Source: a virus. Taken from it: a stretch of 64,000 bases of DNA. The notes below the pieces were generated by a model. That model saw only the letters and a program-made list of their open reading frames with translations. It ran no database searches and had not been told where the DNA came from. This document shows, piece after piece, positions 1 to 64,000 of this stretch. Numbering within the stretch: position 1 is the first letter of the stretch; each line of letters begins with the position of its first letter. The position numbers were made by a program, and so were the translations under genes. The stretch spans positions 62,001 to 126,000 of IMG/VR virus record IMGVR_UViG_3300042453_005404. The stretch is one strand, 5' to 3'.

Positions 1-84
1 AGACAACATAAAAAGTATATACTTGAACACTTTAATCCCGCATTGGTTACATTTGGAAAAGAATATCTTGGAGATATAAAATGA
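1..84 (+). CDS. C-terminal end of an upstream gene (partial)
   Basis: Frame 1 is open from the first base to a TGA at 82-84 and encodes 27 residues ending in EYLGDIK. Its stop overlaps the ATG of the next gene (ATGA), the spacing seen throughout this operon, so it is very probably the end of a real gene of the same glycan cluster. Too little is present to name a function. Confidence 0.6.
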   Translation, partial: RQHKKYILEHFNPALVTFGKEYLGDIK

Positions 85-665
85 AAACGTTTCGAGTCGA
101 TGATGTTAGTGTTAATACAAATCAAGAAAAACTATTGGAAATGATTGCGTTGCTAAATCAACGTTACAACAATTCACGTTTTCTGCTGGGTATTTCTCCT
201 CTTGTCTGTGATATGAAGGAGTTTAGTGACAAAAGAAACGAACGAATATTTCCTTCTATTTTTAACGCTTATAGCGATCATAGAGTTTTTTACAAGGTAG
301 ACAAGTGTGGTGTACCAGCAGTTGTTTCTGAGTTAATAAAGCTTTATGGTAGCAAGATTGACTTGGCTGGTCACGGTTTGATTCATGTTGATCATCGTCT
401 TCTAACAAAAGAAGTACAAGAACTCAGTATTCTTTCTTCATGTAACTTGATTGGTGCAAAAACTTATATTCCACCTTTCAATAAATGGAACAAACACACT
501 GAAGAAATATGCAAAGAGTTTGGTATTAACTTGGTGAAATTTGAAGATGGTTGGCGGCACCTTGGATTCGAACCTATCAATGACAACTCAAGAAACTACT
601 ATTTTCATACCCATGACTTTGATATGGAAAAGTTCAAAATGATTGTTGCTGGGAGCGGTAAATGA
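81..665 (+). CDS. polysaccharide deacetylase-like (NodB-fold) protein
   Basis: 194 residues. The N-terminus FRVDDVS resembles the metal-binding Asp-Asp of NodB-type carbohydrate deacetylases. It is followed by HGLIHVDH (about residues 97-104), which fits the His-x3-His metal motif, then PPFNKWN and HTHDFD near the C-terminus, which fit the later catalytic motifs of the fold. Such enzymes remove acetyl groups from sugars, but some fold members have other roles. It overlaps its neighbours by four bases on both sides and lies with WbqC-like, glycosyltransferase and methyltransferase genes, so a role in glycan synthesis or modification is inferred. Assignment is by motif only. Confidence 0.55.
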   Translation: MKTFRVDDVSVNTNQEKLLEMIALLNQRYNNSRFLLGISPLVCDMKEFSDKRNERIFPSIFNAYSDHRVFYKVDKCGVPAVVSELIKLYGSKIDLAGHGLIHVDHRLLTKEVQELSILSSCNLIGAKTYIPPFNKWNKHTEEICKEFGINLVKFEDGWRHLGFEPINDNSRNYYFHTHDFDMEKFKMIVAGSGK

Positions 666-1213
666 TTGTTGCCATACATCAGCCGAACTTTTTTCCTTGG
701 TTGCCTTTTTATGAAAAGATAAAAGCCGCTGATGTGTTCGTTTTTCTTCGTAACTGTCAGTTTGAGAAAAACAACTATCAAAATCGATTTCATTACCGTG
801 ATCGATGGCATACCATGAGCGTCAACAAAGGTTTGGAACCTATCGTTGACAAGCGATATGTAAGCCATGAAAAAGATTGGAACAAAATCAAAGTTAACTT
901 AAAAGACAAGTTTGTGTTAAACGAGTATGACGAATGCATTAGTGATCACTTGTACGAAACCAATCACAAGATCATTCTTAAAACGCTGAAAAAGTTAAAT
1001 ATCAACACTGCGATTGAGTACGATAGCCCTACAGATCTTACTAACACTGATAGACTTGTTGAAATATGCAAAGCTTTAAAGGCCACTACATACCTTGCTG
1101 GGCGTGGTGGTACAAAATACATGGATATGAGTAAGTTTGAAGCCGCTGGAATAAAGGTTGACATTCAAAAGGTTTCTGTTGAACAATCCATCCATGTTCT
1201 TGATATTCTATAG
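662..1213 (+). CDS. WbqC-like family protein
   Basis: 183 residues. The N-terminus (IHQPNFFPWLPFYEKIKAAD, then VFVFL, NCQFEKNNYQNR) matches the WbqC family pattern of an IHQPxxxPW start, a short beta strand and a QFxKxxxxNR segment. WbqC-like proteins occur in O-antigen and capsule clusters and are thought to act in amino-sugar metabolism; their reaction is not well established. Members are usually about 200-230 residues, so this one is slightly short but looks complete. Start and stop couple tightly to neighbours (ATGA at 662). Confidence 0.75.
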   Translation: MIVAIHQPNFFPWLPFYEKIKAADVFVFLRNCQFEKNNYQNRFHYRDRWHTMSVNKGLEPIVDKRYVSHEKDWNKIKVNLKDKFVLNEYDECISDHLYETNHKIILKTLKKLNINTAIEYDSPTDLTNTDRLVEICKALKATTYLAGRGGTKYMDMSKFEAAGIKVDIQKVSVEQSIHVLDIL

Positions 1214-1216
1214 GCC

Positions 1217-2035
1217 ATGCCACAGAAACTTTTTGATCGTATTGTTGTAAGCTCCGACGATTCTCCTACCTTTTTGAACTTTTGGCCTTGCGTATCACAA
1301 GCATGGCAAAAATTCTTCGATGTAAAGCCAACACTAGCATTGGTAACAAACAGATCACCAGACGATTCGTTGTTTGCAACTTTGCAAAAATACGGTGATG
1401 TTTGTACCGTTCCTTATATCCAAGGCATACCAACAGCCAATCAAGCTAAAATAGCTCGTTTTCTTGTTGCTAGTAAGATGGGCGACGACGTTTGCATGAT
1501 CGAAGACATTGATACTGTTCCTTTACAGCGAACGTTTTTCGAAAACAGATTAAAAATGCGTGAACCTAATCGTATTTTGGCCGTAGGGCATGAAGTTTTG
1601 GCAAATACTGTTGATACTGGTAAGTTTCCGATCAGCAATATCACAACTGAGGGCCGAAACTTTAAACTACTGTTTAACCCAAACGATCTTAGCCATGAAG
1701 AATTATTGAAATCGTATGTTGGTATGCGTGTTGTTGATCATAAAGAAAACATTGCAAACAATCCGTCCCATTTTTCTGACGAATCAATGATTCGTGGATT
1801 GATTCATAAACACAACTTGCATCACATGGTTCAAAAAGTTGAAAGAGGAGCAGACATTCATAGAGATTGGGTTGATCGATCATGGTGGGGGATCGATGAA
1901 AACAAGTTGAAAAATGGAGGATACGTTCTTTGCAACTTTTTACGTCCGTGCAGAGAAAACGCACAACATTTTATTCCAATCTATGAATATTTGTACGGAT
2001 ATTTGCCGAAACCTAGCGAGTTGTTTGTTCTATGA
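1217..2035 (+). CDS. putative nucleotide-sugar glycosyltransferase (DxD-type)
   Basis: 272 residues with no signal peptide or membrane segment. The segment VCMIEDIDTVPLQ (about residues 93-105) is a hydrophobic strand ending in a D-x-D motif, as in GT-A glycosyltransferases that bind a metal and a nucleotide sugar. I do not recognise the exact family. It sits between WbqC-like and methyltransferase genes, and its stop overlaps the next ATG (ATGA at 2032), which supports a glycan-assembly role by context. Confidence 0.45.
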   Translation: MPQKLFDRIVVSSDDSPTFLNFWPCVSQAWQKFFDVKPTLALVTNRSPDDSLFATLQKYGDVCTVPYIQGIPTANQAKIARFLVASKMGDDVCMIEDIDTVPLQRTFFENRLKMREPNRILAVGHEVLANTVDTGKFPISNITTEGRNFKLLFNPNDLSHEELLKSYVGMRVVDHKENIANNPSHFSDESMIRGLIHKHNLHHMVQKVERGADIHRDWVDRSWWGIDENKLKNGGYVLCNFLRPCRENAQHFIPIYEYLYGYLPKPSELFVL

Positions 2036-2595
2036 TCAACATCATCGAAGAGTTATACAGCGATCCAAAACATAGCGACTACAGCGAGAAATCATCAAAC
2101 GTTCGCTTCGAACATCTTGTGAGAGATTTGAGTGTTCCGAATGTTTCTATTCTGGACTATGGCTGCGGGCCGGGAAATATGGTGTCTTGGTTTTTGTCGA
2201 ACAAACAAACTCCAAAATACTATTATGGCTATGATGTTCGGGAAAAAACCATAGCGTTTGCCAAGCAAATTCTTCCTAGTTTTAAGTTTGAAACAACATT
2301 GCCAACTGACGAACTGTTTGATATGGCACTGTTCGCTGGCACTATAAGTTATGCTTTCGATGAAGATATCGATTTGTGTAAAAATTTTTATCGACAAGAA
2401 ATCGATAAAGCAATGGGTTTGTTGAAAACTGATGGCATAATTCGAGGTACTGTGCGTAAAGTCGGTTATGAATATGCCAAAAACAACAAACGTATGATCA
2501 CATATACGGAAAACGAGCTACAAAACTTGGGAGCAAAAACCGTGTACAATATATTCGATCATGAATGGTTTTTCGAAATAACAAAACAAAGGTGA
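2032..2595 (+). CDS. class I SAM-dependent methyltransferase
   Basis: 187 residues. ILDYGCGPGNMVSWF (about residues 40-54) is a textbook motif I, the glycine-rich SAM-binding loop of Rossmann-fold methyltransferases; YGYDVREKTIAFAK is the following acidic strand and FDMALFAGTISY fits motif IV. The acceptor cannot be read from sequence; neighbours suggest a sugar or small glycan precursor. The start overlaps the upstream stop by four bases. Confidence 0.75.
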   Translation: MINIIEELYSDPKHSDYSEKSSNVRFEHLVRDLSVPNVSILDYGCGPGNMVSWFLSNKQTPKYYYGYDVREKTIAFAKQILPSFKFETTLPTDELFDMALFAGTISYAFDEDIDLCKNFYRQEIDKAMGLLKTDGIIRGTVRKVGYEYAKNNKRMITYTENELQNLGAKTVYNIFDHEWFFEITKQR

Positions 2596-2599
2596 AAAG

Positions 2600-3064
2600 A
2601 TGGCTGATTTTGGTGGATCGGGAATAACACAAGAGTTGTTTGATTGGATTGTTGCAAACATTCCACAAGGTTCTACAATGTTGGAGTTGGGAGCTGGGCA
2701 TGTAAGCACAAAGTTCCTATCGCAGAGATATAAGCTTCATTCAGTAGAAGATAAGGCAGAGTTTCTAAACGTATATCCCAGCACTTACATATATGCACCC
2801 ATTGATACAAGAAAAAACTGGTATTATCGTAAAGCTTTAGAAGAAAATCTACCAAAGGAATATGATTGCATACTGGTTGATGGACCTACTGGGGAGGGTA
2901 ATCGATGGGGTTTTCTAGAAAACCTAGATTTGTTTCGGCAGGATGTTCCAATTGTTGTTGATGATACATGGAGGAAGGCAGAAAAAGATCTTTTGTTGGA
3001 AGTTGCTAAAAAAACTGGTAAAGAATATAAGCTGTTCGAAAACTTTGGGGTTATATACCGGTAA
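2600..3064 (+). CDS. putative methyltransferase-like protein
   Basis: 154 residues preceded by a good Shine-Dalgarno (AAGGTGA, 2589-2595). GSTMLELGAGHVSTKFL (about residues 24-40) resembles a SAM-binding motif I, and YDCILVDGP (about 89-97) resembles motif IV, followed by IVVDDTWR. It is short for a class I methyltransferase and resembles small O-methyltransferase-type Rossmann proteins. It follows another methyltransferase by four bases, so the two may act on the same product. Confidence 0.55.
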   Translation: MADFGGSGITQELFDWIVANIPQGSTMLELGAGHVSTKFLSQRYKLHSVEDKAEFLNVYPSTYIYAPIDTRKNWYYRKALEENLPKEYDCILVDGPTGEGNRWGFLENLDLFRQDVPIVVDDTWRKAEKDLLLEVAKKTGKEYKLFENFGVIYR

Positions 3065-3113
3065 ACATTCGGCTCCGATATCGATAAGCTAAATCTCTTC
3101 GAAAGGCCAACAT

Positions 3114-4409
3114 ATGTCAGAAACACAAAAGCTTGATTTAACAACTCCTACTCGCAAACACAAGATTATAATGCTTTCTGATCACCCACTGTGCACTTCT
3201 GGTGTGGGTGTTCAAGCAAGGTTCCTTATCCAAGGTCTTTTAAACACCGGTAAATATTCATTTCGTTGTTTGGGAGGAGCAATAAAGCACCCAAACTACG
3301 ATACGGTCATGGTAAATCCAGATTTTGTCATTAAACCGGTTGATGGATTTGGTAATCACGAAATCGTTCGCAACATTCTAATCAACGAACGTCCTGATGC
3401 CATTCTTTTATTCACAGATCCTCGTCAGTTTATGTGGCTTTGGGAAATTGAAGACGAGATTCATCAAATCTGTCCAATAACTTATTGGCATGTTTGGGAT
3501 AATGATCCATATCCAGCATTCAATGATGTTTGGTATAAATCAACCGATCTTATCAACTGTCTTTCTTATAAGACTTTTGAGCTTGTGAAGCCAAACTTCC
3601 CAGAACGTACACGCTATATTCCTCACGCATTTCCAAAGCAAGTATACTTTCCGATGCCAGAACAAACCAAAGAAGAAATTCGTAAGAAAAACTTTGGTGA
3701 TCGAGCAGATTGGTTTATTGGCACATGGGTAAATCGTAACGCTACCCGTAAAATGCCAAACGATGTTCTTAACGCATTCCGTGTTTTTCTAGATCGTCTG
3801 GAAAAAGAAGAAGGTCATCGCAAAGCTATGCTTATCATGCACACCGATCCAAACGATAGTGAAGGCCCCAATCTTCTTGCAGTGTCAGAAACGCTCGGCA
3901 TTGCCAACAATGTTATGTTTTCTGTGCAAAAAGTAGACTTCAACGATATGAATGCTCTTTACAACATCACAGATTTTACCATCAACGTTTCAAAAGCAGA
4001 AGGCTTTGGTTTGGCGACGCTTTCATCGATGATGGTTGGTAAACCTATCATTGCGATTAAAACTGGTGGATTGACCAGACAAGTTGTTGATCACCGTGAT
4101 GGTTCAGAAAATGGTATTGCTATCGAGCCCGCAGCACGTACAATGGTTGGCAGCCAAATGGTACCATATATTTACGATGATCATGTAAACTATCTTGATG
4201 TTGCTGAAGCTTACTGGAAGCTATACAAGATGAGCCCAGAAGAACGTAAAGCTCTTGGAGAAAAAGCTCGCTTGTATTGTGATTTTGAGTTTGATTATGA
4301 CAACGTAATCAAAGCTTGGGATGAAAGTTTGCATGAATGCATCACAAACTGGAAGACAAACAAACCAAAACAATGGACTTGTGAACAACTTCGTCCGTTC
4401 GGTAAATGA
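3114..4409 (+). CDS. GT-B fold glycosyltransferase (group 1 type)
   Basis: 431 residues; the start is preceded by GAAAGG. The N-terminal HPLCTSGVGVQARFLIQGLL is the usual GT-B opening with a glycine-rich donor loop. The C-terminal half has WFIGTWVNRNATRKMPNDVL and the donor-site signature SKAEGFGLATLSSMMVGKPI (E-x7-E type, about residues 290-310), as in family 1/4 enzymes. It probably transfers a sugar from a nucleotide-sugar donor. Together with the next gene it forms a tandem pair of related but diverged glycosyltransferases. Confidence 0.8.
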   Translation: MSETQKLDLTTPTRKHKIIMLSDHPLCTSGVGVQARFLIQGLLNTGKYSFRCLGGAIKHPNYDTVMVNPDFVIKPVDGFGNHEIVRNILINERPDAILLFTDPRQFMWLWEIEDEIHQICPITYWHVWDNDPYPAFNDVWYKSTDLINCLSYKTFELVKPNFPERTRYIPHAFPKQVYFPMPEQTKEEIRKKNFGDRADWFIGTWVNRNATRKMPNDVLNAFRVFLDRLEKEEGHRKAMLIMHTDPNDSEGPNLLAVSETLGIANNVMFSVQKVDFNDMNALYNITDFTINVSKAEGFGLATLSSMMVGKPIIAIKTGGLTRQVVDHRDGSENGIAIEPAARTMVGSQMVPYIYDDHVNYLDVAEAYWKLYKMSPEERKALGEKARLYCDFEFDYDNVIKAWDESLHECITNWKTNKPKQWTCEQLRPFGK

Positions 4410-4428
4410 TAGGAAGAAAGGTAAAACA

Positions 4429-5607
4429 ATGAAAACAGTTCTTTTAAGAGCCCCACTTCTTACTCATTCCGGCTACGGTGTTCATGCACGTCAAATCGCA
4501 AAATGGTTGTTTCGTGTTGCATCAGAAACACACGAACTAGACATTACCACAGAGTCTCTGCCATGGGGCAGATGCCATCTCATTGTTGACCCAGAAGCCG
4601 AAGATGGTATTATTGGACAAATCATACAAGCTTCGAACAATAAAAAGAACTTTTATGATATAACCATTCAACTACAACTACCAAACGAGTGGAACCCATT
4701 CCTTGGCAACTTCAACATTGGTGTAACTGCCGGTGTTGAAACAGACATATGCAATCCAGCTTGGATTGATTGTATTAATCGTATGGATATGATTGTTGTA
4801 CCCAGCGAGTTCACAAAGCAAACGTTTCTAAACACTGGCGAGATAAAAGTTCCACTTGTTGTTGTACCAGAAGCGTTCCCAGAAACGTTTGCAAGTAATC
4901 CTGTTAAGTTGGACCTTGGTTTAAAAACAAAGTTCAATTTTTTGCTTGTTGGTCAACTCACAGGCAACAACACAGAAAATGATCGCAAGAACTTGCCATA
5001 CTCAATAAAGTGGTTTGCAGAAACGTTTGCTGGTTGTCCTGATGTTGGTGTTATAATCAAAACAAACAGTGGCGCATTAACACAAGTTGACAAGCGTAAC
5101 GTTACAGGAATTTTTTCCAAGCTTGTTGGAGAAGTTTCAAAACCTAACGGTCCAACGTTTTACCTTCTTCACGGACATATGTCGGACGAAGAAATGCATG
5201 GACTATACACACACCCAGATATCAAAGCTCTTGTAACGCTTACACACGGCGAAGGTTATGGATTACCGATCTTAGAAGCTGCTGCTTGTGGTTTGCCTGT
5301 AATTGCTACCAACTGGAGCGGGCATCTAGAGTTTTTAAAACACGGTAAATTTATCGCTATCGAGCACACGTTGGCTACAATTCCAACAAGCCGAGTTGAC
5401 AATCAAATATTCATGCCTACAGCGAAATGGGCAATGCCTTTAGAAGCAGATGTGAAATATCGTTTGAAGAAGTTTTATAGTGGTTCCGTTATGCCAAAGC
5501 AATGGGCAACAGAACTTGCAGCAAAAATAAAAGAACTATATTCGTTTGAAGCTGTTGCACGTACTTATTCATCATTGCTAGATAAAACTTTGAAAGCAGA
5601 ACAATGA
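4429..5607 (+). CDS. GT-B fold glycosyltransferase (group 1 type), second copy
   Basis: 392 residues from the ATG at 4429, chosen because it is preceded by AGGAAGAAAGG and gives the typical opening MKTVLLRAPLLTHSGYGVHA; upstream in-frame ATGs lie inside the previous gene. The donor-site signature THGEGYGLPILEAAACGLPV (about residues 277-296) is clear. It is a cytosolic transferase of the same class as the preceding gene, likely a diverged duplicate with another donor or acceptor. Its stop overlaps the next start (ATGA at 5604). Confidence 0.8.
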   Translation: MKTVLLRAPLLTHSGYGVHARQIAKWLFRVASETHELDITTESLPWGRCHLIVDPEAEDGIIGQIIQASNNKKNFYDITIQLQLPNEWNPFLGNFNIGVTAGVETDICNPAWIDCINRMDMIVVPSEFTKQTFLNTGEIKVPLVVVPEAFPETFASNPVKLDLGLKTKFNFLLVGQLTGNNTENDRKNLPYSIKWFAETFAGCPDVGVIIKTNSGALTQVDKRNVTGIFSKLVGEVSKPNGPTFYLLHGHMSDEEMHGLYTHPDIKALVTLTHGEGYGLPILEAAACGLPVIATNWSGHLEFLKHGKFIAIEHTLATIPTSRVDNQIFMPTAKWAMPLEADVKYRLKKFYSGSVMPKQWATELAAKIKELYSFEAVARTYSSLLDKTLKAEQ

Positions 5608-5927
5608 TTGGATACTTGCTATCGATATTGCTGTTGACCGCTCTTTGCGTTGTAACATTTTACGCAATTCGTTGGGCCAAGATAATTTTTATTTTAGAAG
5701 ATGATCTTGCTGACGCTATTGAAGTACATGAACGCACCGCAAAAGCTTTGGAAGCGATTATAAAAACACCAATGTTTTTTGATAATCCTCAAGTAAAAGC
5801 TACTGTTGACGAAGCAATGGAAAACGTAAAAATCTGTCAAACAGCAACACACAAATTGATTCAGAACTTTACGCAACGCAGCAAACAACGTTATATACGG
5901 CTTATAGATCAAGACGAGGACGAATGA
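5604..5927 (+). CDS. small membrane-anchored coiled protein
   Basis: 107 residues. Residues 2-24 form one hydrophobic segment (IGYLLSILLLTALCVVTFYA) followed by a basic residue, then a mostly helical, charged cytoplasmic part. It overlaps the upstream glycosyltransferase and the downstream sigma factor by four bases each, so it is translated as part of the same unit. No family recognised. Confidence 0.6.
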   Translation: MIGYLLSILLLTALCVVTFYAIRWAKIIFILEDDLADAIEVHERTAKALEAIIKTPMFFDNPQVKATVDEAMENVKICQTATHKLIQNFTQRSKQRYIRLIDQDEDE

Positions 5928-6661
5928 CTCCTAAAGGCAAAAAGCTTATCAAACGTAAACCAAAGGGCGGGGCTGCGCCGCAAGAGTTTTACTTCAACGA
6001 TAACACTCAACAAGCAATTGTTGACTATAAATTAGAAACAAATTCTACCAAAAAAAATGATATATACGTTCGTGAGATTCTTCCAGCTTTTAACAAGCTT
6101 GTAGAAAATCTCATCAACGTATATGGTTTTCAAATTCAATACGAAACCAAAGCTGATTTACAAAACGAATGCATTGAGTTTCTTTATGGTGTTATAACCA
6201 AGTTCGATGCTTCGAAAGGTACCAAAGCTTTTTCTTATTTCAACGTTGTTGCAAAGCATTGGCTAATCATTAAGAGCAAACAAAGTGTTAGAAATGTGCA
6301 TGTGTTTACCAGCATCGATGACACAGAATCCATGTCTCAACATGATTTAGAAACCATTGAAAATTATAGTGTTTCTCCTTCACCCGAAGAAACAATGATC
6401 GATTTTACCAAAAAACAAAAAATTCGAACAATCTTGGATTTGATAGCTTCCAAGGCTATAACAGAAAATGAAATTGAGTGCCTTAAAGGAATCAACTTGT
6501 TGTTTAGCAATATCAACGAACTTGATTTTCTCAACAAACGAGCTGTAATGTTGTATCTAAGAGAAATAACATCTCTTTCACCCAAACAATTAAGCGTTGT
6601 GCTTTCTTTGATGAAAAAACATTACAAGTTATCCAAGCAGGAATACGAGCAAGAAGAATGA
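5924..6661 (+). CDS. late-transcription sigma factor, T4 gp55-like
   Basis: 245 residues. The middle resembles sigma region 2: KADLQNECIEFLYGVITKFD, then KAFSYFNVVAKHWLIIKSKQ and SVRNVHVFTSIDD (about residues 83-140), the arrangement seen in gp55-type phage sigma factors that direct RNA polymerase to late promoters. A clear region 4 is not obvious, as expected for gp55. It lies directly before the virion genes, which suits a late regulator. The start overlaps the upstream stop and the stop overlaps the next ATG, so expression is coupled. Confidence 0.65.
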   Translation: MTPKGKKLIKRKPKGGAAPQEFYFNDNTQQAIVDYKLETNSTKKNDIYVREILPAFNKLVENLINVYGFQIQYETKADLQNECIEFLYGVITKFDASKGTKAFSYFNVVAKHWLIIKSKQSVRNVHVFTSIDDTESMSQHDLETIENYSVSPSPEETMIDFTKKQKIRTILDLIASKAITENEIECLKGINLLFSNINELDFLNKRAVMLYLREITSLSPKQLSVVLSLMKKHYKLSKQEYEQEE

Positions 6662-7077
6662 GCAATCAATCTTTTGAAGAAGAAATAATCCAGATGGACA
6701 ACAATCCATCTGGCCAACAACTTATCAAAAAAGCCGACCAAGATCTTGCAACGTTTGTTGAATTGCTTGATTCTATCACTACTATCGATGAACGTTTAAA
6801 GCTTTTGTGGAAGCAAATTTACGAAAATGCATTAATCGATAGACGCAACGCTTACATGATTTGGACCGATTTATATTTGCAAGTTCACGGAAATCCAGAA
6901 CAACATGTTATTCATGGTGATCATTTATCCAAATACATGGAACGTATGGAAAAAGCTAACACTCAGTTGTTAAAACTAGCAGAGTTAGTTTATAAAGCCA
7001 AAGACAAGCAAGAAGCAGAAGAAATACCAGACAGTAAATCGATATTCGATAGAATAAAACGTGGCAGCAGAGGATAG
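6658..7077 (+). CDS. hypothetical protein between sigma factor and baseplate hub genes
   Basis: 139 residues, acidic N-terminus, largely helical. The central part (IWTDLYLQVHGNPEQHVIHG) and the long C-terminal helix with heptad-like leucines (MEKANTQLLKLAELVYKAKD) suggest an oligomeric protein. It is translationally coupled to the sigma factor (ATGA at 6658). By position it could be a transcription accessory or virion assembly protein, but no motif settles this. Confidence 0.55.
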   Translation: MSNQSFEEEIIQMDNNPSGQQLIKKADQDLATFVELLDSITTIDERLKLLWKQIYENALIDRRNAYMIWTDLYLQVHGNPEQHVIHGDHLSKYMERMEKANTQLLKLAELVYKAKDKQEAEEIPDSKSIFDRIKRGSRG

Positions 7078-7079
7078 CT

Positions 7080-8849
7080 ATGCCAAATGAAAACCTAAAC
7101 GTTGGTAGAATATTAGCGGGTGCAACTAATCCATCACTAGATCCAACAAAACTAATATTGAACAGCCAAATGGCTGGGTCACCACCAACTTTTCAACGTG
7201 CTACAGTTGAAGAAGTTATATACAATCCAAAAGAATTGTCAACCACAGATCGTGACAGACTAAAAAGCTTGGTAGTAAACCCAGAAGAAGTAAATCAAGC
7301 GCCTGCAAACAGCGTTATCGCCACCGTGATATCTGATGGTGTAAGTGACGCCACACCAACCAAAGTGCTTATCGCTCCATTTTTTCAAAGCCATTTCATG
7401 CTTCCGGTTCAAGTTGGAGAACAAGTCACCATTGTATTTGAAGATTTTCAAAAATACGGCTTTAAAGGTGGTAAATGGATCACAAGAGCATCTGAAGGTT
7501 TGCCGGTTGAAGATCCTAACTTTACTCACAACGACAGAAGATTCAATATTGAATATAATTCTGACCAGCGAGCAAGTCAATCTTTAAACAGAACCAGTTA
7601 TACTCCTAATTTTCCAAATGGTGGTGACACCATCGGCACTAGAACTCTTCCTCAAGACACCACTACAAATCCATACGACACGATATATCAACAATCACGT
7701 TCTGGAGATTTACAACACGCTTATGAGGTAGTTCCACGCTGGACAAAACGTCCACAAGAGTTTGTGATTCAAGGCATGAACAATGCTCTTATCATGCTGG
7801 GCAGAGATCGTGTGGGTTACGTAACAAGTTCAGCAGTCGAACAGAAAAACTATGCAGGAACAATTGATCTTGTAACAGGTCGAAGCCGCTATTTGCTTAC
7901 GCCCGCAGACAGCACGGTCACAGAGCATAAAAAAACTAGTCCGTTTGTTATTATAAACTCAAGAAGCCTTAACGAAGTTGATAAAGCACCTCGATTAAAT
8001 GGCAAGGTAGAACAAACAAAAGAAGGAGATCCTGATTTTGTTCATGATGCTGCCCGCATATACATGAGCATGAAAACTTTGGGTGACACCAACTTCAAAA
8101 CAGCCAAAACAACTCAAGGTGCTGTTAACAATGCATTGCAACCTTCTGGCATCAACTATTCTCCTAACAGCTTATATCCCACACAGTTTAGTTCTTCAAG
8201 TGCCAACGTTGGGTCTTCATACGTTGTAACTAAAGCCGATCATATAAGATTGATTGCAAGAAGATCTGTTCCAGCAGAAGACAATCTAGATCCTATTATA
8301 TCTGGCTCTGTGTTGATTCTTAAAGAAGGCAAGAATCGTACTCCAGAAGATATGAACGCACAAGCTGCCGCAGCAGATCATTTGGCTTATCTATACATGA
8401 GCCCAGAAGGTAGAGTTCAAGTAGATGGTTTGCAAATATTTCTTGGTGGGGCCGCAATAAACACCAACCCTGCACCAGCAAATCCTCAAGCACCGGCACC
8501 TGATGTTCCAAGAAACCAAGATGGCGCAACAGCTGAATTGTCTGTTGGTGATCAAAACACTTTTGCTGGTGCAGAACCTTACATCAAATGGAGTGAGTTC
8601 AAAAAGGTTGTTGAAGGTTTGCAACGTCAAATAGACGCTCTACAAACAGCTTACAGCGGTTTGGTTGATGATTTAAACATAGCTACCAATAATGTTTGTG
8701 TACATGGTGGGCCTAACAGTGCTTGGATACCTTTATACACTGCAAGCAATGTTAAACGAACCACTCTTAGTAATGCTATTAGTGAGGCTAGAACCAAAAC
8801 AAATCAAGCTGTATACAAAAGCCGTAGCACTAAAATATTTGGGCAATGA
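7080..8849 (+). CDS. baseplate hub/spike-type protein with OB-fold, gp5-like
   Basis: 589 residues, starting after GAGGATAGCT. Residues about 60-145 (VIATVISDGVSD, VLIAPFFQSHFMLPVQVGEQ, VTIVFED, GGKWITR) form a beta-rich segment like the N-terminal OB domain of gp5/VgrG-type hub proteins. RWTKRPQEFVIQGMNNALIM followed by LGRDRVG (about 221-247) is a pattern I associate with marine T4-like hub proteins. The C-terminus has a coiled-coil segment (VEGLQRQIDALQTAY). No lysozyme domain is visible. It opens the baseplate block. Confidence 0.6.
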   Translation: MPNENLNVGRILAGATNPSLDPTKLILNSQMAGSPPTFQRATVEEVIYNPKELSTTDRDRLKSLVVNPEEVNQAPANSVIATVISDGVSDATPTKVLIAPFFQSHFMLPVQVGEQVTIVFEDFQKYGFKGGKWITRASEGLPVEDPNFTHNDRRFNIEYNSDQRASQSLNRTSYTPNFPNGGDTIGTRTLPQDTTTNPYDTIYQQSRSGDLQHAYEVVPRWTKRPQEFVIQGMNNALIMLGRDRVGYVTSSAVEQKNYAGTIDLVTGRSRYLLTPADSTVTEHKKTSPFVIINSRSLNEVDKAPRLNGKVEQTKEGDPDFVHDAARIYMSMKTLGDTNFKTAKTTQGAVNNALQPSGINYSPNSLYPTQFSSSSANVGSSYVVTKADHIRLIARRSVPAEDNLDPIISGSVLILKEGKNRTPEDMNAQAAAADHLAYLYMSPEGRVQVDGLQIFLGGAAINTNPAPANPQAPAPDVPRNQDGATAELSVGDQNTFAGAEPYIKWSEFKKVVEGLQRQIDALQTAYSGLVDDLNIATNNVCVHGGPNSAWIPLYTASNVKRTTLSNAISEARTKTNQAVYKSRSTKIFGQ

Positions 8850-8891
8850 TTTGTAAAACCTCCCCTCTCTAGTTACCAACAGGACTACACA

Positions 8892-9677
8892 ATGGCTATA
8901 GAAGACGGCATCAGAAACAGTAAAGCAACAACAGCAGAAAATCAAAAGTTGGTTAATGACCTAACAAACAAAGCTATAACAGCAGGAAAAGTAACTCTTA
9001 TTGAGGGAATCGTTAATGGCTTACCAGCTCCTGTCAACTTTGCTGCAAGAGCTCTTGGAGAAGGTTTACATGCAGCGTTCAAGGTTCAGCCAGATGCGAT
9101 ATTGCAACCAGCAGACGGAAATCAAGACCCACGCAAGCTAATGGCATATGCCATGGCTTTTGCCATCATAAAAGCCATATGGTGTTTTATAAAAAGCATC
9201 TTGAATCCTTTGCCAATAATCGGTTCATTTTTTTCTCTTTGCATTGAAGAAGCATTAAGTGAAAACAACAGGGCCGACGTTGCCGCTTCGAATAACGACA
9301 ACAGCAATCAAGCATTAGCATCAGCAGTTAATAGCTACAATAACTTTCGTGATCAAAATATCGAGGTTGTTCCAAACAGCGATTTAGAAAGAGCCAGACA
9401 AAACTTACGAAATTCTTCACAGAATGATTCACGTTCTACTGAGATGACAAGTGGACCTGCTGGCATAACATTTGATCAGTTTGTTGCTAGCACCGCAACT
9501 GCCGCACCTTCTGGCACTTCCACAGATTCGGATGCAGTAACATCATTGCAATCACAAATTAACCAAGGAACAACCTCGGCAAACGTACCACCGGCCTCGC
9601 CTCAAATAGAATCACCGGAATGGCGGCCATCAGAAGTTAGCAGGTATCAAGAAGCTCGCAAGTTGTTTGGTCTATAG
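8892..9677 (+). CDS. putative virion protein with a hydrophobic segment
   Basis: 261 residues; SD AGGAC nine bases before the ATG. A hydrophobic stretch (about residues 84-118: MAYAMAFAIIKAIWCFIKSI and following) could cross a membrane or be buried in the virion. The C-terminal half is Ser/Thr/Ala/Gln-rich and probably flexible. The position between hub and gp25 genes suggests a baseplate or tape-associated component; a pore-forming tail-tip role is possible but unsupported. Confidence 0.5.
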   Translation: MAIEDGIRNSKATTAENQKLVNDLTNKAITAGKVTLIEGIVNGLPAPVNFAARALGEGLHAAFKVQPDAILQPADGNQDPRKLMAYAMAFAIIKAIWCFIKSILNPLPIIGSFFSLCIEEALSENNRADVAASNNDNSNQALASAVNSYNNFRDQNIEVVPNSDLERARQNLRNSSQNDSRSTEMTSGPAGITFDQFVASTATAAPSGTSTDSDAVTSLQSQINQGTTSANVPPASPQIESPEWRPSEVSRYQEARKLFGL

Positions 9678-9686
9678 TTATATAAC

Positions 9687-10163
9687 ATGATAAGCTTTAA
9701 AAGTGTAGGTATTACATCAGCCGAGTTAACTGCGCAGCAAAGAGCCATAGAACCAACTCCTATACCAATTGGGATTGTAACGCCATTACGTTTAGGAACA
9801 AGTGACGACGGATTGTTGAGTATGCACTACACTGTTGGTGATACCATGAAAAACAATCTACGTGATTTGATTATGACTAACTGGGGTGAAAGACTTGCTT
9901 TATACGATTACGGGGCAAATCTTGGTCCATTGGTTACTGAGTACGAACTAGGCAAAGAAGCATTCGATGATGCCGCAATGCAAAGAATCATGAACGCTGT
10001 TGGCAAATATATGCCTTATGTGGAGTTGGAAGGATTTGATAGTTCACAAACGTTTTATGCGCAAGATCCCGGTTTAGGTGTTGTAGCCATAGTGATTGAT
10101 TACAGTATACCAAGAGCATCGGTTCCTACAACAAGATTGCAAATAACGTTTGCAGTTACGTAA
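9687..10163 (+). CDS. baseplate wedge protein, GPW/gp25 family
   Basis: 158 residues. NNLRDLIMTNWGERLALYDY followed by GANL (about residues 53-76) matches the GPW/gp25 signature N-x-I-x(8)-GER-x(5)-G, found in T4 gp25 and related wedge proteins where the baseplate meets the sheath. Size is normal for the family. It lies just before the gp6-like gene, the conserved W-J order in contractile tails. Confidence 0.85.
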   Translation: MISFKSVGITSAELTAQQRAIEPTPIPIGIVTPLRLGTSDDGLLSMHYTVGDTMKNNLRDLIMTNWGERLALYDYGANLGPLVTEYELGKEAFDDAAMQRIMNAVGKYMPYVELEGFDSSQTFYAQDPGLGVVAIVIDYSIPRASVPTTRLQITFAVT

Positions 10164-10201
10164 AATAACACTGATCCATATCTAACATAAGGTGAAACAC
10201 A

Positions 10202-12067
10202 ATGCCGGTTGATTCCAGACGAACAATAAACCAACTCGTCAAGTCAAGAAAGTATCTTAACAAAGACTTTGATGCTTTTCGTAACGATCTTGAAGAATAT
10301 GCTCGAATATTTTTTCCAAATCGTTTGCAAGACTTTTCTGCCAATGGATTTGGTGGTTTGTTATTAGAGTTAGCGTCATATATTGGTGACGTTCAAAGCT
10401 TTTATCTCGATCATCAGTTTGGTGAAATAAATGCCGAAACAGCTGTTGAATCAAAAAATCTTGAAAAGCTTTTAAGAGAAGCCAATGTACAAATTGTTGG
10501 TGCGTCTCCAGCGGTTTTACCGGTAACTTTTTATTTTCGCATTCCTGTGAACTCTCAAGGAACATACAACACAACTGCTTTGCCTGTTGTAAAAGAAGGA
10601 ACCATAGTTAGCTCCAATCGTGGAGTGCAATTTCAACTTGTTGAAGACATTGATTTTACTGTTACAAAAAGCGATGGAACACCGGCAAAAAACATTAGCT
10701 ACGTCAGAGGTGAGGTTGACAACACCAACAATCCAGTTAACTGGATATTTTCAGCTACCGGAGATTGTTTAAGCAGTGTTACTTCTACAGAATCTTTTAC
10801 TGTTAACGGCTTTGAACCATTCAAACGTTACACTATTCAAAACCGAGATGTAACAGATATAATCTCGGTTGTTGATAGCGATGGTAACAATTATTATGAA
10901 GTTGATTATCTAACACAAGATACAGTGTTTAGATCGGTCAGAAATAGAAATCCTGTAACAGCTGTGGCTCCAAATGAACAATACGTTGAAGCAAACTTAG
11001 AAATTCTACCGGCACCATTTAGATTCTATAGAACAACCGAACTAGCTACAAGACTAACAACATTAACCTTTGGTGGAGGATCTGGTCAAACAATGGATAA
11101 TGATCTTGTACCTGATCCATCCGAAGCGGCTTTGCCTTTATATGGTCGTAAAAATTTCTCTAGATTTGCTATTGATCCAAACAACTTGCTTAGAACTTCG
11201 ACTCTTGGTGCTATAGCTCCAAACGTTACAATCACTGTTACATATCGTGCTGGTGGTGGTTTAAGTCACAACATTCCAAACCAAAGCATTACCGAAATAG
11301 CCACTTTGATTACTGACTTTCCCAATAGCCCAACAAACGCTATAGCGGCAGCAGTGAGAGCATCAGCAGATGCAAACAACAACGCTAGCGGGCGAGGTGG
11401 TGCAGATGCTCCAACTCTTGACGAGCTTCGTTTGCAAATACCTTCAGCAAGAGCATCACAAAGCCGCATTGTAAGCAAAGAAGATTTAATGGCAAGAATA
11501 TATTCATTACCAGCAAACTTTGGCAGAGTGTATCGTGCTTCAGTGCAAAACAATCCAGACAACCCCAACGCTGCATTGCTTTACATTCTTTGCAGAAACG
11601 ATCTAAATCAACTTATTCTTGCTCCAGATCTTCTTAAGAGAAATTTGCAAGTGTATCTAAATCAATATCGTATGATATCAGATGCTATTGATATTCTGGA
11701 TGGCAGAATTGTTAACTTGCAAATCAACTATGACATAACTGTTGATCCTACATTCAATCGTCAACAAGTGCTGCAAAACGTGCAAGGAAAACTAGTACAG
11801 TACTTTAATGTTGGCAACTTTCAAATGGATCAACCTTTGATTCTTGATGACGTAAGAAACATCATATACAACAACGTTGGTGTGCTAGCAGTTAGAGGTA
11901 TCACCGCAACCAATATCACAGGAACAGTTGGTGACAGAACATACAGCAACGTTCGTTATGACATAACAACAAATTTAATCAATAACTCTATCATGATACC
12001 TCCACCGGGAGGTATGTTCGAAATAAAGTATACTAACTTCGATCTTGTAGGTCGAACAGCTGCTTAG
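10202..12067 (+). CDS. baseplate wedge protein, gp6/baseplate J-like
   Basis: 621 residues; SD AAGGTGA. The N-terminus (YLNKDFDAFRNDLEEYARIF, FSANGFGGLLLELASYIGDV, SFYLDHQFGEINAETA) is characteristic of gp6/J-type wedge proteins, which form the inner baseplate ring. The middle and C-terminus (SKEDLMARIYSLPANFGRVY; RNDLNQLILAPDLLKRNL) also fit. Partner of gp25- and gp7-like wedge proteins. Confidence 0.85.
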   Translation: MPVDSRRTINQLVKSRKYLNKDFDAFRNDLEEYARIFFPNRLQDFSANGFGGLLLELASYIGDVQSFYLDHQFGEINAETAVESKNLEKLLREANVQIVGASPAVLPVTFYFRIPVNSQGTYNTTALPVVKEGTIVSSNRGVQFQLVEDIDFTVTKSDGTPAKNISYVRGEVDNTNNPVNWIFSATGDCLSSVTSTESFTVNGFEPFKRYTIQNRDVTDIISVVDSDGNNYYEVDYLTQDTVFRSVRNRNPVTAVAPNEQYVEANLEILPAPFRFYRTTELATRLTTLTFGGGSGQTMDNDLVPDPSEAALPLYGRKNFSRFAIDPNNLLRTSTLGAIAPNVTITVTYRAGGGLSHNIPNQSITEIATLITDFPNSPTNAIAAAVRASADANNNASGRGGADAPTLDELRLQIPSARASQSRIVSKEDLMARIYSLPANFGRVYRASVQNNPDNPNAALLYILCRNDLNQLILAPDLLKRNLQVYLNQYRMISDAIDILDGRIVNLQINYDITVDPTFNRQQVLQNVQGKLVQYFNVGNFQMDQPLILDDVRNIIYNNVGVLAVRGITATNITGTVGDRTYSNVRYDITTNLINNSIMIPPPGGMFEIKYTNFDLVGRTAA

Positions 12068-12075
12068 GAGACACC

Positions 12076-13671
12076 ATGTATCGCATTCTTAAAGCTGATA
12101 AGGACGGATACGTCACCAACAAACTGATTTTTAGCAGCAAAACTGCTATGTCACGCAGCACTGATGCCAACGTAGGTCAAGCTGGTACCATCGATTTGTT
12201 CAAGTTATATGATGTAACTCCTGTTGCGTCGGGCACTTCTGGTATCGAAATATCTCGTGGCGTTATTCACTTTGATTTAAACACTCTTAAAGCTTTAACA
12301 AGTTCTTTGTTGGACGTAACCGATTCAAGCTTTAAAGCTTATTTGTCGATGAAAAACGTTTACGGAGGTCAAACAGTTCCTTCAAACTTTGTGCTTGCTG
12401 TTAATCCTCTTGGAAAAGATTTTACTGAAGGCAGAGGCAACGATGTTATCGGTTACCGTGATTTGGATGCTGTAAATTGGTTCACAGCTTCTATTAACGG
12501 TGCAAACATAACAACATGGGCAAGTGGAGGAATAACATACGGCGGTGACACAGCAGATGTTAATGCTGATTATTACCTATCGGGGTCTGCTCTTCTTGGT
12601 TATGTTCCACTATCATTCTCTCAAAGCTTTGCCAGAGGAGATGAAGACCTTTTTATTGACGTTACAACAGCTGTTTCTGCCGCAATAACAGGAAAAATAC
12701 CTGATTATGGTTTTCGTATAGCTTATTCTGGTTCACAAGAAACAGATACAGTTACACGCTTTGTGAAACGTTTTTCTTCAAGACAATCAAGAAACACAAA
12801 CATACACCCAGCGTTGGTGATTAAGTACAACGATAGTTTTATTGACAACCAAGCACAAACGTTTTTTGATTACAACAACAAAATAGGTTTGTACTATTCT
12901 CCATTTGGAACACCAGCAAACTTTATGTCTGGCAGCACTGAAATAGCTGGTTCTGGTAGCGTCATGTTGGAACTTGTTGCTTCAAAGAGTGTTTATGTTA
13001 CTGCTGCAACATACAGTTTAAGCCATAGTGCTTCAATCAGTTACACATCAGCAAGTTGGAACTATTTTTCTCAAAGCTTTACAGGTTCGCAAATAAGTTT
13101 TGGTGGTTTGTATCAAACAGGAAGCTATTATGCTGATGTGTTTATTCCTTTGAATATAACAGGATTATCCGGGGTTCTTGATTCTGGCAACTCTACCACA
13201 TTTAAAACTGTTTGGAAGTCTGTGGATAATACTGTTATATTCGCTACAGGCCCATCTTTGACCTTCAAGCCGCTTCAAGGTAGCAAAAGCTTGGTACCAA
13301 CAAGAAACTACGGAATAAACATAACCAATCTACAAGATTCATATATCAACACTGACTCAACAAAGCTGCAAGTTTTTGTGTATGACTATGACACAACGCT
13401 TGAAAGCTTTTATTTGCCATACAATATAAAGCCAAAGATTTTTCCAACAATGTACTGGAGATTGATCGATCCTTTTTCCAAAGAAATATTGATTCCGTTT
13501 GATGATGTTGGAACAAAGTTGTCGGCTGACGGTGCCGGTATGTATTTTACTTTGTATATGCAAGATCTTCCAATCAACAAACCATTAGAAATACAGTTTT
13601 TGATCAAAGAAAATCGAGAAACATATTTGATTGAAAATCAAGGATTTAAGTTCAAGGTTGTAACAGCATGA
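12076..13671 (+). CDS. baseplate/tail structural protein with beta-rich wall-binding-like domain
   Basis: 531 residues; SD AGGAGA. The first 250 residues (SRGVIHFDLNTL, FKAYLSMKNVY, DLFIDVTTAVSAAITGKIPD, YGFRIAYSG) have the shape of DNRLRE-like beta domains found in secreted and phage structural proteins. The C-terminus is beta-rich. It sits between gp6-like and gp7-like genes and is coupled to the next (ATGA at 13668). A virion role is clear by context; the exact position in the baseplate is not. Confidence 0.6.
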   Translation: MYRILKADKDGYVTNKLIFSSKTAMSRSTDANVGQAGTIDLFKLYDVTPVASGTSGIEISRGVIHFDLNTLKALTSSLLDVTDSSFKAYLSMKNVYGGQTVPSNFVLAVNPLGKDFTEGRGNDVIGYRDLDAVNWFTASINGANITTWASGGITYGGDTADVNADYYLSGSALLGYVPLSFSQSFARGDEDLFIDVTTAVSAAITGKIPDYGFRIAYSGSQETDTVTRFVKRFSSRQSRNTNIHPALVIKYNDSFIDNQAQTFFDYNNKIGLYYSPFGTPANFMSGSTEIAGSGSVMLELVASKSVYVTAATYSLSHSASISYTSASWNYFSQSFTGSQISFGGLYQTGSYYADVFIPLNITGLSGVLDSGNSTTFKTVWKSVDNTVIFATGPSLTFKPLQGSKSLVPTRNYGINITNLQDSYINTDSTKLQVFVYDYDTTLESFYLPYNIKPKIFPTMYWRLIDPFSKEILIPFDDVGTKLSADGAGMYFTLYMQDLPINKPLEIQFLIKENRETYLIENQGFKFKVVTA

Positions 13672-16600
13672 CAACATTAATGTCTCCGATACAAAGATTG
13701 TTTCGTGTTCGACCGGGTGTATTTAGTCCATCGATTGTTCGTGGCATTACATCACCAGATGGAGGTTTATCTTCTTTCGAAACAGAAAACGGAGAATTTT
13801 TAACTCAAACATCTGTGGCAGAAACAGGTTCATTTAGATATGACCCAATAGGCTCTGGTATCAAAAGCACTCAACAGTTGAATGTTGATTGGAGTTTGTT
13901 CGAAAACCATGTATTTTTCAACAGTGCTCAAGTAAAAGTAAACAGTGCTTTCAACAAAATCTTTGACAGATACCCTTTTGATGGTACACGCAAAGAAACC
14001 GAGTTGTTTTTTGATCAAATGACTGGGTTCGAACGTTATGTTTATGACAACCTACCAAAAAACAAAGGTTATCTTTATTTTTCTGGAAGTAATGTTGGTG
14101 ATCCTGTTACAAAAGGTACGTGGGTAACAGTAAAAGACGCTGCGGGCACAACCTTTCCTTTTCTTACCAAAGATCCTAACGGTGCAAGTAGACTTGATCC
14201 TATCACAAGTTCAATATCTTTACAATTTCAAATATATGCAGCAACAGGGTCAAATGCCAATCAAGTTGTATTTCAAAAACTTCAAACTTTGAGTGCTACC
14301 GAGCAACATGGATTTGGTTGCTTTCTATCGAGTTCTACAGGGCCAACAGCCGATCTAACTTTCTTTGTAGCCTCTGGGTCAACAAATGTAATGTCGGCCT
14401 CTATAAGCCTTGTAAAAGGCAACTGGGCACCTGTTACGTTTATATGGGATAGAACAAGTGGTGTCAATCAATTGTTTGGTTACGTAAGCGGAACGTTGGT
14501 TGCAACAAGCAGTCAAACAACAATAAGAAACTTGAATTTTGCAACTGCTAGTATGTTTATTGGAACAGGCAGCAACATAACTGCACCCTTTTTTACTCCA
14601 CAAACAACCTTTTCTGGTGCTTTGGATGAACTACGTTACTACAAACGTATTGTTTCAACAAATGAAATGCTAGCATACCAAAGCAGCAGCGTGTACGCAG
14701 AATCAGACTTAGCTCTTTATTTTAAATTCAATGAAGCTTCTGGGTCAATAAGCAACCTTGTGTTGGATCATTCTGGCAAAGGTATGCATGGAACACTTAA
14801 CGGCTATGCACTCAATACTCTTAAAGTAAGAAACATTAACACTGGATCTTACATGGGTGCAAGTCCAATGATTTACGAAGACGTTAGAATGTGCCCGATA
14901 CTTTTCCCAGATCAACCAACTGTGGTCACATATCGTGAAAACCTTGTTGCTAATGGAGCTTCGTATGATAGCTATAACCCAAACATCATTACCAAGCTAG
15001 TACCAAAGCAATACTTTACATATGGTCAAGAACAAGCTGCTTTAGAAACTGAAGAAGGTGAACTCAATGAGTTGCAGTATGGTTCTGAGCCAAACACAGT
15101 AAACCTTGGCAGCACACAAACGCTGTTAAGCTTACTTTATATGTGGGCCAGCTTTTTTGACGAAATCAAACTGTTTCTTGATGCATTTTCAACGTTAAGA
15201 CATGTTGACTACCAACAATTTGATACGGTGCCTGATGCTTTCTTAAAACAACTTGCAGACTTTTACGGTTTAGATCTTCCACCATTGTTTATCGGTTCAG
15301 ATGTAAATCAATTCATCAACGGTAAAAATATAACACCAAACATCGTCAACAGTGAATATACTTTGCAATATCTGCAAAATCAAATATGGCGTAGAATATT
15401 GATCAATGCTAACGATATTCTTAAAAGCAAAGGTACCATTCATAGCATTAAATCGTTGCTTCGTGCGGTTGGTATTGATGGTGATAACATCTTTAGATTC
15501 AAAGAGTATGGCGGACCAACACAACGTACACTTGACTCTTTAAGAGAAAGTAGAAACGAAATCGGTACATCATTAAGCTTTAAAAATGGTGGTTATTTCA
15601 AATCTCCATATCTTTCTGGGAGCCGGGTAGAGCCGGGGTACCCACCCCCCCTTGGTTCATTTGTTGTTGATCCCGTTACAGGACATAACGCAAACACGAC
15701 AAATCCAAACGATGGTTTGTTTACAAGTGGATCATGGACATTCGAAGGCATATACAACTATAGTGGCGTTCCTTCTACGTCTTCTATTCAAAGTCTTGTA
15801 CGTATTATATCCTCTGGGTCAGCTAACACAGAAAACATACTAGCTAACTTGTATGCAATAAGCGGATCTGGTTTGACATTGTATGTGCAACCAAACTCTG
15901 CTGTTAACGCAACAGCACTCACAATGAGTATAACAACCCCAGACATTCTAGATGGGCAAGCTTGGAACATAAGCTTTGGTAGACAACGTGGAGACTCTAT
16001 TGGCCAAGTTTCATCTTCTTACTTTCTTCGCATAGGCAGAAATAACCTTGGAAACATTTCTGAAGAATATCTCACAAGTTCGTTGTATGACGATAACTTT
16101 GGCAGCAACTCTGCTAACAACTTGTGGCAAGTTCGTGATGCAACATACAACACTAGTGGTTCTTTTTTAGCTATTGGCAGTGGCAGCACAACCATTTCCA
16201 CAACTACAAAATTCGTTAACGAACATTTTTTGCAAACGTTTGATGGCAAGGTTTCTCAGCTTCGTTGGTGGAGCAAAGCTCTTACAGTAGATGAATGGAG
16301 AGAACACGTTAGAGATTACAAGTCTCTTGGTGTTGAAGATCCAAGAGTTAACTTCAACTTTGAAAACTTTAGAAGCGGTTCATTCGAAAAGCTTAGAGCT
16401 GATTGGTCAACAGATCAAATCGATTTAACAACAGATTCTACTGGTTTTATTCAAGTGTTTGATTTTTCACAACATTATCTTCATGCTAGCGGAACTGGAT
16501 TTGGTAACAATCAAACCGTTATCGTTCCCGAACGTTTTTATTACTCGTTTATCTCTCCAAACTTTGACGAAGCTGTTACCAATCAAAAGGTGCGTGTAAG

Positions 16601-17123
16601 AAGCTATCAAAGCTTGGACTTTGTTGAACAAGATGTTGGAGCGTATTCGCAGGCTGCGCCAGTATACGAGATTCAACAAGAACAAATTCCAGAAGACAAC
16701 GCTAAGTTCAGCATAGACTTTTCTATTGTTGATTCTCTTAACCAAGACATGATGGGTATGTTTTCTTCTTTAGATGTGTTCAACAACATACTAGGCGATC
16801 CTAATATGATGTTCTCGCAAGACTATCCAGACCTTGAAACACTTAGAGACATTTACTTCAACCGACTAACAGACAAACTAAACGTTCGTGGGTTCTTTGA
16901 TTTTTATCAATGGTTCAATACAAACATGGGCAAGTTTATCGAACAACTACTTCCCAGAAAAACAAAGTTTTTAGGCATCAACTACGTGATTCAATCTCAC
17001 ATGCTTGAACGTCCCAAGCTTGAATATCACTTCGAAGATCAGTACGTCGGGACTAACAACAGAAATCGTCAAAAAGAAGTGATTTTGTTGCAACTTTTAA
17101 CAGGCATACTCAACAAGTATTAA
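13668..17123 (+). CDS. large baseplate wedge protein, gp7/P2 gpI-like, with LamG-like domains
   Basis: 1151 residues. A gpI-like segment (LADFYGLDLPPLFIG, IWRRILINANDILKSKGTIH, SIKSLLRAVGIDGDNIF; about residues 525-620) matches tail protein I, the Mu gp48/T4 gp7 wedge counterpart, and the gene is third in the W-J-I order. Two LamG/concanavalin-like domains flank it (about 170-375 and 665-900), probably added for sugar binding. The C-terminus ends with another wedge-like helical region. A GC-rich patch (15618-15655) interrupts the otherwise AT-rich sequence just after the gpI-like part. Confidence 0.7.
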   Translation: MTTLMSPIQRLFRVRPGVFSPSIVRGITSPDGGLSSFETENGEFLTQTSVAETGSFRYDPIGSGIKSTQQLNVDWSLFENHVFFNSAQVKVNSAFNKIFDRYPFDGTRKETELFFDQMTGFERYVYDNLPKNKGYLYFSGSNVGDPVTKGTWVTVKDAAGTTFPFLTKDPNGASRLDPITSSISLQFQIYAATGSNANQVVFQKLQTLSATEQHGFGCFLSSSTGPTADLTFFVASGSTNVMSASISLVKGNWAPVTFIWDRTSGVNQLFGYVSGTLVATSSQTTIRNLNFATASMFIGTGSNITAPFFTPQTTFSGALDELRYYKRIVSTNEMLAYQSSSVYAESDLALYFKFNEASGSISNLVLDHSGKGMHGTLNGYALNTLKVRNINTGSYMGASPMIYEDVRMCPILFPDQPTVVTYRENLVANGASYDSYNPNIITKLVPKQYFTYGQEQAALETEEGELNELQYGSEPNTVNLGSTQTLLSLLYMWASFFDEIKLFLDAFSTLRHVDYQQFDTVPDAFLKQLADFYGLDLPPLFIGSDVNQFINGKNITPNIVNSEYTLQYLQNQIWRRILINANDILKSKGTIHSIKSLLRAVGIDGDNIFRFKEYGGPTQRTLDSLRESRNEIGTSLSFKNGGYFKSPYLSGSRVEPGYPPPLGSFVVDPVTGHNANTTNPNDGLFTSGSWTFEGIYNYSGVPSTSSIQSLVRIISSGSANTENILANLYAISGSGLTLYVQPNSAVNATALTMSITTPDILDGQAWNISFGRQRGDSIGQVSSSYFLRIGRNNLGNISEEYLTSSLYDDNFGSNSANNLWQVRDATYNTSGSFLAIGSGSTTISTTTKFVNEHFLQTFDGKVSQLRWWSKALTVDEWREHVRDYKSLGVEDPRVNFNFENFRSGSFEKLRADWSTDQIDLTTDSTGFIQVFDFSQHYLHASGTGFGNNQTVIVPERFYYSFISPNFDEAVTNQKVRVRSYQSLDFVEQDVGAYSQAAPVYEIQQEQIPEDNAKFSIDFSIVDSLNQDMMGMFSSLDVFNNILGDPNMMFSQDYPDLETLRDIYFNRLTDKLNVRGFFDFYQWFNTNMGKFIEQLLPRKTKFLGINYVIQSHMLERPKLEYHFEDQYVGTNNRNRQKEVILLQLLTGILNKY

Positions 17124-17135
17124 AAGGAAACGTCG

Positions 17136-18170
17136 ATGGCATACTGGGTTATAGATCAATCTTACAAGCCGTTTGTTGACATAGAAAATTACTATGGCAG
17201 AACCAATCGTAATCTTGTTGTAACTGATGGAATGTCAACCAAAGCCATTGACATATATCGTGAAGGTGTGAACTTACGAACCGTACAAGATGTATACAGT
17301 TCCAATCAACCAAAAATTATCGTTCAAGACGGCACACAAGACAGTATAGCTCGCCCAAATGGTGAAATAATTCATGAATCATCATTTATCACTTACGGTC
17401 AAGCCGTAGATTTAACGCAATATACTTCGAATAAAATGTTCAATGATTCACATGTTGGTGTGGAAGGTACAACGTTGAATGGTAATGGTGTTCGTATCAG
17501 CAAAACCACAAACTACTTGATTGAATCTGGTCTTATCGTCGAAGGATACATTAACGCTGATGATGTGTATCCAATATACATGAATGGCGGGCCTCAGTTT
17601 TATGAAGAATCGATTATAGAACCTTTTCCTTTGCCGTTTCGTCTTGCAACCAACGAAAGTCCACAAGAACAAATACGTGGAGTATATGCCTTTTTAGAAG
17701 CTGGCAACATTGGTGAAGAACGTAGATTTGGCACAAATATCACAGAACAAATGATTTATAAAGATCAACCAGCAATGGTTAGATCGTTTTTGGAATATGG
17801 GGCGAGTTATTTGATTGTTACAAACTCGCTGGGAACTGTTATTGGTGTTGTTGATACAAGACCAAACGCTATTATGGATCAAACAGTGCAACCAAAACTT
17901 AAACCTTGGGTTGATCAAGCAAACGGTGAGTATTTTCCAGCACTAACAAATACAATCGATCTGCTTGGTGTTACTGTTACTTCTAGCATTGTTAATTTAA
18001 ATGGAGAAGTTGTTGGCTCAACAACTCAACCATTCTTTAGTGAGAACTATGATATATCAGATTCATATCTGCAAACAAGAGATCAAAAAAGTGCAACAGC
18101 TGGATTTACATATGGTAATGGATTGTATGGCACCGATAGTGTTGCCTTTGGTGGCATGTACAGGGGATAA
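17136..18170 (+). CDS. tail/baseplate structural protein
   Basis: 344 residues; SD AAAAGGAA. Begins AYWVIDQSYKPFVDIENYYG. Mixed alpha/beta with no recognisable enzyme motif. It lies in the uninterrupted run of virion genes between the gp7-like protein and putative fibre genes. It could be a fibre-attachment or peripheral baseplate protein. Confidence 0.55.
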   Translation: MAYWVIDQSYKPFVDIENYYGRTNRNLVVTDGMSTKAIDIYREGVNLRTVQDVYSSNQPKIIVQDGTQDSIARPNGEIIHESSFITYGQAVDLTQYTSNKMFNDSHVGVEGTTLNGNGVRISKTTNYLIESGLIVEGYINADDVYPIYMNGGPQFYEESIIEPFPLPFRLATNESPQEQIRGVYAFLEAGNIGEERRFGTNITEQMIYKDQPAMVRSFLEYGASYLIVTNSLGTVIGVVDTRPNAIMDQTVQPKLKPWVDQANGEYFPALTNTIDLLGVTVTSSIVNLNGEVVGSTTQPFFSENYDISDSYLQTRDQKSATAGFTYGNGLYGTDSVAFGGMYRG

Positions 18171-18178
18171 CTAACATC

Positions 18179-20479
18179 ATGGCAAAAACACTTAAAGGTA
18201 CAAGAGCAAGAGGTCTTCCACCAAAACTTTTACTATCCCGCAAACAGGATGCAACAGGTAGCTTTCCTACTGTATGGAGAACAGCAAGCGATAATCGTAC
18301 AGGAAAATATCCTGTGTTCTTCAATGACAACAAGGTTGTTTCATTCAATCAACCAGTGACCGATGCCGGTTTTTTCGTTACAACATATCCAGAATATGAA
18401 GAAAAAGTTGTCGTTGTGGGAAGTCCCGGTAATCCGACAAATGAATCTGATCCTATAGTTTTTGACAATTCGTTTTCTGGGACTCCTATTGTTGTCATAA
18501 CAGAAATAACGAGCAATCCGAACACTCCAATGGTGAATGCATTTGTTTCTGTTATGTCAGCCACGGGTTCTATAATCGGGTTTTCCGCTCCATTTGAAGG
18601 TACTTTTGTATACCGAGCGATATACCAGCCTGCTTATGGCAACCCAGTAAACGTACTTCGCTCACCAAGATATACCGATCAATACTCTTTAGTTGTTGCA
18701 GAAAACAACATAATGAGCAGCAACACATCATATGTAACGTTTTCCGATTTTGGTTCTACACCAACAGAAAACTATGTAACGTTTTGGGATTATAATGGCC
18801 CTCCAAACAATACAGGAGCCAACCTATCTGGTAGCGTTAATAGTACATATATCACAAACACATCAGTTCAAGTTACGGCTAGTGCTCAAGGTGGTGGTTC
18901 TACTGTTTTGCATTATATGGGTGTTGGAACATCAACTGCTAGTATCGATGTAAAAGGTATTGTTTACCCTCTTGTGATGACACCACAAGCTATTAATGCA
19001 GGACTGTCAACAGAAGATATATCTGCTTTATATAAGCAACCGTATTTCTCTGGGTCAGAGATTGTTAATCAACCTATTGTTGCCTCTGGTAGCATGGTTA
19101 AAGGCGTATCTGACACTTTTGTTACTTTTACTCCCGGTCAAGATGTTGAGCCATTTATGGATATTGCAAATCCAGAAGGTGATGCCAAGTCTCTTCCTGT
19201 AACAAGTTCAACGTATCAATTTTATGCAACAGGAAGTGCTGTAACAACAACTGGTTTAGGTTTTCAACAGCCTCTTTGGAGCAAAAACAAGATCGAAATC
19301 GATATAACGCCAGCAGCGGAACAAACAATCACGATGTATCAAAGTGCCAGTGTTGGCAGTTATCCCATGTATTATTGGAATTTGAATACCAAACAATACG
19401 ATGGAGTTGGCACAGGAAAAGGTTTGAATAGCTATCCAAACACTCTTAATGGTTTAAAACAGTTTTTAGAAGAGCAAACGTTTGGATTTGCGCCAAGTAT
19501 GGACAACGCAGGTTCTCCTACCGGCTTCCCAGAAGGCCAGTATAACGTAAAAGGCCGACAAATCAGTAGCCTTGGTTTTCCATATCATTCAAAGTTTAAA
19601 CCAAACAACAACCAGCAAATACTCATGTCGAACTATTTGTCCGAGCCGTTTTTGTTGGAAAAAGTGGTGATCGAGTTTGCTGGCAAGCTGCTTCCTTCGG
19701 ATTATGGAAACACAGCGATTTGGACATTCTTTCTCTTAAACAACCGTCCTGCTTTGAGTGGGGCCAGATCCCCCGCTCAAACCGTAGTATACCAAACAAA
19801 CAATGTTTCAACGCCTCCTCCAACGTTTGTCACTAGTTCATTACTAACGTCTACAATACTCGATTTGGTAGATCATATGCAGATTTGTTTGTCTGCGAGC
19901 GGTGACGTTAAAGGTTACTTGCAACGAGAACTTTTGATAACAACCGACAAATTGGTTGGGCCTGAAAACAGTTCAAAACAGTTCGTTTTATCTTCCAGTG
20001 TTAAATCTAGTTTAGCGTATGAAGCTGGTATGTATACGATTTTTACGGGATCAGCTGATGGTGGTTTTATACCATCTCTTGATTTTTCTGGTCGCAATCA
20101 ACTTGACCAAACAAACGGCAGGGATTGGGTTTCCACGTTCGAAAATCCAGTTGTTGCAGGACAAGCCTCGCAATATATTGCAAGTTACAACTATGCATTT
20201 AACGTTAATGCCGCATACACGAAAATCAATCCGTATGTGTTGCTACCAACAGACAAGCTTGTTTTTGGTTTTCAACTACCTTGGTGGGAGGGTGCTGGGG
20301 GGACAACATGGAACGATGGGAAAACCGAGGTATTGTTTTCTCCTAGCTACGTTAATAAAATCATTCTTTACGGCTCTACCCTAAGACTCAATCCAGAAAC
20401 AAGTCAACTTGAAGAACATCACGACACGCTCAATCAACTTCTTTCTTCAAACAGTATTCATGAAGTGATCGGAGAATAG
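18179..20479 (+). CDS. large tail structural protein, possible H-type-lectin-like domain
   Basis: 766 residues. The segment FDNSFSGTPIVVITEITSNP to EGTFVYRAIY (about residues 90-150) has the spacing of H-type lectin-like beta domains (F...P.V......TG......F.W/Y.A), a fold used for sugar recognition; this is tentative. The rest is Ser/Thr/Gly/Asn-rich beta sequence typical of tail fibres and peripheral baseplate proteins. Receptor binding is plausible. Confidence 0.5.
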   Translation: MAKTLKGTRARGLPPKLLLSRKQDATGSFPTVWRTASDNRTGKYPVFFNDNKVVSFNQPVTDAGFFVTTYPEYEEKVVVVGSPGNPTNESDPIVFDNSFSGTPIVVITEITSNPNTPMVNAFVSVMSATGSIIGFSAPFEGTFVYRAIYQPAYGNPVNVLRSPRYTDQYSLVVAENNIMSSNTSYVTFSDFGSTPTENYVTFWDYNGPPNNTGANLSGSVNSTYITNTSVQVTASAQGGGSTVLHYMGVGTSTASIDVKGIVYPLVMTPQAINAGLSTEDISALYKQPYFSGSEIVNQPIVASGSMVKGVSDTFVTFTPGQDVEPFMDIANPEGDAKSLPVTSSTYQFYATGSAVTTTGLGFQQPLWSKNKIEIDITPAAEQTITMYQSASVGSYPMYYWNLNTKQYDGVGTGKGLNSYPNTLNGLKQFLEEQTFGFAPSMDNAGSPTGFPEGQYNVKGRQISSLGFPYHSKFKPNNNQQILMSNYLSEPFLLEKVVIEFAGKLLPSDYGNTAIWTFFLLNNRPALSGARSPAQTVVYQTNNVSTPPPTFVTSSLLTSTILDLVDHMQICLSASGDVKGYLQRELLITTDKLVGPENSSKQFVLSSSVKSSLAYEAGMYTIFTGSADGGFIPSLDFSGRNQLDQTNGRDWVSTFENPVVAGQASQYIASYNYAFNVNAAYTKINPYVLLPTDKLVFGFQLPWWEGAGGTTWNDGKTEVLFSPSYVNKIILYGSTLRLNPETSQLEEHHDTLNQLLSSNSIHEVIGE

Positions 20480-20487
20480 TTACTATC

Positions 20488-21648
20488 ATGCCAATCTACG
20501 ATGTAGAAAACAGATTCTCCTACTACAAAAACTACTCTGACAACATTCTTGTTGGCCCACCTAAACCAACAATGGGATCTTCTGTATGGCAACGTTCTGT
20601 TTCTGGAAGCGTTGTAAGTGGATCAGAAGAATATAAGGCAGCCACAACTTTAACCGAATATTATTTTGTAAAGAACAATCCATTTCTTCGTTCTGGCGAG
20701 GTTCGGTATTTAAGGCTCGTCAGTGCTGCTCAAACGTTAATAGACAGCATTGTTCCAAATATTTTCTCATTATATAAAACTGGATCATTTGGAACTGGCT
20801 CGTTCGTTTATTCAACGAAAGATTTTGCAGCAACTGACGTTTATCTTAAAATGTACTGGAGTTTGGACGGCTATCCAGTTACGGCAAGTTATAGTGACCC
20901 TAATATCGTAAACAACATAAACTTTTGCAAAGCAAGTCCTTTCGAAAAACAATACAGCGAAGTACCTCGATTTTACACCGAAAATTTGAACTTGATAGCA
21001 GATTTTAAAGAATTTGGAACGTATTTTGGTAGCAACACAGTTCCTTTCAAAGTTACAAAAAATAAGCTGATCATATGTTTGACTACTGGCAGCGCAGCGG
21101 GCGTTGGATTGATCAATAATATCGACGCAATAGGAATAGGTGGAGTAAGTACATTCACGGTAACAGACTATACTGGCAGTTTTGCCAACCCTGTACTTGC
21201 ACCAAAGTTAGTTTTTGGAATCAATCCAAGACCAATCTCAACAAATGATTCTGGAAATACGATCTCTGGTTACGTTGTTTCAAACATGACAGGGGCGTAT
21301 ATTGAAGGTTGGAAATACGGATTGTACAACGGCATCCCAGCCAACTTTTCTTGTGTGTTTCGTCAAAACCATTACGGTCAACCAAGAGATATGCTTGAAG
21401 GCAGAATCTACACCAAAACATATAACAATCCTGCTATTGGTGGACCATTAGATGAAGCAGGCGGTATCAATTTTATATCTGGGAGCGCATTGCGTGGTGA
21501 AAGTGATAACTGGCTCACCGCAAGCATATACGGCAGTACAAATGTTGCCGCTGCTTATACAGTTAATCCATATGGATCTGGTATATTCGACAAAGAATAT
21601 AGAGCATCTCAACCTTGGTTTGATAACGATCCAAGAGTAGGAACATAA
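20488..21648 (+). CDS. tail structural protein
   Basis: 386 residues, SD GGAGAATAG. Beta-rich, with repeated Ser-Gly-Ser turns (SVSGSVVSGSEEY, TGSFGTGSFVYS) like those in the neighbouring virion proteins. No family recognised. The position before a gene with an LTDxGR-type N-terminus suggests it belongs to the tail fibre or baseplate periphery. Confidence 0.55.
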   Translation: MPIYDVENRFSYYKNYSDNILVGPPKPTMGSSVWQRSVSGSVVSGSEEYKAATTLTEYYFVKNNPFLRSGEVRYLRLVSAAQTLIDSIVPNIFSLYKTGSFGTGSFVYSTKDFAATDVYLKMYWSLDGYPVTASYSDPNIVNNINFCKASPFEKQYSEVPRFYTENLNLIADFKEFGTYFGSNTVPFKVTKNKLIICLTTGSAAGVGLINNIDAIGIGGVSTFTVTDYTGSFANPVLAPKLVFGINPRPISTNDSGNTISGYVVSNMTGAYIEGWKYGLYNGIPANFSCVFRQNHYGQPRDMLEGRIYTKTYNNPAIGGPLDEAGGINFISGSALRGESDNWLTASIYGSTNVAAAYTVNPYGSGIFDKEYRASQPWFDNDPRVGT

Positions 21649-21649
21649 C

Positions 21650-22726
21650 ATGGGATTACTCGATAACAAACAGCGTATCATGGACACTATCATCACAGAT
21701 GAAGGCCGCCGCCAACTTGGTACCGGACGCTTTATTCCTGCCTTTTATTCGTTTAGTGATGCTGGTGCTGTGTATTCAATATCAGACACATATGTTACTG
21801 GAACTGTTCCAGATAGTTCTATAGCAACGCTTTTATCTTTTGAAGCTTTTCCATTGCCACAAGATCAAGTTTCATATGAAGCTGATGACAGTGGTGGATT
21901 AAGAGTGTTTAGCAACAACAACTATTTTAGTTCGTCGCAAGGTGTTGTTCGTGTTATTGGTGGGCAGTTGGTTAGAGGTTGGGAAAGAGGTACACCAGAG
22001 ATTTTATCGAGCTCGGCAACGTTTGCTTCGGTTGCATCAACAGTTTTAGGTGACAACACAAACAACTTTCGTAAGTTGATGATTCTCAAAAGTCCAGACT
22101 TGCTATACACCAACCGTGATGAATTTATTCTCAGCACAAACTCTGCATCTTTTTACATTAACGATAGAACCACGTTGGCTGGTGGTGTAACTGTTGGAAG
22201 TTTGGAAGCAACTGAAGACCTATATTTCGACCGTAGATTGTCACACATCGACAATTTTACGTTTCTTCCTCCTATAAACAAATCAGATGCTCTTTCTGCT
22301 CGCTCTCAACCTATCGGAAACTATGCTGGTGCGGTTAATGGAAACCGTCAAATACTAACATTTGAAGATCTTAAAAACGAGTTTAACAACGTTGTTGTTG
22401 CCAATGGTACAACACAACAACGTGTGCAGTTACAACGTACAACCGTTCGTTTCAGCGAAACTACAATCACCAACAGAATTGTTGGTCAAATGTTCGAAAT
22501 GGCAAACGGCAAAGTGACAAAACTAGACGTTGTTGACTTTGGCGTGTTTGGAGTGCAAAACAACTCGCCGTTACTTCCGTTATTTCCTGATGCAGTGCCG
22601 GTGCCTTTGAATCCTGATCTTGTTACCGCTACAACCAGAATTCATGTTTATTTCATTGGTAAGGTGCTAACAGACTCACAAGGTCACAACAAGTTCATCA
22701 ATATGTTCACTCTTGTCTTCCAATAG
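21650..22726 (+). CDS. virion structural protein with N-terminal TDxGRxxL module
   Basis: 358 residues; SD GGAACATAAC. The N-terminus (MGLLDNKQRIMDTIITDEGR, then RQLGTGRFIPAFYSFSDAG) is clearly related to the N-terminus of the gene at 30697 (VDAVLTDVGRQKLAAGTFNV, IKFAAGD), so the two share an attachment or assembly module with different bodies. It is the last gene before a 75-base gap, one of the longer gaps in the late block. Confidence 0.6.
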   Translation: MGLLDNKQRIMDTIITDEGRRQLGTGRFIPAFYSFSDAGAVYSISDTYVTGTVPDSSIATLLSFEAFPLPQDQVSYEADDSGGLRVFSNNNYFSSSQGVVRVIGGQLVRGWERGTPEILSSSATFASVASTVLGDNTNNFRKLMILKSPDLLYTNRDEFILSTNSASFYINDRTTLAGGVTVGSLEATEDLYFDRRLSHIDNFTFLPPINKSDALSARSQPIGNYAGAVNGNRQILTFEDLKNEFNNVVVANGTTQQRVQLQRTTVRFSETTITNRIVGQMFEMANGKVTKLDVVDFGVFGVQNNSPLLPLFPDAVPVPLNPDLVTATTRIHVYFIGKVLTDSQGHNKFINMFTLVFQ

Positions 22727-22801
22727 TTTGTAAAACGTTACCTCTACTTGTCTATTCTGATTTGTGCAAAGCACTATATATTGAATAGGTTTTAAAGCAC
22801 A

Positions 22802-25192
22802 GTGGAAGTAAGAATCAACACCGTTCAAGTTATATCCGCAACCGATGATTTTGCTTCTCTTGAAGAAGCAACCTCAACAAAATATGTATATCGATTTAGC
22901 TTGAATGTAAGCAAAACGGCAACAAACAACGCAGCGGCAACAAGGTTGGTAATTCGAGCCTATACCGAAGACCCGAAAAATGCCGTGCAATTGTCTTTGT
23001 TCAATCAAAACACGCAACAAACGCTAAACATCTCAAATCAAAACGCAGCGCAGTTGGTTAGCAGCATTCAAAGACGTGCTTTCGATATCACAACAAACAT
23101 AACAGCCACCAGAAACAATGCGTTGGCAACACAAACATATACACTAAAGGATTTGATTGTTCGTTTCAATCATGGAGTGGGATACACAGTTATAACCAAT
23201 TCTACGAAGCCCGCTGTGAGAAACGAAATATATGTGGCATCAAACACAATCAACCAGCAACCATTGAATGAAGATCGTAGTATTGCGCAACTAAGCAAAG
23301 AACTTCTCCAGCAATATAAAATCGACCCAGCTAATTCAATCAAACGAACATATGCAGAAAACACCGCATATGAAACAAATAACGGCTTGATTGTGAATTA
23401 CTACGAAAGTCAAAACAACACTGAAAAAATGATTGCATCAAACTTGATGACAACAAACAATACACAAACAGCAATAACCGCTAGAGTACAAACGTATAGT
23501 ATCGCAGATCGAGACGTTATAACAATTCATCCAGAATTTACATTCCCAGCAGAAACCATTCAAACACAAGATTTTTATGCAATGTTTTCGTTGTATGATT
23601 TACGAAACAACTTGGTACAAGAATTTGTTAAGTTGGTTAGACACCAAACAAATGTAGCACGCATAAAACGAGTTATAACACCACCTGATTTTACTGTTTC
23701 GAAACTGGGTGGTGGTCAACTAATGTTAACGTTAAAACAAAAAGATCTTAATGCCACAGGAGTCAAGATCTATAAAACAGTTTACAACTCTAGTGTTAAA
23801 ACAAGAAGCAAAATACAAGATGTTGTTGGGAACTATGATTTGCTGGCTGGGGAAACAAAAACAATTGTTATACAAAACACAGACCTTGGTTTGTTGTTGT
23901 TTCGTGCTTTGAGTTACAACGCAAGTTCAGATATTAGCAGTGATTTTACAAGTCAAATTGTTGAAGGCAACGAAAGCGTTGACACCAAAGCCAATGTTTA
24001 TGTCAGCATAAACCATGAATACAATCGCAGAGATGTAAGAATCGTGATAAATGATATACCGGATGACATAGCTTTTTTGCAGCTATATCGTACCAACTTA
24101 TCAATAGATCCATATTCAGAAACGTTGTTAACCACTTTTTTCGTTGGAGGCCAAGGCAGCAATTCAAGCTATGCATATATAGAAAACGTTTTAGACCAAA
24201 ACAAATCTTACCGTTATCGTTGTGCTTTAACGGATATCAAAGGTCAACGATATGAAGCTTCTGGAATGATCGAGTTTGTGTATATACCACAAGCACAAGA
24301 TTATGCAGCAATCACTGTGTCGTCACCAACCATTACACCCGTACAGTTACCGGGCAGCAGCACGCAATATTTCGATGTTAGCTTTAACGTCAGTTATGCT
24401 ATAACCAATCGTTTAGAAGACAACTTAAGACAACTTCTTACCAACCAAAATTTAATTTCGTTTTATGGCAACGATATTAGCCCAGAACGCTTAAGAGATT
24501 TGCTTGTAACAAAAGTTGAGTTACGTGATTTAGAAACCAATGACAAACTGCTCATGGGTTATACTGATGGCAACTACGTTCAAAGCTTAACAAGATATGG
24601 ATTGTTGAGTCGTAGCTCAAGATACACATATGAATTAACGACATATGTAAGAAAACCAGCAACGTTGTTAGAAGCAACAGTTCTAAATAAAGTTTCTACA
24701 CCAAGAAACAATGGCGATCAATCTCCACCAACATATTCTTATAAGCCTTACAACGTTAATAACCCATACGGTTTACTTACAGGAACCAATCCACAAAAAA
24801 ATGGTAACGAATTCGTAGCACAATATGGATTCGATCAATTTGAGTTTTCTGAAATCACTGGCATCAATTATGTCAACGTTGATCTTAAACCACCAATAGC
24901 AAGAATCAACGGATTAAAAGCAAACGTTTTCAACAGTAAAAACGTAGACTTAACTTGGAGTGTTAACGGAGATCAATCAAACATAAGTCATTTCATTATT
25001 CGTAGGCAAAACGTTGCAACCGGCAAGTTAGACTTGATTGGAAAGGCACACGGCATCAACACTCAAAACAAATATGTTTTTACGGACAACGTTCGTTACA
25101 CAGATTCTGGGGTGTATGCGTACATTGTTACAATGCAATTTTTCAACTTTAATTTAAGTCCAAATTACACCAGCAATGAGGTGATACTGTAA
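22802..25192 (+). CDS. large tail protein with fibronectin-III-like domains
   Basis: 796 residues from a GTG start. There is no better in-frame start and the SD is weak (TAGG 14 bases upstream), so initiation is uncertain. The C-terminal 100 residues (NVDLTWSVNGDQSNISHFII, then YTDSGVYAYIVTMQFF) and a segment near residue 400 look like FnIII-type beta sandwiches, common in tail fibre and baseplate proteins that touch host surfaces. A related FnIII-like protein is at 28871. Confidence 0.6.
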   Translation: MEVRINTVQVISATDDFASLEEATSTKYVYRFSLNVSKTATNNAAATRLVIRAYTEDPKNAVQLSLFNQNTQQTLNISNQNAAQLVSSIQRRAFDITTNITATRNNALATQTYTLKDLIVRFNHGVGYTVITNSTKPAVRNEIYVASNTINQQPLNEDRSIAQLSKELLQQYKIDPANSIKRTYAENTAYETNNGLIVNYYESQNNTEKMIASNLMTTNNTQTAITARVQTYSIADRDVITIHPEFTFPAETIQTQDFYAMFSLYDLRNNLVQEFVKLVRHQTNVARIKRVITPPDFTVSKLGGGQLMLTLKQKDLNATGVKIYKTVYNSSVKTRSKIQDVVGNYDLLAGETKTIVIQNTDLGLLLFRALSYNASSDISSDFTSQIVEGNESVDTKANVYVSINHEYNRRDVRIVINDIPDDIAFLQLYRTNLSIDPYSETLLTTFFVGGQGSNSSYAYIENVLDQNKSYRYRCALTDIKGQRYEASGMIEFVYIPQAQDYAAITVSSPTITPVQLPGSSTQYFDVSFNVSYAITNRLEDNLRQLLTNQNLISFYGNDISPERLRDLLVTKVELRDLETNDKLLMGYTDGNYVQSLTRYGLLSRSSRYTYELTTYVRKPATLLEATVLNKVSTPRNNGDQSPPTYSYKPYNVNNPYGLLTGTNPQKNGNEFVAQYGFDQFEFSEITGINYVNVDLKPPIARINGLKANVFNSKNVDLTWSVNGDQSNISHFIIRRQNVATGKLDLIGKAHGINTQNKYVFTDNVRYTDSGVYAYIVTMQFFNFNLSPNYTSNEVIL

Positions 25193-25193
25193 C

Positions 25194-28100
25194 ATGGTAG
25201 CCACAAGAAACGGAAATCCGATAAGAACAGGTGGTGTGTCAATACAACCTGCATATACACCAATACTTGTTCCTTTCGCAGCCACAACAACAACAGACAC
25301 ACCACAAATGGCAACAGCTCCAATACAGTTTGCAGCAAGTGTGGTACCATCTTCGCTAACAAGCGCACCAATAATATCTGTTCCAATTGGTCCATCTCCG
25401 ATTGCTAGCACCATATCAACTGCTAACGTTCCGTTGCCTATGATGTCTATTGGCACAACAACTATAACTCCTACAGTTAGAGCCGTAGGCGAAGGTGCTC
25501 CAAATCCCAGTTCCAGACAAGCAACAGTGCTCGATCCTATTATAGTTTTAACTGGAGAAGCAGAACCTTTTGTTGCTCCACCCATCGCATTTACACTAAG
25601 AGCTAGTCCTGTTAGGTTGCTATCTCAAAACGGCTTGACTGAAGAAACGTTGTCATTAGATACACACACCATTGTTAATGGTCAGCCAGTTTTGGATGTA
25701 TCAAGTCTTCGTGGTGACATTATTTCGCTACTTGATTATAAGCCAATTTACACTCCATCTGCTGTTGTACCAAATTTTCAATTATATTTTGACCATTTAT
25801 ATCAAACTAGCTTGGTAAGAGACACGCTTCGAAAATATTTGCTTCTCAACCGCACAATAACAAATCCACAATTAAACTCTGTGTTGGGTTCAATATCAAC
25901 AAGAATCAACAACGATATCAACAATTCAAGAACAACACTTCGAACGCTGGATGACTTAATACGAAAAATCAGGACCATCAACAACGTATTGAGTTTGAAA
26001 AGCACCATGAACACGTCAGATGCTTTATATACACCTTTTATCGGACTTAGAAATTTTGTAACGCAACGTATGTTGTTTTCTGAACAATCTTACGATTTAT
26101 TTGCTGATACAAAAATATTGTATCAGCTTTTGTTTGATCTTGGTGGTGTTTTAGAAAAATGTTCGTTTAATCTTTTATCTGACTTCACAGATGCCGCTCG
26201 ATCTGCTTACGTAAGCTCACCAATTGATGCCAGACAACAAAACGTACAAGATTCGATAACAATCGACTTAACTTATGGGGATAACCTTGCATATACGCCA
26301 GCAGCGATTCGAAGCAAATACGTTAAAGACTATATCACATTTAACGGTATCCTAAACGTATTACCAGCCAGCAGCACTGATAGGTTTAAATTTTTGGTCA
26401 ATTTACTATCAAAAGAATTCAGAGTATCAAAAGGATTAGGCAAATATCAGCTAACAGAAGAAAAAACGTTTTTTGGTTTTGGATCTCAAGGAAATCCTTT
26501 TGACAATGTTATCGGGGGAATTCCTTCAGATATTTTCATTGCTCCTCTTGGCAACAACAGTTTGTCTACCTTGTTTTATCTTAAAACAAGCACACAAAAT
26601 GCTGTTGTTTTACCTTTCGAAAGTCGGCAAGTAATGGGCGACGGTGAAACAGTATTTGTGCCGGGAACAAACTATTTTTCTGACGGTATATTGAACGGTG
26701 ACCTTTCTGCGTTTAACAGCTATCGAGAAACGTTTTCTGAACGAGTGACAAAAGCAATCAACGTTTTCAACAGTTTGTTATTGCATCAAGATGCTGAAGA
26801 TAGTACTTCTAGAACTTTAAAGCCCGAAGAAATGCTTAAGTCCATATTGCAATATTACGCTACATCGCAAGATCTTATACGTAGCGTCAATAATGATCCA
26901 ACAAACACATTAAGTTTTGTATTGTTTTCTTTGGGAAACTCCAACCCAACGATAAAATTTGAAGTATACAAGTTGTTGCTTTTGATTGCTTTGTATGATA
27001 CACGTTCCACTGTAACAATAGATTTTCCTCAAACAGACAAATTTCGATCTTTGTTGTTGGGCGAGCTAACACAACAAAGAATACAAGGTTTTTCCGAACT
27101 TTTAACCGAAAACAACATTCCCGATCTTTTAAACAATCAAATCTTGGTAATAAAACAACTGATTCTTGCAAACGTAGCGCCGTTTCCGCCAGAAAGTGCG
27201 ATCAATAGTAACATAAACAACAACGCAGCATTGGTTCAAATACAACAACTTTCCAACTTGATTTACACGTTACGTGGCAAAGACAACTTGTTTAAAAACG
27301 TATTAGATATGTGCTCGCAAATGTTTGCCGCAGCAAGCAGCAATGAAATAACATATCATTTATTGAACGGTACATCAGCAACACGATATAATGGTTTAAC
27401 TTTATCTGGCTTTATTTTGCTGGTGTTTGAAATATTTTCAAGTCTTGTGGAACAGTTTGCAGCAAATAAAATAACCTATGGATTAGTTGATAGCGATCAA
27501 GATCCAACAAAAGCTACCACACGGTACGTTCAAGTCAACTTTATTAGAAATGCATTGTCACGATTGTCAACAGATATAAACAACTTTTTGAGTGGGCAAA
27601 CATACGACAACAACATTATTGCGGACTATGAAAGCAAATTGCAGCAAGAAGATCAAATCATAGCTAATATCTTGAAATATTTCGAGATTCTAAACAATCG
27701 CATGACTGGCATCAGCAACATATCAGAAGAACAAGCAAGATTGCTAAGAGAGATCAACACAAACAATCCAAACTCATTAAGCAACACACGCACAGCAAAA
27801 AGTATACTTCGAAGCATTGTTGACAAAAAAGCTGTATACAACCCAAACAATGTCCAAGGTTTAGATTTCTATTTACCTGCTGGCAAAGTTGTAAGCGACA
27901 AAAACTGGAAAGCAATAAAAATAGCATTAAGACAATATCCAGCTTTTACTAGTACTGGATTGGACGCAGAAACAAAAGTCAAAATTGTTACGGTGGGTAT
28001 ACCACATGGCTTTGTTGAATCTGCGTTAGGTGCCCGGTTGAACAAGAATGCAGTAAACAGCGGTCAACTTGAAGAAGCAACCAGCGATTTGATCAACATC

Positions 28101-28871
28101 AAGCTTTACAAGCTTGATAGAAACAACGATGGAATCATTTATAAGCCTCAACAGTTTAAGTTCGACTTGTCTTTGTTTGCAAAAGGTTTTGATGCATATT
28201 CATTGCAACAGCTAGAAAATGAAGATTATTACACACTCAGAGACATGTTTGAGTTCTACGATTTTGATGAGGATCAAAGTTATAACTCTGTCAGAGCATC
28301 AACTAGAAACAACTTCATTACAAACGATTCTTACTACAACCGTTCAGAGGAACGAAGAAACTTGGGCTTAGAAGTTACTGAAAATTTATTTCGTAGCTTT
28401 GTGTTGGATATGTATCTTCACATCACCACTGGGTTGAATACCAGTGAAGAAACGTTTATATCGTATACAGAAGCCGAAACTACACAGTTTATAACAGAAA
28501 TGCAAAAAATTCAACTTGGAACAGCTGATTTGACAAAAGTCAAGTTCATGACACCAGAATATCGTGATCTGTTGGCGGCTTTTCAAGATGATCGTGACTA
28601 TTCCAAACTGATGTTGACTCTTTGCAATGACATTACCAAAACTGTATTTCGTCAAAAAGACTATGATCGTGTTTTCAACATAATGTACGGAACAGATAAA
28701 TTTCCCATAGATGTTAATGCAATGAGTCAAAAAAGAGAAACAAATGCATTGTTGCAAACGTTAGCTAACACCAATCAACTTTATACCGATAACAACGAAA
28801 CTTACAAAATAGCAGAGGATAACAGTTTGTTGCTTGATTCATATTTTATAAACGTGGAGATTGTGAGATAA
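25194..28871 (+). CDS. very large helical virion protein
   Basis: 1225 residues; SD GAGGTGAT. The first 120 residues are Pro/Thr/Ile-rich and low-complexity; the rest is helix-rich with long Asn/Gln/Leu segments. One calcium-loop-like motif (DRNNDGII, about residue 980) resembles an EF-hand loop, and FYDFDEDQSYNS is a second acidic loop. Flanked by FnIII-like tail proteins. Possible tape measure, hub or peripheral baseplate scaffold; not resolved by sequence. Confidence 0.55.
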   Translation: MVATRNGNPIRTGGVSIQPAYTPILVPFAATTTTDTPQMATAPIQFAASVVPSSLTSAPIISVPIGPSPIASTISTANVPLPMMSIGTTTITPTVRAVGEGAPNPSSRQATVLDPIIVLTGEAEPFVAPPIAFTLRASPVRLLSQNGLTEETLSLDTHTIVNGQPVLDVSSLRGDIISLLDYKPIYTPSAVVPNFQLYFDHLYQTSLVRDTLRKYLLLNRTITNPQLNSVLGSISTRINNDINNSRTTLRTLDDLIRKIRTINNVLSLKSTMNTSDALYTPFIGLRNFVTQRMLFSEQSYDLFADTKILYQLLFDLGGVLEKCSFNLLSDFTDAARSAYVSSPIDARQQNVQDSITIDLTYGDNLAYTPAAIRSKYVKDYITFNGILNVLPASSTDRFKFLVNLLSKEFRVSKGLGKYQLTEEKTFFGFGSQGNPFDNVIGGIPSDIFIAPLGNNSLSTLFYLKTSTQNAVVLPFESRQVMGDGETVFVPGTNYFSDGILNGDLSAFNSYRETFSERVTKAINVFNSLLLHQDAEDSTSRTLKPEEMLKSILQYYATSQDLIRSVNNDPTNTLSFVLFSLGNSNPTIKFEVYKLLLLIALYDTRSTVTIDFPQTDKFRSLLLGELTQQRIQGFSELLTENNIPDLLNNQILVIKQLILANVAPFPPESAINSNINNNAALVQIQQLSNLIYTLRGKDNLFKNVLDMCSQMFAAASSNEITYHLLNGTSATRYNGLTLSGFILLVFEIFSSLVEQFAANKITYGLVDSDQDPTKATTRYVQVNFIRNALSRLSTDINNFLSGQTYDNNIIADYESKLQQEDQIIANILKYFEILNNRMTGISNISEEQARLLREINTNNPNSLSNTRTAKSILRSIVDKKAVYNPNNVQGLDFYLPAGKVVSDKNWKAIKIALRQYPAFTSTGLDAETKVKIVTVGIPHGFVESALGARLNKNAVNSGQLEEATSDLINIKLYKLDRNNDGIIYKPQQFKFDLSLFAKGFDAYSLQQLENEDYYTLRDMFEFYDFDEDQSYNSVRASTRNNFITNDSYYNRSEERRNLGLEVTENLFRSFVLDMYLHITTGLNTSEETFISYTEAETTQFITEMQKIQLGTADLTKVKFMTPEYRDLLAAFQDDRDYSKLMLTLCNDITKTVFRQKDYDRVFNIMYGTDKFPIDVNAMSQKRETNALLQTLANTNQLYTDNNETYKIAEDNSLLLDSYFINVEIVR

Positions 28872-30661
28872 TGACAGTAACAATAGGCGAATCTTTACCT
28901 TCTTTACCGGTAACCGTTGCAGACGTACCAGAGATTACAACGTTTGAAGCAACGTTTTTCTATAATTTTTATCGACCGGATGAACTTATCAATTCAAGCG
29001 TGGCAACTGCTGCTCAACCAAACACTGTTGATTTTTCTAGAAACGTTCCTCGTTATGTTCGTCTTTCATGGAACAAAGTAAACGTTACCTCGGGTGATGT
29101 TAGCAGGCAAGAATTTGTCAACATATCGATTGCTGCAAATGCAGACAAGATTCTAAATGAAGACGATTTGTCTCTAGCTTACTTTGATACGTTCAACCAA
29201 CAAGAATCAAGCTTTAAAACTCAGCAACAATTGTACTTAAGCCGTTTGCTTGCGCAAATCAACTACAATCGTGTTGATATAGGACTAACAGATGCAATAA
29301 GAGCATTGCATGAAACAACAAGCGAAAACGTTACTCAAGAATATCTTAATTCCAATTTAAATTATGCCAGAGCCAGAACACCACCGGATGGTGAAAACAC
29401 AACCATCATGCCTGTATCAAACAAAGTTTTTGGTACTTTGTTTCATGAAAAACTTGTAAACGATTCCATGATTGGTATCACACCAAATATGGTTAGCGGC
29501 CTCGATAATTTGTTTGCAACACAACATTCAATCAAAGCATACGCAAACAGATTAAATGGCTCGCAATATGATCTTTCGTTAGAAAATCCAATAACAACAA
29601 CAGTTAGTGAATTGCAAACTGATTTTGGTTTAGTCTTTCAATCAACTGGATATGTTATTGATCGATATCGCAGACTCAGCAGCGGAGAACTTGTAGAACG
29701 AACAACATTTTATGTCGAAAACCCAGATACCACAGAGTTTTTTGACACAAAAGTACTTTATAATCAACGTTATGTGTATGACATAAAATCGATTACAGCT
29801 TTGCAAACATTAACTTTTGATCCAAATCTTCGTGTTAATGTTATATCAACGTTTTTGGTGGGCGGTAAGTTCAGAAGAACTTATGTGCTTTGTGAAGACA
29901 CTACACCACCCGAGCCTCCAACCGACTTTTTCATTCGCTGGGATTACGGTTTAAAGAAGCCTGTTCTTACATGGAACTTTCCCATAGACACAAGAAGGCA
30001 CATTAAATATTTTCAAGTGTTTAGACGAAAAAATGTTGGTGATGTTAGGCCAGCGCAACTTCCATTCGAACTTGTAAGAATGTACGATTTCAACGATTTA
30101 CAAAATGCGTTTGGAACATATTTTGTTTCTCCAGCGCCGGGAAGCTCAGGTTTGTTTCAATTCATACGAGGCGAAGCAAATATCGATGCAAACGTTGTTA
30201 TAAACCAATCAACAATAACAAGCTTGGATGTTTTTTCTCCAACATGTTACATTGACGAAGATTTCGATAAAAACACTTATTACATATACGCTGTTGCTTG
30301 CGTTGATGCACATGGAATAACAAGCAACTATAGCAATCAAATTGGCATAAAGTTTGATAAGCAACGCAACACAATTGATCGAATGGATGTATCAGCACCA
30401 AACGCACCAAAGCCTTACCCAAACCTGTATTTGAACAAAGATGCATTTGTTGACACAATAAAAAACGAAGGTTATTCTCAAATGACTGTTGTGTTTAACC
30501 CAGAATACTATGAACTAACTCCCCGAGCGAACGGTGGCGGAGACATGAGAATTCTAAACTTTGGACCTCAAAACAAATATCGAATTCAATTGATCAACAC
30601 AGACTTACAAACCGATCAATTTGTTGATATAACAGTTACGGATGACAGAAATCCGGTTTGA
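28871..30661 (+). CDS. tail protein with fibronectin-III-like domain
   Basis: 596 residues; the ATG overlaps the previous stop (TAATG). Residues about 345-500 (EPPTDFFIRWDYGLKKPVLT, KYFQVFRRKNVGD, NTYYIYAVACVDAHGITSNY) form an FnIII-like sandwich. The N-terminal third is helical. The FnIII domain is related in style to the C-terminus of the protein at 22802. It probably sits on the tail or baseplate surface. Confidence 0.6.
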   Translation: MTVTIGESLPSLPVTVADVPEITTFEATFFYNFYRPDELINSSVATAAQPNTVDFSRNVPRYVRLSWNKVNVTSGDVSRQEFVNISIAANADKILNEDDLSLAYFDTFNQQESSFKTQQQLYLSRLLAQINYNRVDIGLTDAIRALHETTSENVTQEYLNSNLNYARARTPPDGENTTIMPVSNKVFGTLFHEKLVNDSMIGITPNMVSGLDNLFATQHSIKAYANRLNGSQYDLSLENPITTTVSELQTDFGLVFQSTGYVIDRYRRLSSGELVERTTFYVENPDTTEFFDTKVLYNQRYVYDIKSITALQTLTFDPNLRVNVISTFLVGGKFRRTYVLCEDTTPPEPPTDFFIRWDYGLKKPVLTWNFPIDTRRHIKYFQVFRRKNVGDVRPAQLPFELVRMYDFNDLQNAFGTYFVSPAPGSSGLFQFIRGEANIDANVVINQSTITSLDVFSPTCYIDEDFDKNTYYIYAVACVDAHGITSNYSNQIGIKFDKQRNTIDRMDVSAPNAPKPYPNLYLNKDAFVDTIKNEGYSQMTVVFNPEYYELTPRANGGGDMRILNFGPQNKYRIQLINTDLQTDQFVDITVTDDRNPV

Positions 30662-30696
30662 ACCATAACTACTAGTATACGAAAAGGAACTAAACA

Positions 30697-31407
30697 ATGG
30701 GTTTTTTGCAACAAGATACCAACAACATTATCGTGGATGCCGTTCTTACGGATGTAGGGCGTCAAAAGCTAGCTGCTGGCACATTCAATGTTATCAAGTT
30801 TGCTGCTGGTGATGATGAAGTAGACTACGGAATGATTGTTCGCTACGGTAGAACTGTAGGTCAAGAAAAGATCGAAAAGAACACACCAGTTTTTGAAGCA
30901 ATAACCAATAACAAACTAGCTTTGGTGCATCCTTTGGTGTCATTGCCTGATCCAAACCGTTACACGATGCCTCTTTTTACACTTTCTGCAACAGCCGGTT
31001 TAACTGACAATACTTTGGCTCTTGGTGTTAACAGCACAACCAGCACCGCTCCTCAACAACAAAACGTTACTGTTCAACAAACTCTTACAGGAGGAGAAAC
31101 AGTTCCACAAGAACTGGTAGATAATCAGTTTTTGGTTGTGTGCGACGATAGATTCTTGTTTATTGCAGGAAGCACTCCTGTTATTGATCGTAACCGTATG
31201 GCAACATATATTCTTACAAGAAACAGCACACCAAGTTCTCAAGGTGGAGCAAGCGTAAGCATTCCAATCACCGCAAAAGCTATTACAAATGCTCAGTTTC
31301 TCATATATGGACAACCCAGCAACAAAAACAATATCAGAACAGTTGTAAGAGTAACAGGTATGAGCAGCGGTGCCGTAAAAGAGTTTGTTGCTTCTATTAC
31401 CAAGTGA
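30697..31407 (+). CDS. virion structural protein with N-terminal TDxGRxxL module (second copy)
   Basis: 236 residues; SD AAAAGGAAC. The N-terminus (IIVDAVLTDVGRQKLAAGTF, then NVIKFAAGDDEVDYG) shares the TD-x-GR-x-x-L-x-x-G-x-F pattern with the protein at 21650. The C-terminal half is a small beta domain. The shared module suggests both attach to the same virion partner. Confidence 0.6.
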   Translation: MGFLQQDTNNIIVDAVLTDVGRQKLAAGTFNVIKFAAGDDEVDYGMIVRYGRTVGQEKIEKNTPVFEAITNNKLALVHPLVSLPDPNRYTMPLFTLSATAGLTDNTLALGVNSTTSTAPQQQNVTVQQTLTGGETVPQELVDNQFLVVCDDRFLFIAGSTPVIDRNRMATYILTRNSTPSSQGGASVSIPITAKAITNAQFLIYGQPSNKNNIRTVVRVTGMSSGAVKEFVASITK

Positions 31408-31427
31408 AATAAAAGGATCATACCAAA

Positions 31428-32675
31428 ATGGCTACATTTGAATTTTTCAATGCTCAAACAGATAAAAAAACTCAAGGTGATGTACTTGAACAACTTATCG
31501 ATGTTATCGGTAACGATGTGTCATCTTCCGTAACAAGAAGAAAATATCAAGTTTGGGTAACAGGTTCTGGAACTGGTCCCGGTGTTACGTCTTCTCTTTT
31601 CCAAACGATATTCGACCAAGATTATACCCTTCAAACTGCAAACCCCGTATTCGATGCAACAATCGGTTTGCACACAAGCTCACTTCTTGTGCAAACAATA
31701 ACAACATCATACGACGCAATAAACGATCAATATTACTTTCCAAGCACATCTTTGATGATGCGTGAAAAAATCGATATATATCGTACCTTTGCCCAACAAC
31801 TTCTTGGTAACGACACAAAACCTTTTACATTTATTTCTGGAAGCTTTAACGGAACATCTGTTGTTGGCTCTTCAATCAAAGAAGCTTTGTTCTTTTCGTT
31901 TAAACGTTTGTTTTCAAGAGATCAACTTAAAAACGATACGTATGCTCTTAGAATGTTTTATAGCGGATCAGCCATTTCTCCAACTCCTAGCGATTTGTCT
32001 TCAAGCGGTACAGCAGAAAATATTTATACCGATCTTGGTTCGTCAACAAACCGAGTGCAATTGCCCGGTGGCTTTGTTGGAACTCTTGTTGACACAGCAA
32101 CAACAAATGCAGTTGGACTTATTTGGCACGATCAAGGCATTATCGTGTTGGACGCCAGCAAGGTTTTTGACCCAACTCAAACAATCACAGGTTCCATTCA
32201 AAGCGTTACAACATTAACCGAACCGTTTAATGGTTCTCTTTTATACAGCGGTACAGGTGCCGTTAATGCATTGTTTGCTAGCGCATCCATTGATGATGTT
32301 CTAGACTATGTTTGTTCCACTCGTTTCACTGGATCAGATGCAACAGTGATGGCTTTCCAAAACCAAACAAACATCAACTCCAGTGTGTACTTCTGTAAGT
32401 TCTCTGCTGATAGATTCAACTACTCCAGCAATCCAACTTACACAGACAATGATGGACGTATTGTTGTAATAGATGCAGGCCAAGAAGACATTCAACGCAG
32501 CTTTGCATTCATCACAAGCATTGGTTTGTATGATGCTGACAACAATCTTTTGGCTGTAGCAAAAACCTCACGGCCTATTTTGAAAAATTTTCAGAGAGAA
32601 TATACTGTAAAGGTACGTTTGGACTACGCTCGTAAGAAAAACATTCGTTTTTGTTCGAAAAAATCGTCAAAATAG
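31428..32675 (+). CDS. virion structural protein with C-terminal tail module
   Basis: 415 residues; SD AAAAGGATC. The last 90 residues (RIVVIDAGQEDIQRSFAFIT, SIGLYDADNNLLAVAKTSRP, ILKNF, YTVKVRLDYA) match the C-terminus of the protein at 33086 (YVYITDLYLHDDNLNVIAKT, KMAQPVLK, KFTVKMDF), a terminal module widespread in marine myophage tail proteins. The two genes are separated only by the metalloprotease gene, suggesting it was inserted between an original pair. Confidence 0.6.
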   Translation: MATFEFFNAQTDKKTQGDVLEQLIDVIGNDVSSSVTRRKYQVWVTGSGTGPGVTSSLFQTIFDQDYTLQTANPVFDATIGLHTSSLLVQTITTSYDAINDQYYFPSTSLMMREKIDIYRTFAQQLLGNDTKPFTFISGSFNGTSVVGSSIKEALFFSFKRLFSRDQLKNDTYALRMFYSGSAISPTPSDLSSSGTAENIYTDLGSSTNRVQLPGGFVGTLVDTATTNAVGLIWHDQGIIVLDASKVFDPTQTITGSIQSVTTLTEPFNGSLLYSGTGAVNALFASASIDDVLDYVCSTRFTGSDATVMAFQNQTNINSSVYFCKFSADRFNYSSNPTYTDNDGRIVVIDAGQEDIQRSFAFITSIGLYDADNNLLAVAKTSRPILKNFQREYTVKVRLDYARKKNIRFCSKKSSK

Positions 32676-32700
32676 CCATTTTTACAACAGCAAATCATTG

Positions 32701-32735
32701 TATATCCTCAATGGTATTTGCCATTGAGGGATATA
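32701..32735 (+). promoter_or_regulatory. hairpin that occludes the ribosome binding site of the metalloprotease gene
   Basis: TATATCCTCAATGG (32701-32714), a six-base loop, then CCATTGAGG, one bulged G and ATATA (32721-32735). The GAGGG at 32726-32730 is the only good Shine-Dalgarno for the ATG at 32740 (nine-base spacing) and lies in the 3' arm, so a folded transcript would hide it. The same structure followed by a U-rich stretch might also act as a weak terminator for the upstream gene. Confidence 0.6.
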
Positions 32736-32739
32736 TTTT

Positions 32740-33078
32740 ATGATTCTAAAAGTTGGCAATCGACGTTATAATATTGAGCAATGGTCTGATCAACAGATTG
32801 AAGAACTTACTGGAAAAGAAGCCAGTGAAGTTTGTGGGTTTACGGACTACTATCAAGGGAAGATCGTTATCAATAGTTGTATGGCAAAGGACGTTAGAGA
32901 AGAAACATTAATGCATGAGATATTGCATACTTTGCTGGATAACTCTGGGATAGAGGAAGTGTCGAGACAAGTTAAGGAAGGTGCAAACCTTTCTGAGTTA
33001 GTCGCTACCATTCTTGCTCCTAGATTACATTCGCTGATAAAAGAAAACAAAATGGAATACTTAGTTGAAAGTATTTAG
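32740..33078 (+). CDS. small HExxH zinc metalloprotease-like protein
   Basis: 112 residues. TLMHEILHTLLDNSG (about residues 64-78) contains the HExxH zinc site with downstream acidic residues, as in small SprT/ImmA-like or ArdC-related phage peptidase folds. The upstream IVINSC segment fits the edge strand before the active-site helix. No signal peptide. It interrupts a pair of related tail genes and its ribosome binding site lies in a hairpin, which suggests independent acquisition and late or conditional translation. The substrate is unknown: virion maturation or a host protein. Confidence 0.6.
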   Translation: MILKVGNRRYNIEQWSDQQIEELTGKEASEVCGFTDYYQGKIVINSCMAKDVREETLMHEILHTLLDNSGIEEVSRQVKEGANLSELVATILAPRLHSLIKENKMEYLVESI

Positions 33079-33085
33079 GTAATGT

Positions 33086-35512
33086 ATGTCTATTCAACGT
33101 TTTGAGCCGGGAGATATCGAGTTTTTTACGATTCAAACGGTTCCCAGCACAACCTTTGTTTCTAGTAGTACAGGAGTAACTGGCGCTGCTTACGTTTATC
33201 CTCGTCGTTCAAATGCGATGAAAGATTATTACGTTAACTGGGCTGCTGTATCGGGAGCACCCACAGGTTCCTTTCAACAAATCAATGACATAGACGACGT
33301 TATTGCTTTCGCAAAACAATCAGAAAATCCAACACAACTTAATACCAGAATAAAAGACTATCTTTCTGTTGTAAAAAATCAACCAAAAAGCATTAGAAAT
33401 CAACAAAAACAAGAAGTTGTAAGATTTACTCCGGGTGTAAACCTTAACTTGGATATGACACGCAAGTTTGTTACAACAAACGTGCTTATGCCTTATTACA
33501 GCTTGTTTGGTACCAACTACAACTTTGCATTCACCAACTATAACTCTTTAAACTTTCTTACAGCAAGTGGTTTACCAACAGGATCAGCTTTGCTTTATCC
33601 CGCTTCTGGTTCTGCTTCTGGCGTGGGAACTCTTGTGTCTTCCAGCTATATTCCTAGTGGAGCGTTTTCTTTTGATTTTTGGATCAATCCAAAATACACA
33701 ATCGACACACAAACAAGTGAGTTTAAAGCTGGAACGATTCTGCACTTTTCTGGAGCTTATGCTTTGTCTCTTATCTCTGGATCAAGTCGAGATTCAAATG
33801 GTTTAACAGATGGCTATCGATTGCTTTTACAACTCAGCAGTTCAGCAACTAGTTTACCCTCAACAATAAATCCAGCAAACACAACCGGTTTAAGCTTTGT
33901 TTCAAACGATAACTGCTTAACAAGAAACACATGGCATCATGTAACAGTAAGATGGGGAACAAACAGTTATAACTTTGGTAGTGGTTCGTTTATGGTTAAC
34001 GGAATAGAACAAGGTACATTCTATATTCCGTCTGCCAGTGTTGCTCCTAAACAACAAACCGGTAAAGCATTTCAGTCAATCCTAGCAGTTGGAAACTTTT
34101 TAGAAACACCAGAAACAGGTACAGCTGGTTGGTTCTTTTCTGATATAGCTCAAACACGATTTGGTGTTCCTGTTTCCGAACCTGCATTTCTCTTAAATCC
34201 ACCAAACTATGATGAACCTCCAGCATATAAACTTGCACACCCTCTCAATGCAGAAGTGCATGAACTGAAAATCTATAACAAGTATCTTAGCCAAAATGAA
34301 ATAGCCTCAAGAAGCCTATCAGGAGCTCCATTAGGCGATCCAAATCTATTGTTCTATCTTCCCCCGCTATTCACAAAAGAATCGCCTACAAGGGCTGTAG
34401 ATAATACCGCCGCAGCCCTCGGAGGTGTGCTAGTGCATCCTTTCCAATGCATTGATGGAACAACCCAACATCCATTCAATGTCGATCTTAGCTTTGATAC
34501 AGGTGGACACTACATCAACCTAGAAAACTACACAAGAGACTTTGCTTCAGGAAACTATCCAAGACTGATAAACCTCACTGGAAGTGCTCTTGTTGGCAAC
34601 ACACAACAACTAACCGCAAATCAGTTTCTTTACAACACAGGCTCAGTTCGTAAAAACAGCTTAACTATTCTGCCAAACGATAACGGTCAGTTCACACCAA
34701 ACTATTATCAGTTACTAAACACACTTAGTTCAAGTGCGTTCGTTACCGATAAGGGCCAACAAGCCTTTAACTTGGTTACACTGCGAAATATGTATTCGTT
34801 GGAATCAATCTATGATCTTGTACCTCCAACTAGCGGAAGTGCAACTCTTAACACCGATCTAAATCCAAGAAGTATTATCGCTGCACTGTCTGGATTTGAT
34901 GTAACAAGTTCTCTTGGAACTCTTAACCCCCAACGCACGCCAACTATTCTTCAACGCACACAAGAAAACGGAAGTTTACAAGTTGTTATCTTTGACATAT
35001 CCAACTTGTTCTATGGCAACAAAATAGCTCCAAACACCTTTACAATCACCGATACAAACGTATCAAACAGTTATGGCAAGGTTGGTATCACTCTAAAAGA
35101 TGATGGCTTTGGAAGTCTTTATCGTGCTGATTGTTCTGGTTCACAAGCTTTAAACAACTCTGTTGGCAACATCTTTTATGACAACGGTATTGTGCTAATC
35201 AAAAATCCAAGCCTTTATTGGTTTGGAGAAAACGGTTTTGAATGCACCTTTCAAGGTGAACGTAACATCCACGTTATGAAGGCAGATTTGTACGCTAACC
35301 CTCTTGAACTTGTAAGCTCCAGTAATCCAAGTTGGAATCGTGACTTGGAAGCAACAGACTTTGCTAGTGATTTTGATAAGCGTTATGTGTATATCACCGA
35401 TCTATATCTTCATGACGATAATCTCAATGTCATCGCAAAGACAAAAATGGCTCAACCGGTTTTGAAACGTTCCGGCGATAAGCTCAAGTTTACGGTTAAG
35501 ATGGACTTTTGA
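33086..35512 (+). CDS. large tail protein with LamG-like domain and C-terminal tail module
   Basis: 808 residues. A LamG/concanavalin-like domain spans about residues 190-430 (GAFSFDFWINPKYTIDTQ, TWHHVTVRWG, AEVHELKIYNKYLSQNEIAS, DPNLLFYLP), usually a sugar-binding jelly roll. The C-terminus carries the same module as the protein at 31428. Two ATGs (33082 and 33086) are close together; 33086 is in frame. Probable tail fibre or peripheral baseplate protein involved in host surface contact. Confidence 0.65.
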   Translation: MSIQRFEPGDIEFFTIQTVPSTTFVSSSTGVTGAAYVYPRRSNAMKDYYVNWAAVSGAPTGSFQQINDIDDVIAFAKQSENPTQLNTRIKDYLSVVKNQPKSIRNQQKQEVVRFTPGVNLNLDMTRKFVTTNVLMPYYSLFGTNYNFAFTNYNSLNFLTASGLPTGSALLYPASGSASGVGTLVSSSYIPSGAFSFDFWINPKYTIDTQTSEFKAGTILHFSGAYALSLISGSSRDSNGLTDGYRLLLQLSSSATSLPSTINPANTTGLSFVSNDNCLTRNTWHHVTVRWGTNSYNFGSGSFMVNGIEQGTFYIPSASVAPKQQTGKAFQSILAVGNFLETPETGTAGWFFSDIAQTRFGVPVSEPAFLLNPPNYDEPPAYKLAHPLNAEVHELKIYNKYLSQNEIASRSLSGAPLGDPNLLFYLPPLFTKESPTRAVDNTAAALGGVLVHPFQCIDGTTQHPFNVDLSFDTGGHYINLENYTRDFASGNYPRLINLTGSALVGNTQQLTANQFLYNTGSVRKNSLTILPNDNGQFTPNYYQLLNTLSSSAFVTDKGQQAFNLVTLRNMYSLESIYDLVPPTSGSATLNTDLNPRSIIAALSGFDVTSSLGTLNPQRTPTILQRTQENGSLQVVIFDISNLFYGNKIAPNTFTITDTNVSNSYGKVGITLKDDGFGSLYRADCSGSQALNNSVGNIFYDNGIVLIKNPSLYWFGENGFECTFQGERNIHVMKADLYANPLELVSSSNPSWNRDLEATDFASDFDKRYVYITDLYLHDDNLNVIAKTKMAQPVLKRSGDKLKFTVKMDF

Positions 35513-35532
35513 TCTATACCCACTATTTATCA

Positions 35533-35556
35533 TCACCTATACTACAATAGAGGTGA
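35533..35556 (+). promoter_or_regulatory. hairpin over the ribosome binding site of the endonuclease gene
   Basis: TCACCT (35533-35538) pairs with AGGTGA (35551-35556) around a 12-base loop. The AGAGGTGA that includes the 3' arm is the Shine-Dalgarno for the ATG at 35560. Occlusion of the start region by a stem-loop is known for phage homing endonucleases such as T4 I-TevI; here it is inferred from sequence only. Confidence 0.5.
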
Positions 35557-35559
35557 AAA

Positions 35560-36543
35560 ATGATAATAGAAGACAGAGTTGAATCGATTGCTGGTAAGCC
35601 AAAACAAAAACACAGAGTTGTTGTTTACGAATGTGATTTTTGTCACATTATTTTTACTCCAAAAAAGCTTGAGTATAAGCAACTAAAAAACAAAAACCAC
35701 TACTGTAAGCTTGAGTGTGCGTATGCTCATCGGAGATCGATGGAAAAAAGCTATAAAGCTTCTCCTAGAAAAGCAGAAGTTGAATGTTTTTATTGCAAGA
35801 AAGTTGTCCTGCAATGGAAAAATCAGATTGCTAAGTTCGAACATCATTTTTGTAGCAAACCTTGCCGTGGCGCAGCGATTAGAGAAGGTTTGATTGCTAA
35901 TAATGCACGAATGGATGAAGGAATAAAACAGAAGCTTCGTGAAGCTGCTTTGGAGAGATATAAGGACAAAGAAAATCATCCTATGCTTGGCAAGCATCAC
36001 ACAGAAGAAGCCAGAGAAAAAATTTCAAAACATCATAAAGAAACAGGTTGTTTCAACGGAGAAAAAAACCCTATGTATGGCAAAAACCATACAACAGAAA
36101 CCAGACAGAAAATGTCGGAGATCGTATCTTCTGAGATGATATCAGGCAAACGTAGGGCTTACGGGAAGAACTTCCATGAAAAGGGATATATTTTTTCTGA
36201 GAAGTTGAGCAAAGAAGTTTTCTATAAATCGTCTTGGGAAAAAGCAACGGTTGAATGGCTGGAAAAAGAAATAACAGTGAAAACGTTCACGTATGAGCCA
36301 TTTGCAATCACTTATAAACTAAATGAAGGAAACAGAGAGCACGTTCGCCGTTACATTCCAGATTTTCTCGTTGAATATGTCGATGGTCGCAAAGAACTTT
36401 GGGAAATCAAACCAGCAGTTTATTCAGAATCAGCCAAAGTAAAACAAAAACAGTCAGCTGCTGAAGAGTATTGCCAAACACATGGCATCGATGCTTATAA
36501 GCTACTGACAAAGCAATCATTAGAAGAGATGAACATCCTCTGA
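35560..36543 (+). CDS. free-standing homing-type endonuclease with NUMOD3 motifs
   Basis: 327 residues. The N-terminus has two Cys-rich zinc-finger-like units (CDFCHIIF, CKLEC; CFYCKKVV, CSKPC). Residues about 135-190 contain two NUMOD3-type repeats (HPMLGKHHTEEAREKIS; NPMYGKNHTTETRQKMS), DNA-binding modules of homing endonucleases. The C-terminus (SSWEKATVEWLEKE, RRYIPDFLVEYVDGRKELWE, IKP) fits a PD-(D/E)xK Vsr/TnsA-like nuclease as in the EDxHD group. It lies between tail genes and accessory genes, the usual place for a mobile free-standing nuclease. Confidence 0.75.
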   Translation: MIIEDRVESIAGKPKQKHRVVVYECDFCHIIFTPKKLEYKQLKNKNHYCKLECAYAHRRSMEKSYKASPRKAEVECFYCKKVVLQWKNQIAKFEHHFCSKPCRGAAIREGLIANNARMDEGIKQKLREAALERYKDKENHPMLGKHHTEEAREKISKHHKETGCFNGEKNPMYGKNHTTETRQKMSEIVSSEMISGKRRAYGKNFHEKGYIFSEKLSKEVFYKSSWEKATVEWLEKEITVKTFTYEPFAITYKLNEGNREHVRRYIPDFLVEYVDGRKELWEIKPAVYSESAKVKQKQSAAEEYCQTHGIDAYKLLTKQSLEEMNIL

Positions 36544-36646
36544 GTTGATGTAACTAGCCCTTGAGATAAAATCCTTCCCTTCAAAAAGAAGAATGACTGT
36601 CTTTACACTCTTCTATTGGTTATCTTCCACACCGCTACTTATGGTT

Positions 36647-37378
36647 ATGATTAGATTATATCATTTTTTATTTGAGAACACACAACAGACTGTTTTTATA
36701 AATGCGTTGAAAACATTCATGGAAAAAAACCCAGATTCAATATTGACCAATGCAATCGGTGATCCACAAGAGTTTTACGAAGCCAACAAGAATAAAATTG
36801 ATGGTATACTGAGCGACACTACCAACTTCAGCTTTCTTGGTGCTGGAATGAATGGTGCTGCGTTCAATCTTGGTGATAGAGTGCTAAAGTTACAACAACA
36901 AGATATTCGAGCAAAAAAAATCTTAAAAACTTACAGCGGCAAAGAAAAAAAAGGTTTGCACTATCCCATGATATACGATCATGGTACCTTGATTGCTCCA
37001 ACAACCAAAAAATCGATTGATTATACTGTTTTAGAAAAGTTTGAAACCAGCTTTGTTAAAGATCCTGATATAAGATGGCTGATTGACAGACTTGTTTTAA
37101 CAACCAACATGAAAATCACACAGCAAAACCCAGCCACAAAAAAACCTTATACCCAAGATGAACTAAAAGAAACAATAAAAAACAGTATACTCAACAATGA
37201 GCGAGCAAGCGAAATATACCCAAAATTAACCGAAAAGCTAAGACTAAAAGCAGATTGGTTGGAACGTTTGATCGAGGATATGGTGGCTTTGCAAAATGAA
37301 GAAATTCTTGACAGTGTTGGCGCAAATCTAGGAGTGAGAAGATTAGGGTCTGAAGGTTATTTGGTTTTCTTTGACTGA
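36647..37378 (+). CDS. protein-kinase-fold-like protein, possible virion cargo
   Basis: 243 residues from the ATG at 36647. That start gives MIRLYHFLFE, similar to the N-termini of nearby accessory proteins; an upstream ATG at 36593 would add a hydrophobic 18-residue extension and has a better purine-rich leader, so the start is uncertain. FSFLGAGMNGAAFNLGDRVL followed by KLQ resembles a kinase glycine loop and the ATP-binding Lys. YTVLEKFE fits the hinge, and ANLGVRRLGSEGYLVFFD at the C-terminus fits a catalytic-loop Asn and metal-binding Asp. An active kinase is inferred, not proven. Confidence 0.45.
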   Translation: MIRLYHFLFENTQQTVFINALKTFMEKNPDSILTNAIGDPQEFYEANKNKIDGILSDTTNFSFLGAGMNGAAFNLGDRVLKLQQQDIRAKKILKTYSGKEKKGLHYPMIYDHGTLIAPTTKKSIDYTVLEKFETSFVKDPDIRWLIDRLVLTTNMKITQQNPATKKPYTQDELKETIKNSILNNERASEIYPKLTEKLRLKADWLERLIEDMVALQNEEILDSVGANLGVRRLGSEGYLVFFD

Positions 37379-37415
37379 GGTGTTGTCCACGATTCAACTA
37401 TATATATTATATCGT

Positions 37416-38420
37416 ATGAAGAGGATAAAAGAAGCAACACGTTACAAGAGAGAAACAGGATTAACCTTGCCTCGTTGGCAAGATCAAATAATAAAGTATG
37501 AAAAAGAAGGTGGATACTTTATTCACTTTTCTATTGTTCCAAGAATGAACTTGTATATTGTCAACAAATACAATACACCTATTGGATTTTACGCATATGC
37601 GTTAGATAAATCAAAGATAGAAAATTTTGCCGCTGATAGACCTTACGCTATTATTTTCAAACCTAAATCCGAAGCAAGAATTTTAGAACTTAAAACATAT
37701 AGCGAAACTGATTTAAAAAAAGATATTGATAAGCTTGTAGAAATGGGGTATCCGTTAGAAACCATCGAAAAAGCAGAGAAAGAAGCCCGAGTTAAATCTC
37801 CCGGCGGAAAGATTTGGAATGTCACAAGAGTTTTAAGTGGTAGTGCTGGGATACAAAACCGTGAAAGAACAAGAGGAGGTGGAGAGACAGGTAAATGGTC
37901 AGTGCTTTTAAAAAAGCTTGGTTATGATGGAGTAAATGACGATTGTTTGCGTGTGATTGACGTTCAAGAATCATGTCAAGCTGTATTTTTTGATACCACC
38001 AAACTTGATTTAGTAAAAATTGTTGATCTTAAAGGTGCTAAAATAAAATTTCACACAGATTTGTTTGATGTTGAATCTAGAGAACTGAAAACGGCTCTAA
38101 AGGTATCAAAACTTGGAAAAGGCACAAAAGATCTTGTAAATCACAAATCCAAAGAGGTTCGTAGGAATCTAGCAACGAAAACAACCGACCCAGAGATCTT
38201 AAGACTTTTGGCTGACGATACCGTTGACGATGTTGTTTGGGACGTTGCAGAAAATCTAAAAACTCCGCCCGACGTTTTAAGAGATATAGCAAACAATACC
38301 CATCGTCGCCATTTAGGTGGTGTTCGTCAAGCGGCAAAAGATACACTTGAAAAACTTAACCTTAATCTAGAAGAAGCTTTGATTATGGAAAAGTTATTGT
38401 GGAAACTACTAAAACGATAA
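37416..38420 (+). CDS. putative ADP-ribosyltransferase-like protein with leucine-rich-variant repeats
   Basis: 334 residues from the ATG at 37416; the frame is open further up and a TTG at 37371 overlaps the previous stop, so the start is unsure. The N-terminal 215 residues (GGYFIHFSIVPRMNLYIVNK, TPIGFYAYALD, FAADRPYAIIF, then KKLGYDGVNDDCLRVIDVQE and QAVFF) resemble phage polyvalent-type ART domains, a tentative call. The C-terminus has LRV/HEAT-like repeats (VRRNLATKTTDPEILRLLAD, VVWDVAENLKTPPDVLRDIA), which usually bind proteins. An effector-like architecture. Confidence 0.45.
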   Translation: MKRIKEATRYKRETGLTLPRWQDQIIKYEKEGGYFIHFSIVPRMNLYIVNKYNTPIGFYAYALDKSKIENFAADRPYAIIFKPKSEARILELKTYSETDLKKDIDKLVEMGYPLETIEKAEKEARVKSPGGKIWNVTRVLSGSAGIQNRERTRGGGETGKWSVLLKKLGYDGVNDDCLRVIDVQESCQAVFFDTTKLDLVKIVDLKGAKIKFHTDLFDVESRELKTALKVSKLGKGTKDLVNHKSKEVRRNLATKTTDPEILRLLADDTVDDVVWDVAENLKTPPDVLRDIANNTHRRHLGGVRQAAKDTLEKLNLNLEEALIMEKLLWKLLKR

Positions 38421-38836
38421 AGAAACCTGTAAAACGTAGACGTAAGCGCCATTACATCACAGGCATTCATCACTCTCCTAAGTGTTCAACTCCAATAAAA
38501 TATCGCTCTGGGTGGGAATACACGGTTGCGCTCTATCTTGATCAAGATCCAAACGTATTATCCTACGAATATGAGAGCATTAACATTCGATATGCAGTGG
38601 CTGGGAAGTACAGAACCTATACCCCAGACTTTCTCATCCTTTATAAAGACGGTAAAAAGGTTATTGTTGAAGTTAAGCGTGCAGACAAGCTTACTGATCG
38701 TAAGGTTATTGCCAAGGCTACCGCAACAAGAAAATGGTTAAAAGAGAATAAGTTGGATGATTATAGCTACGAGTTTTGGACTAATGCTGTGATAGAGGGA
38801 TTTACGAAGTTGTTAGAAGCAAAGACTAAGACTTAG
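38399..38836 (+). CDS. PD-(D/E)xK nuclease, gp4/TnsA-like
   Basis: 145 residues from a GTG that overlaps the previous gene by 22 bases. After a basic N-terminus, YRSGWEYTVALYLDQDPNVL, IRYAV, YTPDFLILYKDGKKVIVEVK (about residues 36-93) carry the catalytic E, D and E-x-K of the TnsA/T7-endonuclease-I-like fold. T4-family head completion protein gp4 has the same layout, so a virion completion role is possible; another structure-specific nuclease is the alternative. Confidence 0.6.
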   Translation: METTKTIKKPVKRRRKRHYITGIHHSPKCSTPIKYRSGWEYTVALYLDQDPNVLSYEYESINIRYAVAGKYRTYTPDFLILYKDGKKVIVEVKRADKLTDRKVIAKATATRKWLKENKLDDYSYEFWTNAVIEGFTKLLEAKTKT

Positions 38837-39728
38837 TTTTCAAAAGATTTCTTGCGATTGAGAGTTTACGTTCAGCGGTTTCTCTGTTTTCTGAACGCTC
38901 TTTTTCTGCTTTTTGTTCTTGTTGTTTTCTAAGGTCTGGAAGGTACCGAGAATATATTTCTCTCTCGATGCGACTACCAGCTCTTGCTTTATATTTTGTT
39001 ATAGCTGCATATTTTTTGATTTTTTGTTCGATCCAATCTGGAGAAAGGAAATATTCAAGTTTATCAACAACGTTTTCTAGTTCTTGTTTGTTAAGAAGCT
39101 TGAGAGATTCATCTGAAGCTTGTAGGATTCTTTCGAACGACGCAGGCTGTAGACTGTAGGCTGTTACAGTTTTCTCTAGTTCGCCTGTGGGGCTAACAGT
39201 ATATTGAGTTTCATGCGTGGTTTTTTGACCGCCACGGTAGTTTTGATCATCAGTTATGCCCTTAAAGAACTCTTCAACTTTACCTGTTTTTTTACCAGCA
39301 ATGTGCACATGCTGCAACAGTTCTTTGGGTATAAACGTTTCAATATCCCATCCCCACGCTCCTAATGCTGAATCAGGATGTTGCTCTATGGATTCTTCTG
39401 CTCTTGCCTCATGTTCTTTTTTTGCTTGATCTAAAACCCATTTAGGCAACGCAAGTTTGTAAAGGGTAACGTTTTTGTATTTCTGGCCTTCTGTTGCCCC
39501 GAATCTACCTTTGTTTGCTGCCCACGCCGCCCAACTGTTTTTTATGGCATTTAGTGGAGCGGTAAACAAGCCTAGATTTTCGAACTTTGGACTATACACA
39601 CCAGCTTGGATTTGTCTGTCTGACATGTTGGCATTATCTGATATGTGATAAGTGTATACTGTTTTGGTATTGAGTTTAGCTTCTAGAATCAACGTTTCGA
39701 TCAAAAGCTTTAAGTTCGATATTGTCAT
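38826..39728 (-). CDS. accessory protein with possible ADP-ribosyltransferase-like N-terminus
   Basis: 300 residues from the ATG complementary to 39726-39728; a further upstream ATG (39797) would run into the divergent promoter region. It begins MTISNLKLLIETLILEAKLN, similar to the short helical N-terminus of the other accessory proteins here. TVYTYHISDNANMSDRQIQA, then GVYSPKFENLGLF, resembles the first strand and arginine-less edge of ART-like folds, but no R-S-E triad can be assigned. The C-terminus is a charged coiled coil (LRKQQEQKAEKERSENRETA). Confidence 0.45.
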   Translation of the reverse strand: MTISNLKLLIETLILEAKLNTKTVYTYHISDNANMSDRQIQAGVYSPKFENLGLFTAPLNAIKNSWAAWAANKGRFGATEGQKYKNVTLYKLALPKWVLDQAKKEHEARAEESIEQHPDSALGAWGWDIETFIPKELLQHVHIAGKKTGKVEEFFKGITDDQNYRGGQKTTHETQYTVSPTGELEKTVTAYSLQPASFERILQASDESLKLLNKQELENVVDKLEYFLSPDWIEQKIKKYAAITKYKARAGSRIEREIYSRYLPDLRKQQEQKAEKERSENRETAERKLSIARNLLKTKS

Positions 39729-39743
39729 ATTCGTAAATATTGT

Positions 39744-39772
39744 TTGAGAACAAAAAACGTGTGTGGTAATCT
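39744..39772 (+). promoter_or_regulatory. sigma-70-type promoter with a leader
   Basis: TTGAGA at 39744-39749, a 17-base spacer ending TGG, and TAATCT at 39767-39772. It has the same layout as the leaderless promoters further right, but here the ATG follows 19 bases downstream with a strong Shine-Dalgarno (AAAAGGAG). Confidence 0.6.
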
Positions 39773-39791
39773 GGCAAAAGGAGTTGCAACC

Positions 39792-40295
39792 ATGCAATAT
39801 TACGTTTCAGTTGGCAACAAAGACAAAACCATTACTTCAACCAAGTTTTATTCCTCACTTGAAACTGCTCTTGTGGTAGGTAAAAGTATGATGGCTCATT
39901 GCGAGCCCAACGATCATTATTTTCAAATCGGAAATCGCACAAAGGTTTTCACATCAGCTTATCAACGTAACGCACAAAACGAATGGATTGCGCTGTATAA
40001 TCCTGTGTGGTCAAACGAAATGTTGCAAAAGCAACAGCGATATCTTTATATCAAAGTTCCTCGTACCAAAGACATGGCATTCAAAACAGGTTGGGGCTGG
40101 ACCAATGCTGTTGTTGAACAGTTTCAAACCAAGTTTGGTGTTGAGTTTCTTGATTTGAAAGAAAAGTGGCAAGACCACGCAGAGCGATCAACAAATCATA
40201 AAACGTATTATCGTTTGAAATACTCATGCATTATTCCAGAGCAATCACTTGATTCTCTTCGCCGTGCATATGGTTGCGAGGTATCCGAGCGATGA
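39792..40295 (+). CDS. hypothetical protein
   Basis: 167 residues from the ATG at 39792, chosen because AAAAGGAG lies eight bases upstream; an in-frame ATG at 39744 falls inside the promoter -35. Mixed alpha/beta, starting MQYYVSVGNKDKTITSTKFY, with many aromatic and basic residues (KTGWGWTNAVVEQFQTKFGV). The C-terminal YYRLKYSCIIPEQSLDSLRR suggests a compact domain. No family recognised. Its stop overlaps the next small ORF (ATGA). Confidence 0.6.
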   Translation: MQYYVSVGNKDKTITSTKFYSSLETALVVGKSMMAHCEPNDHYFQIGNRTKVFTSAYQRNAQNEWIALYNPVWSNEMLQKQQRYLYIKVPRTKDMAFKTGWGWTNAVVEQFQTKFGVEFLDLKEKWQDHAERSTNHKTYYRLKYSCIIPEQSLDSLRRAYGCEVSER

Positions 40296-40369
40296 TTATG
40301 TTTGTTGCGATGTGGGGATTTATGGGTTTAGGTTTTTACGTTGATACGCTAAAATACAAAAGAAGGTGA
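40292..40369 (+). CDS. 25-residue membrane micro-protein
   Basis: ATG at 40292 overlaps the upstream stop (ATGA) and the frame ends at TGA 40367-40369. Residues 2-17 are hydrophobic (IMFVAMWGFMGLGFYV), followed by a basic tail (KYKRR), a single-span membrane protein pattern. Coupling to the upstream gene supports translation; function unknown. Confidence 0.5.
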   Translation: MIMFVAMWGFMGLGFYVDTLKYKRR

Positions 40370-40375
40370 TGTGAA

Positions 40376-40636
40376 ATGAACAACGAAGAACCAGATTTCA
40401 TCTATGGTTGTGGACACAGTTGCGTGTTTAGATTTCCTAAAGTTGGTGGAGTTGCAACCAATGGCTCATGTCATTGTGTGCCTCGCAGTATGTCTCCAAT
40501 GGAGCAAGTGGAGCTACGTAAAAAGATTCGTGATCTTGTAAACTATGCTTCTGTTCTAAGGTTGGAACACAAACAACGACAAGAGCTTTATGCCTCGTCG
40601 CCATCTGATCCGAACGAAGTGATTTTAGGTTGTTAA
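40376..40636 (+). CDS. small Cys/His-containing hypothetical protein
   Basis: 86 residues. The N-terminus has a possible metal site (YGCGHSCVFRF, then GSCHCVPR: two Cys-rich clusters 20 residues apart). The C-terminal half is a charged helix (VELRKKIRDLVNYASVLRLE). It follows the micro-protein by six bases and precedes the RuvC-like gene. No family recognised. Confidence 0.55.
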   Translation: MNNEEPDFIYGCGHSCVFRFPKVGGVATNGSCHCVPRSMSPMEQVELRKKIRDLVNYASVLRLEHKQRQELYASSPSDPNEVILGC

Positions 40637-40646
40637 AGGAAACACT

Positions 40647-41207
40647 ATGAAGTATTATTTGGGTTTAGATATTTCCACAAGCTGTACTGGAATATGCTTG
40701 ATTGACGAAAACGAACAAGTTATTGTTCTTGATGCTGTGAAATTGACTTCGACCACACTAAGTAATATGTGGGAAAAGGCAGACAGAGGTATTGAAGAGA
40801 TAAAAAAACTTGTTGGTGATAAAAAGATCGAGCGCATATTTGTTGAAGCAAATGCTAAGATGTTTAGCACAGGTTTCAGCAGTGCAGATACGCTACTTAC
40901 ACTAGCCAAGTTTAACGGTTTGATATCATATCTTTCCCATAAAGCTTATAAGGCAGAAGTTGTTGATGTTAACGTAACATCTGCACGCAAGGCTGTTGGG
41001 TTCAAGAATACCAAAGTCGATAAACGTCCCGTAAAAGAAAAGGTATTTGACCATGTTAAAGCTTTGCATCCAGAACTTCCTTGGAAACGCCATGTTGCCA
41101 AAACGGGCAAAAGCCAAGGACAAGAAGTCTACAACCCAGAATGCAAAGACATGAGCGACGCTTATGTTATTGCAGTAGGTGGAAAAAGATTAATACCATT
41201 CCTATAG
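40647..41207 (+). CDS. RuvC-like Holliday junction resolvase (RNase H fold)
   Basis: 186 residues; SD AAAGGAAA. GLDISTSCTGICLIDENEQV at the N-terminus carries the first catalytic Asp of RuvC-like RNase H folds. ERIFVEANAK (about 60-69) supplies the Glu, and CKDMSDAYVIAVG at the C-terminus the last Asp. Length is typical. It would cut branched DNA during recombination or before packaging. Single-copy, at the end of a + operon facing a convergent minus cluster. Confidence 0.8.
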   Translation: MKYYLGLDISTSCTGICLIDENEQVIVLDAVKLTSTTLSNMWEKADRGIEEIKKLVGDKKIERIFVEANAKMFSTGFSSADTLLTLAKFNGLISYLSHKAYKAEVVDVNVTSARKAVGFKNTKVDKRPVKEKVFDHVKALHPELPWKRHVAKTGKSQGQEVYNPECKDMSDAYVIAVGGKRLIPFL

Positions 41208-41211
41208 CTGA

Positions 41212-41916
41212 TTAAGCAACTTTCTTCGCAGCTTTTGCAAGTGACCCGCTAGCATATTTTCCCCCAGAAGAACCTATGAAATAAGCAAAACCGTCATACT
41301 CAACAGGTCCAACAGAAATAGTTTCCTTTTCGCTTGCAAAGGATGAGGCTACGACCCTTGCAAGTTTTCCCGGTGCTCCAAAGAAGTTATTTCCTTCTGC
41401 ATATGTTCTAGCAGCAAATATTATGCTGACCGTTTCTCCCGGAGGTATCCCGTGGAGGCCGCCTCTACTATCACTAAAGTCTGCGGCACGATTCACATTA
41501 GTACTCCAACTTTGGAGCAGTTTGCCTTTTGATGGCTTAAGCTTATTTGGTAAATTCATGGTAACGTATTTGTTATACTTAATTTCTTCACCATAAGGCT
41601 TTATTAAACCTGACAATCTTTCTCTGGATATTACCATGCCTCGGTATACTTTTATATCGCCGGAAGAAAGAAGCGTAGTGTATTTGTTTTGATTTAACAA
41701 ATTCAATATTTTTTGCGAATATTTTTTTAGAGATTTTTGATCGTTGCCTTGAAACATGTCTAAGAGCGCATAGTAGAGTAACTCTTCTTCTCTTGTATTT
41801 CCTTCTTTGGGTACTGGAACATCTGTTCGTTGTGGAGCAAACAAATATTCTCCATAAGGATCACTTTTATTCGCTTCCGGTTTTATAGCTTCATATAAAA
41901 ATTTATCAAGCTTCAT
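41212..41916 (-). CDS. R-S-E class mono-ADP-ribosyltransferase (1)
   Basis: 234 residues. KVYRGMV places the NAD-binding Arg at residue 92, QSWSTN the S-x-S/T motif at 136-139, and SEKETISVG the catalytic E-x-E at 196-198: the R-S-E triad of arginine-specific ARTs such as T4 Alt/ModA. The N-terminus MKLDKFLYEAIK resembles short capsid- or virion-targeting leaders of T4-family injected proteins. SD GAGGAG. It lies three bases after a paralogue on the same strand. It probably modifies host proteins (RNA polymerase or translation factors), by analogy. Confidence 0.8.
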   Translation of the reverse strand: MKLDKFLYEAIKPEANKSDPYGEYLFAPQRTDVPVPKEGNTREEELLYYALLDMFQGNDQKSLKKYSQKILNLLNQNKYTTLLSSGDIKVYRGMVISRERLSGLIKPYGEEIKYNKYVTMNLPNKLKPSKGKLLQSWSTNVNRAADFSDSRGGLHGIPPGETVSIIFAARTYAEGNNFFGAPGKLARVVASSFASEKETISVGPVEYDGFAYFIGSSGGKYASGSLAKAAKKVA

Positions 41917-41919
41917 GTT

Positions 41920-42534
41920 TCATGACTCCTCAAAAGACAAAACAAGTGATTTTAGTTTTCTGATATCTACAGAATGTGGATCTCGCCCTAAAAAGCTTTT
42001 GGGTGGTATTGCCATAACGAATCCTTCGTGTTGAACTTTACCAATAGATATGGTTTCCATTTCACTAGCACGTTCCGGCATCACGGTTTTTGCTAGTATT
42101 CCCGGCTTGCCAAAGAATTTGCCTTTTGTTGCTGTTGCAATAAACACAACAGGTATTTCTCCTTCTACATCTGGATCAACCGCAAACTGTATTCCTACAT
42201 TTGGATCTGCTGACCAACTTTGAATAATGCGCTTGGTTGGAATATCACCAGAACCTTTAAACGTTCGATATATCACACCACTTTTACTGGTTTCTTCTGT
42301 GTAGTTTTTACCATTGCAAAGCTTTTCTGCGTCATCATAGAAAAGCTTCATGCCACGGTAAACCACGACCCCAGCTGGATCGATTATTTCAGAATATTCA
42401 TGAGAAGCAATAAGCTTTTCAATCTCAGGCATCGCTGCTTCTAGTTTGTCAGTTTTGTTGCTGGCAACAAATGACTTAAGAGCATCAAACAATTCTGGAG
42501 AAAACTGCTCATATAAAAGCGAGGTGAGTTTCAT
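41920..42534 (-). CDS. R-S-E class mono-ADP-ribosyltransferase (2)
   Basis: 204 residues from the ATG at 42532-42534, preceded by AGGTTG; the frame is open seven codons further but those overlap the Dps-like gene. VVYRGM gives Arg 60, QSWSAD the S-x-S at 106-108, and SEMETISIG the E-x-E at 158-160. A paralogue of the next gene with the same N-terminal leader type (MKLTSLLYEQF). T4 likewise keeps several ARTs with different targets (Alt, ModA, ModB). A virion-borne or early effector is inferred. Confidence 0.8.
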   Translation of the reverse strand: MKLTSLLYEQFSPELFDALKSFVASNKTDKLEAAMPEIEKLIASHEYSEIIDPAGVVVYRGMKLFYDDAEKLCNGKNYTEETSKSGVIYRTFKGSGDIPTKRIIQSWSADPNVGIQFAVDPDVEGEIPVVFIATATKGKFFGKPGILAKTVMPERASEMETISIGKVQHEGFVMAIPPKSFLGRDPHSVDIRKLKSLVLSFEES

Positions 42535-42535
42535 T

Positions 42536-43030
42536 TCAACCTGCTGCACGAACACGTTGTTCTAGAAGATAAATGTGCTCTTCGTGCTTGTCTAGAACAT
42601 TGCCAAGCATTTGCTCTAAACCTCTTGTAAGCAATCCAGCTTGTTCTAGCTGATCCATGAGTTCTCCACCCATACGCACATAGGTTAGTTCAGCGTCATG
42701 ACTTACAACAATGTATGGTTGATCGCTGTGTGTAACAGCTTTCAAAAGCATTTCCATAGCTTTAACACGCTTGAAGTAGTTGGTAAGAGAAACGTCATGA
42801 CTAACGCCAATAAGCTTTTCACCAATCAAATCAATCTCTGGTAGGATTGCTTCGTAAAGGCGTTGATAGAGAAGATGATCACCGTAGAAGTTCTCTCCTT
42901 TGGTTTGCCAGTGGTGTGAGTGATGGACTACTTGAAGACCTTCTGTAACGGCAAGGAAGGCAGCAAGAGGTGCCCATTCAGAGTCACCAAATACAGAACA
43001 GCATTGTTCTAAAGATAGTTTGTCGTGCAT
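42536..43030 (-). CDS. Dps/ferritin-like four-helix protein
   Basis: 164 residues; SD AAAAAGGA on the minus strand. VVHHSHHWQTKGENFYGDHL, then LYQRLYEAILPEIDLIGEKL (about residues 33-73) matches the first ferroxidase-type helices of Dps/ferritin-like proteins (H-W-x3-G-x-x-F, D-x-x-x-E-x). Dps proteins bind iron and protect DNA. Whether the shell forms or metal residues suffice cannot be decided here. It is first in the minus operon with the two ARTs. Confidence 0.6.
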   Translation of the reverse strand: MHDKLSLEQCCSVFGDSEWAPLAAFLAVTEGLQVVHHSHHWQTKGENFYGDHLLYQRLYEAILPEIDLIGEKLIGVSHDVSLTNYFKRVKAMEMLLKAVTHSDQPYIVVSHDAELTYVRMGGELMDQLEQAGLLTRGLEQMLGNVLDKHEEHIYLLEQRVRAAG

Positions 43031-43038
43031 GATAGTTG

Positions 43039-43085
43039 TCCTTTTTGTAGGTTATCTATAGTTATGAGCATATCTACAAAAAGGA
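43039..43085. repeat. 12-base inverted repeat in a divergent start region
   Basis: TCCTTTTTGTAG (43039-43050) and CTACAAAAAGGA (43074-43085) are perfect inverted copies around 23 AT-rich bases. Each arm supplies the AAAAAGGA ribosome binding site of one divergent gene (43030 minus, 43095 plus), so the two starts are mirror images. Confidence 0.6.
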
Positions 43086-43094
43086 ATATATATC

Positions 43095-43514
43095 ATGCAA
43101 TGGCCAGAACCCGGTTACAATCATATGCCAGCCTATCAAGTGTCCGGCTTACCATATGCTCTCTCAGACACAGCGACAGCAACTCCACCATATCGTGTGC
43201 AGTTCCCATATGTCACAAAGTTCATCACCATCAGGGCAGATGGTGGAGCTTTAGATATTGGTTTTACGGCTAATGGTGTGCTGGGGGTGAATCACTTCAC
43301 GCTTCCCAACAACGGGGTGATTACAATGGAAGTCAGAGTGAAAGAAATATATTTGGGCGGCACAAACACATTTCACATCATTGCTGGATTGACAGGAATA
43401 CCAACGGCAAGCATTCCAACCTTAACTGGTTCATATGCTTGGAGTGCATCAGATCCATATCATACAGGATCAAATGCCTATGCCAACGTTATTGTATATG
43501 ACGGTGTTGGTTGA
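43095..43514 (+). CDS. probable virion surface or decoration protein
   Basis: 139 residues; SD AAAAAGGA. Starts MQWPEPGYNHMPAYQVSGLP and has PPYRVQFPYVTKFITIRADG, DIGFTANGVLG, VKEIYLGG and TFHIIAGLTGIP. This is an all-beta small domain of a kind I associate with capsid decoration or head-surface proteins of marine T4-like phages. It stands alone between minus-strand genes and probably has its own late promoter. The exact location on the virion is inferred. Confidence 0.55.
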   Translation: MQWPEPGYNHMPAYQVSGLPYALSDTATATPPYRVQFPYVTKFITIRADGGALDIGFTANGVLGVNHFTLPNNGVITMEVRVKEIYLGGTNTFHIIAGLTGIPTASIPTLTGSYAWSASDPYHTGSNAYANVIVYDGVG

Positions 43515-43535
43515 TTAACGAAAAACGTGACTTCC

Positions 43536-43979
43536 TCACTGTTCTTGGCCTAAAATACCAAACATGGTATTTAACACAGGGCCAGCTTCCAAATGAACAA
43601 TAACAGCATTTGCTAGTTGCTTCATGTGGTTGCGTACCTTGGGATTGCTTAACACAAGACTGTTTTCAAACACAACTTGATCCAAACGATCAACGATTCG
43701 ATCAAGTTCTCGAATATAGTTTTCGAAAACCAACTCACCAGTTTCTAGTTTTTGCTTTAAGGTTCTCATAGGCAAAAATAGTTCTGCTCCAAGATGAATA
43801 ACCTCGCAGCCTTTCATTCTTTCTTTTTCTGGATTTTCAATTCGTGTTGTTATGTCTTCTAACGTTGCAGCAATACCCATACCCATGTCTTGAAGCCATT
43901 CCAAATCATTTTCATCCATGTCACGCATGGACGACAACATAATAGCTGCTTGCTTTGATGGTTTGAATGAATCACTCAT
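43536..43979 (-). CDS. hypothetical protein
   Basis: 147 residues, acidic and helical. Met-rich N-terminus (AAIMLSSMRDMDENDLEWLQ) and a likely coiled coil in the middle (YIRELDRIVDRLDQVVFENS). Its ATG overlaps the stop of the upstream minus gene (43976-43979), so the two are coupled. No motif recognised. Confidence 0.55.
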   Translation of the reverse strand: MSDSFKPSKQAAIMLSSMRDMDENDLEWLQDMGMGIAATLEDITTRIENPEKERMKGCEVIHLGAELFLPMRTLKQKLETGELVFENYIRELDRIVDRLDQVVFENSLVLSNPKVRNHMKQLANAVIVHLEAGPVLNTMFGILGQEQ

Positions 43980-44179
43980 CGTCTCACCGTGTTTTGCATT
44001 TTAGCTTTTTCCTTGGCCGCATCAACCATGGTTTGAACCCAACCGGGAATCTCGTTACGAATATGCTGCACAACATAGTTCCCAGCACAAGCCTGAGCAT
44101 GAGCCGCCGCATCTTCACGATATCGATAAACACCCGCCAATCGGGTACCATCCATCACAACAAATACTTCGTTATTCAT
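43976..44179 (-). CDS. small hypothetical protein
   Basis: 67 residues; SD AGAGG eight to twelve bases upstream on the minus strand. The N-terminus EVFVVMDGTRLAGVYRYRED, then AAAHAQACAG, is a beta-beta-alpha pattern common in short phage proteins of unknown function. Coupled to the downstream 147-residue protein. Confidence 0.55.
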   Translation of the reverse strand: MNNEVFVVMDGTRLAGVYRYREDAAAHAQACAGNYVVQHIRNEIPGWVQTMVDAAKEKAKMQNTVRR

Positions 44180-44195
44180 AGTTTATTACCTCTTG

Positions 44196-44291
44196 TTAGT
44201 TACCAACGTGATATGCCAAAACAATCATGAACGGGACAACCATACACATGTATAGCCCCATAACCAAATCATCTAAATCTTCTGTTTTCAT
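44196..44291 (-). CDS. 31-residue membrane micro-protein (leaderless)
   Basis: ATG complementary to 44289-44291, stop at 44196-44198. After an acidic start (KTEDLDDL) the rest is one hydrophobic span (VMGLYMCMVVPFMIVLAYHV). No Shine-Dalgarno, but the ATG sits exactly six bases after a -10 with a 17-base-spaced -35 (see 44292-44326), the layout of the + strand leaderless genes. That match is the main reason to believe it. Confidence 0.5.
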   Translation of the reverse strand: MKTEDLDDLVMGLYMCMVVPFMIVLAYHVGN

Positions 44292-44326
44292 GTATACATT
44301 ACATCACGTTTTATTCGAGATTTAAA
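44292..44326 (-). promoter_or_regulatory. leaderless promoter, minus strand
   Basis: On the minus strand: TTTAAA (44326-44321), 17 bases ending TGA, TGTAAT (44303-44298), six bases, then ATG at 44291. Its -35 is 14 bases from the -35 of the divergent + promoter at 44341. Confidence 0.5.
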
Positions 44327-44340
44327 GCGTTTTTAATACG

Positions 44341-44375
44341 TTTAGATTTTTGCTGTTGTATGATATTCTATATAC
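44341..44375 (+). promoter_or_regulatory. leaderless promoter for gene 44376
   Basis: TTTAGA (44341-44346), 17 bases ending TGA, TATTCT (44364-44369), six bases, ATG at 44376. The predicted transcription start falls on the ATG. Confidence 0.75.
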
Positions 44376-44582
44376 ATGAAAGCGAAAGAGATGACAAAGA
44401 TCGTGAAAGCAAAAGACCTCCAGCCCGGCGACACCGTGCTTAAGACTCTGGGCCACGTCCTCCTGCGGCGCACCGTGCGTAGCGTGACTCGGCTTGAGGC
44501 CGATCCCACTGCTATAAGGGTGGCATACACTGACCATACCACTATGTTGTGTGACGACAATCACACGGTTACAACAGTCTGA
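44376..44582 (+). CDS. small hypothetical protein, beta-rich
   Basis: 68 residues. KAKDLQPGDTVLKTLGHVLL, then RRTVRSVTRL and IRVAYTDHTTML suggest a small SH3-like barrel with the KxxDLxxGD start often seen in short nucleic-acid- or protein-binding phage domains. Leaderless promoter directly upstream. Its stop overlaps the kinase ATG (TGATG), so it is the first gene of a two-gene unit. GC content is higher than in neighbours. Confidence 0.55.
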   Translation: MKAKEMTKIVKAKDLQPGDTVLKTLGHVLLRRTVRSVTRLEADPTAIRVAYTDHTTMLCDDNHTVTTV

Positions 44583-45043
44583 TGACGAAGACCGTATACA
44601 TTATGATGGGCATCCCCGGCGGCGGCAAGTCAACGTGGATTCGTAACAACGTACCTTCTGATGCAGTGATTTGTTCCGCAGATCACTTCTTCGAAGATGC
44701 CAACGGCAACTATAACTGGAAGGCAGAGCTCTTGTTTCCTGCACACAAGACTTGCTTTCGCAAGTACATCAAGGCACTGGACAATCCGGCTGTACAAAAC
44801 ATCGTGGTGGACAACACCAATACCAAGCGTGCATTCATGCAAGACTATGTGCATGAAGCAAACCTACGTGGTATCGATGTGACGATTGTAACCATTGTTG
44901 CTGATCCGGCTGTTGCCGCTCTCCGTAACGTGCATGGTGTACCTGCCGAAACCGTTAACAAGATGCACAACGAGCTTCTCAACACTTTGCAACTAGGTTT
45001 TAGTTCCGATTGGGGAATCAAGCAGCATATCAAGGTTATTTAA
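44582..45043 (+). CDS. P-loop polynucleotide-kinase-like protein
   Basis: 153 residues. YIMMGIPGGGKSTWIRNNVP has a Walker A (G10 to T18) of the PNK/N4BP2/zeta-toxin-like group. VICSADHFF supplies the substrate-side Asp, and IVVDNTN (about residues 77-83) fits the Walker B/D-N-T-N element seen in T4 Pnk-like and N4BP2-like kinases. The length covers a kinase domain only, with no phosphatase domain. With the Rnl1-like ligase at 52364 and the phosphoesterase at 56719 it could provide 5'-end phosphorylation in RNA repair (inference). Confidence 0.7.
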   Translation: MTKTVYIMMGIPGGGKSTWIRNNVPSDAVICSADHFFEDANGNYNWKAELLFPAHKTCFRKYIKALDNPAVQNIVVDNTNTKRAFMQDYVHEANLRGIDVTIVTIVADPAVAALRNVHGVPAETVNKMHNELLNTLQLGFSSDWGIKQHIKVI

Positions 45044-45046
45044 TTT

Positions 45047-45280
45047 ATGCCGCCGCCTTATTCAATGAAACAAGGTAAGCTATATCGTGTGAGGGCATCA
45101 TTTCCTACTGACGCAGAAGCCTTTAGATTTACCCATCTTGGTGATGTTGTGGTTGCGATTGAAACGATGGAAGATCATAACAACGTTATTTATTGGAAGG
45201 TTCTTACAGCGAACGCAGAGTTGGTAGCAATTGCTGAGAGGAACGTTCAATATTTTCTGGAGGATATGAAAAATGACTGA
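45047..45280 (+). CDS. SH3-like superfamily member (divergent, no loop insert)
   Basis: 77 residues: MKQGKLYRV near the N-terminus, DVVVAIETMED in the middle, KVLTANAELVAI near the end. This is the same three-part pattern (GKLY, VVxxE, KxLT) as the large family at 48-61 kb. It lacks the PTKE segment and the variable loop. It follows the kinase gene by three bases. Function unknown. Confidence 0.55.
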   Translation: MPPPYSMKQGKLYRVRASFPTDAEAFRFTHLGDVVVAIETMEDHNNVIYWKVLTANAELVAIAERNVQYFLEDMKND

Positions 45281-45338
45281 GCCACGAACAGGCAAAGATC
45301 GTTTCTATTTCGCTTGTCACGGTACTTCAAACAAGTAG
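45273..45338 (+). CDS. 21-residue micro-protein candidate
   Basis: ATG at 45273, stop TAG 45336-45338, overlapping the end of the previous gene. A strong GGAGG lies nine bases upstream. The peptide (TEPRTGKDRFYFACHGTSNK) has no membrane segment. The good ribosome binding site is the only support. Confidence 0.3.
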   Translation: MTEPRTGKDRFYFACHGTSNK

Positions 45339-45345
45339 GAACAGC

Positions 45346-45570
45346 ATGATCGATCATTTGAAACTAGGTATGCTATTCGAATCAAAATGCGATTTCAAAT
45401 GTCTCGCAAGCACAAGTAATACACCAGTTCCACCAGTAGTTACCATTGAAAAAGGAGATCTTTTGGTTTTGATTGATTTCGAGGGTTATGAACATTATAG
45501 GTTTCTAGCCCCTGATGGTTCTACTGTGACAATGTATGGAACTTACAACTTAAAGAAAGTAGAAGAATGA
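45346..45570 (+). CDS. SH3-like superfamily member (divergent)
   Basis: 74 residues; SD AGGAAC. LKLGMLFESK, then GDLLVLIDFEGYEHYRFLAP and DGSTVTM, LKKVEE, follow the family order (LGxLF, VLIxxE, YxxLxxDGS, KKVE). A compact version with a short loop. Coupled to the next gene by ATGA. Confidence 0.5.
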   Translation: MIDHLKLGMLFESKCDFKCLASTSNTPVPPVVTIEKGDLLVLIDFEGYEHYRFLAPDGSTVTMYGTYNLKKVEE

Positions 45571-45767
45571 TTCATAAAGTATACATCGTTCGTTGTTCGT
45601 ATTGTCAAACTCCATTGTGTGAACCTCACGGTTTGGATCATCGACCCAGATATTTTTATCAACTTGATAGTATTCCACAAGCTATGAGTGAAGCAAACTG
45701 GGGTACAGTAAACGGATTGCAAGTTTGCAATCGTTGCCTAGAACGGCATCAACGATCAGAGTTTTAA
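45567..45767 (+). CDS. small zinc-ribbon protein
   Basis: 66 residues. VRCSYCQTPLCE near the N-terminus and LQVCNRCLERH near the C-terminus give two C-x2-C knuckles about 40 residues apart, a zinc-ribbon layout. It overlaps the upstream stop by four bases. Possible nucleic-acid or protein binding; no family recognised. Confidence 0.6.
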   Translation: MIHKVYIVRCSYCQTPLCEPHGLDHRPRYFYQLDSIPQAMSEANWGTVNGLQVCNRCLERHQRSEF

Positions 45768-45770
45768 ACC

Positions 45771-45805
45771 TTTATATTTAACAAAACATCTGATATCCTA
45801 ACATC
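45771..45805 (+). promoter_or_regulatory. leaderless promoter for the DNA ligase gene
   Basis: TTTATA (45771-45776), 17 bases ending TGA, TATCCT (45794-45799), six bases, ATG at 45806. Confidence 0.65.
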
Positions 45806-46960
45806 ATGGCAAAGATCATCACACATCGTACCCTTTTCACCCGTGATTCTCGTGGTTCCATTCGTACTTGGTACATGGAAACCAAAGGAGATAGCTATCG
45901 TACCGTTTCTGGTATTCTTGATACTCCTAGCTCTGTTGTTACATCAGAATGGACTGTGTGCGCAGGAAAGAATACTGGCCGTGCAAACGCTACAACTCCC
46001 GAGCAACAAGCTCTAAAGGAAGTAGAAAGCCGCTATACCAAGCAGCTTAAAACCGGTTACTTTGAGAATCAAAGCAACGTTGATGTTGCTCAATATGTCG
46101 AACCCATGCTAGCAAAGAGCTACGAAGATTATCGTGGCAAGCTAGACTTTTCTCCCGGTACTTGGTTTCTCAATGTCAAGTACAATGGTCTGCGTATGAT
46201 CGCAACCAAGGATGGACTGTTCACCCGTAAAGGTGAACGTTTCCTTTCAATCCCTCATATCGAAGAATCCCTTAAGCCATTCTTCCAGCAATATCCCAAC
46301 GCTGTTCTGGACGGTGAATGCTTCAACGAGCAGTATCGTCAAGAACTCAACGAGATTGTAAAGCTTGCTCGAAAGACCAAGAAAATCACCAAGGCAGACC
46401 TTGCCGAGAGTGAGCGTCTTATTCGTTATTACGTTTATGACGGTTATGGTTTTACTCCAGAACTAGGAGAAGATGCAGCATATCATAAGCGTAGGCTTTG
46501 GATCAACAGCAACGTTGTCAAGAAGTATGCTTATGTGGAAAAGATCGAGGATTGGCTTGTTAAGGATGAAGCACACATGATGGAGCTTTACAACAACATT
46601 GTGTCCCGTGGCCATGAAGGCGCTATTCTGCGTCTTGTTCGTATGCCTTATGAACACAAACGCAGCAAGAATCTTCTCAAGGTGAAGCCGTTGGAAGATG
46701 CTGAGTTTACGATTACCAACGTTCAAGAGGGTACAGGCAACTGGAGCGGTAAGGCTAAGATCATTTCTTTGCGTGATAGCAATGGCAAAGAGTTTGACGC
46801 TACCTTCAAGGGTACAATGGAAGATGCAGCGTACTTCTTGACCGTCAAGGATCAATGGATTGGCAAGGAAGTAACCGTGCAGTTTAATGGTTATACTGGT
46901 CTTGGTACCCCACAGTTTGCGCAACTAGACTACAAAAACATGGTTAAGGGTGACCGCTAA
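45806..46960 (+). CDS. ATP-dependent DNA ligase
   Basis: 384 residues. The N-terminal 90 residues (RTWYMETKGD, CAGKNTGRANATTPEQQALK, GYFENQ) form a WGR-like domain as in some viral ligases. The nucleotidyltransferase domain follows: motif I VKYNGLRM (adenylated Lys 125), motif III LDGECF, motif IV HEGAILR, motif V LLKVKP. The C-terminus (NWSGKAKIISLRDSNGKEFD) is an OB fold. Motif I has Asn where most ligases have Asp (K-x-D-G). It seals nicks during phage replication or repair. Leaderless promoter upstream. Confidence 0.85.
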   Translation: MAKIITHRTLFTRDSRGSIRTWYMETKGDSYRTVSGILDTPSSVVTSEWTVCAGKNTGRANATTPEQQALKEVESRYTKQLKTGYFENQSNVDVAQYVEPMLAKSYEDYRGKLDFSPGTWFLNVKYNGLRMIATKDGLFTRKGERFLSIPHIEESLKPFFQQYPNAVLDGECFNEQYRQELNEIVKLARKTKKITKADLAESERLIRYYVYDGYGFTPELGEDAAYHKRRLWINSNVVKKYAYVEKIEDWLVKDEAHMMELYNNIVSRGHEGAILRLVRMPYEHKRSKNLLKVKPLEDAEFTITNVQEGTGNWSGKAKIISLRDSNGKEFDATFKGTMEDAAYFLTVKDQWIGKEVTVQFNGYTGLGTPQFAQLDYKNMVKGDR

Positions 46961-46981
46961 ACCCTTGAAATCATAGAGAAA

Positions 46982-47032
46982 AAACGTTAACAAAAAAAGG
47001 TAAAAAATACCTTTAGATATTCGTTAACGTTT
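46982..47032. repeat. nested inverted repeats over the amidoligase promoter
   Basis: AAACGTTAAC (46982-46991) pairs with GTTAACGTTT (47023-47032), and inside it AAAGGTA (46996-47002) pairs with TACCTTT (47008-47014). The inner right arm overlaps the -35 and the outer right arm fills the spacer, so this could be an operator or, read from the ligase side, a terminator-like fold. Confidence 0.5.
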
Positions 47033-47046
47033 GGTATTCTATGAGT
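47012..47046 (+). promoter_or_regulatory. leaderless promoter for the amidoligase gene
   Basis: TTTAGA (47012-47017), 17 bases ending TGG, TATTCT (47035-47040), six bases, ATG at 47047. An in-frame ATG at 47041 lies upstream of the expected transcript start, which argues for 47047. Confidence 0.75.
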
Positions 47047-48117
47047 ATGAAGATCGGAATCGAAATCGAGTTCTACAGTCCCAAAAACATCACCGACACC
47101 ATTGCGGCTCTTCGTCGCAAGGTTCGTGGTCTTTCTATTGGTAGCTACGGTAGCTCTGGTTGGAAGATCGTGAGTGATGGTTCTCTTGCAACCATCGATA
47201 GCTTTCACGGCATGGAGCTTGTGTCTCCTGTGCTTGATACCGACAAGGCTGCTAACCTGCGCATGGTTCGCAAGGTGTGCGCTGCGTTGCAAGCTATGGG
47301 TAGCACGGTGAATAACTGCTGCGGTCTGCATGTTCATGTGGATGGTACCGATCTGTCGGTTGAGCAGATTAAGACGATTTTTCATCGCTATACCAAGTTT
47401 GAGGGTATGATCGATCTCATGGTTCCTGCTAATCGGCGTGGTACTAACGTGTACTATACCAAGGGTGGTACCAACATCATCAACAATGTGGAAAACTGTC
47501 AAACCATGAACGCTCTTATGCGTGTGCTGCCTGATCGTTACTACAAGGTGAACCTGTGTGCTCTGGGTCGTCATGGCACGATTGAGTTTCGGCAACACTC
47601 TGGGTCGATCAATGCGGATACCATTCTTAACTGGGTTGAGTTTCTTACTTCGTTTGTCGAAGCTTCCAAGATCACTCCTGCGGCTCCGCAACGTGCTCTT
47701 CGTGGTCGTCCGGCTTCTGGTACGGGCATGGCTGCTGGTTGCCGCAAGGTTTACGATGTGTTCATGGCTTCATACAACAACGGTGGTGGTACCTTGTACC
47801 TTGCCACGATTGCTAACCGTACCGGTCTTGCCATTAACAGCGTAAAGGTTGCAATCTCGACTCTTAAGACCAAGCACGGGATTGTGATTAAGAAGACTGC
47901 TGGACAGCAGCGTGGTGCTACCAACCCGATGTACACGATTGCAAACCCTCATGCGCAGCCTCGTTTGAATCCTGTGCGTTCTACTCGTAGCACTGCCAGT
48001 GCTCCCGCTACTCCTACTGACACGATTTGGCGTGGTGTTAGCAAGACTCTCAAGGCTTACTACGTCGAGCGCATTCAAGAGCTTTCGGGCTTCGGTGTTC
48101 AGAACGTTTCGCTGTGA
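47047..48117 (+). CDS. amidoligase-family enzyme fused to a winged-helix-like domain
   Basis: 356 residues. MKIGIEIEFYSP, GWKIVSDGSL, GMELVSPVLD, CCGLHVHVDG, KVNLCALGRHGTIEFRQHSG are the ordered motifs of the amidoligase_2 (glutamine-synthetase-like COOH-NH2 ligase) family, predicted to join amino groups to carboxylates with ATP. Residues about 225-300 (YDVFMASYNN, TLYLATIANRTGLAINSVKV, AISTLKTKHGIVIKK) look like a winged helix-turn-helix, unusual for this family. Higher GC than the genome. The stop overlaps the next ORF. Confidence 0.75.
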   Translation: MKIGIEIEFYSPKNITDTIAALRRKVRGLSIGSYGSSGWKIVSDGSLATIDSFHGMELVSPVLDTDKAANLRMVRKVCAALQAMGSTVNNCCGLHVHVDGTDLSVEQIKTIFHRYTKFEGMIDLMVPANRRGTNVYYTKGGTNIINNVENCQTMNALMRVLPDRYYKVNLCALGRHGTIEFRQHSGSINADTILNWVEFLTSFVEASKITPAAPQRALRGRPASGTGMAAGCRKVYDVFMASYNNGGGTLYLATIANRTGLAINSVKVAISTLKTKHGIVIKKTAGQQRGATNPMYTIANPHAQPRLNPVRSTRSTASAPATPTDTIWRGVSKTLKAYYVERIQELSGFGVQNVSL

Positions 48118-48449
48118 TGGTTGATGAAATGAACAATCTGCAACTTGGCAAAATGTATTTGGTTAAAGAGCTTTTCTGGCTTCTTTATCCAACGAAAGGT
48201 CTGGCAGGAGGGGCTGCGGACGGCTTCGGGGGGCATGGTTGGCGGTTGAAGAAGCTGACGACTGCTTATGAAACTGCAAAATGGGAGAGCGAAAGTTTCA
48301 ACTGCAATGTTGATGTTGTTGAAGAAAACACTTGCTTTGTTTTGCTTGAAGTAGACAACGGTTATTTCAAACTTCTTAACTCAAACGGTAACATTGGTTG
48401 GACTTGGGGTAGGGATTTCTTCGAGCATTTCGAACTTGTCAAGGAATAA
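48117..48449 (+). CDS. variable-loop SH3-like family, type A member 1
   Basis: 110 residues from the ATG overlapping the previous stop (TGATG); the ATG at 48129 matches other members and may be the real start. Core: LQLGKMYLVKELFWLLYPTK, then the variable loop (GGAADGFGGHGWRLKKLTTA), then FNCNVDVVEENTCFVLLEVD, FKLLNSNGNIGW, FELVKE. The flanks are near-identical in DNA to the other copies, while the loop DNA (about 48204-48276) is GC-rich and unrelated. The product is probably a compact beta barrel with a projecting loop. Function unknown. Confidence 0.65.
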   Translation: MVDEMNNLQLGKMYLVKELFWLLYPTKGLAGGAADGFGGHGWRLKKLTTAYETAKWESESFNCNVDVVEENTCFVLLEVDNGYFKLLNSNGNIGWTWGRDFFEHFELVKE

Positions 48450-48452
48450 GCA

Positions 48453-48767
48453 ATGAACAATCTGCAACTTGGTAAGATGTATTTGGTTAAAGAGTTTTTC
48501 TGGTTTCTTTTTCCAACAAAAGAACTAGCGGAGCGCCAGTGCAGGTGGTCGAGGGCGGGGGCCTCGACATCGGGGGCGACGGGGGTGGCAAAAGTGTTAA
48601 GCCAAAATTTTAAATGCAACATTTTTGTTGTTGAACCAAAGACTTGCTTTGTTTTGCTTGAAGTAGATGATGATTATTACAAGCTTCTTGACTCAAATGG
48701 TAACATTGGTTGGATTTTTAGTTGGGATTTCTCTGGTTGTTTCGAACTTGTAAAGGATTTATGTTGA
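48453..48767 (+). CDS. variable-loop SH3-like family, type A member 2
   Basis: 104 residues; AAGGA of the previous gene's last codons acts as its Shine-Dalgarno. Variable loop ERQCRWSRAGASTSGATGVA (DNA 48529-48588, runs of G). Conserved SQNFKCNIFVVEPKTCFVLL and YYKLLDSNGNIGW. The C-terminus ends VKDLC rather than VKE because a promoter cassette (48764) replaces the usual AAGGAATAA junction. Confidence 0.65.
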   Translation: MNNLQLGKMYLVKEFFWFLFPTKELAERQCRWSRAGASTSGATGVAKVLSQNFKCNIFVVEPKTCFVLLEVDDDYYKLLDSNGNIGWIFSWDFSGCFELVKDLC

Positions 48768-48822
48768 GAATATTTTCAGAGTATGATATACTTTTGATAT
48801 GCTACAAATCGGTAAGATGTAT
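48741..48822 (+). repeat. 82-base direct repeat carrying a promoter, copy 1
   Basis: Matches 49408-49489 with one mismatch. It contains the last codons of one gene, the TTGAGA/TATACT promoter and the first eight codons of the next gene. Confidence 0.85.
48764..48798 (+). promoter_or_regulatory. leaderless promoter for type A member 3
   Basis: TTGAGA (48764-48769), 17 bases ending TGA, TATACT (48787-48792), six bases, ATG at 48799. Confidence 0.7.
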
Positions 48823-49116
48823 TTGGTTAAAGAGTATTTCTGGTTTCTTTTTCCAACAAAAGAACTGGCGGTGGGGGCGATCGATCGCTTCGAGGGGCGG
48901 GCGTCGCAGGGCTGGGCGGCGACGGGGGCGGTGGTGGCAAAAGTGTTAAGCGAACGTTATAAATGCAACATTTTTGTTGTTGAACCAAAGACTTGCGTTG
49001 TTTTGCTTGAAATGGATGAAACCGAACATTGCTATAAGCTTCTTGATTGTAATGGAAACATTGGTTGGACTCGTTGTTGGAGTTTCGCCTCCTATTTCGA
49101 GCTTGTAAAGGAATAA
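48799..49116 (+). CDS. variable-loop SH3-like family, type A member 3
   Basis: 105 residues, leaderless start (MLQIGKMYLVKEYFWFLFPT). Variable loop VGAIDRFEGRASQGWAATGA followed by VVA (DNA 48868-48938, very G-rich). Conserved KVLSERYKCNIFVVEPKTCV and CYKLLDCNGNIGW. The only type A copy that directly follows a promoter, so it may set transcription of the downstream copies. Confidence 0.65.
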   Translation: MLQIGKMYLVKEYFWFLFPTKELAVGAIDRFEGRASQGWAATGAVVAKVLSERYKCNIFVVEPKTCVVLLEMDETEHCYKLLDCNGNIGWTRCWSFASYFELVKE

Positions 49117-49122
49117 GCAACA

Positions 49123-49434
49123 ATGCAACTTGGTAAGATGTATTTGGTTAAAGATTGGTTTTGGTTTCTTTATCCAACAAAAGAACTGGCAAGGACGCCT
49201 GCGGCGAAGGCGAGCAGGGCGATGCGGCCCACGAGGGCGAGGGCGGGGATGGATGCGAAATGGTTGAGCCAAGAATTTAAATGCAACGTTGGTGTTGTTG
49301 AACCAAACACTTGCGTTGTGTTGCTTGAAGTAGATAATGGTTATTTTAAGCTTCTTGATTCGAATGGTAACATTGGTTGGATTATTTGTTGGAATGTCTC
49401 CAAAAATTTCGAACTTGTAAGGGATTTATGTTGA
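49123..49434 (+). CDS. variable-loop SH3-like family, type A member 4
   Basis: 103 residues; SD AAGGA from the end of the previous gene. Variable loop RTPAAKASRAMRPTRARAGM followed by DA (DNA 49189-49257). Strongly basic loop, unlike members 1 and 3. The C-terminus is VRDLC, altered by the second promoter cassette (49431). Confidence 0.65.
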   Translation: MQLGKMYLVKDWFWFLYPTKELARTPAAKASRAMRPTRARAGMDAKWLSQEFKCNVGVVEPNTCVVLLEVDNGYFKLLDSNGNIGWIICWNVSKNFELVRDLC

Positions 49435-49489
49435 GAATATTTTCAGAGTATGATATACTTTTGATATGCTACAAATCGGTAAGATGTAT
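49408..49489 (+). repeat. 82-base direct repeat carrying a promoter, copy 2
   Basis: Partner of 48741-48822 (one mismatch, AAAGG versus AAGGG). Here it drives a divergent family member. Confidence 0.85.
49431..49465 (+). promoter_or_regulatory. leaderless promoter for gene 49466
   Basis: TTGAGA (49431-49436), 17 bases ending TGA, TATACT (49454-49459), six bases, ATG at 49466; identical to the promoter at 48764. Confidence 0.7.
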
Positions 49490-49711
49490 AAAGTTCCGTG
49501 GTATGTTGAAGCTGACGAGTACATAGCTGGACGACTGATTGAGCGAATCAAACTAAAAGATGGCGATCTTGTTGTTGTTGTTAGCATGGAAGAATACCGT
49601 ATGGGCGGGGAGATTCGTTGGGACACAAAACTGCTGACAGGTGACGGAAGACTTGTATACGTTTCGATATCGCAACCGGGGTCTGCATACTGGAAAAAAG
49701 CACATGAATAG
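49466..49711 (+). CDS. SH3-like superfamily member (divergent, no GC-rich loop)
   Basis: 81 residues. LQIGKMYKVPWYVEADEYIA, then GDLVVVVSMEEYR, KLLTGDGRLVYV and YWKKAHE follow the family order, but the PTKE segment and GC-rich insert are absent. Its first eight codons are identical to type A member 3 through the shared 82-base repeat, a sign of gene conversion or cassette exchange. Confidence 0.6.
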   Translation: MLQIGKMYKVPWYVEADEYIAGRLIERIKLKDGDLVVVVSMEEYRMGGEIRWDTKLLTGDGRLVYVSISQPGSAYWKKAHE

Positions 49712-50003
49712 AAATCTTCAAATCGGAAAGCTGTATAAAACACCTTGGAAGACTTCTTCTTACGGAGCTTACATCAAGTTTGATGATCATGGCATGGTGC
49801 CTGACTACAACAGAAGCATCGACCTTCCAGATGGCGCATATGTTGTTTTGCTTGAAGTTAACGTGAATAAAGCTGAATATTTCTATAACAATAGAAAAGC
49901 CAACACATACGTTCTTAAGGTTCTAACAGAGGATGGTGCTGTTGCATATGTTACGTGCACAGAAGCTGGTTTGGATTACTGGAAAAAGGTTGTTCGTCCA
50001 TAA
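49704..50003 (+). CDS. SH3-like superfamily member (divergent)
   Basis: 99 residues from the ATG at 49704, which overlaps the previous stop by eight bases and gives the family start NLQIGKLYKTPWKT. YVVLLEVNVNK, VLKVLTEDGAVAYV and YWKKV complete the pattern. Closest to the preceding gene (both keep GKxYKxPW and a terminal YWKK). The loop is ordinary AT-rich sequence. Confidence 0.55.
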   Translation: MNRNLQIGKLYKTPWKTSSYGAYIKFDDHGMVPDYNRSIDLPDGAYVVLLEVNVNKAEYFYNNRKANTYVLKVLTEDGAVAYVTCTEAGLDYWKKVVRP

Positions 50004-50017
50004 AACTTAGTTAATCC

Positions 50018-50052
50018 TTTAGATATTCATATTCTTATGGTATTCTATATAT
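50018..50052 (+). promoter_or_regulatory. leaderless promoter for the HNH gene
   Basis: TTTAGA (50018-50023), 17 bases ending TGG, TATTCT (50041-50046), six bases, ATG at 50053. Confidence 0.75.
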
Positions 50053-50427
50053 ATGAAGCAGAAGAAGGCTGTTGTTCGTCGCAAAGGTTCGGTTTCCAGC
50101 AAAGTCAAACAACTGGATTGGATCATGCAGTTTATCATTCGCATGAATCCTTGTGCGATTTGTGGTGGTTCCTTGGCTGATGGGTACAATCCTCGTTATC
50201 CGGGTAAAAGCATCACGCTGCATCATTCCATCGGAAGCCGTGAAGTTGACGATTGGGAGAATCTGGAGTATGTAGCTGGTATGGTGCTGTGTCATTCTAC
50301 ATGCCACAAGAGCTATCATTTGAAGCGCAGACACATGGATGCGGGCAAGGATGTAAACGAGGGCGAGGTTGCGATCATGGAAAGCAATATTGCCAAGGTT
50401 GTGAAGAAGCAGAGGAAAGTAAAATGA
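50053..50427 (+). CDS. HNH-type endonuclease-like protein
   Basis: 124 residues, basic N-terminus (KQKKAVVRRKGSVSSKVKQL). PCAICGGSL supplies one Cys pair, ITLHHSIG the catalytic His pair, and MVLCHSTCHKSYHLKRRH the second Cys pair and HNH-like end: a zinc-stabilised HNH/HHH fold. It may cut DNA during host takeover or act as a homing nuclease. Leaderless promoter. Its stop overlaps the next ATG. Confidence 0.65.
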   Translation: MKQKKAVVRRKGSVSSKVKQLDWIMQFIIRMNPCAICGGSLADGYNPRYPGKSITLHHSIGSREVDDWENLEYVAGMVLCHSTCHKSYHLKRRHMDAGKDVNEGEVAIMESNIAKVVKKQRKVK

Positions 50428-50642
50428 ATCACACGATTGGAAAAATGCATCAGTTTGTAGCCGTTCAACTACCGATTTATAATAGGATCGGAGACGTTCC
50501 GTTTGCTTACTTGGTACAGAATGAAGTTGTTGTTTTTCTTTCGAAAACAGATAAATACGTAAAGGTACTATTTGACGATGGCACCGTTGGAATAGTGCCT
50601 TATTTTCCAGAACGTGATCATTGGGTTGAATACACCGGTTAG
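50424..50642 (+). CDS. SH3-like superfamily member (divergent, short)
   Basis: 72 residues from the ATG overlapping the HNH stop (ATGA). HTIGKMHQFVAVQ, then NEVVVFLSKTDKYVKVLFDD, GTVGIVPYF and WVEYTG show the minimal family core with almost no loop. Useful as a picture of the ancestral domain. Confidence 0.55.
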   Translation: MNHTIGKMHQFVAVQLPIYNRIGDVPFAYLVQNEVVVFLSKTDKYVKVLFDDGTVGIVPYFPERDHWVEYTG

Positions 50643-50656
50643 GAGAACGTAAAACA

Positions 50657-50986
50657 ATGTCCGAATATATTGAATCCGAGACAAACTGTTGGAACAAATC
50701 ACCAATGAAACAAGGTAAACTGTATTACGGGCTTTGTGATCGAGAGGTGATCGAAGAAAAGCTTTTACCTCATTTTTTTGATGCTCATGAGATCAATGAT
50801 GTGATTGAGGTAGTAGACGCAGCATCACCGGTTGTATTCTTGGAAAAGACAATCACAAGGCGAGAGGATGGATACGGTGGTAGAGAAAGGTATCAAACCT
50901 TTATAAAGATTCTTACACCTGCTGGAAATATTGGTTGGGTTGTTTGGTTTGAAGGCGATTGGAAGGAAGTAAAATCATGTCAATAA
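50657..50986 (+). CDS. SH3-like superfamily member (divergent)
   Basis: 109 residues; SD AGGAG about ten bases before the ATG. After a 16-residue extension: MKQGKLYYGLCD, a charged loop, then PVVFLEKTITRR, FIKILTPAGNIGWVVWFEGD and WKEVK. The loop is long but AT-rich and acidic, not GC-rich. The end carries the SD of the next gene. Confidence 0.55.
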   Translation: MSEYIESETNCWNKSPMKQGKLYYGLCDREVIEEKLLPHFFDAHEINDVIEVVDAASPVVFLEKTITRREDGYGGRERYQTFIKILTPAGNIGWVVWFEGDWKEVKSCQ

Positions 50987-51321
50987 CATTCTACGATCAG
51001 AACAATCCAGCAAAGTACAACGATGATGGAGATCAAATCGGTGGTGGTATCGAAGTAAACTTCGCAAACGGCAACGCATACACTGTGCTTTCTCTCATGG
51101 GTTTGTGCGGCAAAGATAATCCCGATCTTTGTGGAGAAATGAACGGTCACGACTTTCGTAAATGCGCATATCGTGCGTTAGCAACGTTGGATATGATAAA
51201 TGATGAAAGTCGATTTAACGTTGATCCCATCGATGTAGCACAACATTGGGGATACGCAAAAGAACGAATCAAACGGCTTTTAACGGTTTTTGCCGACGCT
51301 GAAACTGTTTGTTGGGGGTAA
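50977..51321 (+). CDS. hypothetical protein
   Basis: 114 residues from the ATG at 50977, preceded by AAGGAAG. SITFYDQNNPAKYNDDGDQI, GGGIEVNFANGNAYTVLSLM, then Cys-containing GLCGKDNPDLCGEM and a helical C-terminus (RALATLDMINDESRF). It resembles short phage early proteins of unknown role. Confidence 0.6.
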   Translation: MSITFYDQNNPAKYNDDGDQIGGGIEVNFANGNAYTVLSLMGLCGKDNPDLCGEMNGHDFRKCAYRALATLDMINDESRFNVDPIDVAQHWGYAKERIKRLLTVFADAETVCWG

Positions 51322-51323
51322 AG

Positions 51324-51486
51324 GTGGCATACTTTACCATAGGTAAACTGTATCAAAACGTTACAAAAAACGAAGCTTCTTGCTGATGATGGCACAGTTT
51401 ATCAGGCAGCGATTTTGAAAAACACACGTTACATACAAATCTGGTTTAAACCCGTTTCGTCATTTTCGGACATAGTTAAGTTATGA
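51324..51486 (+). pseudogene. broken member of the SH3-like superfamily
   Basis: A GTG at 51324 opens AYFTIGKLYQNVTKNEASC, which stops at TGA 51384-51386. From about 51371 another frame reads KLLADDGTVYQAAILKNTRY and ends at TGA 51484-51486, resembling the family's C-terminal KxLxxDGxV strand. The two halves of a family member are thus present in different frames with the middle (VVxLE) missing, best explained by a deletion with frameshift. Confidence 0.5.
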
Positions 51487-51828
51487 ATGATAAAAATATT
51501 GACAGGTGCCGAGCTAGTTCCCGGCAAAATGTATACTATTTGGGGGCGTTTGAATCGTGATACGTGGCCCGCATATCATCAACGACCAACTCTTCAATCA
51601 CCATCAACTGTTGCAACTGTTGCTCCATTGTTTCCATTGGAGCCATTTGTGTTTTTAGAACGCACGCCAAGTGAGTTTAGATGGAATGAAACCGATCCAA
51701 TGTATGACTACAAAATATTGACTTGTGACGGCGTTGTGGGCTGGCTATGCTTTCATGACGATGATTTGTCTGCTTTGGGTATTGGTTTTCGTGAATATGA
51801 TCCAAAAGACTTTGAAGTAAACCTTTAA
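51487..51828 (+). CDS. SH3-like superfamily member (divergent, Pro/Thr-rich loop)
   Basis: 113 residues, starting directly after the stop of the broken copy. ELVPGKMYTIWGRLNRDTWP, a loop of Pro, Ser and Thr (HQRPTLQSPSTVATVAPL), EPFVFLERT, YKILTCDGVVGWLCF and FEVNL. Same core order. The loop sits where type A and B members carry the GC-rich insert. Confidence 0.6.
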   Translation: MIKILTGAELVPGKMYTIWGRLNRDTWPAYHQRPTLQSPSTVATVAPLFPLEPFVFLERTPSEFRWNETDPMYDYKILTCDGVVGWLCFHDDDLSALGIGFREYDPKDFEVNL

Positions 51829-51852
51829 ATCGTAGCAACAACTTGATATACT
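51824..51852 (+). promoter_or_regulatory. promoter of the same class with a ten- to sixteen-base leader
   Basis: TTTAAA (51824-51829), 17 bases ending TGA, TATACT (51847-51852). The next ATG (51869) is 17 bases past the -10, so this transcript would have a short leader without a clear Shine-Dalgarno. Confidence 0.5.
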
Positions 51853-51868
51853 AAAACTAGTTAAACCT

Positions 51869-51979
51869 ATGAGCATTCAAAGCATAATTTCTGCCACAGT
51901 GTTTGCAAGTGTTTTCTTTTTGTGGATATTCACTTGTCCAATGATAACACACAAAAAGTGTTGCTGTTGTAAAAACTAA
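51869..51979 (+). CDS. 36-residue membrane micro-protein with Cys cluster
   Basis: ATG 51869, stop 51977-51979. A hydrophobic span (IISATVFASVFFLWIFTCPM) is followed by ITHKKCCCCKN, four consecutive Cys at the cytoplasmic tail. One of several hydrophobic micro-ORFs in this region. It lies just downstream of a promoter. Confidence 0.45.
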   Translation: MSIQSIISATVFASVFFLWIFTCPMITHKKCCCCKN

Positions 51980-51995
51980 CAAAAGGAAGCAAATC

Positions 51996-52193
51996 GTGCG
52001 TAACTATGAAAAACAAAAAGATCTTGTTAATGCCAATCTTGTTGAAGGTGAGTTGATCAACTACAAAAACAAAGTTTGCAGAGTTTCTATATCCCGTGGT
52101 GGCCCTTTAGACAAACCAAAAGTAAGTGTTGTTTTAACTCCTATGCCTCAAATCACAATCACAGAAGACACAGAAATCATTGTTTCTACATAA
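51996..52193 (+). CDS. small hypothetical protein (GTG start)
   Basis: 65 residues from GTG, with SD AAGGAAG at ideal spacing. EGELINYKNKVCRVSISRGG, KVSVVLTPMPQ, ITEDTEIIVS: an all-beta small domain, probably a barrel. No family recognised. Confidence 0.55.
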   Translation: MRNYEKQKDLVNANLVEGELINYKNKVCRVSISRGGPLDKPKVSVVLTPMPQITITEDTEIIVST

Positions 52194-52199
52194 ACGTTT

Positions 52200-52289
52200 A
52201 TGACTTTCCGCCATGAGCTTTATGTTGTTTTTTGGATTGTTGTTGTTTTGTACGCATATGCGTTAGGTTTCGCACTCGCAAAATGCTAA
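52200..52289 (+). CDS. 29-residue membrane micro-protein candidate
   Basis: ATG 52200, stop 52287-52289. Nearly all hydrophobic (LYVVFWIVVVLYAYALGFAL). No good Shine-Dalgarno. Support is the membrane pattern and the lack of any other gene between 52194 and 52364. Confidence 0.35.
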   Translation: MTFRHELYVVFWIVVVLYAYALGFALAKC

Positions 52290-52328
52290 TATGCCTTGAT
52301 TACAAGCACAAACAAAAAATAAAATACC

Positions 52329-52363
52329 TTTAGATGTTCATGAACATATGATATTCTATATGC
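52329..52363 (+). promoter_or_regulatory. leaderless promoter for the RNA ligase gene
   Basis: TTTAGA (52329-52334), 17 bases ending TGA, TATTCT (52352-52357), six bases, ATG at 52364. The spacer contains the perfect 12-base palindrome TGTTCATGAACA (52335-52346). Confidence 0.75.
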
Positions 52364-53503
52364 ATGATGAACGTTCACCCGGCTCTTCGTTTCTCGTTTG
52401 ACCATCTTCGCACGGCTCTTATGACCCGTGTGGATTCTGGTGCAATCAACATCACTCGCAAGGGTTCTCTGGCCCTTTTCAACTATTCCAAGGATTGTCA
52501 GTTTGAGCATCTTTGGGATGATTATACCATCATGGCCCGTGGTCTTATTCTCGACATGGAGAATGAGTCTATTGTGGCTCTTCCTTTTCCCAAGTTCTTC
52601 AATGCGTCGGAGAAGGAGGGTGCTAGTGTTGTCAAGTTTGATGCTCCCTTTGATGCGTATACCAAGATGGACGGATCGCTGGGTATCGTGTATTTCCACA
52701 ATGGTTCATGGCACGTTGCAACCCGTGGTTCGTTTACGTCCGAACAGTCTGTGTGGGCAGAGAAGTGGCTGCACGATAACCTCAAGCCTTATCACCAGCT
52801 TGATCAGAATGTGACATATCTTTGTGAGATTATCTATGACAGCAACCGTATTGTTATCAACTACCCTTTTGAGGGTTTGGTGATGCTTGGTGCTTATAAC
52901 CGTGTTACCGGCATTGAGCTTGACTATGATCGTGATTTGCGTCCGTTGTGTGAGCGTATCGGTATGATGCTTGCAGAGCGTCACCAGTTCACTTCATTTG
53001 TTGCTGCACAGGAGTTTGTCAAGACTCTTCCCGGCAACGAGGAAGGTTTCGTTATTCGTTTTCGGGATTCTGGCGAGCGTGTAAAGCTCAAGGGTTCTGA
53101 ATATTGCTCTTTGCACAAGATGATTAGCAACATTACTCCTTTGGCTATCTGGGAGCTTTTGTGTGCGGGTTACTCCATTGAAGATTACAAGAAGGCTTTG
53201 CCGGAAGAGTTTTGGGATGAGGTTGACGAGATTGTTGGTCATTTCCAGCGTCGTGCTGCTTGTGTTATGCTGGATGTTGTGAACCTTTATTCCGAGGTTT
53301 CTGATTTGTCTGACAAGGATCTTGGTTTGAAGCTGGCTGGCGAGTTCAAGCGTCGTGAGAATGCTTCGTTGCTGTTCCCTTATCGTAAGAAGGGAACGGC
53401 TTTGGTTCACGGTTTGGTGATGAAGTCTTTGCGGCCTACTGGAAACGTGATTGAGGGATATGTGCCGTCTGCCATGCTCCAGCGTTCTCAGTCGGAGGAA
53501 TGA
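52364..53503 (+). CDS. T4 Rnl1-like RNA ligase
   Basis: 379 residues, near the length of T4 RNA ligase 1. ARGLILDMENESIVALPFPK, then FFNASE, precedes motif I YTKMDGSLGIVYF (adenylated Lys 101; Lys 99 in T4 Rnl1). CEIIYDSNRIVINYP is motif IIIa, EEGFVIRF motif IV and RVKLKGSEY motif V; a helical Rnl1-type C-terminal domain follows. In T4 this enzyme with Pnk repairs tRNA cut by host anticodon nucleases. Leaderless promoter. Higher GC than neighbours. The end supplies the GGAGG for the next gene. Confidence 0.85.
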   Translation: MMNVHPALRFSFDHLRTALMTRVDSGAINITRKGSLALFNYSKDCQFEHLWDDYTIMARGLILDMENESIVALPFPKFFNASEKEGASVVKFDAPFDAYTKMDGSLGIVYFHNGSWHVATRGSFTSEQSVWAEKWLHDNLKPYHQLDQNVTYLCEIIYDSNRIVINYPFEGLVMLGAYNRVTGIELDYDRDLRPLCERIGMMLAERHQFTSFVAAQEFVKTLPGNEEGFVIRFRDSGERVKLKGSEYCSLHKMISNITPLAIWELLCAGYSIEDYKKALPEEFWDEVDEIVGHFQRRAACVMLDVVNLYSEVSDLSDKDLGLKLAGEFKRRENASLLFPYRKKGTALVHGLVMKSLRPTGNVIEGYVPSAMLQRSQSEE

Positions 53504-53505
53504 TC

Positions 53506-53811
53506 ATGCAACTCGGCAAGATGTATTTGGTTAAAGAGCTTTTCTGGTTTCTTTATCCAACAAAAGAACGGGCGGAGTATGGGCGTGCGAGGGCGGCGTC
53601 CGTTGCGGCGATGGCGTGGCGGTGGGCGGCGAATAATGCAAAAGTGTTAAGCGAACGTTATAAATGCAACGTTTTTGTTGTTGAAGAAAACACTTGCGTT
53701 GTTTTGCTTGAAGTAGATGATGATTATTACAAGTTTCTTGATTGTAATGGAAACATTGGTTGGATTATTTGTCGGGATTTCTCCAACTATTTCGAGATTG
53801 CAAAGGAATAA
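53506..53811 (+). CDS. variable-loop SH3-like family, type A member 5
   Basis: 101 residues from the ATG at 53506 (GGAGG seven bases upstream; an ATG at 53500 overlaps the ligase stop). Variable loop EYGRARAASVAAMAWRWAAN (DNA 53570-53639, G-rich). Flanks as in the other members (KVLSERYKCNVFVVEENTCV; YYKFLDCNGNIGW), ending FEIAKE. Confidence 0.65.
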   Translation: MQLGKMYLVKELFWFLYPTKERAEYGRARAASVAAMAWRWAANNAKVLSERYKCNVFVVEENTCVVLLEVDDDYYKFLDCNGNIGWIICRDFSNYFEIAKE

Positions 53812-53817
53812 GCAACA

Positions 53818-54138
53818 ATGCAACTTGGTAAGATGTATTTGGTTAAAGAGCTTTTCTGGCTTCTCTTTCCAACAAAAGAAGTAGCGTGCGACCTTATGGC
53901 GATAGGCTGGGACAGCCCACTGGAGGCAACAGTGGAGAAGGGGCAGGCTTATCAAGAAGCAGACTATATAAGTGAACATATGTGTTGCGACGTTGCTGTG
54001 GTGGAAGAAAATACTTGTTTTGTGTTGCTTGAGCAAGATGAAAAGCTTTTCAAACTTCTTGATTGCAACGGTAACATTGGTTGGATATGGTGTAGGTGTT
54101 TGTCTTTTTCCAAGTATTTCGAACTTGTAAAGGAATAA
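53818..54138 (+). CDS. variable-loop SH3-like family, type A member 6
   Basis: 106 residues. Variable loop CDLMAIGWDSPLEATVEKGQ then AYQEA (DNA 53884-53960); this loop is less GC-rich and more acidic than the others, and the following segment (DYISEHMCCDVAVV) has also diverged. The conserved FKLLDCNGNIGWIW and FELVKE end remain. It could be an older copy whose loop has drifted to the genome's base composition. Confidence 0.65.
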   Translation: MQLGKMYLVKELFWLLFPTKEVACDLMAIGWDSPLEATVEKGQAYQEADYISEHMCCDVAVVEENTCFVLLEQDEKLFKLLDCNGNIGWIWCRCLSFSKYFELVKE

Positions 54139-54144
54139 GCAACA

Positions 54145-54447
54145 ATGCAACTTGGTAAGATGTATTTGGTTAAAGAGTATTATTGGTTTATGTTTCCAAC
54201 AAAAGAACTAGCGGAGGCCATCGCCGCTGGACGGCGGGCGCTGGCCGCACTCGATGCGGGCGCTGCGGGACGGAGGGTGGCGAGCGAAGATTATAACTGC
54301 AACAACGTTTCTTTTGTTGAAGAAAACACTTACGTTGTTTTGCTTGAACAAGACAATGATTATATCAAAATTCTTGACTCAAATGGAAACATTGGTTGGA
54401 TTGTTTGTTGGGATTTTTCCGACTTTTTCGAACTTGTAAAGGAATAA
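54145..54447 (+). CDS. variable-loop SH3-like family, type A member 7
   Basis: 100 residues. Variable loop EAIAAGRRALAALDAGAAGR (DNA 54211-54282), Ala/Arg-rich and probably helical. Conserved NCNNVSFVEENTYVVLLEQD and IKILDSNGNIGW. SD AAGGA from the upstream copy. Confidence 0.65.
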   Translation: MQLGKMYLVKEYYWFMFPTKELAEAIAAGRRALAALDAGAAGRRVASEDYNCNNVSFVEENTYVVLLEQDNDYIKILDSNGNIGWIVCWDFSDFFELVKE

Positions 54448-54453
54448 GCAACA

Positions 54454-54750
54454 ATGCAACTTGGTAAGATGTATCGTTTTACAGAAAGAGCAAAACGAGC
54501 TTGCATAAGGTATGCAATCAAAAACCGTTGGCCTCTCACGTTCTCTTCCGAGGTTAGTCTCGCAAAAGGTCGAGTGCGGGCGCAATATCCATTGGATTCA
54601 TGCATTGTTGTGTTAGAGTCTCACGAAACAACAACTTCTGGAAAGCTTTTGTCTGGTAAAACATCACGCAGACTTAAGGTTTTACTTCCTGATGGTAAGA
54701 TTGGTACGATGTATGTGGATACAACAGAATGGGAACAGGTAACTGAATGA
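54454..54750 (+). CDS. SH3-like superfamily member (type A-derived, loop without GC insert)
   Basis: 98 residues. The first 30 bases (MQLGKMY codons) and leader are identical to type A copies, after which the protein diverges (RFTERAKRACIRYAIKNRWP), then CIVVLESHETT, LKVLLPDGKIGTMYV and WEQVTE. A hybrid made of a type A 5' end joined to a divergent body suggests recombination within the family. Confidence 0.6.
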   Translation: MQLGKMYRFTERAKRACIRYAIKNRWPLTFSSEVSLAKGRVRAQYPLDSCIVVLESHETTTSGKLLSGKTSRRLKVLLPDGKIGTMYVDTTEWEQVTE

Positions 54751-54818
54751 TTATGGTACTTTGCTTTGCTGCTAGCCTTTGTTTGGCGATTTGCTCACGA
54801 AAGCAAATCGTTCGATGA
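54747..54818 (+). CDS. 23-residue hydrophobic micro-protein candidate
   Basis: ATG overlaps the previous stop (ATGA at 54747) and the TGA overlaps the next ATG (54815). The peptide is IMVLCFAASLCLAICSRKQI plus VR: a short membrane-like segment with Cys and a basic end. The double overlap favours translation. Confidence 0.4.
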   Translation: MIMVLCFAASLCLAICSRKQIVR

Positions 54819-54994
54819 AAACCATTAAACTACCAGAAACCATTGAACGTTCAACAGTGCTACTTGTTTTTGGCTTAATCGTGTTTTCTGGCATGATCGG
54901 TTTTGCTTTTGGTGCTGATGCCGGTTATGCCAAAGGATTCCAAGATGGTTCACAAAGCCGCACTGTTTCTCCCATACCTCTTCAAATGCCCTAA
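54815..54994 (+). CDS. small membrane protein
   Basis: 59 residues from the ATG at 54815, in the ATGA overlap. After KTIKLPETIERS a single membrane span (VLLVFGLIVFSGMIGFAFGA) is followed by AGYAKGFQDGSQSRT, a Gly-rich motif also seen in small phage holin-like or inner-membrane proteins. Too short and with only one span to call a holin. Confidence 0.5.
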   Translation: MKTIKLPETIERSTVLLVFGLIVFSGMIGFAFGADAGYAKGFQDGSQSRTVSPIPLQMP

Positions 54995-55021
54995 AATCCA
55001 GCGGTTTAAGAAAAAGCAATA

Positions 55022-55047
55022 ATACGTTTAGATATTCGTGAACGTAT
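55022..55047. repeat. inverted repeat over a leaderless promoter
   Basis: ATACGTT (55022-55028) and AACGTAT (55041-55047) are perfect inverted copies 12 bases apart, covering the -35 and the spacer of the promoter at 55027. A repressor operator is possible. Confidence 0.4.
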
Positions 55048-55061
55048 GCTATTCTAAAAGC
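55027..55061 (+). promoter_or_regulatory. leaderless promoter for gene 55062
   Basis: TTTAGA (55027-55032), 17 bases ending TGC, TATTCT (55050-55055), six bases, ATG at 55062. Confidence 0.75.
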
Positions 55062-55256
55062 ATGAAGAACAACACGGTTTCTGCTCGTCGTCTCGCTCGT
55101 TCGATGGAGTCTAGCGTCAAGCTTATCGCTCGCAAGTTTGCACGCTTGAACGAAGCACAGCGTCTTCGTGCAATGCAGATTATTGCGAACATGGATGATC
55201 TTAGGTCGTTTGAGTCCATCGTTCGTAACTCGTTTGTGTGCAACACGGAGCTCTGA
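55062..55256 (+). CDS. small basic helical protein
   Basis: 64 residues. The start is fixed by the leaderless promoter. Basic, helical (VSARRLARSMESSVKLIARK, FARLNEAQRLRAMQIIANMD), which could bind nucleic acid. No known family. The next gene follows after three bases. Confidence 0.55.
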   Translation: MKNNTVSARRLARSMESSVKLIARKFARLNEAQRLRAMQIIANMDDLRSFESIVRNSFVCNTEL

Positions 55257-55259
55257 AAC

Positions 55260-55466
55260 ATGGGATACGTAAAAGACATGGTGCTTCACAAGCAAGAAGA
55301 GCTTGCTGGTGAGATTCACGAAGATGCTTTTCTCGCTTATCTGGAAGAGATGGAGCAGATTCAAAACAATCACATTCTGGCAGATCATGTGATTCTTAGC
55401 AATGGCAAGCGTTGCTATATTCAAGCGAACTGTTATCCTGCTGACGGTGTGTGTGAGTGCAAGTAA
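55260..55466 (+). CDS. small acidic hypothetical protein
   Basis: 68 residues. Acidic helix (EELAGEIHEDAFLAYLEEME) followed by a Cys-rich end (KRCYIQANCYPADGVCECK) that might bind metal. The stop overlaps the next ATG (TAATG). Function unknown. Confidence 0.55.
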   Translation: MGYVKDMVLHKQEELAGEIHEDAFLAYLEEMEQIQNNHILADHVILSNGKRCYIQANCYPADGVCECK

Positions 55467-55741
55467 TGCAACTCGGTAAGATGCATTTGGTTAAAGAGTG
55501 GTTTTGGTTTCTTTATCCAACAAAAGAAAAGACGTGGCGCTCGGGGCCAGCGGCGAGGGCGGATAATGCAAAATTGTTAAGCGAACATGTCCAATGCAAC
55601 GTTTTTGTTGTTGAACCAAACACTTGTGTTGTTTTGCTTGAAGTAGATAATGGTTATTTTAAGCTTCTTGATTCAAACGGAAACATTGGTTGGATTCGTT
55701 GTTGGAGTTTCGCCTCCTATTTCGAGCTTGTAAAGGAATAA
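55466..55741 (+). CDS. variable-loop SH3-like family, type A member 8 (shortest loop)
   Basis: 91 residues from the ATG overlapping the previous stop. Variable loop only about 13 residues (TWRSGPAARADNA; DNA 55530-55568). Flanks KLLSEHVQCNVFVVEPNTCV and FKLLDSNGNIGWIRCW. It shows that loop length varies by whole codons. Confidence 0.65.
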   Translation: MQLGKMHLVKEWFWFLYPTKEKTWRSGPAARADNAKLLSEHVQCNVFVVEPNTCVVLLEVDNGYFKLLDSNGNIGWIRCWSFASYFELVKE

Positions 55742-55747
55742 GCAACA

Positions 55748-56047
55748 ATGCAACTTGGTAAGATGTATTTGGTTAAAGATTGGTTTTGGTTTCTTTATCC
55801 AACAAAAGAACTGGCGATGCGTGGGCGGAGCTCGGGGGAGGGGGCGATGACGCTGGCGAACGGGCGGCTGGGCGCAGAATGGTTGAGCCAAGAATTTAAA
55901 TGCAACGTTGGTGTTGTTGAACCAAACACTTGCTTTGTCTTGCTTGAAGTAGATGAAGTATATTTCAAGGTTCTTGATTGTAATGGAAACATTGGTTGGA
56001 CTTATTGCTTTGATTTCTCTGGTTATTTCGAACTTGTAAAGGAATAA
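55748..56047 (+). CDS. variable-loop SH3-like family, type A member 9
   Basis: 99 residues. Variable loop MRGRSSGEGAMTLANGRLGA (DNA 55814-55876). The following EWLSQEFKCNVGVVEPNTCF is shared with members 4 and 11, so right flanks fall into at least two sequence types (KVLSERYKCN and xWLSQxFKCN) that occur with either left flank. Confidence 0.65.
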   Translation: MQLGKMYLVKDWFWFLYPTKELAMRGRSSGEGAMTLANGRLGAEWLSQEFKCNVGVVEPNTCFVLLEVDEVYFKVLDCNGNIGWTYCFDFSGYFELVKE

Positions 56048-56051
56048 AGCA

Positions 56052-56351
56052 ATGAACGATCTTCAACTCGGTAAGATGTATTTGGTTAAAGAGTGGTTTT
56101 GGTTTCTTTATCCAACAAAAGAACTGGCGGCGGGGTTCTCGTCGCCGTCGAGGGCGGAGTGGTGGTGTAATGCAAAAGTGTTAAGCGAACGTTATAAATG
56201 CAACGTTTTTGTTGTTGAACCAAACACTTGCGTTGTTTTGCTTGAAGTAGATAATGGTTATTTTAAGCTTCTTGATTCAAACGGTAACATTGGTTGGATA
56301 TGGTGTAGGTGTTTGGCTTTTTCCAAGCATTTCGAACTTGTCAAGGAATAA
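56052..56351 (+). CDS. variable-loop SH3-like family, type A member 10
   Basis: 99 residues (NDLQLGKMYLVKEWFWFLYP). Variable loop AGFSSPSRAEWWCNA (DNA 56127-56173). Right flank KVLSERYKCNVFVVEPNTCV; end IGWIWCRCLAFSKHFELVKE, nearly the same end as member 6. Confidence 0.65.
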   Translation: MNDLQLGKMYLVKEWFWFLYPTKELAAGFSSPSRAEWWCNAKVLSERYKCNVFVVEPNTCVVLLEVDNGYFKLLDSNGNIGWIWCRCLAFSKHFELVKE

Positions 56352-56355
56352 AGCA

Positions 56356-56688
56356 ATGCAACTTGGTAAGATGTATTTGGTTAAAGAGTATTGTTGGTTT
56401 CTTTATCCAACAAAAGAACTGGCCTCGACGACGGGGCCACGGTGGTCGAGCGTGAGGCGGTGGCCCTCCGACGAGGAGCGCACGGTGGCTTATCGAGATG
56501 CAAAATGGTTGAGCCAAGCATTTAAATGCAACGTTGGTGTTGTTGAACCAAAAACTAGTTTTGTCTTGCTTGAACAAGACAAGGATCATTTCAAGGTTCT
56601 TGATTCAAACGGAAACATTGGTTGGATTCGTAGCGATGATTTTTCGAAAAATTTCAAGGTTTTGAATGAAAAGAAGAATAACCTTTAG
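56356..56688 (+). CDS. variable-loop SH3-like family, type A member 11
   Basis: 110 residues from the ATG at 56356, the family start; an open frame extends upstream only through the previous copy. Variable loop STTGPRWSSVRRWPSDEERT then VAYRDA (DNA 56423-56500), Trp- and Arg-rich. Right flank KWLSQAFKCNVGVVEPKTSF. The C-terminus has drifted (FKVLNEKKNNL) and its last codons overlap the -35 of the next promoter. Confidence 0.65.
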   Translation: MQLGKMYLVKEYCWFLYPTKELASTTGPRWSSVRRWPSDEERTVAYRDAKWLSQAFKCNVGVVEPKTSFVLLEQDKDHFKVLDSNGNIGWIRSDDFSKNFKVLNEKKNNL

Positions 56689-56718
56689 ATATGTCAAATA
56701 TTTTGGTATTATAGAAGT
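56684..56718 (+). promoter_or_regulatory. leaderless promoter for the phosphoesterase gene
   Basis: TTTAGA (56684-56689), 17 bases ending TGG, TATTAT (56707-56712), six bases, ATG at 56719. Confidence 0.75.
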
Positions 56719-57477
56719 ATGAAGCGAACGATTGTAATCGGTGATGTACATGGTTGCCTTGCAGAGCTCAAGGAGCTTGTTGACGAGGTTGGATATGTTC
56801 GTGGTGAGGATCGATTGATTCTTGCTGGTGATCTTGTGGATCGTGGTGTAGATTCTGCTGGAGTTGTTCGTTATGCAATGAAGATTGGTGCCGAGGCTGT
56901 TTGCGGCAATCATGACAACAAGCTTTTGCGTCGTTCCAAGCACCTTGCACGGCAGCGTAGCAATCCCGCATACGTCAACCCGATGAAGCCTTGCGAAGAC
57001 CAAGAAAACACTCTTGCGAGTCTTGGTGATGCAGAGTTGGCGTGGCTTGGATCTTTGCCTTATCATATCAAGCTTGACGAGTTTAACGCTGTTGTGGCTC
57101 ATGCTGGCATTGTTCCCGGTGTTCCTCTTGTTCGTCAACGTGATGAAGCGTTTATGATGGTTCGTTACGTTGATAAGGATAACGGCAAGATGAAGCATAT
57201 GGTTATGCCGGGATATCTTCGTCCAGAAAACAGTGATTACTGGGCAGATAAGTTTGACAGCAGCTTTGATGTTATCTTTGGCCACAACGTTGTTGGATTG
57301 AAGGATATCAAGGTTTGGGAAAACACTAACGGTGGTCGTTGCTTTGGTATCGATACTGGTTGTGTGTTTGGAGGACGCTTGAGCGCCCTTGTTATGCAAG
57401 CTCGCAGCAAGCCTTATGAGGTTATTCAAGTACAAGCACACAAGCAACACTGCGTTTCTGATCTATTTTCAGAGTGA
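56719..57477 (+). CDS. calcineurin-like metallophosphoesterase
   Basis: 252 residues. VIGDVHGCLAEL (D9, H11), LAGDLVDRG (D38), CGNHDNK (N64-H65-D66) and VVAHAGI (H128), plus a later GHNVV, are the complete metal-binding set of PPP/ApaH/Pnkp-type phosphatases. The substrate may be phosphoprotein, Ap4A or RNA 2',3'-phosphate. Bacterial Pnkp joins such a domain to a kinase and a ligase, and this phage encodes those two activities in separate genes nearby, so a role in RNA end healing is a reasonable inference. Leaderless promoter. Confidence 0.8.
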   Translation: MKRTIVIGDVHGCLAELKELVDEVGYVRGEDRLILAGDLVDRGVDSAGVVRYAMKIGAEAVCGNHDNKLLRRSKHLARQRSNPAYVNPMKPCEDQENTLASLGDAELAWLGSLPYHIKLDEFNAVVAHAGIVPGVPLVRQRDEAFMMVRYVDKDNGKMKHMVMPGYLRPENSDYWADKFDSSFDVIFGHNVVGLKDIKVWENTNGGRCFGIDTGCVFGGRLSALVMQARSKPYEVIQVQAHKQHCVSDLFSE

Positions 57478-57489
57478 AAAGAGCATAAT

Positions 57490-57687
57490 ATGGAAAACAA
57501 ACATAAGCACTTTACAGTATTCAACAATCGATGGTTTATGCTGTTTCGAGAGCAAGCAGGAGTGATTAGCGAAAGCCCTTGTTGGGTTTTGTTTTACGAC
57601 TGTTATTCGCATTACAACGAATCTTTGATCAAGCTTTTGATTGAAGCTGCAAGAGAATACAAAAGCGATAGACACCTAGCAATGTAA
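57490..57687 (+). CDS. small hypothetical protein
   Basis: 65 residues. Aromatic-rich N-terminus (HKHFTVFNNRWFMLFREQAG) and a helical C-terminus (ESLIKLLIEAAREYKSDRHL). Weak ribosome binding site (AAAAGAG). No family recognised. Confidence 0.5.
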   Translation: MENKHKHFTVFNNRWFMLFREQAGVISESPCWVLFYDCYSHYNESLIKLLIEAAREYKSDRHLAM

Positions 57688-57694
57688 GTCAAAA

Positions 57695-57883
57695 ATGAAC
57701 AACGACGAAAAGCAAAAACTTATCGACGATTTCGAAAAAGCTATTAGCGAGATTCGTGTGTTGCGTTACACTTCTCCAGATGAAGAGCTAAAAGGTCTTA
57801 GAGTTCATTTGTTTGAGAATGAATGGGATAGGTTGGAGCACACTATTAGAGAACTAAGAAAGAATGAAACCGAAGAAAGGTAA
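57695..57883 (+). CDS. small charged helical protein
   Basis: 62 residues. Two amphipathic helices (DEKQKLIDDFEKAISEIRVL; WDRLEHTIRELRKNETEER) that could form a coiled coil. Overlaps the next gene by 20 bases. Confidence 0.5.
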   Translation: MNNDEKQKLIDDFEKAISEIRVLRYTSPDEELKGLRVHLFENEWDRLEHTIRELRKNETEER

Positions 57884-58148
57884 GCTTTACACACTAGAGC
57901 TTAAATGGAACACAGATCCTGCGAATATCAGATCTGTTGCTGTATGGAATCGCAGACTTGATGTTGGTGACTTTATGGATAAATCATTAGTGATAGGCAG
58001 AATCGAATACAACAAAGATATGTTTATCTTTTTGGAAGATGGAACAAACGGATTTAGCCAAAAGAGTCCAAAGATTTTGACCAGCGATGGAGTTGTTGGG
58101 TATATTGTGCCAAACTATGATATCTGTTCGATGAAACGGGTTAAGTAG
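57864..58148 (+). CDS. SH3-like superfamily member (divergent)
   Basis: 94 residues; purine-rich leader. KKGKLYTLELKWN, then DMFIFLEDGTNGF, PKILTSDGVVGYIVPNYD and MKRVK follow the family order. The loop is an AT-rich, polar segment of about 35 residues. It is separate from the arrays and has no PTKE segment. Confidence 0.55.
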   Translation: MKPKKGKLYTLELKWNTDPANIRSVAVWNRRLDVGDFMDKSLVIGRIEYNKDMFIFLEDGTNGFSQKSPKILTSDGVVGYIVPNYDICSMKRVK

Positions 58149-58161
58149 AAAGAAGACGACT

Positions 58162-58467
58162 ATGAGCGAACGTTATCAGATTATAATCAAGGCTGGGGAG
58201 CATACTTTTCATTTCAAAACCAAGACAAGGGTTGGGGAGTTTTGGAACTTCTCAGAGGAGATGAAGGAGCATATTGATTGGGAGCAGATGGCTATTGGAT
58301 TGGACAAAAAGACCAAGGAAGTTTTGGACTCTGTGAGTTGTCCTAAGTGTAAGTCTAGCACACAGGAAACATTTATGGAGGGTCAGTATCTTGTTCCTTC
58401 TAGTGACAGGGATGCTATTATCAAGGCTTGCACTAAATGTCAGTGGTCTAGGTTGGAGCGACTATGA
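58162..58467 (+). CDS. zinc-ribbon hypothetical protein
   Basis: 101 residues; SD AGAAAGAAG. The N-terminal half is mixed (ERYQIIIKAGEHTFHFKTKT); the C-terminal half has SCPKCKSSTQ and ACTKCQWSRLE, two C-x2-C pairs about 30 residues apart. A nucleic-acid-binding ribbon is possible. The stop overlaps the next ATG (ATGA). Confidence 0.6.
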   Translation: MSERYQIIIKAGEHTFHFKTKTRVGEFWNFSEEMKEHIDWEQMAIGLDKKTKEVLDSVSCPKCKSSTQETFMEGQYLVPSSDRDAIIKACTKCQWSRLERL

Positions 58468-58643
58468 GTGATATAAAGTTTCCAGTTGTATCAAAAGAAA
58501 TTATTGACAAAGTTTTTACTTCTGATGATGGATGGACTACTGTATATGAGGGTCCAACCATCGTAAGCAGTGCAAGTATTATGCCACAGATTTATGTGCC
58601 GCTTCAAGTTTCTCATATATTCAAGAAGGAAGATAAAGAATGA
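58464..58643 (+). CDS. small hypothetical protein (59 residues)
   Basis: ATG 58464 in an ATGA overlap with the zinc-ribbon gene; TGA 58641-58643 overlaps the next ATG (58640). Sequence starts SDIKFPVVSKEIIDKVFTSD and ends HIFKKEDKE. The two overlaps and in-frame length make it a credible gene. Confidence 0.55.
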   Translation: MSDIKFPVVSKEIIDKVFTSDDGWTTVYEGPTIVSSASIMPQIYVPLQVSHIFKKEDKE

Positions 58644-58891
58644 AACGCTATTATGCCAAGGCTGACACATGGTTCAAGGAAGGAACGGAAGCGTTTAGAG
58701 AAGAAGAGATGTTTCCTTATGGTAGTTTGACTGATGGTGAAACTGGAGAGAAAACGGGCTCAGCGATTTATCGTGGGATTTACGTTATTGGATCTGGTGG
58801 CAGCTATCTTGATAAATCATACAAAGAAGGGGAAGAAGTTGAGATGCGAGAACATTGCTCGGACGATGAGTTTCTTGTGGTAGAGGAATAG
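58640..58891 (+). CDS. small acidic hypothetical protein
   Basis: 83 residues; SD AGGAAG. KRYYAKADTWFKEGTEAFRE, then GSAIYRGIYVIGSGGSYLDK and an acidic C-terminus (EEVEMREHCSDDEFLVVEE). Beta-rich, possibly a small barrel. No family recognised. Confidence 0.55.
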   Translation: MKRYYAKADTWFKEGTEAFREEEMFPYGSLTDGETGEKTGSAIYRGIYVIGSGGSYLDKSYKEGEEVEMREHCSDDEFLVVEE

Positions 58892-58894
58892 GTT

Positions 58895-59092
58895 ATGGGA
58901 ATAAATGGGGATACCAAGGATATTGGTTGGATTCAATGTAGCCAATGTGGGTGGGGTTGTGAAGTACATCGTTCAGAAGTTGAGATTGGGGATTATGTAG
59001 ATCGGCAATCATGTCCTGATTGTGGTCTTGGGCCATGTGAGATTGATTGGGATTATCCAGATGGTAAGGGTTGGGTAGCAGAAAAAGTTTGA
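58895..59092 (+). CDS. small zinc-ribbon protein
   Basis: 65 residues. IQCSQCGWGCEVHRSE and QSCPDCGLGPCEIDW give two C-x2-C knuckles about 25 residues apart: a classic short zinc ribbon. SD GAGG within the upstream stop. A third ribbon protein in this region (with 45567 and 58162). Confidence 0.6.
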   Translation: MGINGDTKDIGWIQCSQCGWGCEVHRSEVEIGDYVDRQSCPDCGLGPCEIDWDYPDGKGWVAEKV

Positions 59093-59117
59093 CTTATTGA
59101 TAATGGTATGATAGTTT
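59089..59117 (+). promoter_or_regulatory. promoter with a leader for gene 59143
   Basis: TTGACT (59089-59094), 17 bases ending TGA, TAGTTT (59112-59117). The ATG follows 25 bases later with SD AAGGAAA, so this one is not leaderless. Confidence 0.5.
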
Positions 59118-59142
59118 AAACCTATCGAAAGCAAAGGAAAAT

Positions 59143-59364
59143 ATGAAAGCAACGTTTAAGTCATTTGTCGAAGGCGAGAAGCGATTCATTGTAGTAGGTG
59201 AGCCTCATGTATATCAGAATGGATTCCTTGTCACTTGTATTGATACAAGCACTGGAGAAACCGAAAGCAAAACTATCGCAAGCTCTGAGAGACTTGATCT
59301 ATGTGAGTTCGAACTAAAATGCCTTGGTAAAGTTGTTTGGGAAAAGAAGCTTATCCCAGTATGA
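59143..59364 (+). CDS. small beta-rich hypothetical protein
   Basis: 73 residues; SD AAGGAAA. KATFKSFVEGEKRFIVVGEP, GFLVTCIDTSTGETESKTIA, FELKCLGKVVWEKKL: regular beta strands. Its stop overlaps the next ATG (59361). Unknown function. Confidence 0.55.
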   Translation: MKATFKSFVEGEKRFIVVGEPHVYQNGFLVTCIDTSTGETESKTIASSERLDLCEFELKCLGKVVWEKKLIPV

Positions 59365-59756
59365 CAGAGATAGAAGAAGAAAGAATGTGGCTCAAGTGTT
59401 TGGAGCTGGAACGAGAGAATAAACGTCTTCGTGAAATAATGAACATCGGATCGCTTTATACAGTGAAGAAGTATTTTTGGTTGCTTTTTCCAACAAAAGC
59501 CCTCACCGTGGGTGACGAACTGCACGCCGATGGCCACGGCCACGCCATCCCCTTCGCCGCCTTCGCCTCCATCGCCGCCGATTATTGGAGCAGACGATAC
59601 AACTGTGAAGTTACTTATTTTTGTCCTGATTCAATCGTTGTTTTCCTTGAAGAAGATGGAAATTACAAGAAAGTTCTGACTTCAGATGGAAAGATTGGTT
59701 GGATTTGGTTTGCTGAAGAATACTACAACGATTGCTTTGAGGAAGTAAATCCATGA
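59361..59756 (+). CDS. variable-loop SH3-like family, type B member 1 (with coiled-coil extension)
   Basis: 131 residues from the ATG in the ATGA overlap; the family start MNIGSLYTVKKYFWLLFPTK is at 59439 and may be used instead. The extra N-terminal 26 residues (TEIEEERMWLKCLELERENK, RLREI) form a coiled coil. Variable loop TVGDELHADGHGHAIPFAAF then ASIAA (DNA 59499-59580, C-rich). Right part YWSRRYNCEVTYFCPDSIVV, YKKVLTSDGKIGWIW, CFEEVNP. Confidence 0.6.
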   Translation: MTEIEEERMWLKCLELERENKRLREIMNIGSLYTVKKYFWLLFPTKALTVGDELHADGHGHAIPFAAFASIAADYWSRRYNCEVTYFCPDSIVVFLEEDGNYKKVLTSDGKIGWIWFAEEYYNDCFEEVNP

Positions 59757-60052
59757 ACATTGGAAGCCTTTATAGGGTTAAGAAGTTTTATTGGTTGCTT
59801 TTTCCAACAAAAGAAATCGCCGCTGTAGCAGAACACCCCGCCTCCTCCCCCAGCGCCGCCGCCCTCGCCGCCGCCAGCGCCTATTGGAGCGGCCAGCTGA
59901 ACTGTGAAGTAACTTGTTTTTCTCCTGATTCCATTATTGTATTTCTTGAAGAAGATGGGAAATACAAGAAGGTTCTGACTTCTGAAGGAAGAATCGGATG
60001 GACTTGGTTTATTGAATCATATAACGAATGCTTTGAGGAAGTAAATCCATGA
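59753..60052 (+). CDS. variable-loop SH3-like family, type B member 2
   Basis: 99 residues. Variable loop AVAEHPASSPSAAALAAAS (DNA 59818-59880). Conserved AYWSGQLNCEVTCFSPDSII, YKKVLTSEGRIGWTWF, CFEEVNP. The loop DNA contains CCGCCCTCGCCG, the reverse complement of a 12-base stretch in the type A loop at 55551-55562. Confidence 0.65.
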   Translation: MNIGSLYRVKKFYWLLFPTKEIAAVAEHPASSPSAAALAAASAYWSGQLNCEVTCFSPDSIIVFLEEDGKYKKVLTSEGRIGWTWFIESYNECFEEVNP

Positions 60053-60363
60053 ACATTGGATCGCTTTATACAGTGAAGAAGTATTTTTGGTTTCTTTTTT
60101 CAACAAAAGCCGTCGCCGCCGCCGCATCCGACCCACCGTCCACCGCCGCATCCGACGCACCGTCCGCCGCCGCCGCCGGAGAAGCCGCTGCTTATTTGAG
60201 CAGACGATACGACTGTGAAGTTACTTATTTTTCTCCTGATTCCATCGTTGTTTTCCTTGAAAATGATGGAAAACTCAAGAAAGTATTGACTTCTGATGGA
60301 AAGATTGGTTGGACTTGGTTTAGTGAAACCTATAACGAATGCTTTGAGGAAGTAAATCCATGA
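60049..60363 (+). CDS. variable-loop SH3-like family, type B member 3
   Basis: 104 residues. Variable loop AAASDPPSTAASDAPSAAAA then GEAA (DNA 60109-60190), with an internal near-duplication of the unit GCATCCGACsCACCGTCC, pointing to slippage. PTKA is replaced by STKA. Right part AYLSRRYDCEVTYFSPDSIV, LKKVLTSDGKIGWTW. Confidence 0.65.
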   Translation: MNIGSLYTVKKYFWFLFSTKAVAAAASDPPSTAASDAPSAAAAGEAAAYLSRRYDCEVTYFSPDSIVVFLENDGKLKKVLTSDGKIGWTWFSETYNECFEEVNP

Positions 60364-60665
60364 ACATTGGATCGCTTTATACAGTGAAGAAGTGGTCTTG
60401 GTCACTTTTTCCAACAAAGGAAACTGCCGCCGCCGCCGCCGCAAGCAGCCCCGCCGCCGCAGGAGCCGCTCCCGACGCCGCTCCCGCCGCTGATTATTGG
60501 AGCAAACAGTTAAACTGCAATGTAACCTACTTTTCTCCTGATTCCTATATTGTCTTCTTGGAAGAAGATACGAAGTTCAAGAAAGTTCTTACTTCTACTG
60601 GAAAGCTTGGTTGGGTTTGGTTTGATGAAAGTTATAATCATTGTTTTGAGGAAGTATCGTCGTGA
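60360..60665 (+). CDS. variable-loop SH3-like family, type B member 4
   Basis: 101 residues. Variable loop AAAAASSPAAAGAAPDAAPA (DNA 60421-60492), built largely of GCCGCC repeats. Right part DYWSKQLNCNVTYFSPDSYI, FKKVLTSTGKLGWVWF, CFEEVSS. The stop overlaps the GTG of the next family member. Confidence 0.65.
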   Translation: MNIGSLYTVKKWSWSLFPTKETAAAAAASSPAAAGAAPDAAPAADYWSKQLNCNVTYFSPDSYIVFLEEDTKFKKVLTSTGKLGWVWFDESYNHCFEEVSS

Positions 60666-60925
60666 GGATTCTTCAAGGTGCAACAGCCGTAGATGTTAAC
60701 GATGTGATACTGGATATAGGTGGATTATATCATTATCCATACAGCGTATGTCTTCGTGAAAACGATTGCAAAGCACACGGCTCAGTTGTTGATCAATACA
60801 CTCCATTTGTTGTATTAGAGTTTATTGAAGGGCTTTCCGGCAAGTATCTAAGAATTCTTACCACAACTGGAGAGATTGGTCTTGTACAATACAACTCAAG
60901 ATACTTGAAGCAGATTGAGAAGTAA
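60662..60925 (+). CDS. SH3-like superfamily member (divergent, GTG start)
   Basis: 87 residues from a GTG in a GTGA overlap; GAGGAAG upstream is the SD. DIGGLYHYPYSVC, TPFVVLEFIEGLSGKYLRIL, TTTGEIGLVQY and LKQIEK fit the family core without the PTKE segment or GC-rich loop. It closes the type B array. Confidence 0.55.
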   Translation: MRILQGATAVDVNDVILDIGGLYHYPYSVCLRENDCKAHGSVVDQYTPFVVLEFIEGLSGKYLRILTTTGEIGLVQYNSRYLKQIEK

Positions 60926-60929
60926 TATC

Positions 60930-60964
60930 TTGATATTCAGATTAACGTTTGCTATACTGTATTC
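60930..60964 (+). promoter_or_regulatory. leaderless promoter for the exonuclease gene
   Basis: TTGATA (60930-60935), 17 bases ending TGC, TATACT (60953-60958), six bases, ATG at 60965. The spacer shares ATTAACGTTTGC-type sequence with the amidoligase promoter. Confidence 0.75.
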
Positions 60965-61552
60965 ATGAACAATCAAGTTATGAACTATCTTGCTCTCGAT
61001 CTAGAACTCAACACCAACGAACTTGGCAACACAACCAAAATCATTCAAGTTGGCGTGGCCTTTGGTAGCAATGTTTCTAACATTGAAACTCGTAAATGGT
61101 ATGTTGATCCAAAAGAGCCGCTGTCAACACATATCATTGGTCTAACAGGTATCACACAAGAAGATATTGACACCAAAGCTGTTCCTCTATCACAAGTTGC
61201 AGCCGAGCTTGGTCAAATCATTGAAGCTAATCAAACGTTTGTGAATCCTATTCAATGGGGTGGTGGAGACGATCAAGAACTCAAAGCCGAGTTTGAAGAA
61301 AACGGCATCGAGTTTCGCTGCTTCGGACATAGAGCTATTGACGTGAAAACGCTTTTTGTGTTTCTCCAGATGGCCAAGGGGAACAGTTGGAAGGGTGGAC
61401 TACGAGCTTGTATGAGCAAGTATAAGCTTGACTTCAAGGGTGAACCACACCGAGCAGACGTTGATGCTTACAACACGCTTGTATTCTACTTTGAACTAAT
61501 GAAACGTCAAGCTAAGATTGAAGAAATGATTAGGACGGCTAAAGAACTATGA
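60965..61552 (+). CDS. DEDDh 3'-5' exonuclease (DnaQ-like)
   Basis: 195 residues. LALDLELNT holds D12 and E14 (Exo I), WGGGDDQELKAEF the Exo II Asp, and HRADVDAYNTLVF the Exo III H-x-A-x-x-D (H162, D167). The length fits a stand-alone DnaQ/RNase T-type exonuclease. HIIGLTGITQEDI is the usual substrate-side helix. It may trim DNA or RNA 3' ends. Leaderless promoter. The stop overlaps the next ATG. Confidence 0.85.
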   Translation: MNNQVMNYLALDLELNTNELGNTTKIIQVGVAFGSNVSNIETRKWYVDPKEPLSTHIIGLTGITQEDIDTKAVPLSQVAAELGQIIEANQTFVNPIQWGGGDDQELKAEFEENGIEFRCFGHRAIDVKTLFVFLQMAKGNSWKGGLRACMSKYKLDFKGEPHRADVDAYNTLVFYFELMKRQAKIEEMIRTAKEL

Positions 61553-61779
61553 GGCGCAAGACTGCAACAACCAAGAAGATTCCTCGCCTAACTTCTGTTG
61601 AAGAGGCGATGGAAGTTGTATCAGATTATCTAAACACTGAACGTTTTAGGGCTGATCCATACGCAGAGGATGTGACACCAGAGCAGCTACGTGGATTGAT
61701 TGAGCGTATCTGGGCTGATGCATATGCGGAGGGAGTAGCCAGTGGATATGAGCAAGGTTTGGGTGAGAGTGATGAATAA
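61549..61779 (+). CDS. small hypothetical protein
   Basis: 76 residues in an ATGA overlap with the exonuclease. Basic start (RRKTATTKKIPR), then an acidic helical part (EAMEVVSDYLNTERF; EQLRGLIERIWADAYAEGVA). Co-expressed with the exonuclease, so it may be a partner; no motif. Confidence 0.55.
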   Translation: MRRKTATTKKIPRLTSVEEAMEVVSDYLNTERFRADPYAEDVTPEQLRGLIERIWADAYAEGVASGYEQGLGESDE

Positions 61780-61783
61780 TAGT

Positions 61784-61816
61784 TTGAGATTCCAAAAACC
61801 GTATGATATTCTTTAT
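61784..61816 (+). promoter_or_regulatory. leaderless-type promoter with shifted start codon
   Basis: TTGAGA (61784-61789), 17 bases ending TGA, TATTCT (61807-61812). An ATG follows after four bases (61817) and a GTG after six (61819), so the usual six-base rule is met only by the GTG. Confidence 0.6.
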
Positions 61817-61870
61817 ATGTGGCAGTCAAATGAGAAGCTTGACGCTGGTGAAAGGACAAGGATAAAGTGA
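61817..61870 (+). CDS. 17-residue leader peptide candidate
   Basis: ATG 61817 to TGA 61868-61870 (WQSNEKLDAGERTRIK). Immediately follows a -10 and its stop overlaps the ATG of the next gene, so it could be a leader peptide that brings ribosomes to gene 61870. Very short; position is the only support. Confidence 0.3.
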   Translation: MWQSNEKLDAGERTRIK

Positions 61871-62178
61871 TGCTAAAGAACACATGGACTCCAGAAGATG
61901 TTATTTCAGAAATGAAGGTTGGCATTCGTGAGTTTGGTCGTTATACATTTTCGGACAAGGGACCAGAAGAGGTTATGGATATTCACAGTATTGCTAAATA
62001 TCTTGTAACGCTACCTACCGAAGCTGTTTATGGTTTTATCAAGGAGCTTCGTGGTAAGACTAAGATCAACTCTGATAGGGAGCGAGTGGCACGAAGTTTG
62101 CTTGTAGCGATTGATACAGGCCCTTGGACAGAACAAGAGTTTCTTCATATCTGTGAAGCTTCTCCCGGCAGCTACTGA
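61870..62178 (+). CDS. hypothetical protein
   Basis: 102 residues from the ATG at 61870 (a GTG three bases upstream is also in frame). Helical: WTPEDVISEMKVGIREFGRY, SIAKYLVTLPTEAVYGFIKE, SDRERVARSLLVAIDTGPWT. It looks like a small all-alpha domain. Unknown family. Confidence 0.55.
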   Translation: MLKNTWTPEDVISEMKVGIREFGRYTFSDKGPEEVMDIHSIAKYLVTLPTEAVYGFIKELRGKTKINSDRERVARSLLVAIDTGPWTEQEFLHICEASPGSY

Positions 62179-62188
62179 GGATAGAATC

Positions 62189-62389
62189 ATGAAAACGTTT
62201 ACGATTCGTTATGAGTTGAATGTAGATCTAACCGAGAATGAGCTTTATCCAGATGGAACGGATGGAGTTGGAGAGGTTACACCGAAAAAGGTAGCTGCTC
62301 TTATTCAGAGTTCTGGAGGGATGAAGGAAGTTCTGAAAGAATGGGATCTATATCCTTATGGTGTTCTAACTGTTACAGAGAAGAAATGA
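62189..62389 (+). CDS. small hypothetical protein
   Basis: 66 residues from the ATG at 62189, with SD GAGGAT; the longer open frame overlaps the previous gene. KTFTIRYELNVDLTENELYP, then KKVAALIQSSGGMKEVLKEW and LTVTEKK: beta-alpha-beta, acidic. Unknown. Confidence 0.55.
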   Translation: MKTFTIRYELNVDLTENELYPDGTDGVGEVTPKKVAALIQSSGGMKEVLKEWDLYPYGVLTVTEKK

Positions 62390-62393
62390 TATC

Positions 62394-62648
62394 ATGAAAA
62401 AGATGGACATTTATCACTTCGTTGATGAAGTTTCTAGTCTCGCAAGAGACTTCGCTCATTATGAGCAAGACACATATCCAGCAGAAGATGTTCGTATGAC
62501 CTTCGCTGAGTGGCTTCCATTGCTTTTGAAGTTTATGGATGAACAGGTTGAAGATGCTGGTGGACTAACCGCTACTTCTCCAGAGTTCAAGGAGTTTCTA
62601 AAGACTGTGAAGCCTTGGAATGGACGTATGCCGGGAGGGTGGCGATGA
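62394..62648 (+). CDS. small acidic helical protein
   Basis: 84 residues, starting four bases after the previous stop. KMDIYHFVDEVSSLARDFAH, RMTFAEWLPLLLKFMDEQVE. Unknown family. Coupled to the next gene (ATGA at 62645), whose SD GGGAGG lies in its last codons. Confidence 0.55.
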   Translation: MKKMDIYHFVDEVSSLARDFAHYEQDTYPAEDVRMTFAEWLPLLLKFMDEQVEDAGGLTATSPEFKEFLKTVKPWNGRMPGGWR

Positions 62649-62890
62649 AGCGTTATTTATTGATTGCTGGATATTATTATTATCCTAAAGGTGGAACAGC
62701 CGATTGGGTTGGTTGTTTTGAAACCTGTGAAGAGGCAGAAGCAAAAGTTGTAAGAACTCAAGAACATGAGTTATTTAGCCGTGGGCCTCGTAAGGGACAG
62801 ATTAAATCAACCAGCGAATATTATTCTGTTGACGGTAGTAAGCGTGATTGGTATGAAGTGATTGATCTGATGGAATGGATGGAACGGTAG
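62645..62890 (+). CDS. small hypothetical protein
   Basis: 81 residues from the ATG at 62645. KRYLLIAGYYYYPKGGTADW, VGCFETCEEAEAKVVRTQEH and DWYEVIDLMEWMER: a beta-alpha pattern common in short phage proteins (aromatic strand, then a helix with EEA). Unknown function. Confidence 0.55.
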   Translation: MKRYLLIAGYYYYPKGGTADWVGCFETCEEAEAKVVRTQEHELFSRGPRKGQIKSTSEYYSVDGSKRDWYEVIDLMEWMER

Positions 62891-62894
62891 TCTA

Positions 62895-62963
62895 ATGTTC
62901 AACACATCAAAAGACGAGTTTTACACTCTTATTATCAACGAAGAAGACTTCAAAAACCCCTAA
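62895..62963 (+). CDS. 22-residue micro-protein candidate
   Basis: ATG 62895 to TAA 62961-62963 (FNTSKDEFYTLIINEEDFKN then P). Starts four bases after the previous stop; no strong ribosome binding site. Listed because it fills the gap before the next promoter. Confidence 0.25.
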   Translation: MFNTSKDEFYTLIINEEDFKNP

Positions 62964-62984
62964 ATATCCAGCAAAAAGAATATC

Positions 62985-63019
62985 TTTACTTCTCTGGGGC
63001 AGGGTGATATACTGTTTCC
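62985..63019 (+). promoter_or_regulatory. leaderless promoter for gene 63020
   Basis: TTTACT (62985-62990), 17 bases ending TGA, TATACT (63008-63013), six bases, ATG at 63020. Confidence 0.7.
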
Positions 63020-63199
63020 ATGAAGAACGAAGAAGTGGATCTTCTGTTGGAGTCCATTCGTAAGAATCTGGAAGAGATTGCTATGGTTGAGCCTGACCTG
63101 CGTTCTTATCGGGATTGGAAGACTCGTTTGGAGTGTCTTGCTGAGTCCTTGGATAGGGATCTGCGGCAAGCAAAGCGTTGGGCGTCTTTCAAGGAATAA
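63020..63199 (+). CDS. small acidic helical protein (59 residues)
   Basis: ATG fixed by the leaderless promoter; TAA at 63197-63199. KNEEVDLLLESIRKNLEEIA, RSYRDWKTRLECLAESLDRD, LRQAKRWASFKE: all-helical, coiled-coil-like. A single gene with its own promoter. Higher GC than average. Function unknown. Confidence 0.55.
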   Translation: MKNEEVDLLLESIRKNLEEIAMVEPDLRSYRDWKTRLECLAESLDRDLRQAKRWASFKE

Positions 63200-63203
63200 T
63201 CCC

Positions 63204-63238
63204 TTTACTTCTCTTCTCCAGTAAGATAGAGTAGAAAC
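63204..63238 (+). promoter_or_regulatory. leaderless promoter for gene 63239
   Basis: TTTACT (63204-63209), 17 bases ending AGA (no TG), TAGAGT (63227-63232), six bases, ATG at 63239. Confidence 0.65.
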
Positions 63239-63733
63239 ATGACTAACATTGACACTCTGTTCTCGTTTGCCTTGAACAAGCTTACGGCAGACCGTGAGCG
63301 GCTCAATAGCCTTCTTGAAAAGCAGAAGGGGACCGATATCGGTCGTTTCATGGAGAGGGCTCTGGAATGGCGTACAGAGGCTTCCAAGATGCAACTTCTG
63401 TGGGAGCTCTTTCATGAAGTGATTGATATGTCTGATCTTGGGTTTATTGGGAGTTTTGTGAAGTTTGTAGTAAACGACCTTCTCGACGACGGTGCCTTTA
63501 GGGTTGAGTGGCGCAAGGCTTTTCTTGACGAAAACAAGCGTCTTGTTTGGCTTGGTGGGGATTTCAAGACTGTTTTGACGGACAAGGATGATCCCAAGGC
63601 TGAACCTGTTGTTGTTTACGATGTTGACGAGGGAACGCAGGATGTTGCTTTGTTGATGGAGGCTATGGATCACAAGGAGTGGGAAGTTTTGCAGCGGCAA
63701 GAACTTGAAGCTTCTTGCCAAGATGCGGAATAA
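63239..63733 (+). CDS. hypothetical protein
   Basis: 164 residues, helical and acidic. IDTLFSFALNKLTADRERLN, RFMERALEWRTEASKMQLLW, then LVWLGGDFKTVLTDKDDPKA with a small beta part and an acidic end. It does not resemble a known family. Leaderless start; codons are G-rich as in the other leaderless genes. Confidence 0.6.
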   Translation: MTNIDTLFSFALNKLTADRERLNSLLEKQKGTDIGRFMERALEWRTEASKMQLLWELFHEVIDMSDLGFIGSFVKFVVNDLLDDGAFRVEWRKAFLDENKRLVWLGGDFKTVLTDKDDPKAEPVVVYDVDEGTQDVALLMEAMDHKEWEVLQRQELEASCQDAE

Positions 63734-63737
63734 TCTT

Positions 63738-63772
63738 TTTACTTCCAAGTGATGTTGTGGTAGAGTAAAACC
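63738..63772 (+). promoter_or_regulatory. leaderless promoter for gene 63773
   Basis: TTTACT (63738-63743), 17 bases ending TGG, TAGAGT (63761-63766), six bases, ATG at 63773. Confidence 0.7.
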
Positions 63773-63973
63773 ATGAACCACAACGAGATGCAGAACTTCG
63801 CAACGAACAACGGTCTTGGTACGATCCATTTTGAGACTCGTATTGCTCTCAACACGGGTCGTCCCATCGAGGTTGGATATGTCTGGGTGAACGGGCATCG
63901 TGAGCTCTTTTGCAAGCGTAGCCAGAACACCGAGTTTCACCTCTGCAACGACTACAGGAAACTCGCAGAATAA
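63773..63973 (+). CDS. small beta-rich hypothetical protein
   Basis: 66 residues with its own leaderless promoter. NEMQNFATNNGLGTIHFETR, IALNTGRPIEVGYVWVNGHR, ELFCKRSQNTEFHLCNDYRK. No family recognised. Confidence 0.55.
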   Translation: MNHNEMQNFATNNGLGTIHFETRIALNTGRPIEVGYVWVNGHRELFCKRSQNTEFHLCNDYRKLAE

Positions 63974-63976
63974 TCC

Positions 63977-64000
63977 TTTACTCTTCCAGAACGCTCTGAT
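63977..64000 (+). promoter_or_regulatory. leaderless promoter cut by the window end
   Basis: TTTACT (63977-63982) and 17 bases ending TGA (63983-63999); the first T of the expected -10 is the last base of the window. The rule predicts TAnnnT, six bases and an ATG at 64012 beyond the window. Confidence 0.5.

Follow-up and report, generated by a model that had tools for sequence, protein, structure and literature searches.

The SH3 fold is a five-stranded barrel with RT, n-Src and distal loops, of which the RT loop, together with the n-Src loop, is a main determinant of ligand choice in SH3 domains generally; the canonical eukaryotic domain has an ALYDY-type first strand, a Trp after the n-Src loop, and the Pro and Tyr of the proline pocket. 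Diversity-generating retroelements confine hypervariability to a local segment of a binding fold whose framework is conserved; their template and variable repeats are of equal length, and the changes are adenine-directed. Among phages, the passages of PMC13164509 on Drexlerviridae such as KanT1 describe a stand-alone SH3 protein (DUF7244) present in single copy adjoining lysis genes, and those of Hua 2017 (PMC5646251) and Iyer 2021 (PMC7824862) on the jumbo phages G and 121Q describe tandem arrays of more than 30 similar genes, the amplified family of phage G being a zinc ribbon in the latter account (PMC7824862).

The window analyzed here comprises 64,000 nucleotides of viral DNA (positions 62,001 to 126,000 of IMG/VR record IMGVR_UViG_3300042453_005404), and the genes described below lie at 45047-60925 of it.

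Extent and membership of the family

Profile search finds 41 members in the whole 260,466-base virus record (E <= 2.1e-6, with the next ORF at 0.022), all on one strand, of which 25 fall within 45047-60925 and occupy 7,368 of its 15,879 bases (46%). The preliminary description had proposed about 25 members in this span, a count that holds there and is an understatement for the record. Across the record the members divide into 19 divergent proteins and 22 of types A and B (18 type A, 4 type B). A profile prepared from 55 relatives in other phages (five records), containing no sequence of the present genome, picks exactly these 41 among 685 ORFs, the first non-member having E 0.23; this test is not fully independent because the 55 relatives were first found using the 41. 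In the list below, E-values of divergent members are against this other-phage profile, and supports are from a FastTree tree.

45047..45280, plus strand: divergent member, 77 aa; E 5.4e-7
45346..45570, plus strand: divergent member, 74 aa, weakest of the ten named genes; E 0.004 (3e-7 to the 41-row profile containing it)
48129..48449, plus strand: type A member; variable GC-rich RT-loop segment 48201-48275
48453..48767, plus strand: type A member; variable segment 48525-48587
48799..49116, plus strand: type A member; variable segment 48865-48936
49123..49434, plus strand: type A member; variable segment 49186-49254
49466..49711, plus strand: divergent member, 81 aa; E 4.7e-8; clade with G005 and G007 members, support 0.96
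49704..50003, plus strand: divergent member, 99 aa; E 9e-15; in the clade of 49466..49711 with G005 and G007 members
50424..50642, plus strand: divergent member, 72 aa, minimal SH3 core; E 1.4e-6; AlphaFold pLDDT 91.3, pTM 0.77
50657..50986, plus strand: divergent member, 109 aa, ortholog of G005_31695; E 4e-12; pair support 0.95
51487..51828, plus strand: divergent member, 113 aa, ortholog of G005_30472 (57% amino acid identity); E 8.9e-15; support 0.99; dN/dS 0.24
53500..53811, plus strand: type A member; variable segment 53569-53637
53818..54138, plus strand: type A member; variable segment 53881-53955; AlphaFold pLDDT 88.0, pTM 0.79
54145..54447, plus strand: type A member; variable segment 54208-54270
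54454..54750, plus strand: divergent member, 98 aa, related to G005_28482 and G005_28780; E 7.8e-14; support 0.83; dN/dS 0.17
55466..55741, plus strand: type A member; variable segment 55529-55567
55748..56047, plus strand: type A member; variable segment 55811-55873
56052..56351, plus strand: type A member; variable segment 56124-56171
56356..56688, plus strand: type A member; variable segment 56419-56499
57864..58148, plus strand: divergent member, 94 aa; E 1.1e-7
59439..59756, plus strand: type B member; variable segment 59502-59576
59753..60052, plus strand: type B member; variable segment 59816-59875
60049..60363, plus strand: type B member; variable segment 60112-60186
60360..60665, plus strand: type B member; variable segment 60423-60488
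60662..60925, plus strand: divergent member, 87 aa, GTG start; E 1.1e-11; grouped with G005_26219, G005_26705 and G005_23054, support 0.85

The ten divergent genes that the preliminary description had named are all present as plus-strand ORFs where it placed them, and all match the other-phage profile (E 9e-15 to 1.4e-6, except 45346 at 0.004). It had suggested a search with a profile of types A and B as a check: when benchmarked against 4,110 decoys (best decoy E 0.0099), this profile alone separates 50657, 50424, 51487 and 60662 from the best decoy (E 1e-4 to 2e-3), but the other six are recovered only after iteration. Members are 71-113 aa long, and not up to 130 residues as had been proposed. 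The order of motifs given earlier also stands in part, by relaxed patterns chosen in the present analysis: a GKxY-like motif and a loose K-x-L-x3-[GA] strand occur in 41/41 members, but the strict form K-x-L-x3-G-x-[IV]-G in 28/41 and [FW]xx[VI] close to the C-terminus in 26/41. The residue after GK[LMI] is Tyr or His/Phe/Cys in all 41, and an aromatic residue lies three or fewer positions upstream of KxL in 33.

The homologous family numbers at least 98 members over six records including the present one, relatives in the other records coming from an examination of 50 of 79 loci, selected largely for the length of their contigs; 95 of the 98 enter alignment A6, three with N or cut ends being excluded. 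No family in Pfam, PHROG or PADLOC fits the members. Among INPHARED phages, type A has no relatives by megablast or tblastn (E 10), and three divergent members have none at E 1; IMG/VR, searched with the single protein 56052, returned no relatives. Judged by these profiles, the 41 proteins of the present record are one homologous family.

Predicted fold and two layers of members

AlphaFold predicts an SH3 barrel both for the divergent protein 50424 and for the type A protein 53818; in the latter, two additional helices interrupt the strands where the RT loop would lie. Both models have the SH3 strand order and match SH3/SH3b chains, the remaining 39 members being assigned by profile homology only. 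The best structure matches of the 50424 core are 2evr, 6bim and 6biq (Z 8.2, 64 residues, 2.3-2.8 Å), SH3b domains from NlpC/P60 enzymes, from LytB and from endolysins are among its best matches, and identity among the listed matches is 6-28%. The type A model has Pex13p as its top Foldseek match and reaches a VIA-align Z of at most 7, which is weak if taken alone; similarly, the only matches below E 0.1 of the 95-row profile to PDB sequences are Pex13p SH3 domains, with E-values (0.0064-0.018) that are not significant alone. Eleven of the 95 members match SH3_3 (PF08239) weakly (best E 0.012, limit E 1), more than match any other Pfam model among the families listed, and no member reaches its gathering cut-off; DUF7244 is not among the 25 Pfam families listed for these 95. 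The members are predicted to fold like SH3_3 and lie outside PF08239 by the Pfam rule. The earlier proposal of an SH3-like superfamily agrees with the profiles, the two confident models and the structure matches, and the possibility it raised of a different fold in divergent members does not apply to 50424, the one of the 19 that was modelled.

Several divergent members are conserved, as they have cross-phage orthologs in the FastTree tree with dN/dS of 0.17-0.48 where unsaturated. The 19 divergent members, with several of these orthologs under apparent purifying selection, look long-lived. The 22 type A/B members are organized in tandem arrays specific to each phage; purifying selection is seen in their cores too, and best-paralog cores are mostly 75-91% identical. 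The A/B cores recombine: the best partner differs among three segments in 17/17 type A genes examined (a count made with no null run). The 68 nt preceding the variable segment of 49123..49434 are identical to those of 55748-56047. Strong selection for variety, proposed in the preliminary description for the whole superfamily, fits only the type A/B arrays, several of the divergent members being conserved.

Hypervariable loop DNA

In types A and B, strong variability is located where the RT loop that joins strands two and three reaches its tip; there an in-frame segment of 33-81 nt cannot be aligned between copies. Statistics were calculated for 33 loops (17 of 18 type A, 4 of 4 type B and 12 from other phages); the set leaves out type A 130531 (missed by the pattern), G014_47280 (gap of N) and, by pattern, the A/B-like genes G005_29103, G005_29408, G005_100632 and G005_100925, of which the first three have loops of ordinary or low GC. 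Mean loop GC is 0.72 versus about 0.35 for the cores, and GC3 is 0.79 versus 0.26 expected from the amino acids and background codon use (genome GC3 0.30). In no case does the identity between loops depart by more than about 3 s.d. from that of shuffled loops, while best-paralog cores are 0.75-0.91 identical. The loops are in frame, stop-free and sharply bordered in four phages, and are Ala-rich and partly of low complexity. Not all related loops are GC-rich: A/B-like G005 genes include G005_40883 (0.40), G005_29103 (0.37) and G005_29408 (0.39, boundary badly placed), which are AT-normal, and G005_100632 (0.48).

The commonest third base is G, by a clear margin, in 15/17 type A loops (one being mixed and one C-rich), and it is C in 4/4 type B loops and 11/12 other-phage loops. 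Capture of random host DNA is unlikely, since the third-base type is constant across a lineage. Loops have excess lag-3 identity (combined Z 5.8) and more adjacent near-identical codons than expected (247 vs 219 ± 10; 6/2000 shuffles); adjacent identical codons are weakly enriched (60 vs 49; 89/2000 shuffles), and simple recent slippage alone is thus insufficient. RNA hairpins were rejected as an explanation of the GC-rich loops (mean folding z of -0.23 over 33 loops, one below -2), as was capture from elsewhere in the genome, for which blastn over 96 kb gives one 17-nt match plus GCC runs. Of 21 GC islands (>=0.70 over 60 nt) in the 96 kb scanned, 16 are in A/B genes, one is in another member and four are in unrelated genes; such islands are thus not exclusive to the loops. 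Around position 47,000 of G000, a gene unrelated to the family also contains a Pro/Ala-rich GC island.

Possible roles and comparison with known systems

We give about an even chance to the joint explanation that the family consists of lineage-specific, stand-alone, soluble SH3-fold proteins acting as binding modules that have diversified at the loop governing specificity and whose targets are probably variable proteins of the host or of competitors. Each copy would be a small module whose RT loop recognizes a different target, the likeliest being fast-changing proteins of the host or of competing phages. The A/B arrays would gain new specificities through duplication of a head-to-tail unit carrying the ribosome-binding site for the next gene, through exchange of segments among copies and through replacement of the loop cassette; divergent single-copy members would have settled on fixed targets. 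For the loop DNA we favour as the most likely source that in-frame triplet tracts of the GCG/GCC type expand and rearrange locally and are then selected, in line with the excess lag-3 identity and the adjacent near-identical codons. Weighing against the binding-module reading are the wide spread of net charge (-9 to +7), which suggests no common target, and the AT-normal loops of some A/B-like G005 genes. As to the role in host takeover or anti-defence that the preliminary description raised as a possibility, for a region it took to be early, no PADLOC model matches the 95 members above chance level (five models match one member each, E 0.0047-0.02), and PADLOC covers defence, not counter-defence.

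A different view is that the genes are ballast: tandem duplicates in a large genome whose cores are kept alike by gene conversion, while the tips of their RT loops, being tolerant of change, drift as linkers of low complexity and high GC, so that variety would reflect absent constraint and not selection for binding. The Ala-rich, partly low-complexity loops are consistent with this, as are the GC island of the unrelated gene and the segment exchange, which makes cores seem younger than loops; Hua 2017 (PMC5646251), in its passages on the arrays of more than 30 genes in phages G and 121Q, reads these as tandem duplication. However, unconstrained old DNA is expected to drift toward the genome GC3, from which the loops stay far removed, purifying selection acts on the divergent members and on the cores, and frame, absence of stops and sharp borders are kept in four phages; we consider this view unlikely. 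Nucleic-acid-binding accessory proteins of the SH3/KOW type, serving phage replication, transcription or RNA repair, would suit the adjoining RNA and DNA enzymes, isolated Pfam matches to KOWx_SPT5, eIF-1a and Rho RNA-binding models, and the small SH3-fold protein adjoining phiKZ-type DNA polymerases in the relevant passages of Iyer 2021 (PMC7824862). This role is improbable: those Pfam matches are weak, involve one member each and are below cut-off, and net charge is mostly negative or neutral.

Cell-wall-binding SH3b proteins that aid lysis or host recognition, as in Drexlerviridae, are a quite improbable alternative. The 50424 core does resemble SH3b domains of wall enzymes, and the KanT1 paper (PMC13164509) proposes such a role in its passages on stand-alone phage SH3; yet all 41 members are free of any membrane-like hydrophobic stretch over 19 residues, forty copies are odd for a single wall, neighbours identified by Pfam act on nucleic acids or in RNA repair (a kinase, DNA ligase, amidoligase, T4-type RNA ligase, phosphoesterase and exonuclease), and no lysis gene is among the ORFs searched with Pfam, which are part of the neighbouring ORFs. 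Loops made by a diversity-generating retroelement, to which the conserved flanks enclosing a variable segment in a binding protein might point, are rejected on unequal loop lengths and the lack of a reverse transcriptase match: the 260,466-base record, possibly incomplete, has no RVT_1 (PF00078) match at E 0.1, a model that gave matches in 4/14 control genomes. The flank pattern is also not adenine substitution, and blastn detects no template copy of the loops in 96 kb.

A bolder form of the binding-module reading, offered tentatively as a doubtful possibility, is that this phage clade has a diversification system unlike retroelement-based ones, in which in-frame GC-rich DNA is placed or regrown at the RT-loop tip to maintain a standing repertoire. 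The tandem genes would then serve as cassettes. The process might be dedicated or a hot-spot, working through expansion of triplets or through synthesis without a template and favouring G as third base in type A but C in the other lineages, and one virion might carry at least 20 binding specificities, a logic comparable to that of antigen-receptor loops. A literature search matched no described protein-diversification route to the loop anatomy (sharp borders, lengths that keep the frame, high GC at every codon position, a single third base prevailing in each lineage, and no reverse transcriptase found), which points to generation of protein variety without a matched described counterpart. Large phages are rich in small genes without an assigned role, and a fifth of a kilobase of recurring fold accounts for dozens; a testable idea is that such a phage carries a panel of SH3 binders, some of them fixed and others varying rapidly. 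Should proteins of host defence or of competitors prove to be what the loops bind, the family would offer natural scaffolds for binding and would mark an arms race.

Compared with known systems, SH3_3 (PF08239) and NlpC/P60 SH3b domains have the barrel topology in common with the present family, which differs in that its members are single-domain proteins without an enzyme and types A and B bear a large RT-loop-tip insertion; eukaryotic SH3 domains (Pex13p, Src family) have its strand order. KanT1 DUF7244 is likewise a lone phage SH3 domain, but in single copy, and neither array nor hypervariable loop is reported in the passages of PMC13164509 on it. Profile A6 at E 0.1 matched 0/5 records, phages G and 121Q included, in a search run without a positive control; the arrays of these phages, in whose description (the relevant passages of PMC5646251 and PMC7824862) no hypervariable GC-rich cassette appears, resemble the present family in that a large phage has amplified one gene to 30-40 copies within its own lineage. 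Diversity-generating retroelements differ, as the present loops are GC-rich and variable in length and reverse transcriptase was not found in the record, and share with the A/B genes a conserved framework enclosing a local variable segment.

Size, fold and distribution of the family

The preliminary description proposed a roughly 25-member SH3-like superfamily at window positions 45047-60925, with ten named genes beyond types A and B (tandem-array members with a variable RT-loop segment); plus-strand ORFs are present at all ten coordinates. A profile of 15 type A and B proteins, the search then suggested, was run against 685 ORFs taken from both strands of the window plus two stretches flanking it; the 4,110 decoys were shuffled and reversed sequences. 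In round one 4 of the ten named genes were clear of all 4,110 decoys, and iteration recovered 41 ORFs at E < 0.005 (best decoy 0.05), all 41 on the plus strand. Against the whole record (260,466 bases, the window being bases 62,001-126,000), the 41-row profile gave 41 matches at E <= 2.1e-6, the next being 0.022. They form three clusters, named by position in the record:

49.6-53.7 kb, + strand: cluster 1, 8 members
107.0-122.9 kb, + strand: cluster 2, the region originally described, 25 members
126.6-131.2 kb, + strand: cluster 3, 8 members

The superfamily is real and, with 41 members in the record (18 type A, 4 type B and 19 divergent), bigger than first described; the original span contains exactly 25, which occupy 46% of it, and measured lengths are 71-113 aa, not up to 130 residues.

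The SH3-like fold was also rightly assigned, as models of the divergent member 50424 (72 residues, modelled with the 41-row alignment; pLDDT 91.3, pTM 0.77) and the type A member 53818 (pLDDT 88.0, pTM 0.79), both named by window start, have the SH3 strand order. The 50424 strands span residues 8-11, 15-19, 28-31, 35-41, 45-49, 55-59 and 67-69, and the sequence runs from a GKMH first strand through a two-strand RT loop, a VVVFL strand and a short n-Src loop to a KVL strand, a distal DDG turn and the final strands. The 53818 model keeps these strands and adds two helices (20-28 and 41-54) at the RT-loop tip; its confidence falls to 64 across residues 31-40. Foldseek returned no E-value below 0.001, but the hits are almost all SH3 or SH3b chains, and the probability for the 50424 core is near 1. 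VIA-align of this core with NlpC/P60 SH3b domains gave Z 8.2 over 64 residues at 2.3-2.8 A; for the type A model, Z is at most 7.0. Below E 0.1, a 95-row profile matched solely three Pex13p SH3 entries among PDB sequences. PF08239 (Bacterial SH3) was touched by 11 of 95 members and every other Pfam model by at most 2, no member passing a Pfam cut-off in these scans; PHROG and PADLOC scans gave isolated weak matches only. We conclude that the family has an SH3 fold and is absent from family catalogues.

With a baseplate-wedge protein of the window as query, 79 IMG/VR loci were found; cultured relatives by this protein, Flavobacterium phage immuto and Microcystis phage Mel-JY01, show just 28-32% identity. 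The 41-row profile matched 5 of the records of 50 of these loci (G005, 27 matches; G014, 6; G010, 5; G007, 3; G042, 1), and G001, another phage record reached through type A/B, gave 6. Iteration on the retrieved stretches yielded 98 members in six records (best decoy 0.067): 41 in the present record (G000), 31 in G005, 8 in G001, 7 in G010, 6 in G014 and 5 in G007. In G042, which is more distant, the 95-row profile has one clear match and three weak ones. A profile of the 55 non-G000 members alone retrieves exactly the 41 G000 members among the 685 ORFs (next 0.23), and ORFs of reversed DNA reach 0.19 at best against the full profile. No family member was found in INPHARED phages with the queries used, and five named phages, large or related, gave no match to the family profile. 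Bases 1-235 of a bacterial contig stretch (L134; JALRFH010000219.1, Halieaceae MAG) hold, at the extreme contig edge, a type B-like gene start (GSLYLVKQWSWLLFPSKETAA) that continues into the antisense of a GAPDH-like ORF; the fragment, probably an assembly chimera, shows that another phage has type B.

Divergent members and type A/B arrays

In a FastTree tree built on columns without the loop, divergent members pair between phages: 51487 with G005_30472 (support 0.99), the 52108 group from four phages (0.99), 50657 with G005_31695 (0.95), and 49466/49704 with G005 and G007 members (0.96). Type A and B genes group by phage, the 18 type A genes of G000 making up a single clade (plus one further member or missing loop row) and the six G014 genes another, which implies amplification or homogenisation inside each phage. 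The strong selection for variety proposed earlier therefore holds for the type A/B layer and fails for the divergent layer, given its cross-phage pairs and a dN/dS of 0.17-0.48 in 6 of 10 pairs, those with unsaturated synonymous sites.

Neighbouring array genes are spaced by 3-6 nt or overlap by 4 nt. The last codons of a copy (VKE-stop, AAGGAATAA; EEVNP, GAGGAAGT) can be interpreted as a Shine-Dalgarno-like sequence for the next copy, which would make one gene a self-contained unit of duplication. GC skew becomes strongly positive at the start of the small-gene region (window 48000-64000; 0.15-0.26 in most 2-kb bins).

The GC-rich RT-loop segment and its origin

A GC-rich segment follows PTK/PSK in 17 of 18 type A genes, 4 of 4 type B genes and 12 genes from three other phages, with a mean GC of 0.72 in G000 and 0.65 in the other phages; cores have about 0.31-0.38. 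Loop GC3 is 0.794 (type A), 0.793 (type B) and 0.685 (other phages), against 0.26, 0.25 and 0.27 expected from loop amino-acid content and structural-gene codon use, and 0.28-0.31 in the cores of the same genes; the GC richness is thus not caused by amino-acid content. At the third codon position, G is most frequent in type A loops and C elsewhere. Across the 5' loop border GC rises in 12-nt bins from 0.36 to 0.75, and mean pairwise identity in type A genes falls from 0.93 through 0.56 to 0.31; 49123 and 55748 are identical over 68 nt before the loop and >40 nt after it, and unalignable between. Nearest-paralog cores have nucleotide identities of 0.75-0.91 and dS mostly of 0.17-0.5 (maximum 0.79), and loop identity between nearest paralogs is not clearly above that of shuffled loops (54145 lies about 3 s.d. 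above). Point mutation at the core synonymous rate cannot erase loop identity so fully, so that either loops were replaced or rebuilt, or cores were homogenised by conversion. High loop GC3 speaks against loops that are very old and drifting. Exchange of segments between copies is suggested; the best partners of three segments differ in 17 of 17 genes, in a comparison without null model.

Three origins of the loops were weighed, and local triplet expansion with selection is placed first: loops would expand from GCG or GCC tracts and then change at codon positions one and two, which fits the moderately raised similarity of adjacent codons, although identical neighbours are only weakly enriched. 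Old loops with gene conversion around them come second; some targeted process comes third. Separately, a folding test gave no support to RNA structure as a cause of the loops, nor did a search of the record to a retroelement as their source.

GC-rich stretches also occur elsewhere. A short plus-strand ORF outside the family (L009:2676-3080, G000 46676-47080) has a Pro/Ala/Ser-rich, GC-rich tail with near-repeats and GC up to 0.77, and the loop-making process may be active here too. A 68-aa ORF at window 44376-44582 has a middle (44415-44512) of 72% GC that is not low-complexity.

Gene neighbourhood, function and known systems

For a soluble, stand-alone SH3 domain we infer binding as the simplest role. 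The variable segment sits in the RT loop, which in SH3 domains helps set ligand choice; published papers deal with RT and n-Src loops and specificity. Neighbours in the window are a kinase, DNA ligase, amidoligase, T4-type RNA ligase, phosphoesterase and exonuclease; because repair genes for RNA and DNA frequently serve counter-defence in phages, host or competitor proteins are plausible targets. The first cluster is adjoined by a deaminase and an MnmA-like enzyme, the latter a tRNA 2-thiouridylase-like gene (L009:4525-5559; PF03054, E 5e-63) immediately preceding the first type A array. A cytidine/dCMP deaminase-like gene with a family member right after it is found in G000 (L009:8920-9336 and 9347-9655) and G001 (L013:2814-3263 and 3260-3532), a conserved synteny. 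In G001 (L013, L011) family members are interspersed with several pentapeptide-repeat-like genes (ADLRGANL repeats).

Large phages with amplified gene arrays are already known: in the excerpted text of the cited sources, phages G and 121Q carry tandem arrays of >30 similar genes (Hua 2017, PMC5646251), cited again in a 2026 jumbo-phage review (PMC13282480), and phage G has a zinc-ribbon expansion of 35 copies (Iyer 2021, PMC7824862). The same excerpts place a small SH3-fold protein beside phiKZ-type polymerases (Iyer 2021, PMC7824862) and a stand-alone SH3 beside lysis genes in KanT1 (PMC13164509), and name Tad1 as the sole anti-defence protein described in jumbo phages (PMC13282480). A literature search, mostly without subscription journals, found neither this family nor GC-rich hypervariable SH3 loops described. 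Set beside the known arrays, an SH3 family this large, whose RT loop carries a hypervariable GC-rich cassette, is a novel variation.

Follow-up and report, generated by a model that had tools for sequence, protein, structure and literature searches.

The locus raises the question of how one phage genome came to carry many copies of a small gene that share conserved flanks yet have a GC-rich, unalignable segment at one fixed place, and whether that segment is a site of diversification. The window, the whole stretch of 64,000 bases analysed here, covers positions 62001-126000 of a 260,466-base virus record, the source of which is a large tailed phage that is undescribed. Among the genes recognised in this phage are an RNA ligase / tail-fibre attachment catalyst, a DNA ligase and a NinI-like phosphatase, and a 1151-aa protein (13668-17123) has relatives in 25 IMG/VR loci. 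The phage collection gave no match to this protein, nor to queries with type A, B-like and tail proteins, and the literature searched, in partial coverage, offered no description of such an SH3-like array family. A sequence-only reading had counted fifteen copies in the window, 11 of type A and 4 of type B, and all of them are present where it placed them, with loop positions that were right to within a few bases. The copies and their distant relatives, in window coordinates, are as follows.

48114..48449, + strand: type A copy 1; loop 48204-48278; listed with a GTG start, but ATG at 48129 is the likelier one
48453..48767, + strand: type A copy 2; loop 48528-48590
48799..49116, + strand: type A copy 3; loop 48868-48939
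49123..49434, + strand: type A copy 4; loop 49189-49257; AlphaFold2 mean pLDDT 92.9
53500..53811, + strand: type A copy 5; loop 53572-53640
53818..54138, + strand: type A copy 6; loop 53884-53961
54145..54447, + strand: type A copy 7; loop 54211-54276
54454..54750, + strand: distant SH3-like member without GC-rich loop, downstream of type A copy 7
55457..55741, + strand: type A copy 8; loop 55532-55570, the shortest in the window
55748..56047, + strand: type A copy 9; loop 55814-55876
56052..56351, + strand: type A copy 10; loop 56127-56174
56356..56688, + strand: type A copy 11; loop 56422-56502
57864..58148, + strand: distant SH3-like member without GC-rich loop
59439..59756, + strand: type B copy 1; loop 59505-59579, with NNC codons nearly throughout
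59753..60052, + strand: type B copy 2; loop 59819-59878; its start and the copy 1 stop overlap
60049..60363, + strand: type B copy 3; loop 60115-60189, with a 24-base tandem duplication; AlphaFold2 mean pLDDT 91.0
60360..60665, + strand: type B copy 4; loop 60426-60491, with a GCC run still at its beginning
60662..60925, + strand: distant SH3-like member, directly downstream of the B array

The figure of fifteen stands for the window, but the family is larger: a search of the 260-kb record gave 22 clear copies (18 of type A and 4 of type B), and a wider profile raised this to 36 members including distant ones, many of which have no GC-rich loop. The type A copies lie in groups of 4, 3 and 4 inside the window and in two arrays outside it, with 4 copies at genome positions 49.6-50.8 kb and 3 at 130.2-131.2 kb, and type A was found in this one genome only. 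Proteins of the amplified family have about 95-110 amino acids, and every copy is an intact-looking gene in a tight cluster. Because neighbouring copies are separated by a few bases or overlap by four, and an AAGGA-like stretch is conserved upstream of most A copies, each array is probably one operon.

The copies are conserved up to P-T-K-E-L-A and resume at A-K, and the bases in between are at chance identity. The edges are sharp: within three codons, base identity drops to chance and third-base GC rises from 0.06 to 0.94. The boundaries used here follow motifs and shift slightly between tests. Aligned A-A loops are 0.776 identical, compared with 0.762 for shuffled loops, which bears out the description of the loops as unalignable; words common to A loops are at or near chance (those of at least 8 bases within chance), and alignment brought out no residue common to the loops. 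Loop length ranges from 10 to 27 codons across the copies and from 39 to 81 bases in the window. That the lengths differ by whole codons, as had been pointed out, is true, but open frames force this and it is hence no evidence in itself. The flanks are conserved under purifying selection, as a comparison of synonymous and non-synonymous change gives dN/dS of 0.27-0.66. To call their DNA nearly identical, however, overstates the conservation, since the mean A-A identity is 0.83 for the 5′ flank and 0.75 for the 3′ flank, and A-A flanks differ by 0.21 at fourfold sites.

AlphaFold2 modelled a B copy and an A copy with mean pLDDT of 91.0 and 92.9, respectively. The predicted strands (B numbering) are 6-9 and 13-17, followed by a helical hairpin, and then 58-61, 66-73, 76-81, 86-90 and 99-101, an order that fits a five-strand SH3 barrel. 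Confidence drops at the hairpin tip, which corresponds to the variable tract (residues 31-40: 67 in B and 80 in A). Foldseek returned SH3 domains at probability 0.9-1.0 but with E values of 0.03 or worse, no match reaching 0.001, and the SH3_3 profile gave weak matches in 5 of 44 members, the best at E 0.013 and under the curated cut-off. The models give a predicted SH3-like barrel with a helical hairpin between the first strands and the variable tract at the hairpin tip and, judging from strand order, the hairpin would sit at about the position of the RT (specificity) loop. The models agree with a loop that stands out from a barrel, while the structural matches to SH3 domains stay at the E values just given. 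Together with loop identity close to that of shuffled loops and the sharp edges, the models support a fixed loop that is hypervariable between paralogues on a conserved barrel.

The loops also stand apart in composition. Their GC is 0.722 (0.70/0.70/0.77 at the three codon positions) against 0.35 in the flanks, and 13 of the 16 GC islands in the window (48-base windows with GC of at least 0.66) are these loops, so the claim that they are GC-rich in an AT-rich genome is correct. At fourfold sites, A loops have G at 0.67 and C at 0.17, B loops have C at 0.74 and the B-type loops of three other phages have C at 0.62, whereas the flanks have T at 0.57, A at 0.25, G at 0.10 and C at 0.09; fourfold GC is 0.84 in A loops versus 0.24 in genes. 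At position 3, G exceeds C in 16 of 18 A loops, and C exceeds G in 16 of 16 B-type loops from four phages. The bias is at the DNA level, and tip composition differs by subfamily, with NNG codons in A and NNC codons in B. Genome-wide, in a gene set from a simple open-frame call, GC at positions 1-2 and GC at position 3 are correlated at r = -0.16; GC-rich amino-acid content therefore goes with lower third-base GC, alanine content does not explain the bias, and amino-acid composition is ruled out as its cause by the third bases together with this negative correlation. Translational codon choice is an unlikely cause, given that alanine is encoded by GCG in A and by GCC in B within one genome. The three codon positions of the loops are nearly independent, with zero stops and only small departures (R up, G and P down), and since amino-acid frequencies are about those expected from independent positions, selection at the peptide level is not directly visible.

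B-like copies occur in three related records, G014 (122.9 kb), G010 (48.6 kb) and G001 (86.5 kb), where the loops of the arrays are again rich in GC with codons ending in C, less markedly in one G014 copy, and account for most GC islands in the stretches examined. The tract is kept in every array copy of the four phages. The inserts of three single-copy homologues in G014, and of one at 126.7 kb in the genome of the window itself, use ordinary AT-ending codons. Gene lists show that array loci differ between relatives: G014 has no A copies after the amidoligase gene and carries its B-like array elsewhere. One further record (L021) is 99.1% identical, and its 28.7-kb contig stops short of the arrays. 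An exact-pattern search of IMG/VR found no near-identical arrays, and a 17-base pattern search gave ten matches, none encoding the family; the collections scanned may have excluded the closest neighbours of the window's record. A match in a bacterial MAG (L081), a contig end with a B-like gene fragment, was set aside as probably an assembly chimera or phage contamination.

A signature that lies in silent positions and is seen in the array subfamilies only could mean that the tract matters as DNA or RNA, either as a homology-breaking block between tandem copies or as an RNA element, and that the peptide is incidental. We consider this very unlikely: within one genome and on one strand, A is G-rich and B is C-rich, so that no single sequence or structure is kept, and any divergent sequence would break homology with no need for GC-richness.

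The codons of the B loops bring in a second candidate, as NNC codons are also typical of the variable regions of diversity-generating retroelements. That such an element acts on these loops is, in our judgement, almost certainly wrong. PF00078 (RVT_1) is absent at E <= 1 from the 260-kb record, with control genomes positive, and the rest of the record gave the loops no better matches than shuffled loops obtain, so the earlier remark that no reverse transcriptase or template is visible holds for the whole record. Moreover, the loops vary between 10 and 27 codons in length, and A loops carry adenine at a frequency of only about 0.2 at their first two codon positions, which leaves no adenine signature. 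No donor cassette or copied piece in other parts of the record scored above shuffled controls, and that source was likewise rejected. Capture of GC-rich plasmid DNA was also discarded, as the search, run without a shuffled control, gave weak scattered matches only, the best at E 0.008.

Repeat tracts offer another source. B tracts, which still look like GCC tracts in decay, match GCC at 0.62/0.65/0.74 (positions 1/2/3), B-like tracts match it at 0.52/0.50/0.68 and A tracts match GCG at 0.50/0.37/0.63, and in each group the third position is the one best preserved. With an alanine tract as founder, this would mean more amino-acid-changing than silent change, an excess at positions 1 and 2 that depends on the assumed founder. 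B loops hold GCC runs and a 24-base duplication, but taken together the internal duplications fall short of significance (Fisher P 0.12), and they reach it nominally in only 3 of 22 loops, for which reason slippage duplications were rejected as the main source. One-step neighbour codons gave P 0.013 in B-type loops, a marginal value among many tests on the same 22 loops, where P values of 0.01-0.1 are unreliable, and P 0.63 in A loops. A simple (GCG)n founder fits A poorly, since A loops have no excess of adjacent repeated codons (P 0.45) and often carry G at the second position (0.31). The third bases are far from AT-rich equilibrium, from which it would follow that the tracts are young, renewed or selected.

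How conserved flanks can border such tracts depends on exchange between the copies. Distance matrices of the 5′ and 3′ flanks are uncorrelated across the loop (Mantel r 0.08, p 0.32), whereas adjacent segments within the 3′ flank are correlated (r 0.58, p 0.004), and the copies therefore probably recombine with each other, although the signal is modest because the 5′ flank is short (57 columns). The argument that drift could not leave flanks conserved and the loop random is weakened at this point, as it ignores recombination between paralogues: with different histories on the two sides, flanks can be homogenised while loops retain old, independent histories. The tip might then be a tolerated linker, with gene conversion keeping the flanks alike and old, independent GC-codon tracts drifting without function. 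This would accord with the recombining flanks, with loop amino acids that fit independent codon positions and share no residue on alignment, and with B tracts that have changed almost equally at the three codon positions. Old neutral tracts should, however, lose their bias, and fourfold GC in A loops is still far above that of genes; in addition, codons are ordinary in the single-copy homologues that bear this insert, and the tract persists in every array copy of four phages. On balance we find a functionless linker unlikely.

The same features can be read as the work of a phage-encoded process, independent of reverse transcriptase, that repeatedly writes in-frame NNG or NNC tracts in the manner of CDR3, through GC-biased untemplated addition at a junction or through targeted mutagenesis. 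The loops do resemble strings of random codons in which each subfamily favours one base, their edges are sharp and fixed, the two flanks differ in history, the pattern is confined to multi-copy subfamilies in four phages, and the G-richness of A roughly complements the C-richness of B. Yet B is strongly phased by codon, with G in the first position and C in the other two, which is unlike base-by-base addition; neither an intermediate nor a near-identical pair carrying a new loop is known, and the NHEJ proteins Ku and polymerase X were not found in the record, albeit by weak tests. We therefore rate a dedicated writing process as distinctly improbable.

The explanation that we tentatively prefer, with a probability of roughly 0.45, is an amplified scaffold with a hypervariable GC-codon tip that was founded by repeat tracts, remodelled and recombined, with binding diversification as the probable reason. 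A small SH3-like scaffold would have been amplified and kept by purifying selection, as its copies were gained, lost and recombined between several arrays. Each subfamily may have been founded by a GCC- or GCG-type alanine-codon tract, which is better supported for B than for A, and this tract would have been altered in length and sequence independently in each copy, with more change at amino-acid-changing positions than at silent ones, and with tips reshuffled between paralogues. One scaffold would thereby display many different surfaces that could bind, inhibit or decoy host factors; an unalignable tip with its private G- or C-ending codons suggests a binder library diversified without reverse transcriptase.

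What sets the family apart is that one loop of a multiplied phage scaffold is unalignable and has a private codon composition in four related phages with no retroelement. Should different loops recognise different host targets, the arrays would amount to naturally occurring collections of binders built on an SH3-like scaffold, from which new inhibitors of bacterial defences might come; if a dedicated writing process does exist, they would form a standing binder library comparable in kind to antibody CDR3 diversity. If the loops do not bind, the locus would be an example of repeat-born tracts and paralogue recombination mimicking targeted diversification.

Several known systems resemble parts of this arrangement. 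Diversity-generating retroelements share the fixed scaffold with a variable segment that looks like a binding site, and the NNC pattern in which the third base is constant and the first two vary, but the present loops vary in length and come without reverse transcriptase, template repeat or adenine-directed change. Antigenic variation by gene conversion from silent cassettes likewise involves many paralogues, conserved flanks and recombination between copies, whereas here no silent donor lies in the 260-kb record and all copies look intact. Alanine-codon (GCN) repeat tracts find their counterpart in the GCC runs and tandem duplication of the B loops, although the phage tracts are strongly diverged and impure and the A loops lack a repeat signature. 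With SH3/SH3b domains (Pfam SH3_3) the family shares a small barrel, a conserved G-x-L-Y first strand, an xVVLE strand and a KVLxxxGxxGW hairpin; it differs in joining no sequence family at curated threshold, in having a helical hairpin with a variable tip between the first strands, and in consisting of free-standing proteins that are multiplied in one genome.

The small-gene region that contains the arrays (window 48000-60000) has a strongly positive GC skew, with values of about 0.15-0.26 when taken in 2-kb steps. Two of the A arrays each have one of these genes directly before them:

Window 47041-48117, amidoligase-like gene, directly upstream of an A array
Window 52364-53503, RNA ligase / tail-fibre attachment gene, immediately preceding another A array

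Small SH3-like proteins with the pattern GKLY ... VVLE ... KVLTxxGxxGW form a family much broader than the array copies, and these wider members, mostly single and diverged, populate the small-gene regions of the window's phage and of the related record G014:

Window 49466-51828, 54454, 57864 and 60662, wider family members
Loci L009 4775-7655, L010 2149-3223 and L068, wider family members

In the related record G010, the B-like array is interrupted by a scaffold gap (an N run at about 9.2-9.3 kb of its stretch L071) and the contig terminates within a B-like copy; poor assembly of the array would be expected to give this picture. The two B-like copies of G001 (L020) are surrounded by several pentapeptide-repeat genes, whose alternative frames also hold long open frames. 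A Halieaceae MAG contig (L081) starts with a B-like gene fragment (1-230) that passes into bacterial sequence within the GC-rich loop, and this contig is probably an assembly chimera.

Long GC-rich A/P/R/G linkers in which third-base GC is raised also occur in two unrelated proteins, for which a search of related records gave no homologues:

Genome 173994-174186 (L015), linker protein
Genome 258828-259032 (L019), linker protein

These linkers are the clearest tracts outside the family that resemble the array loops.
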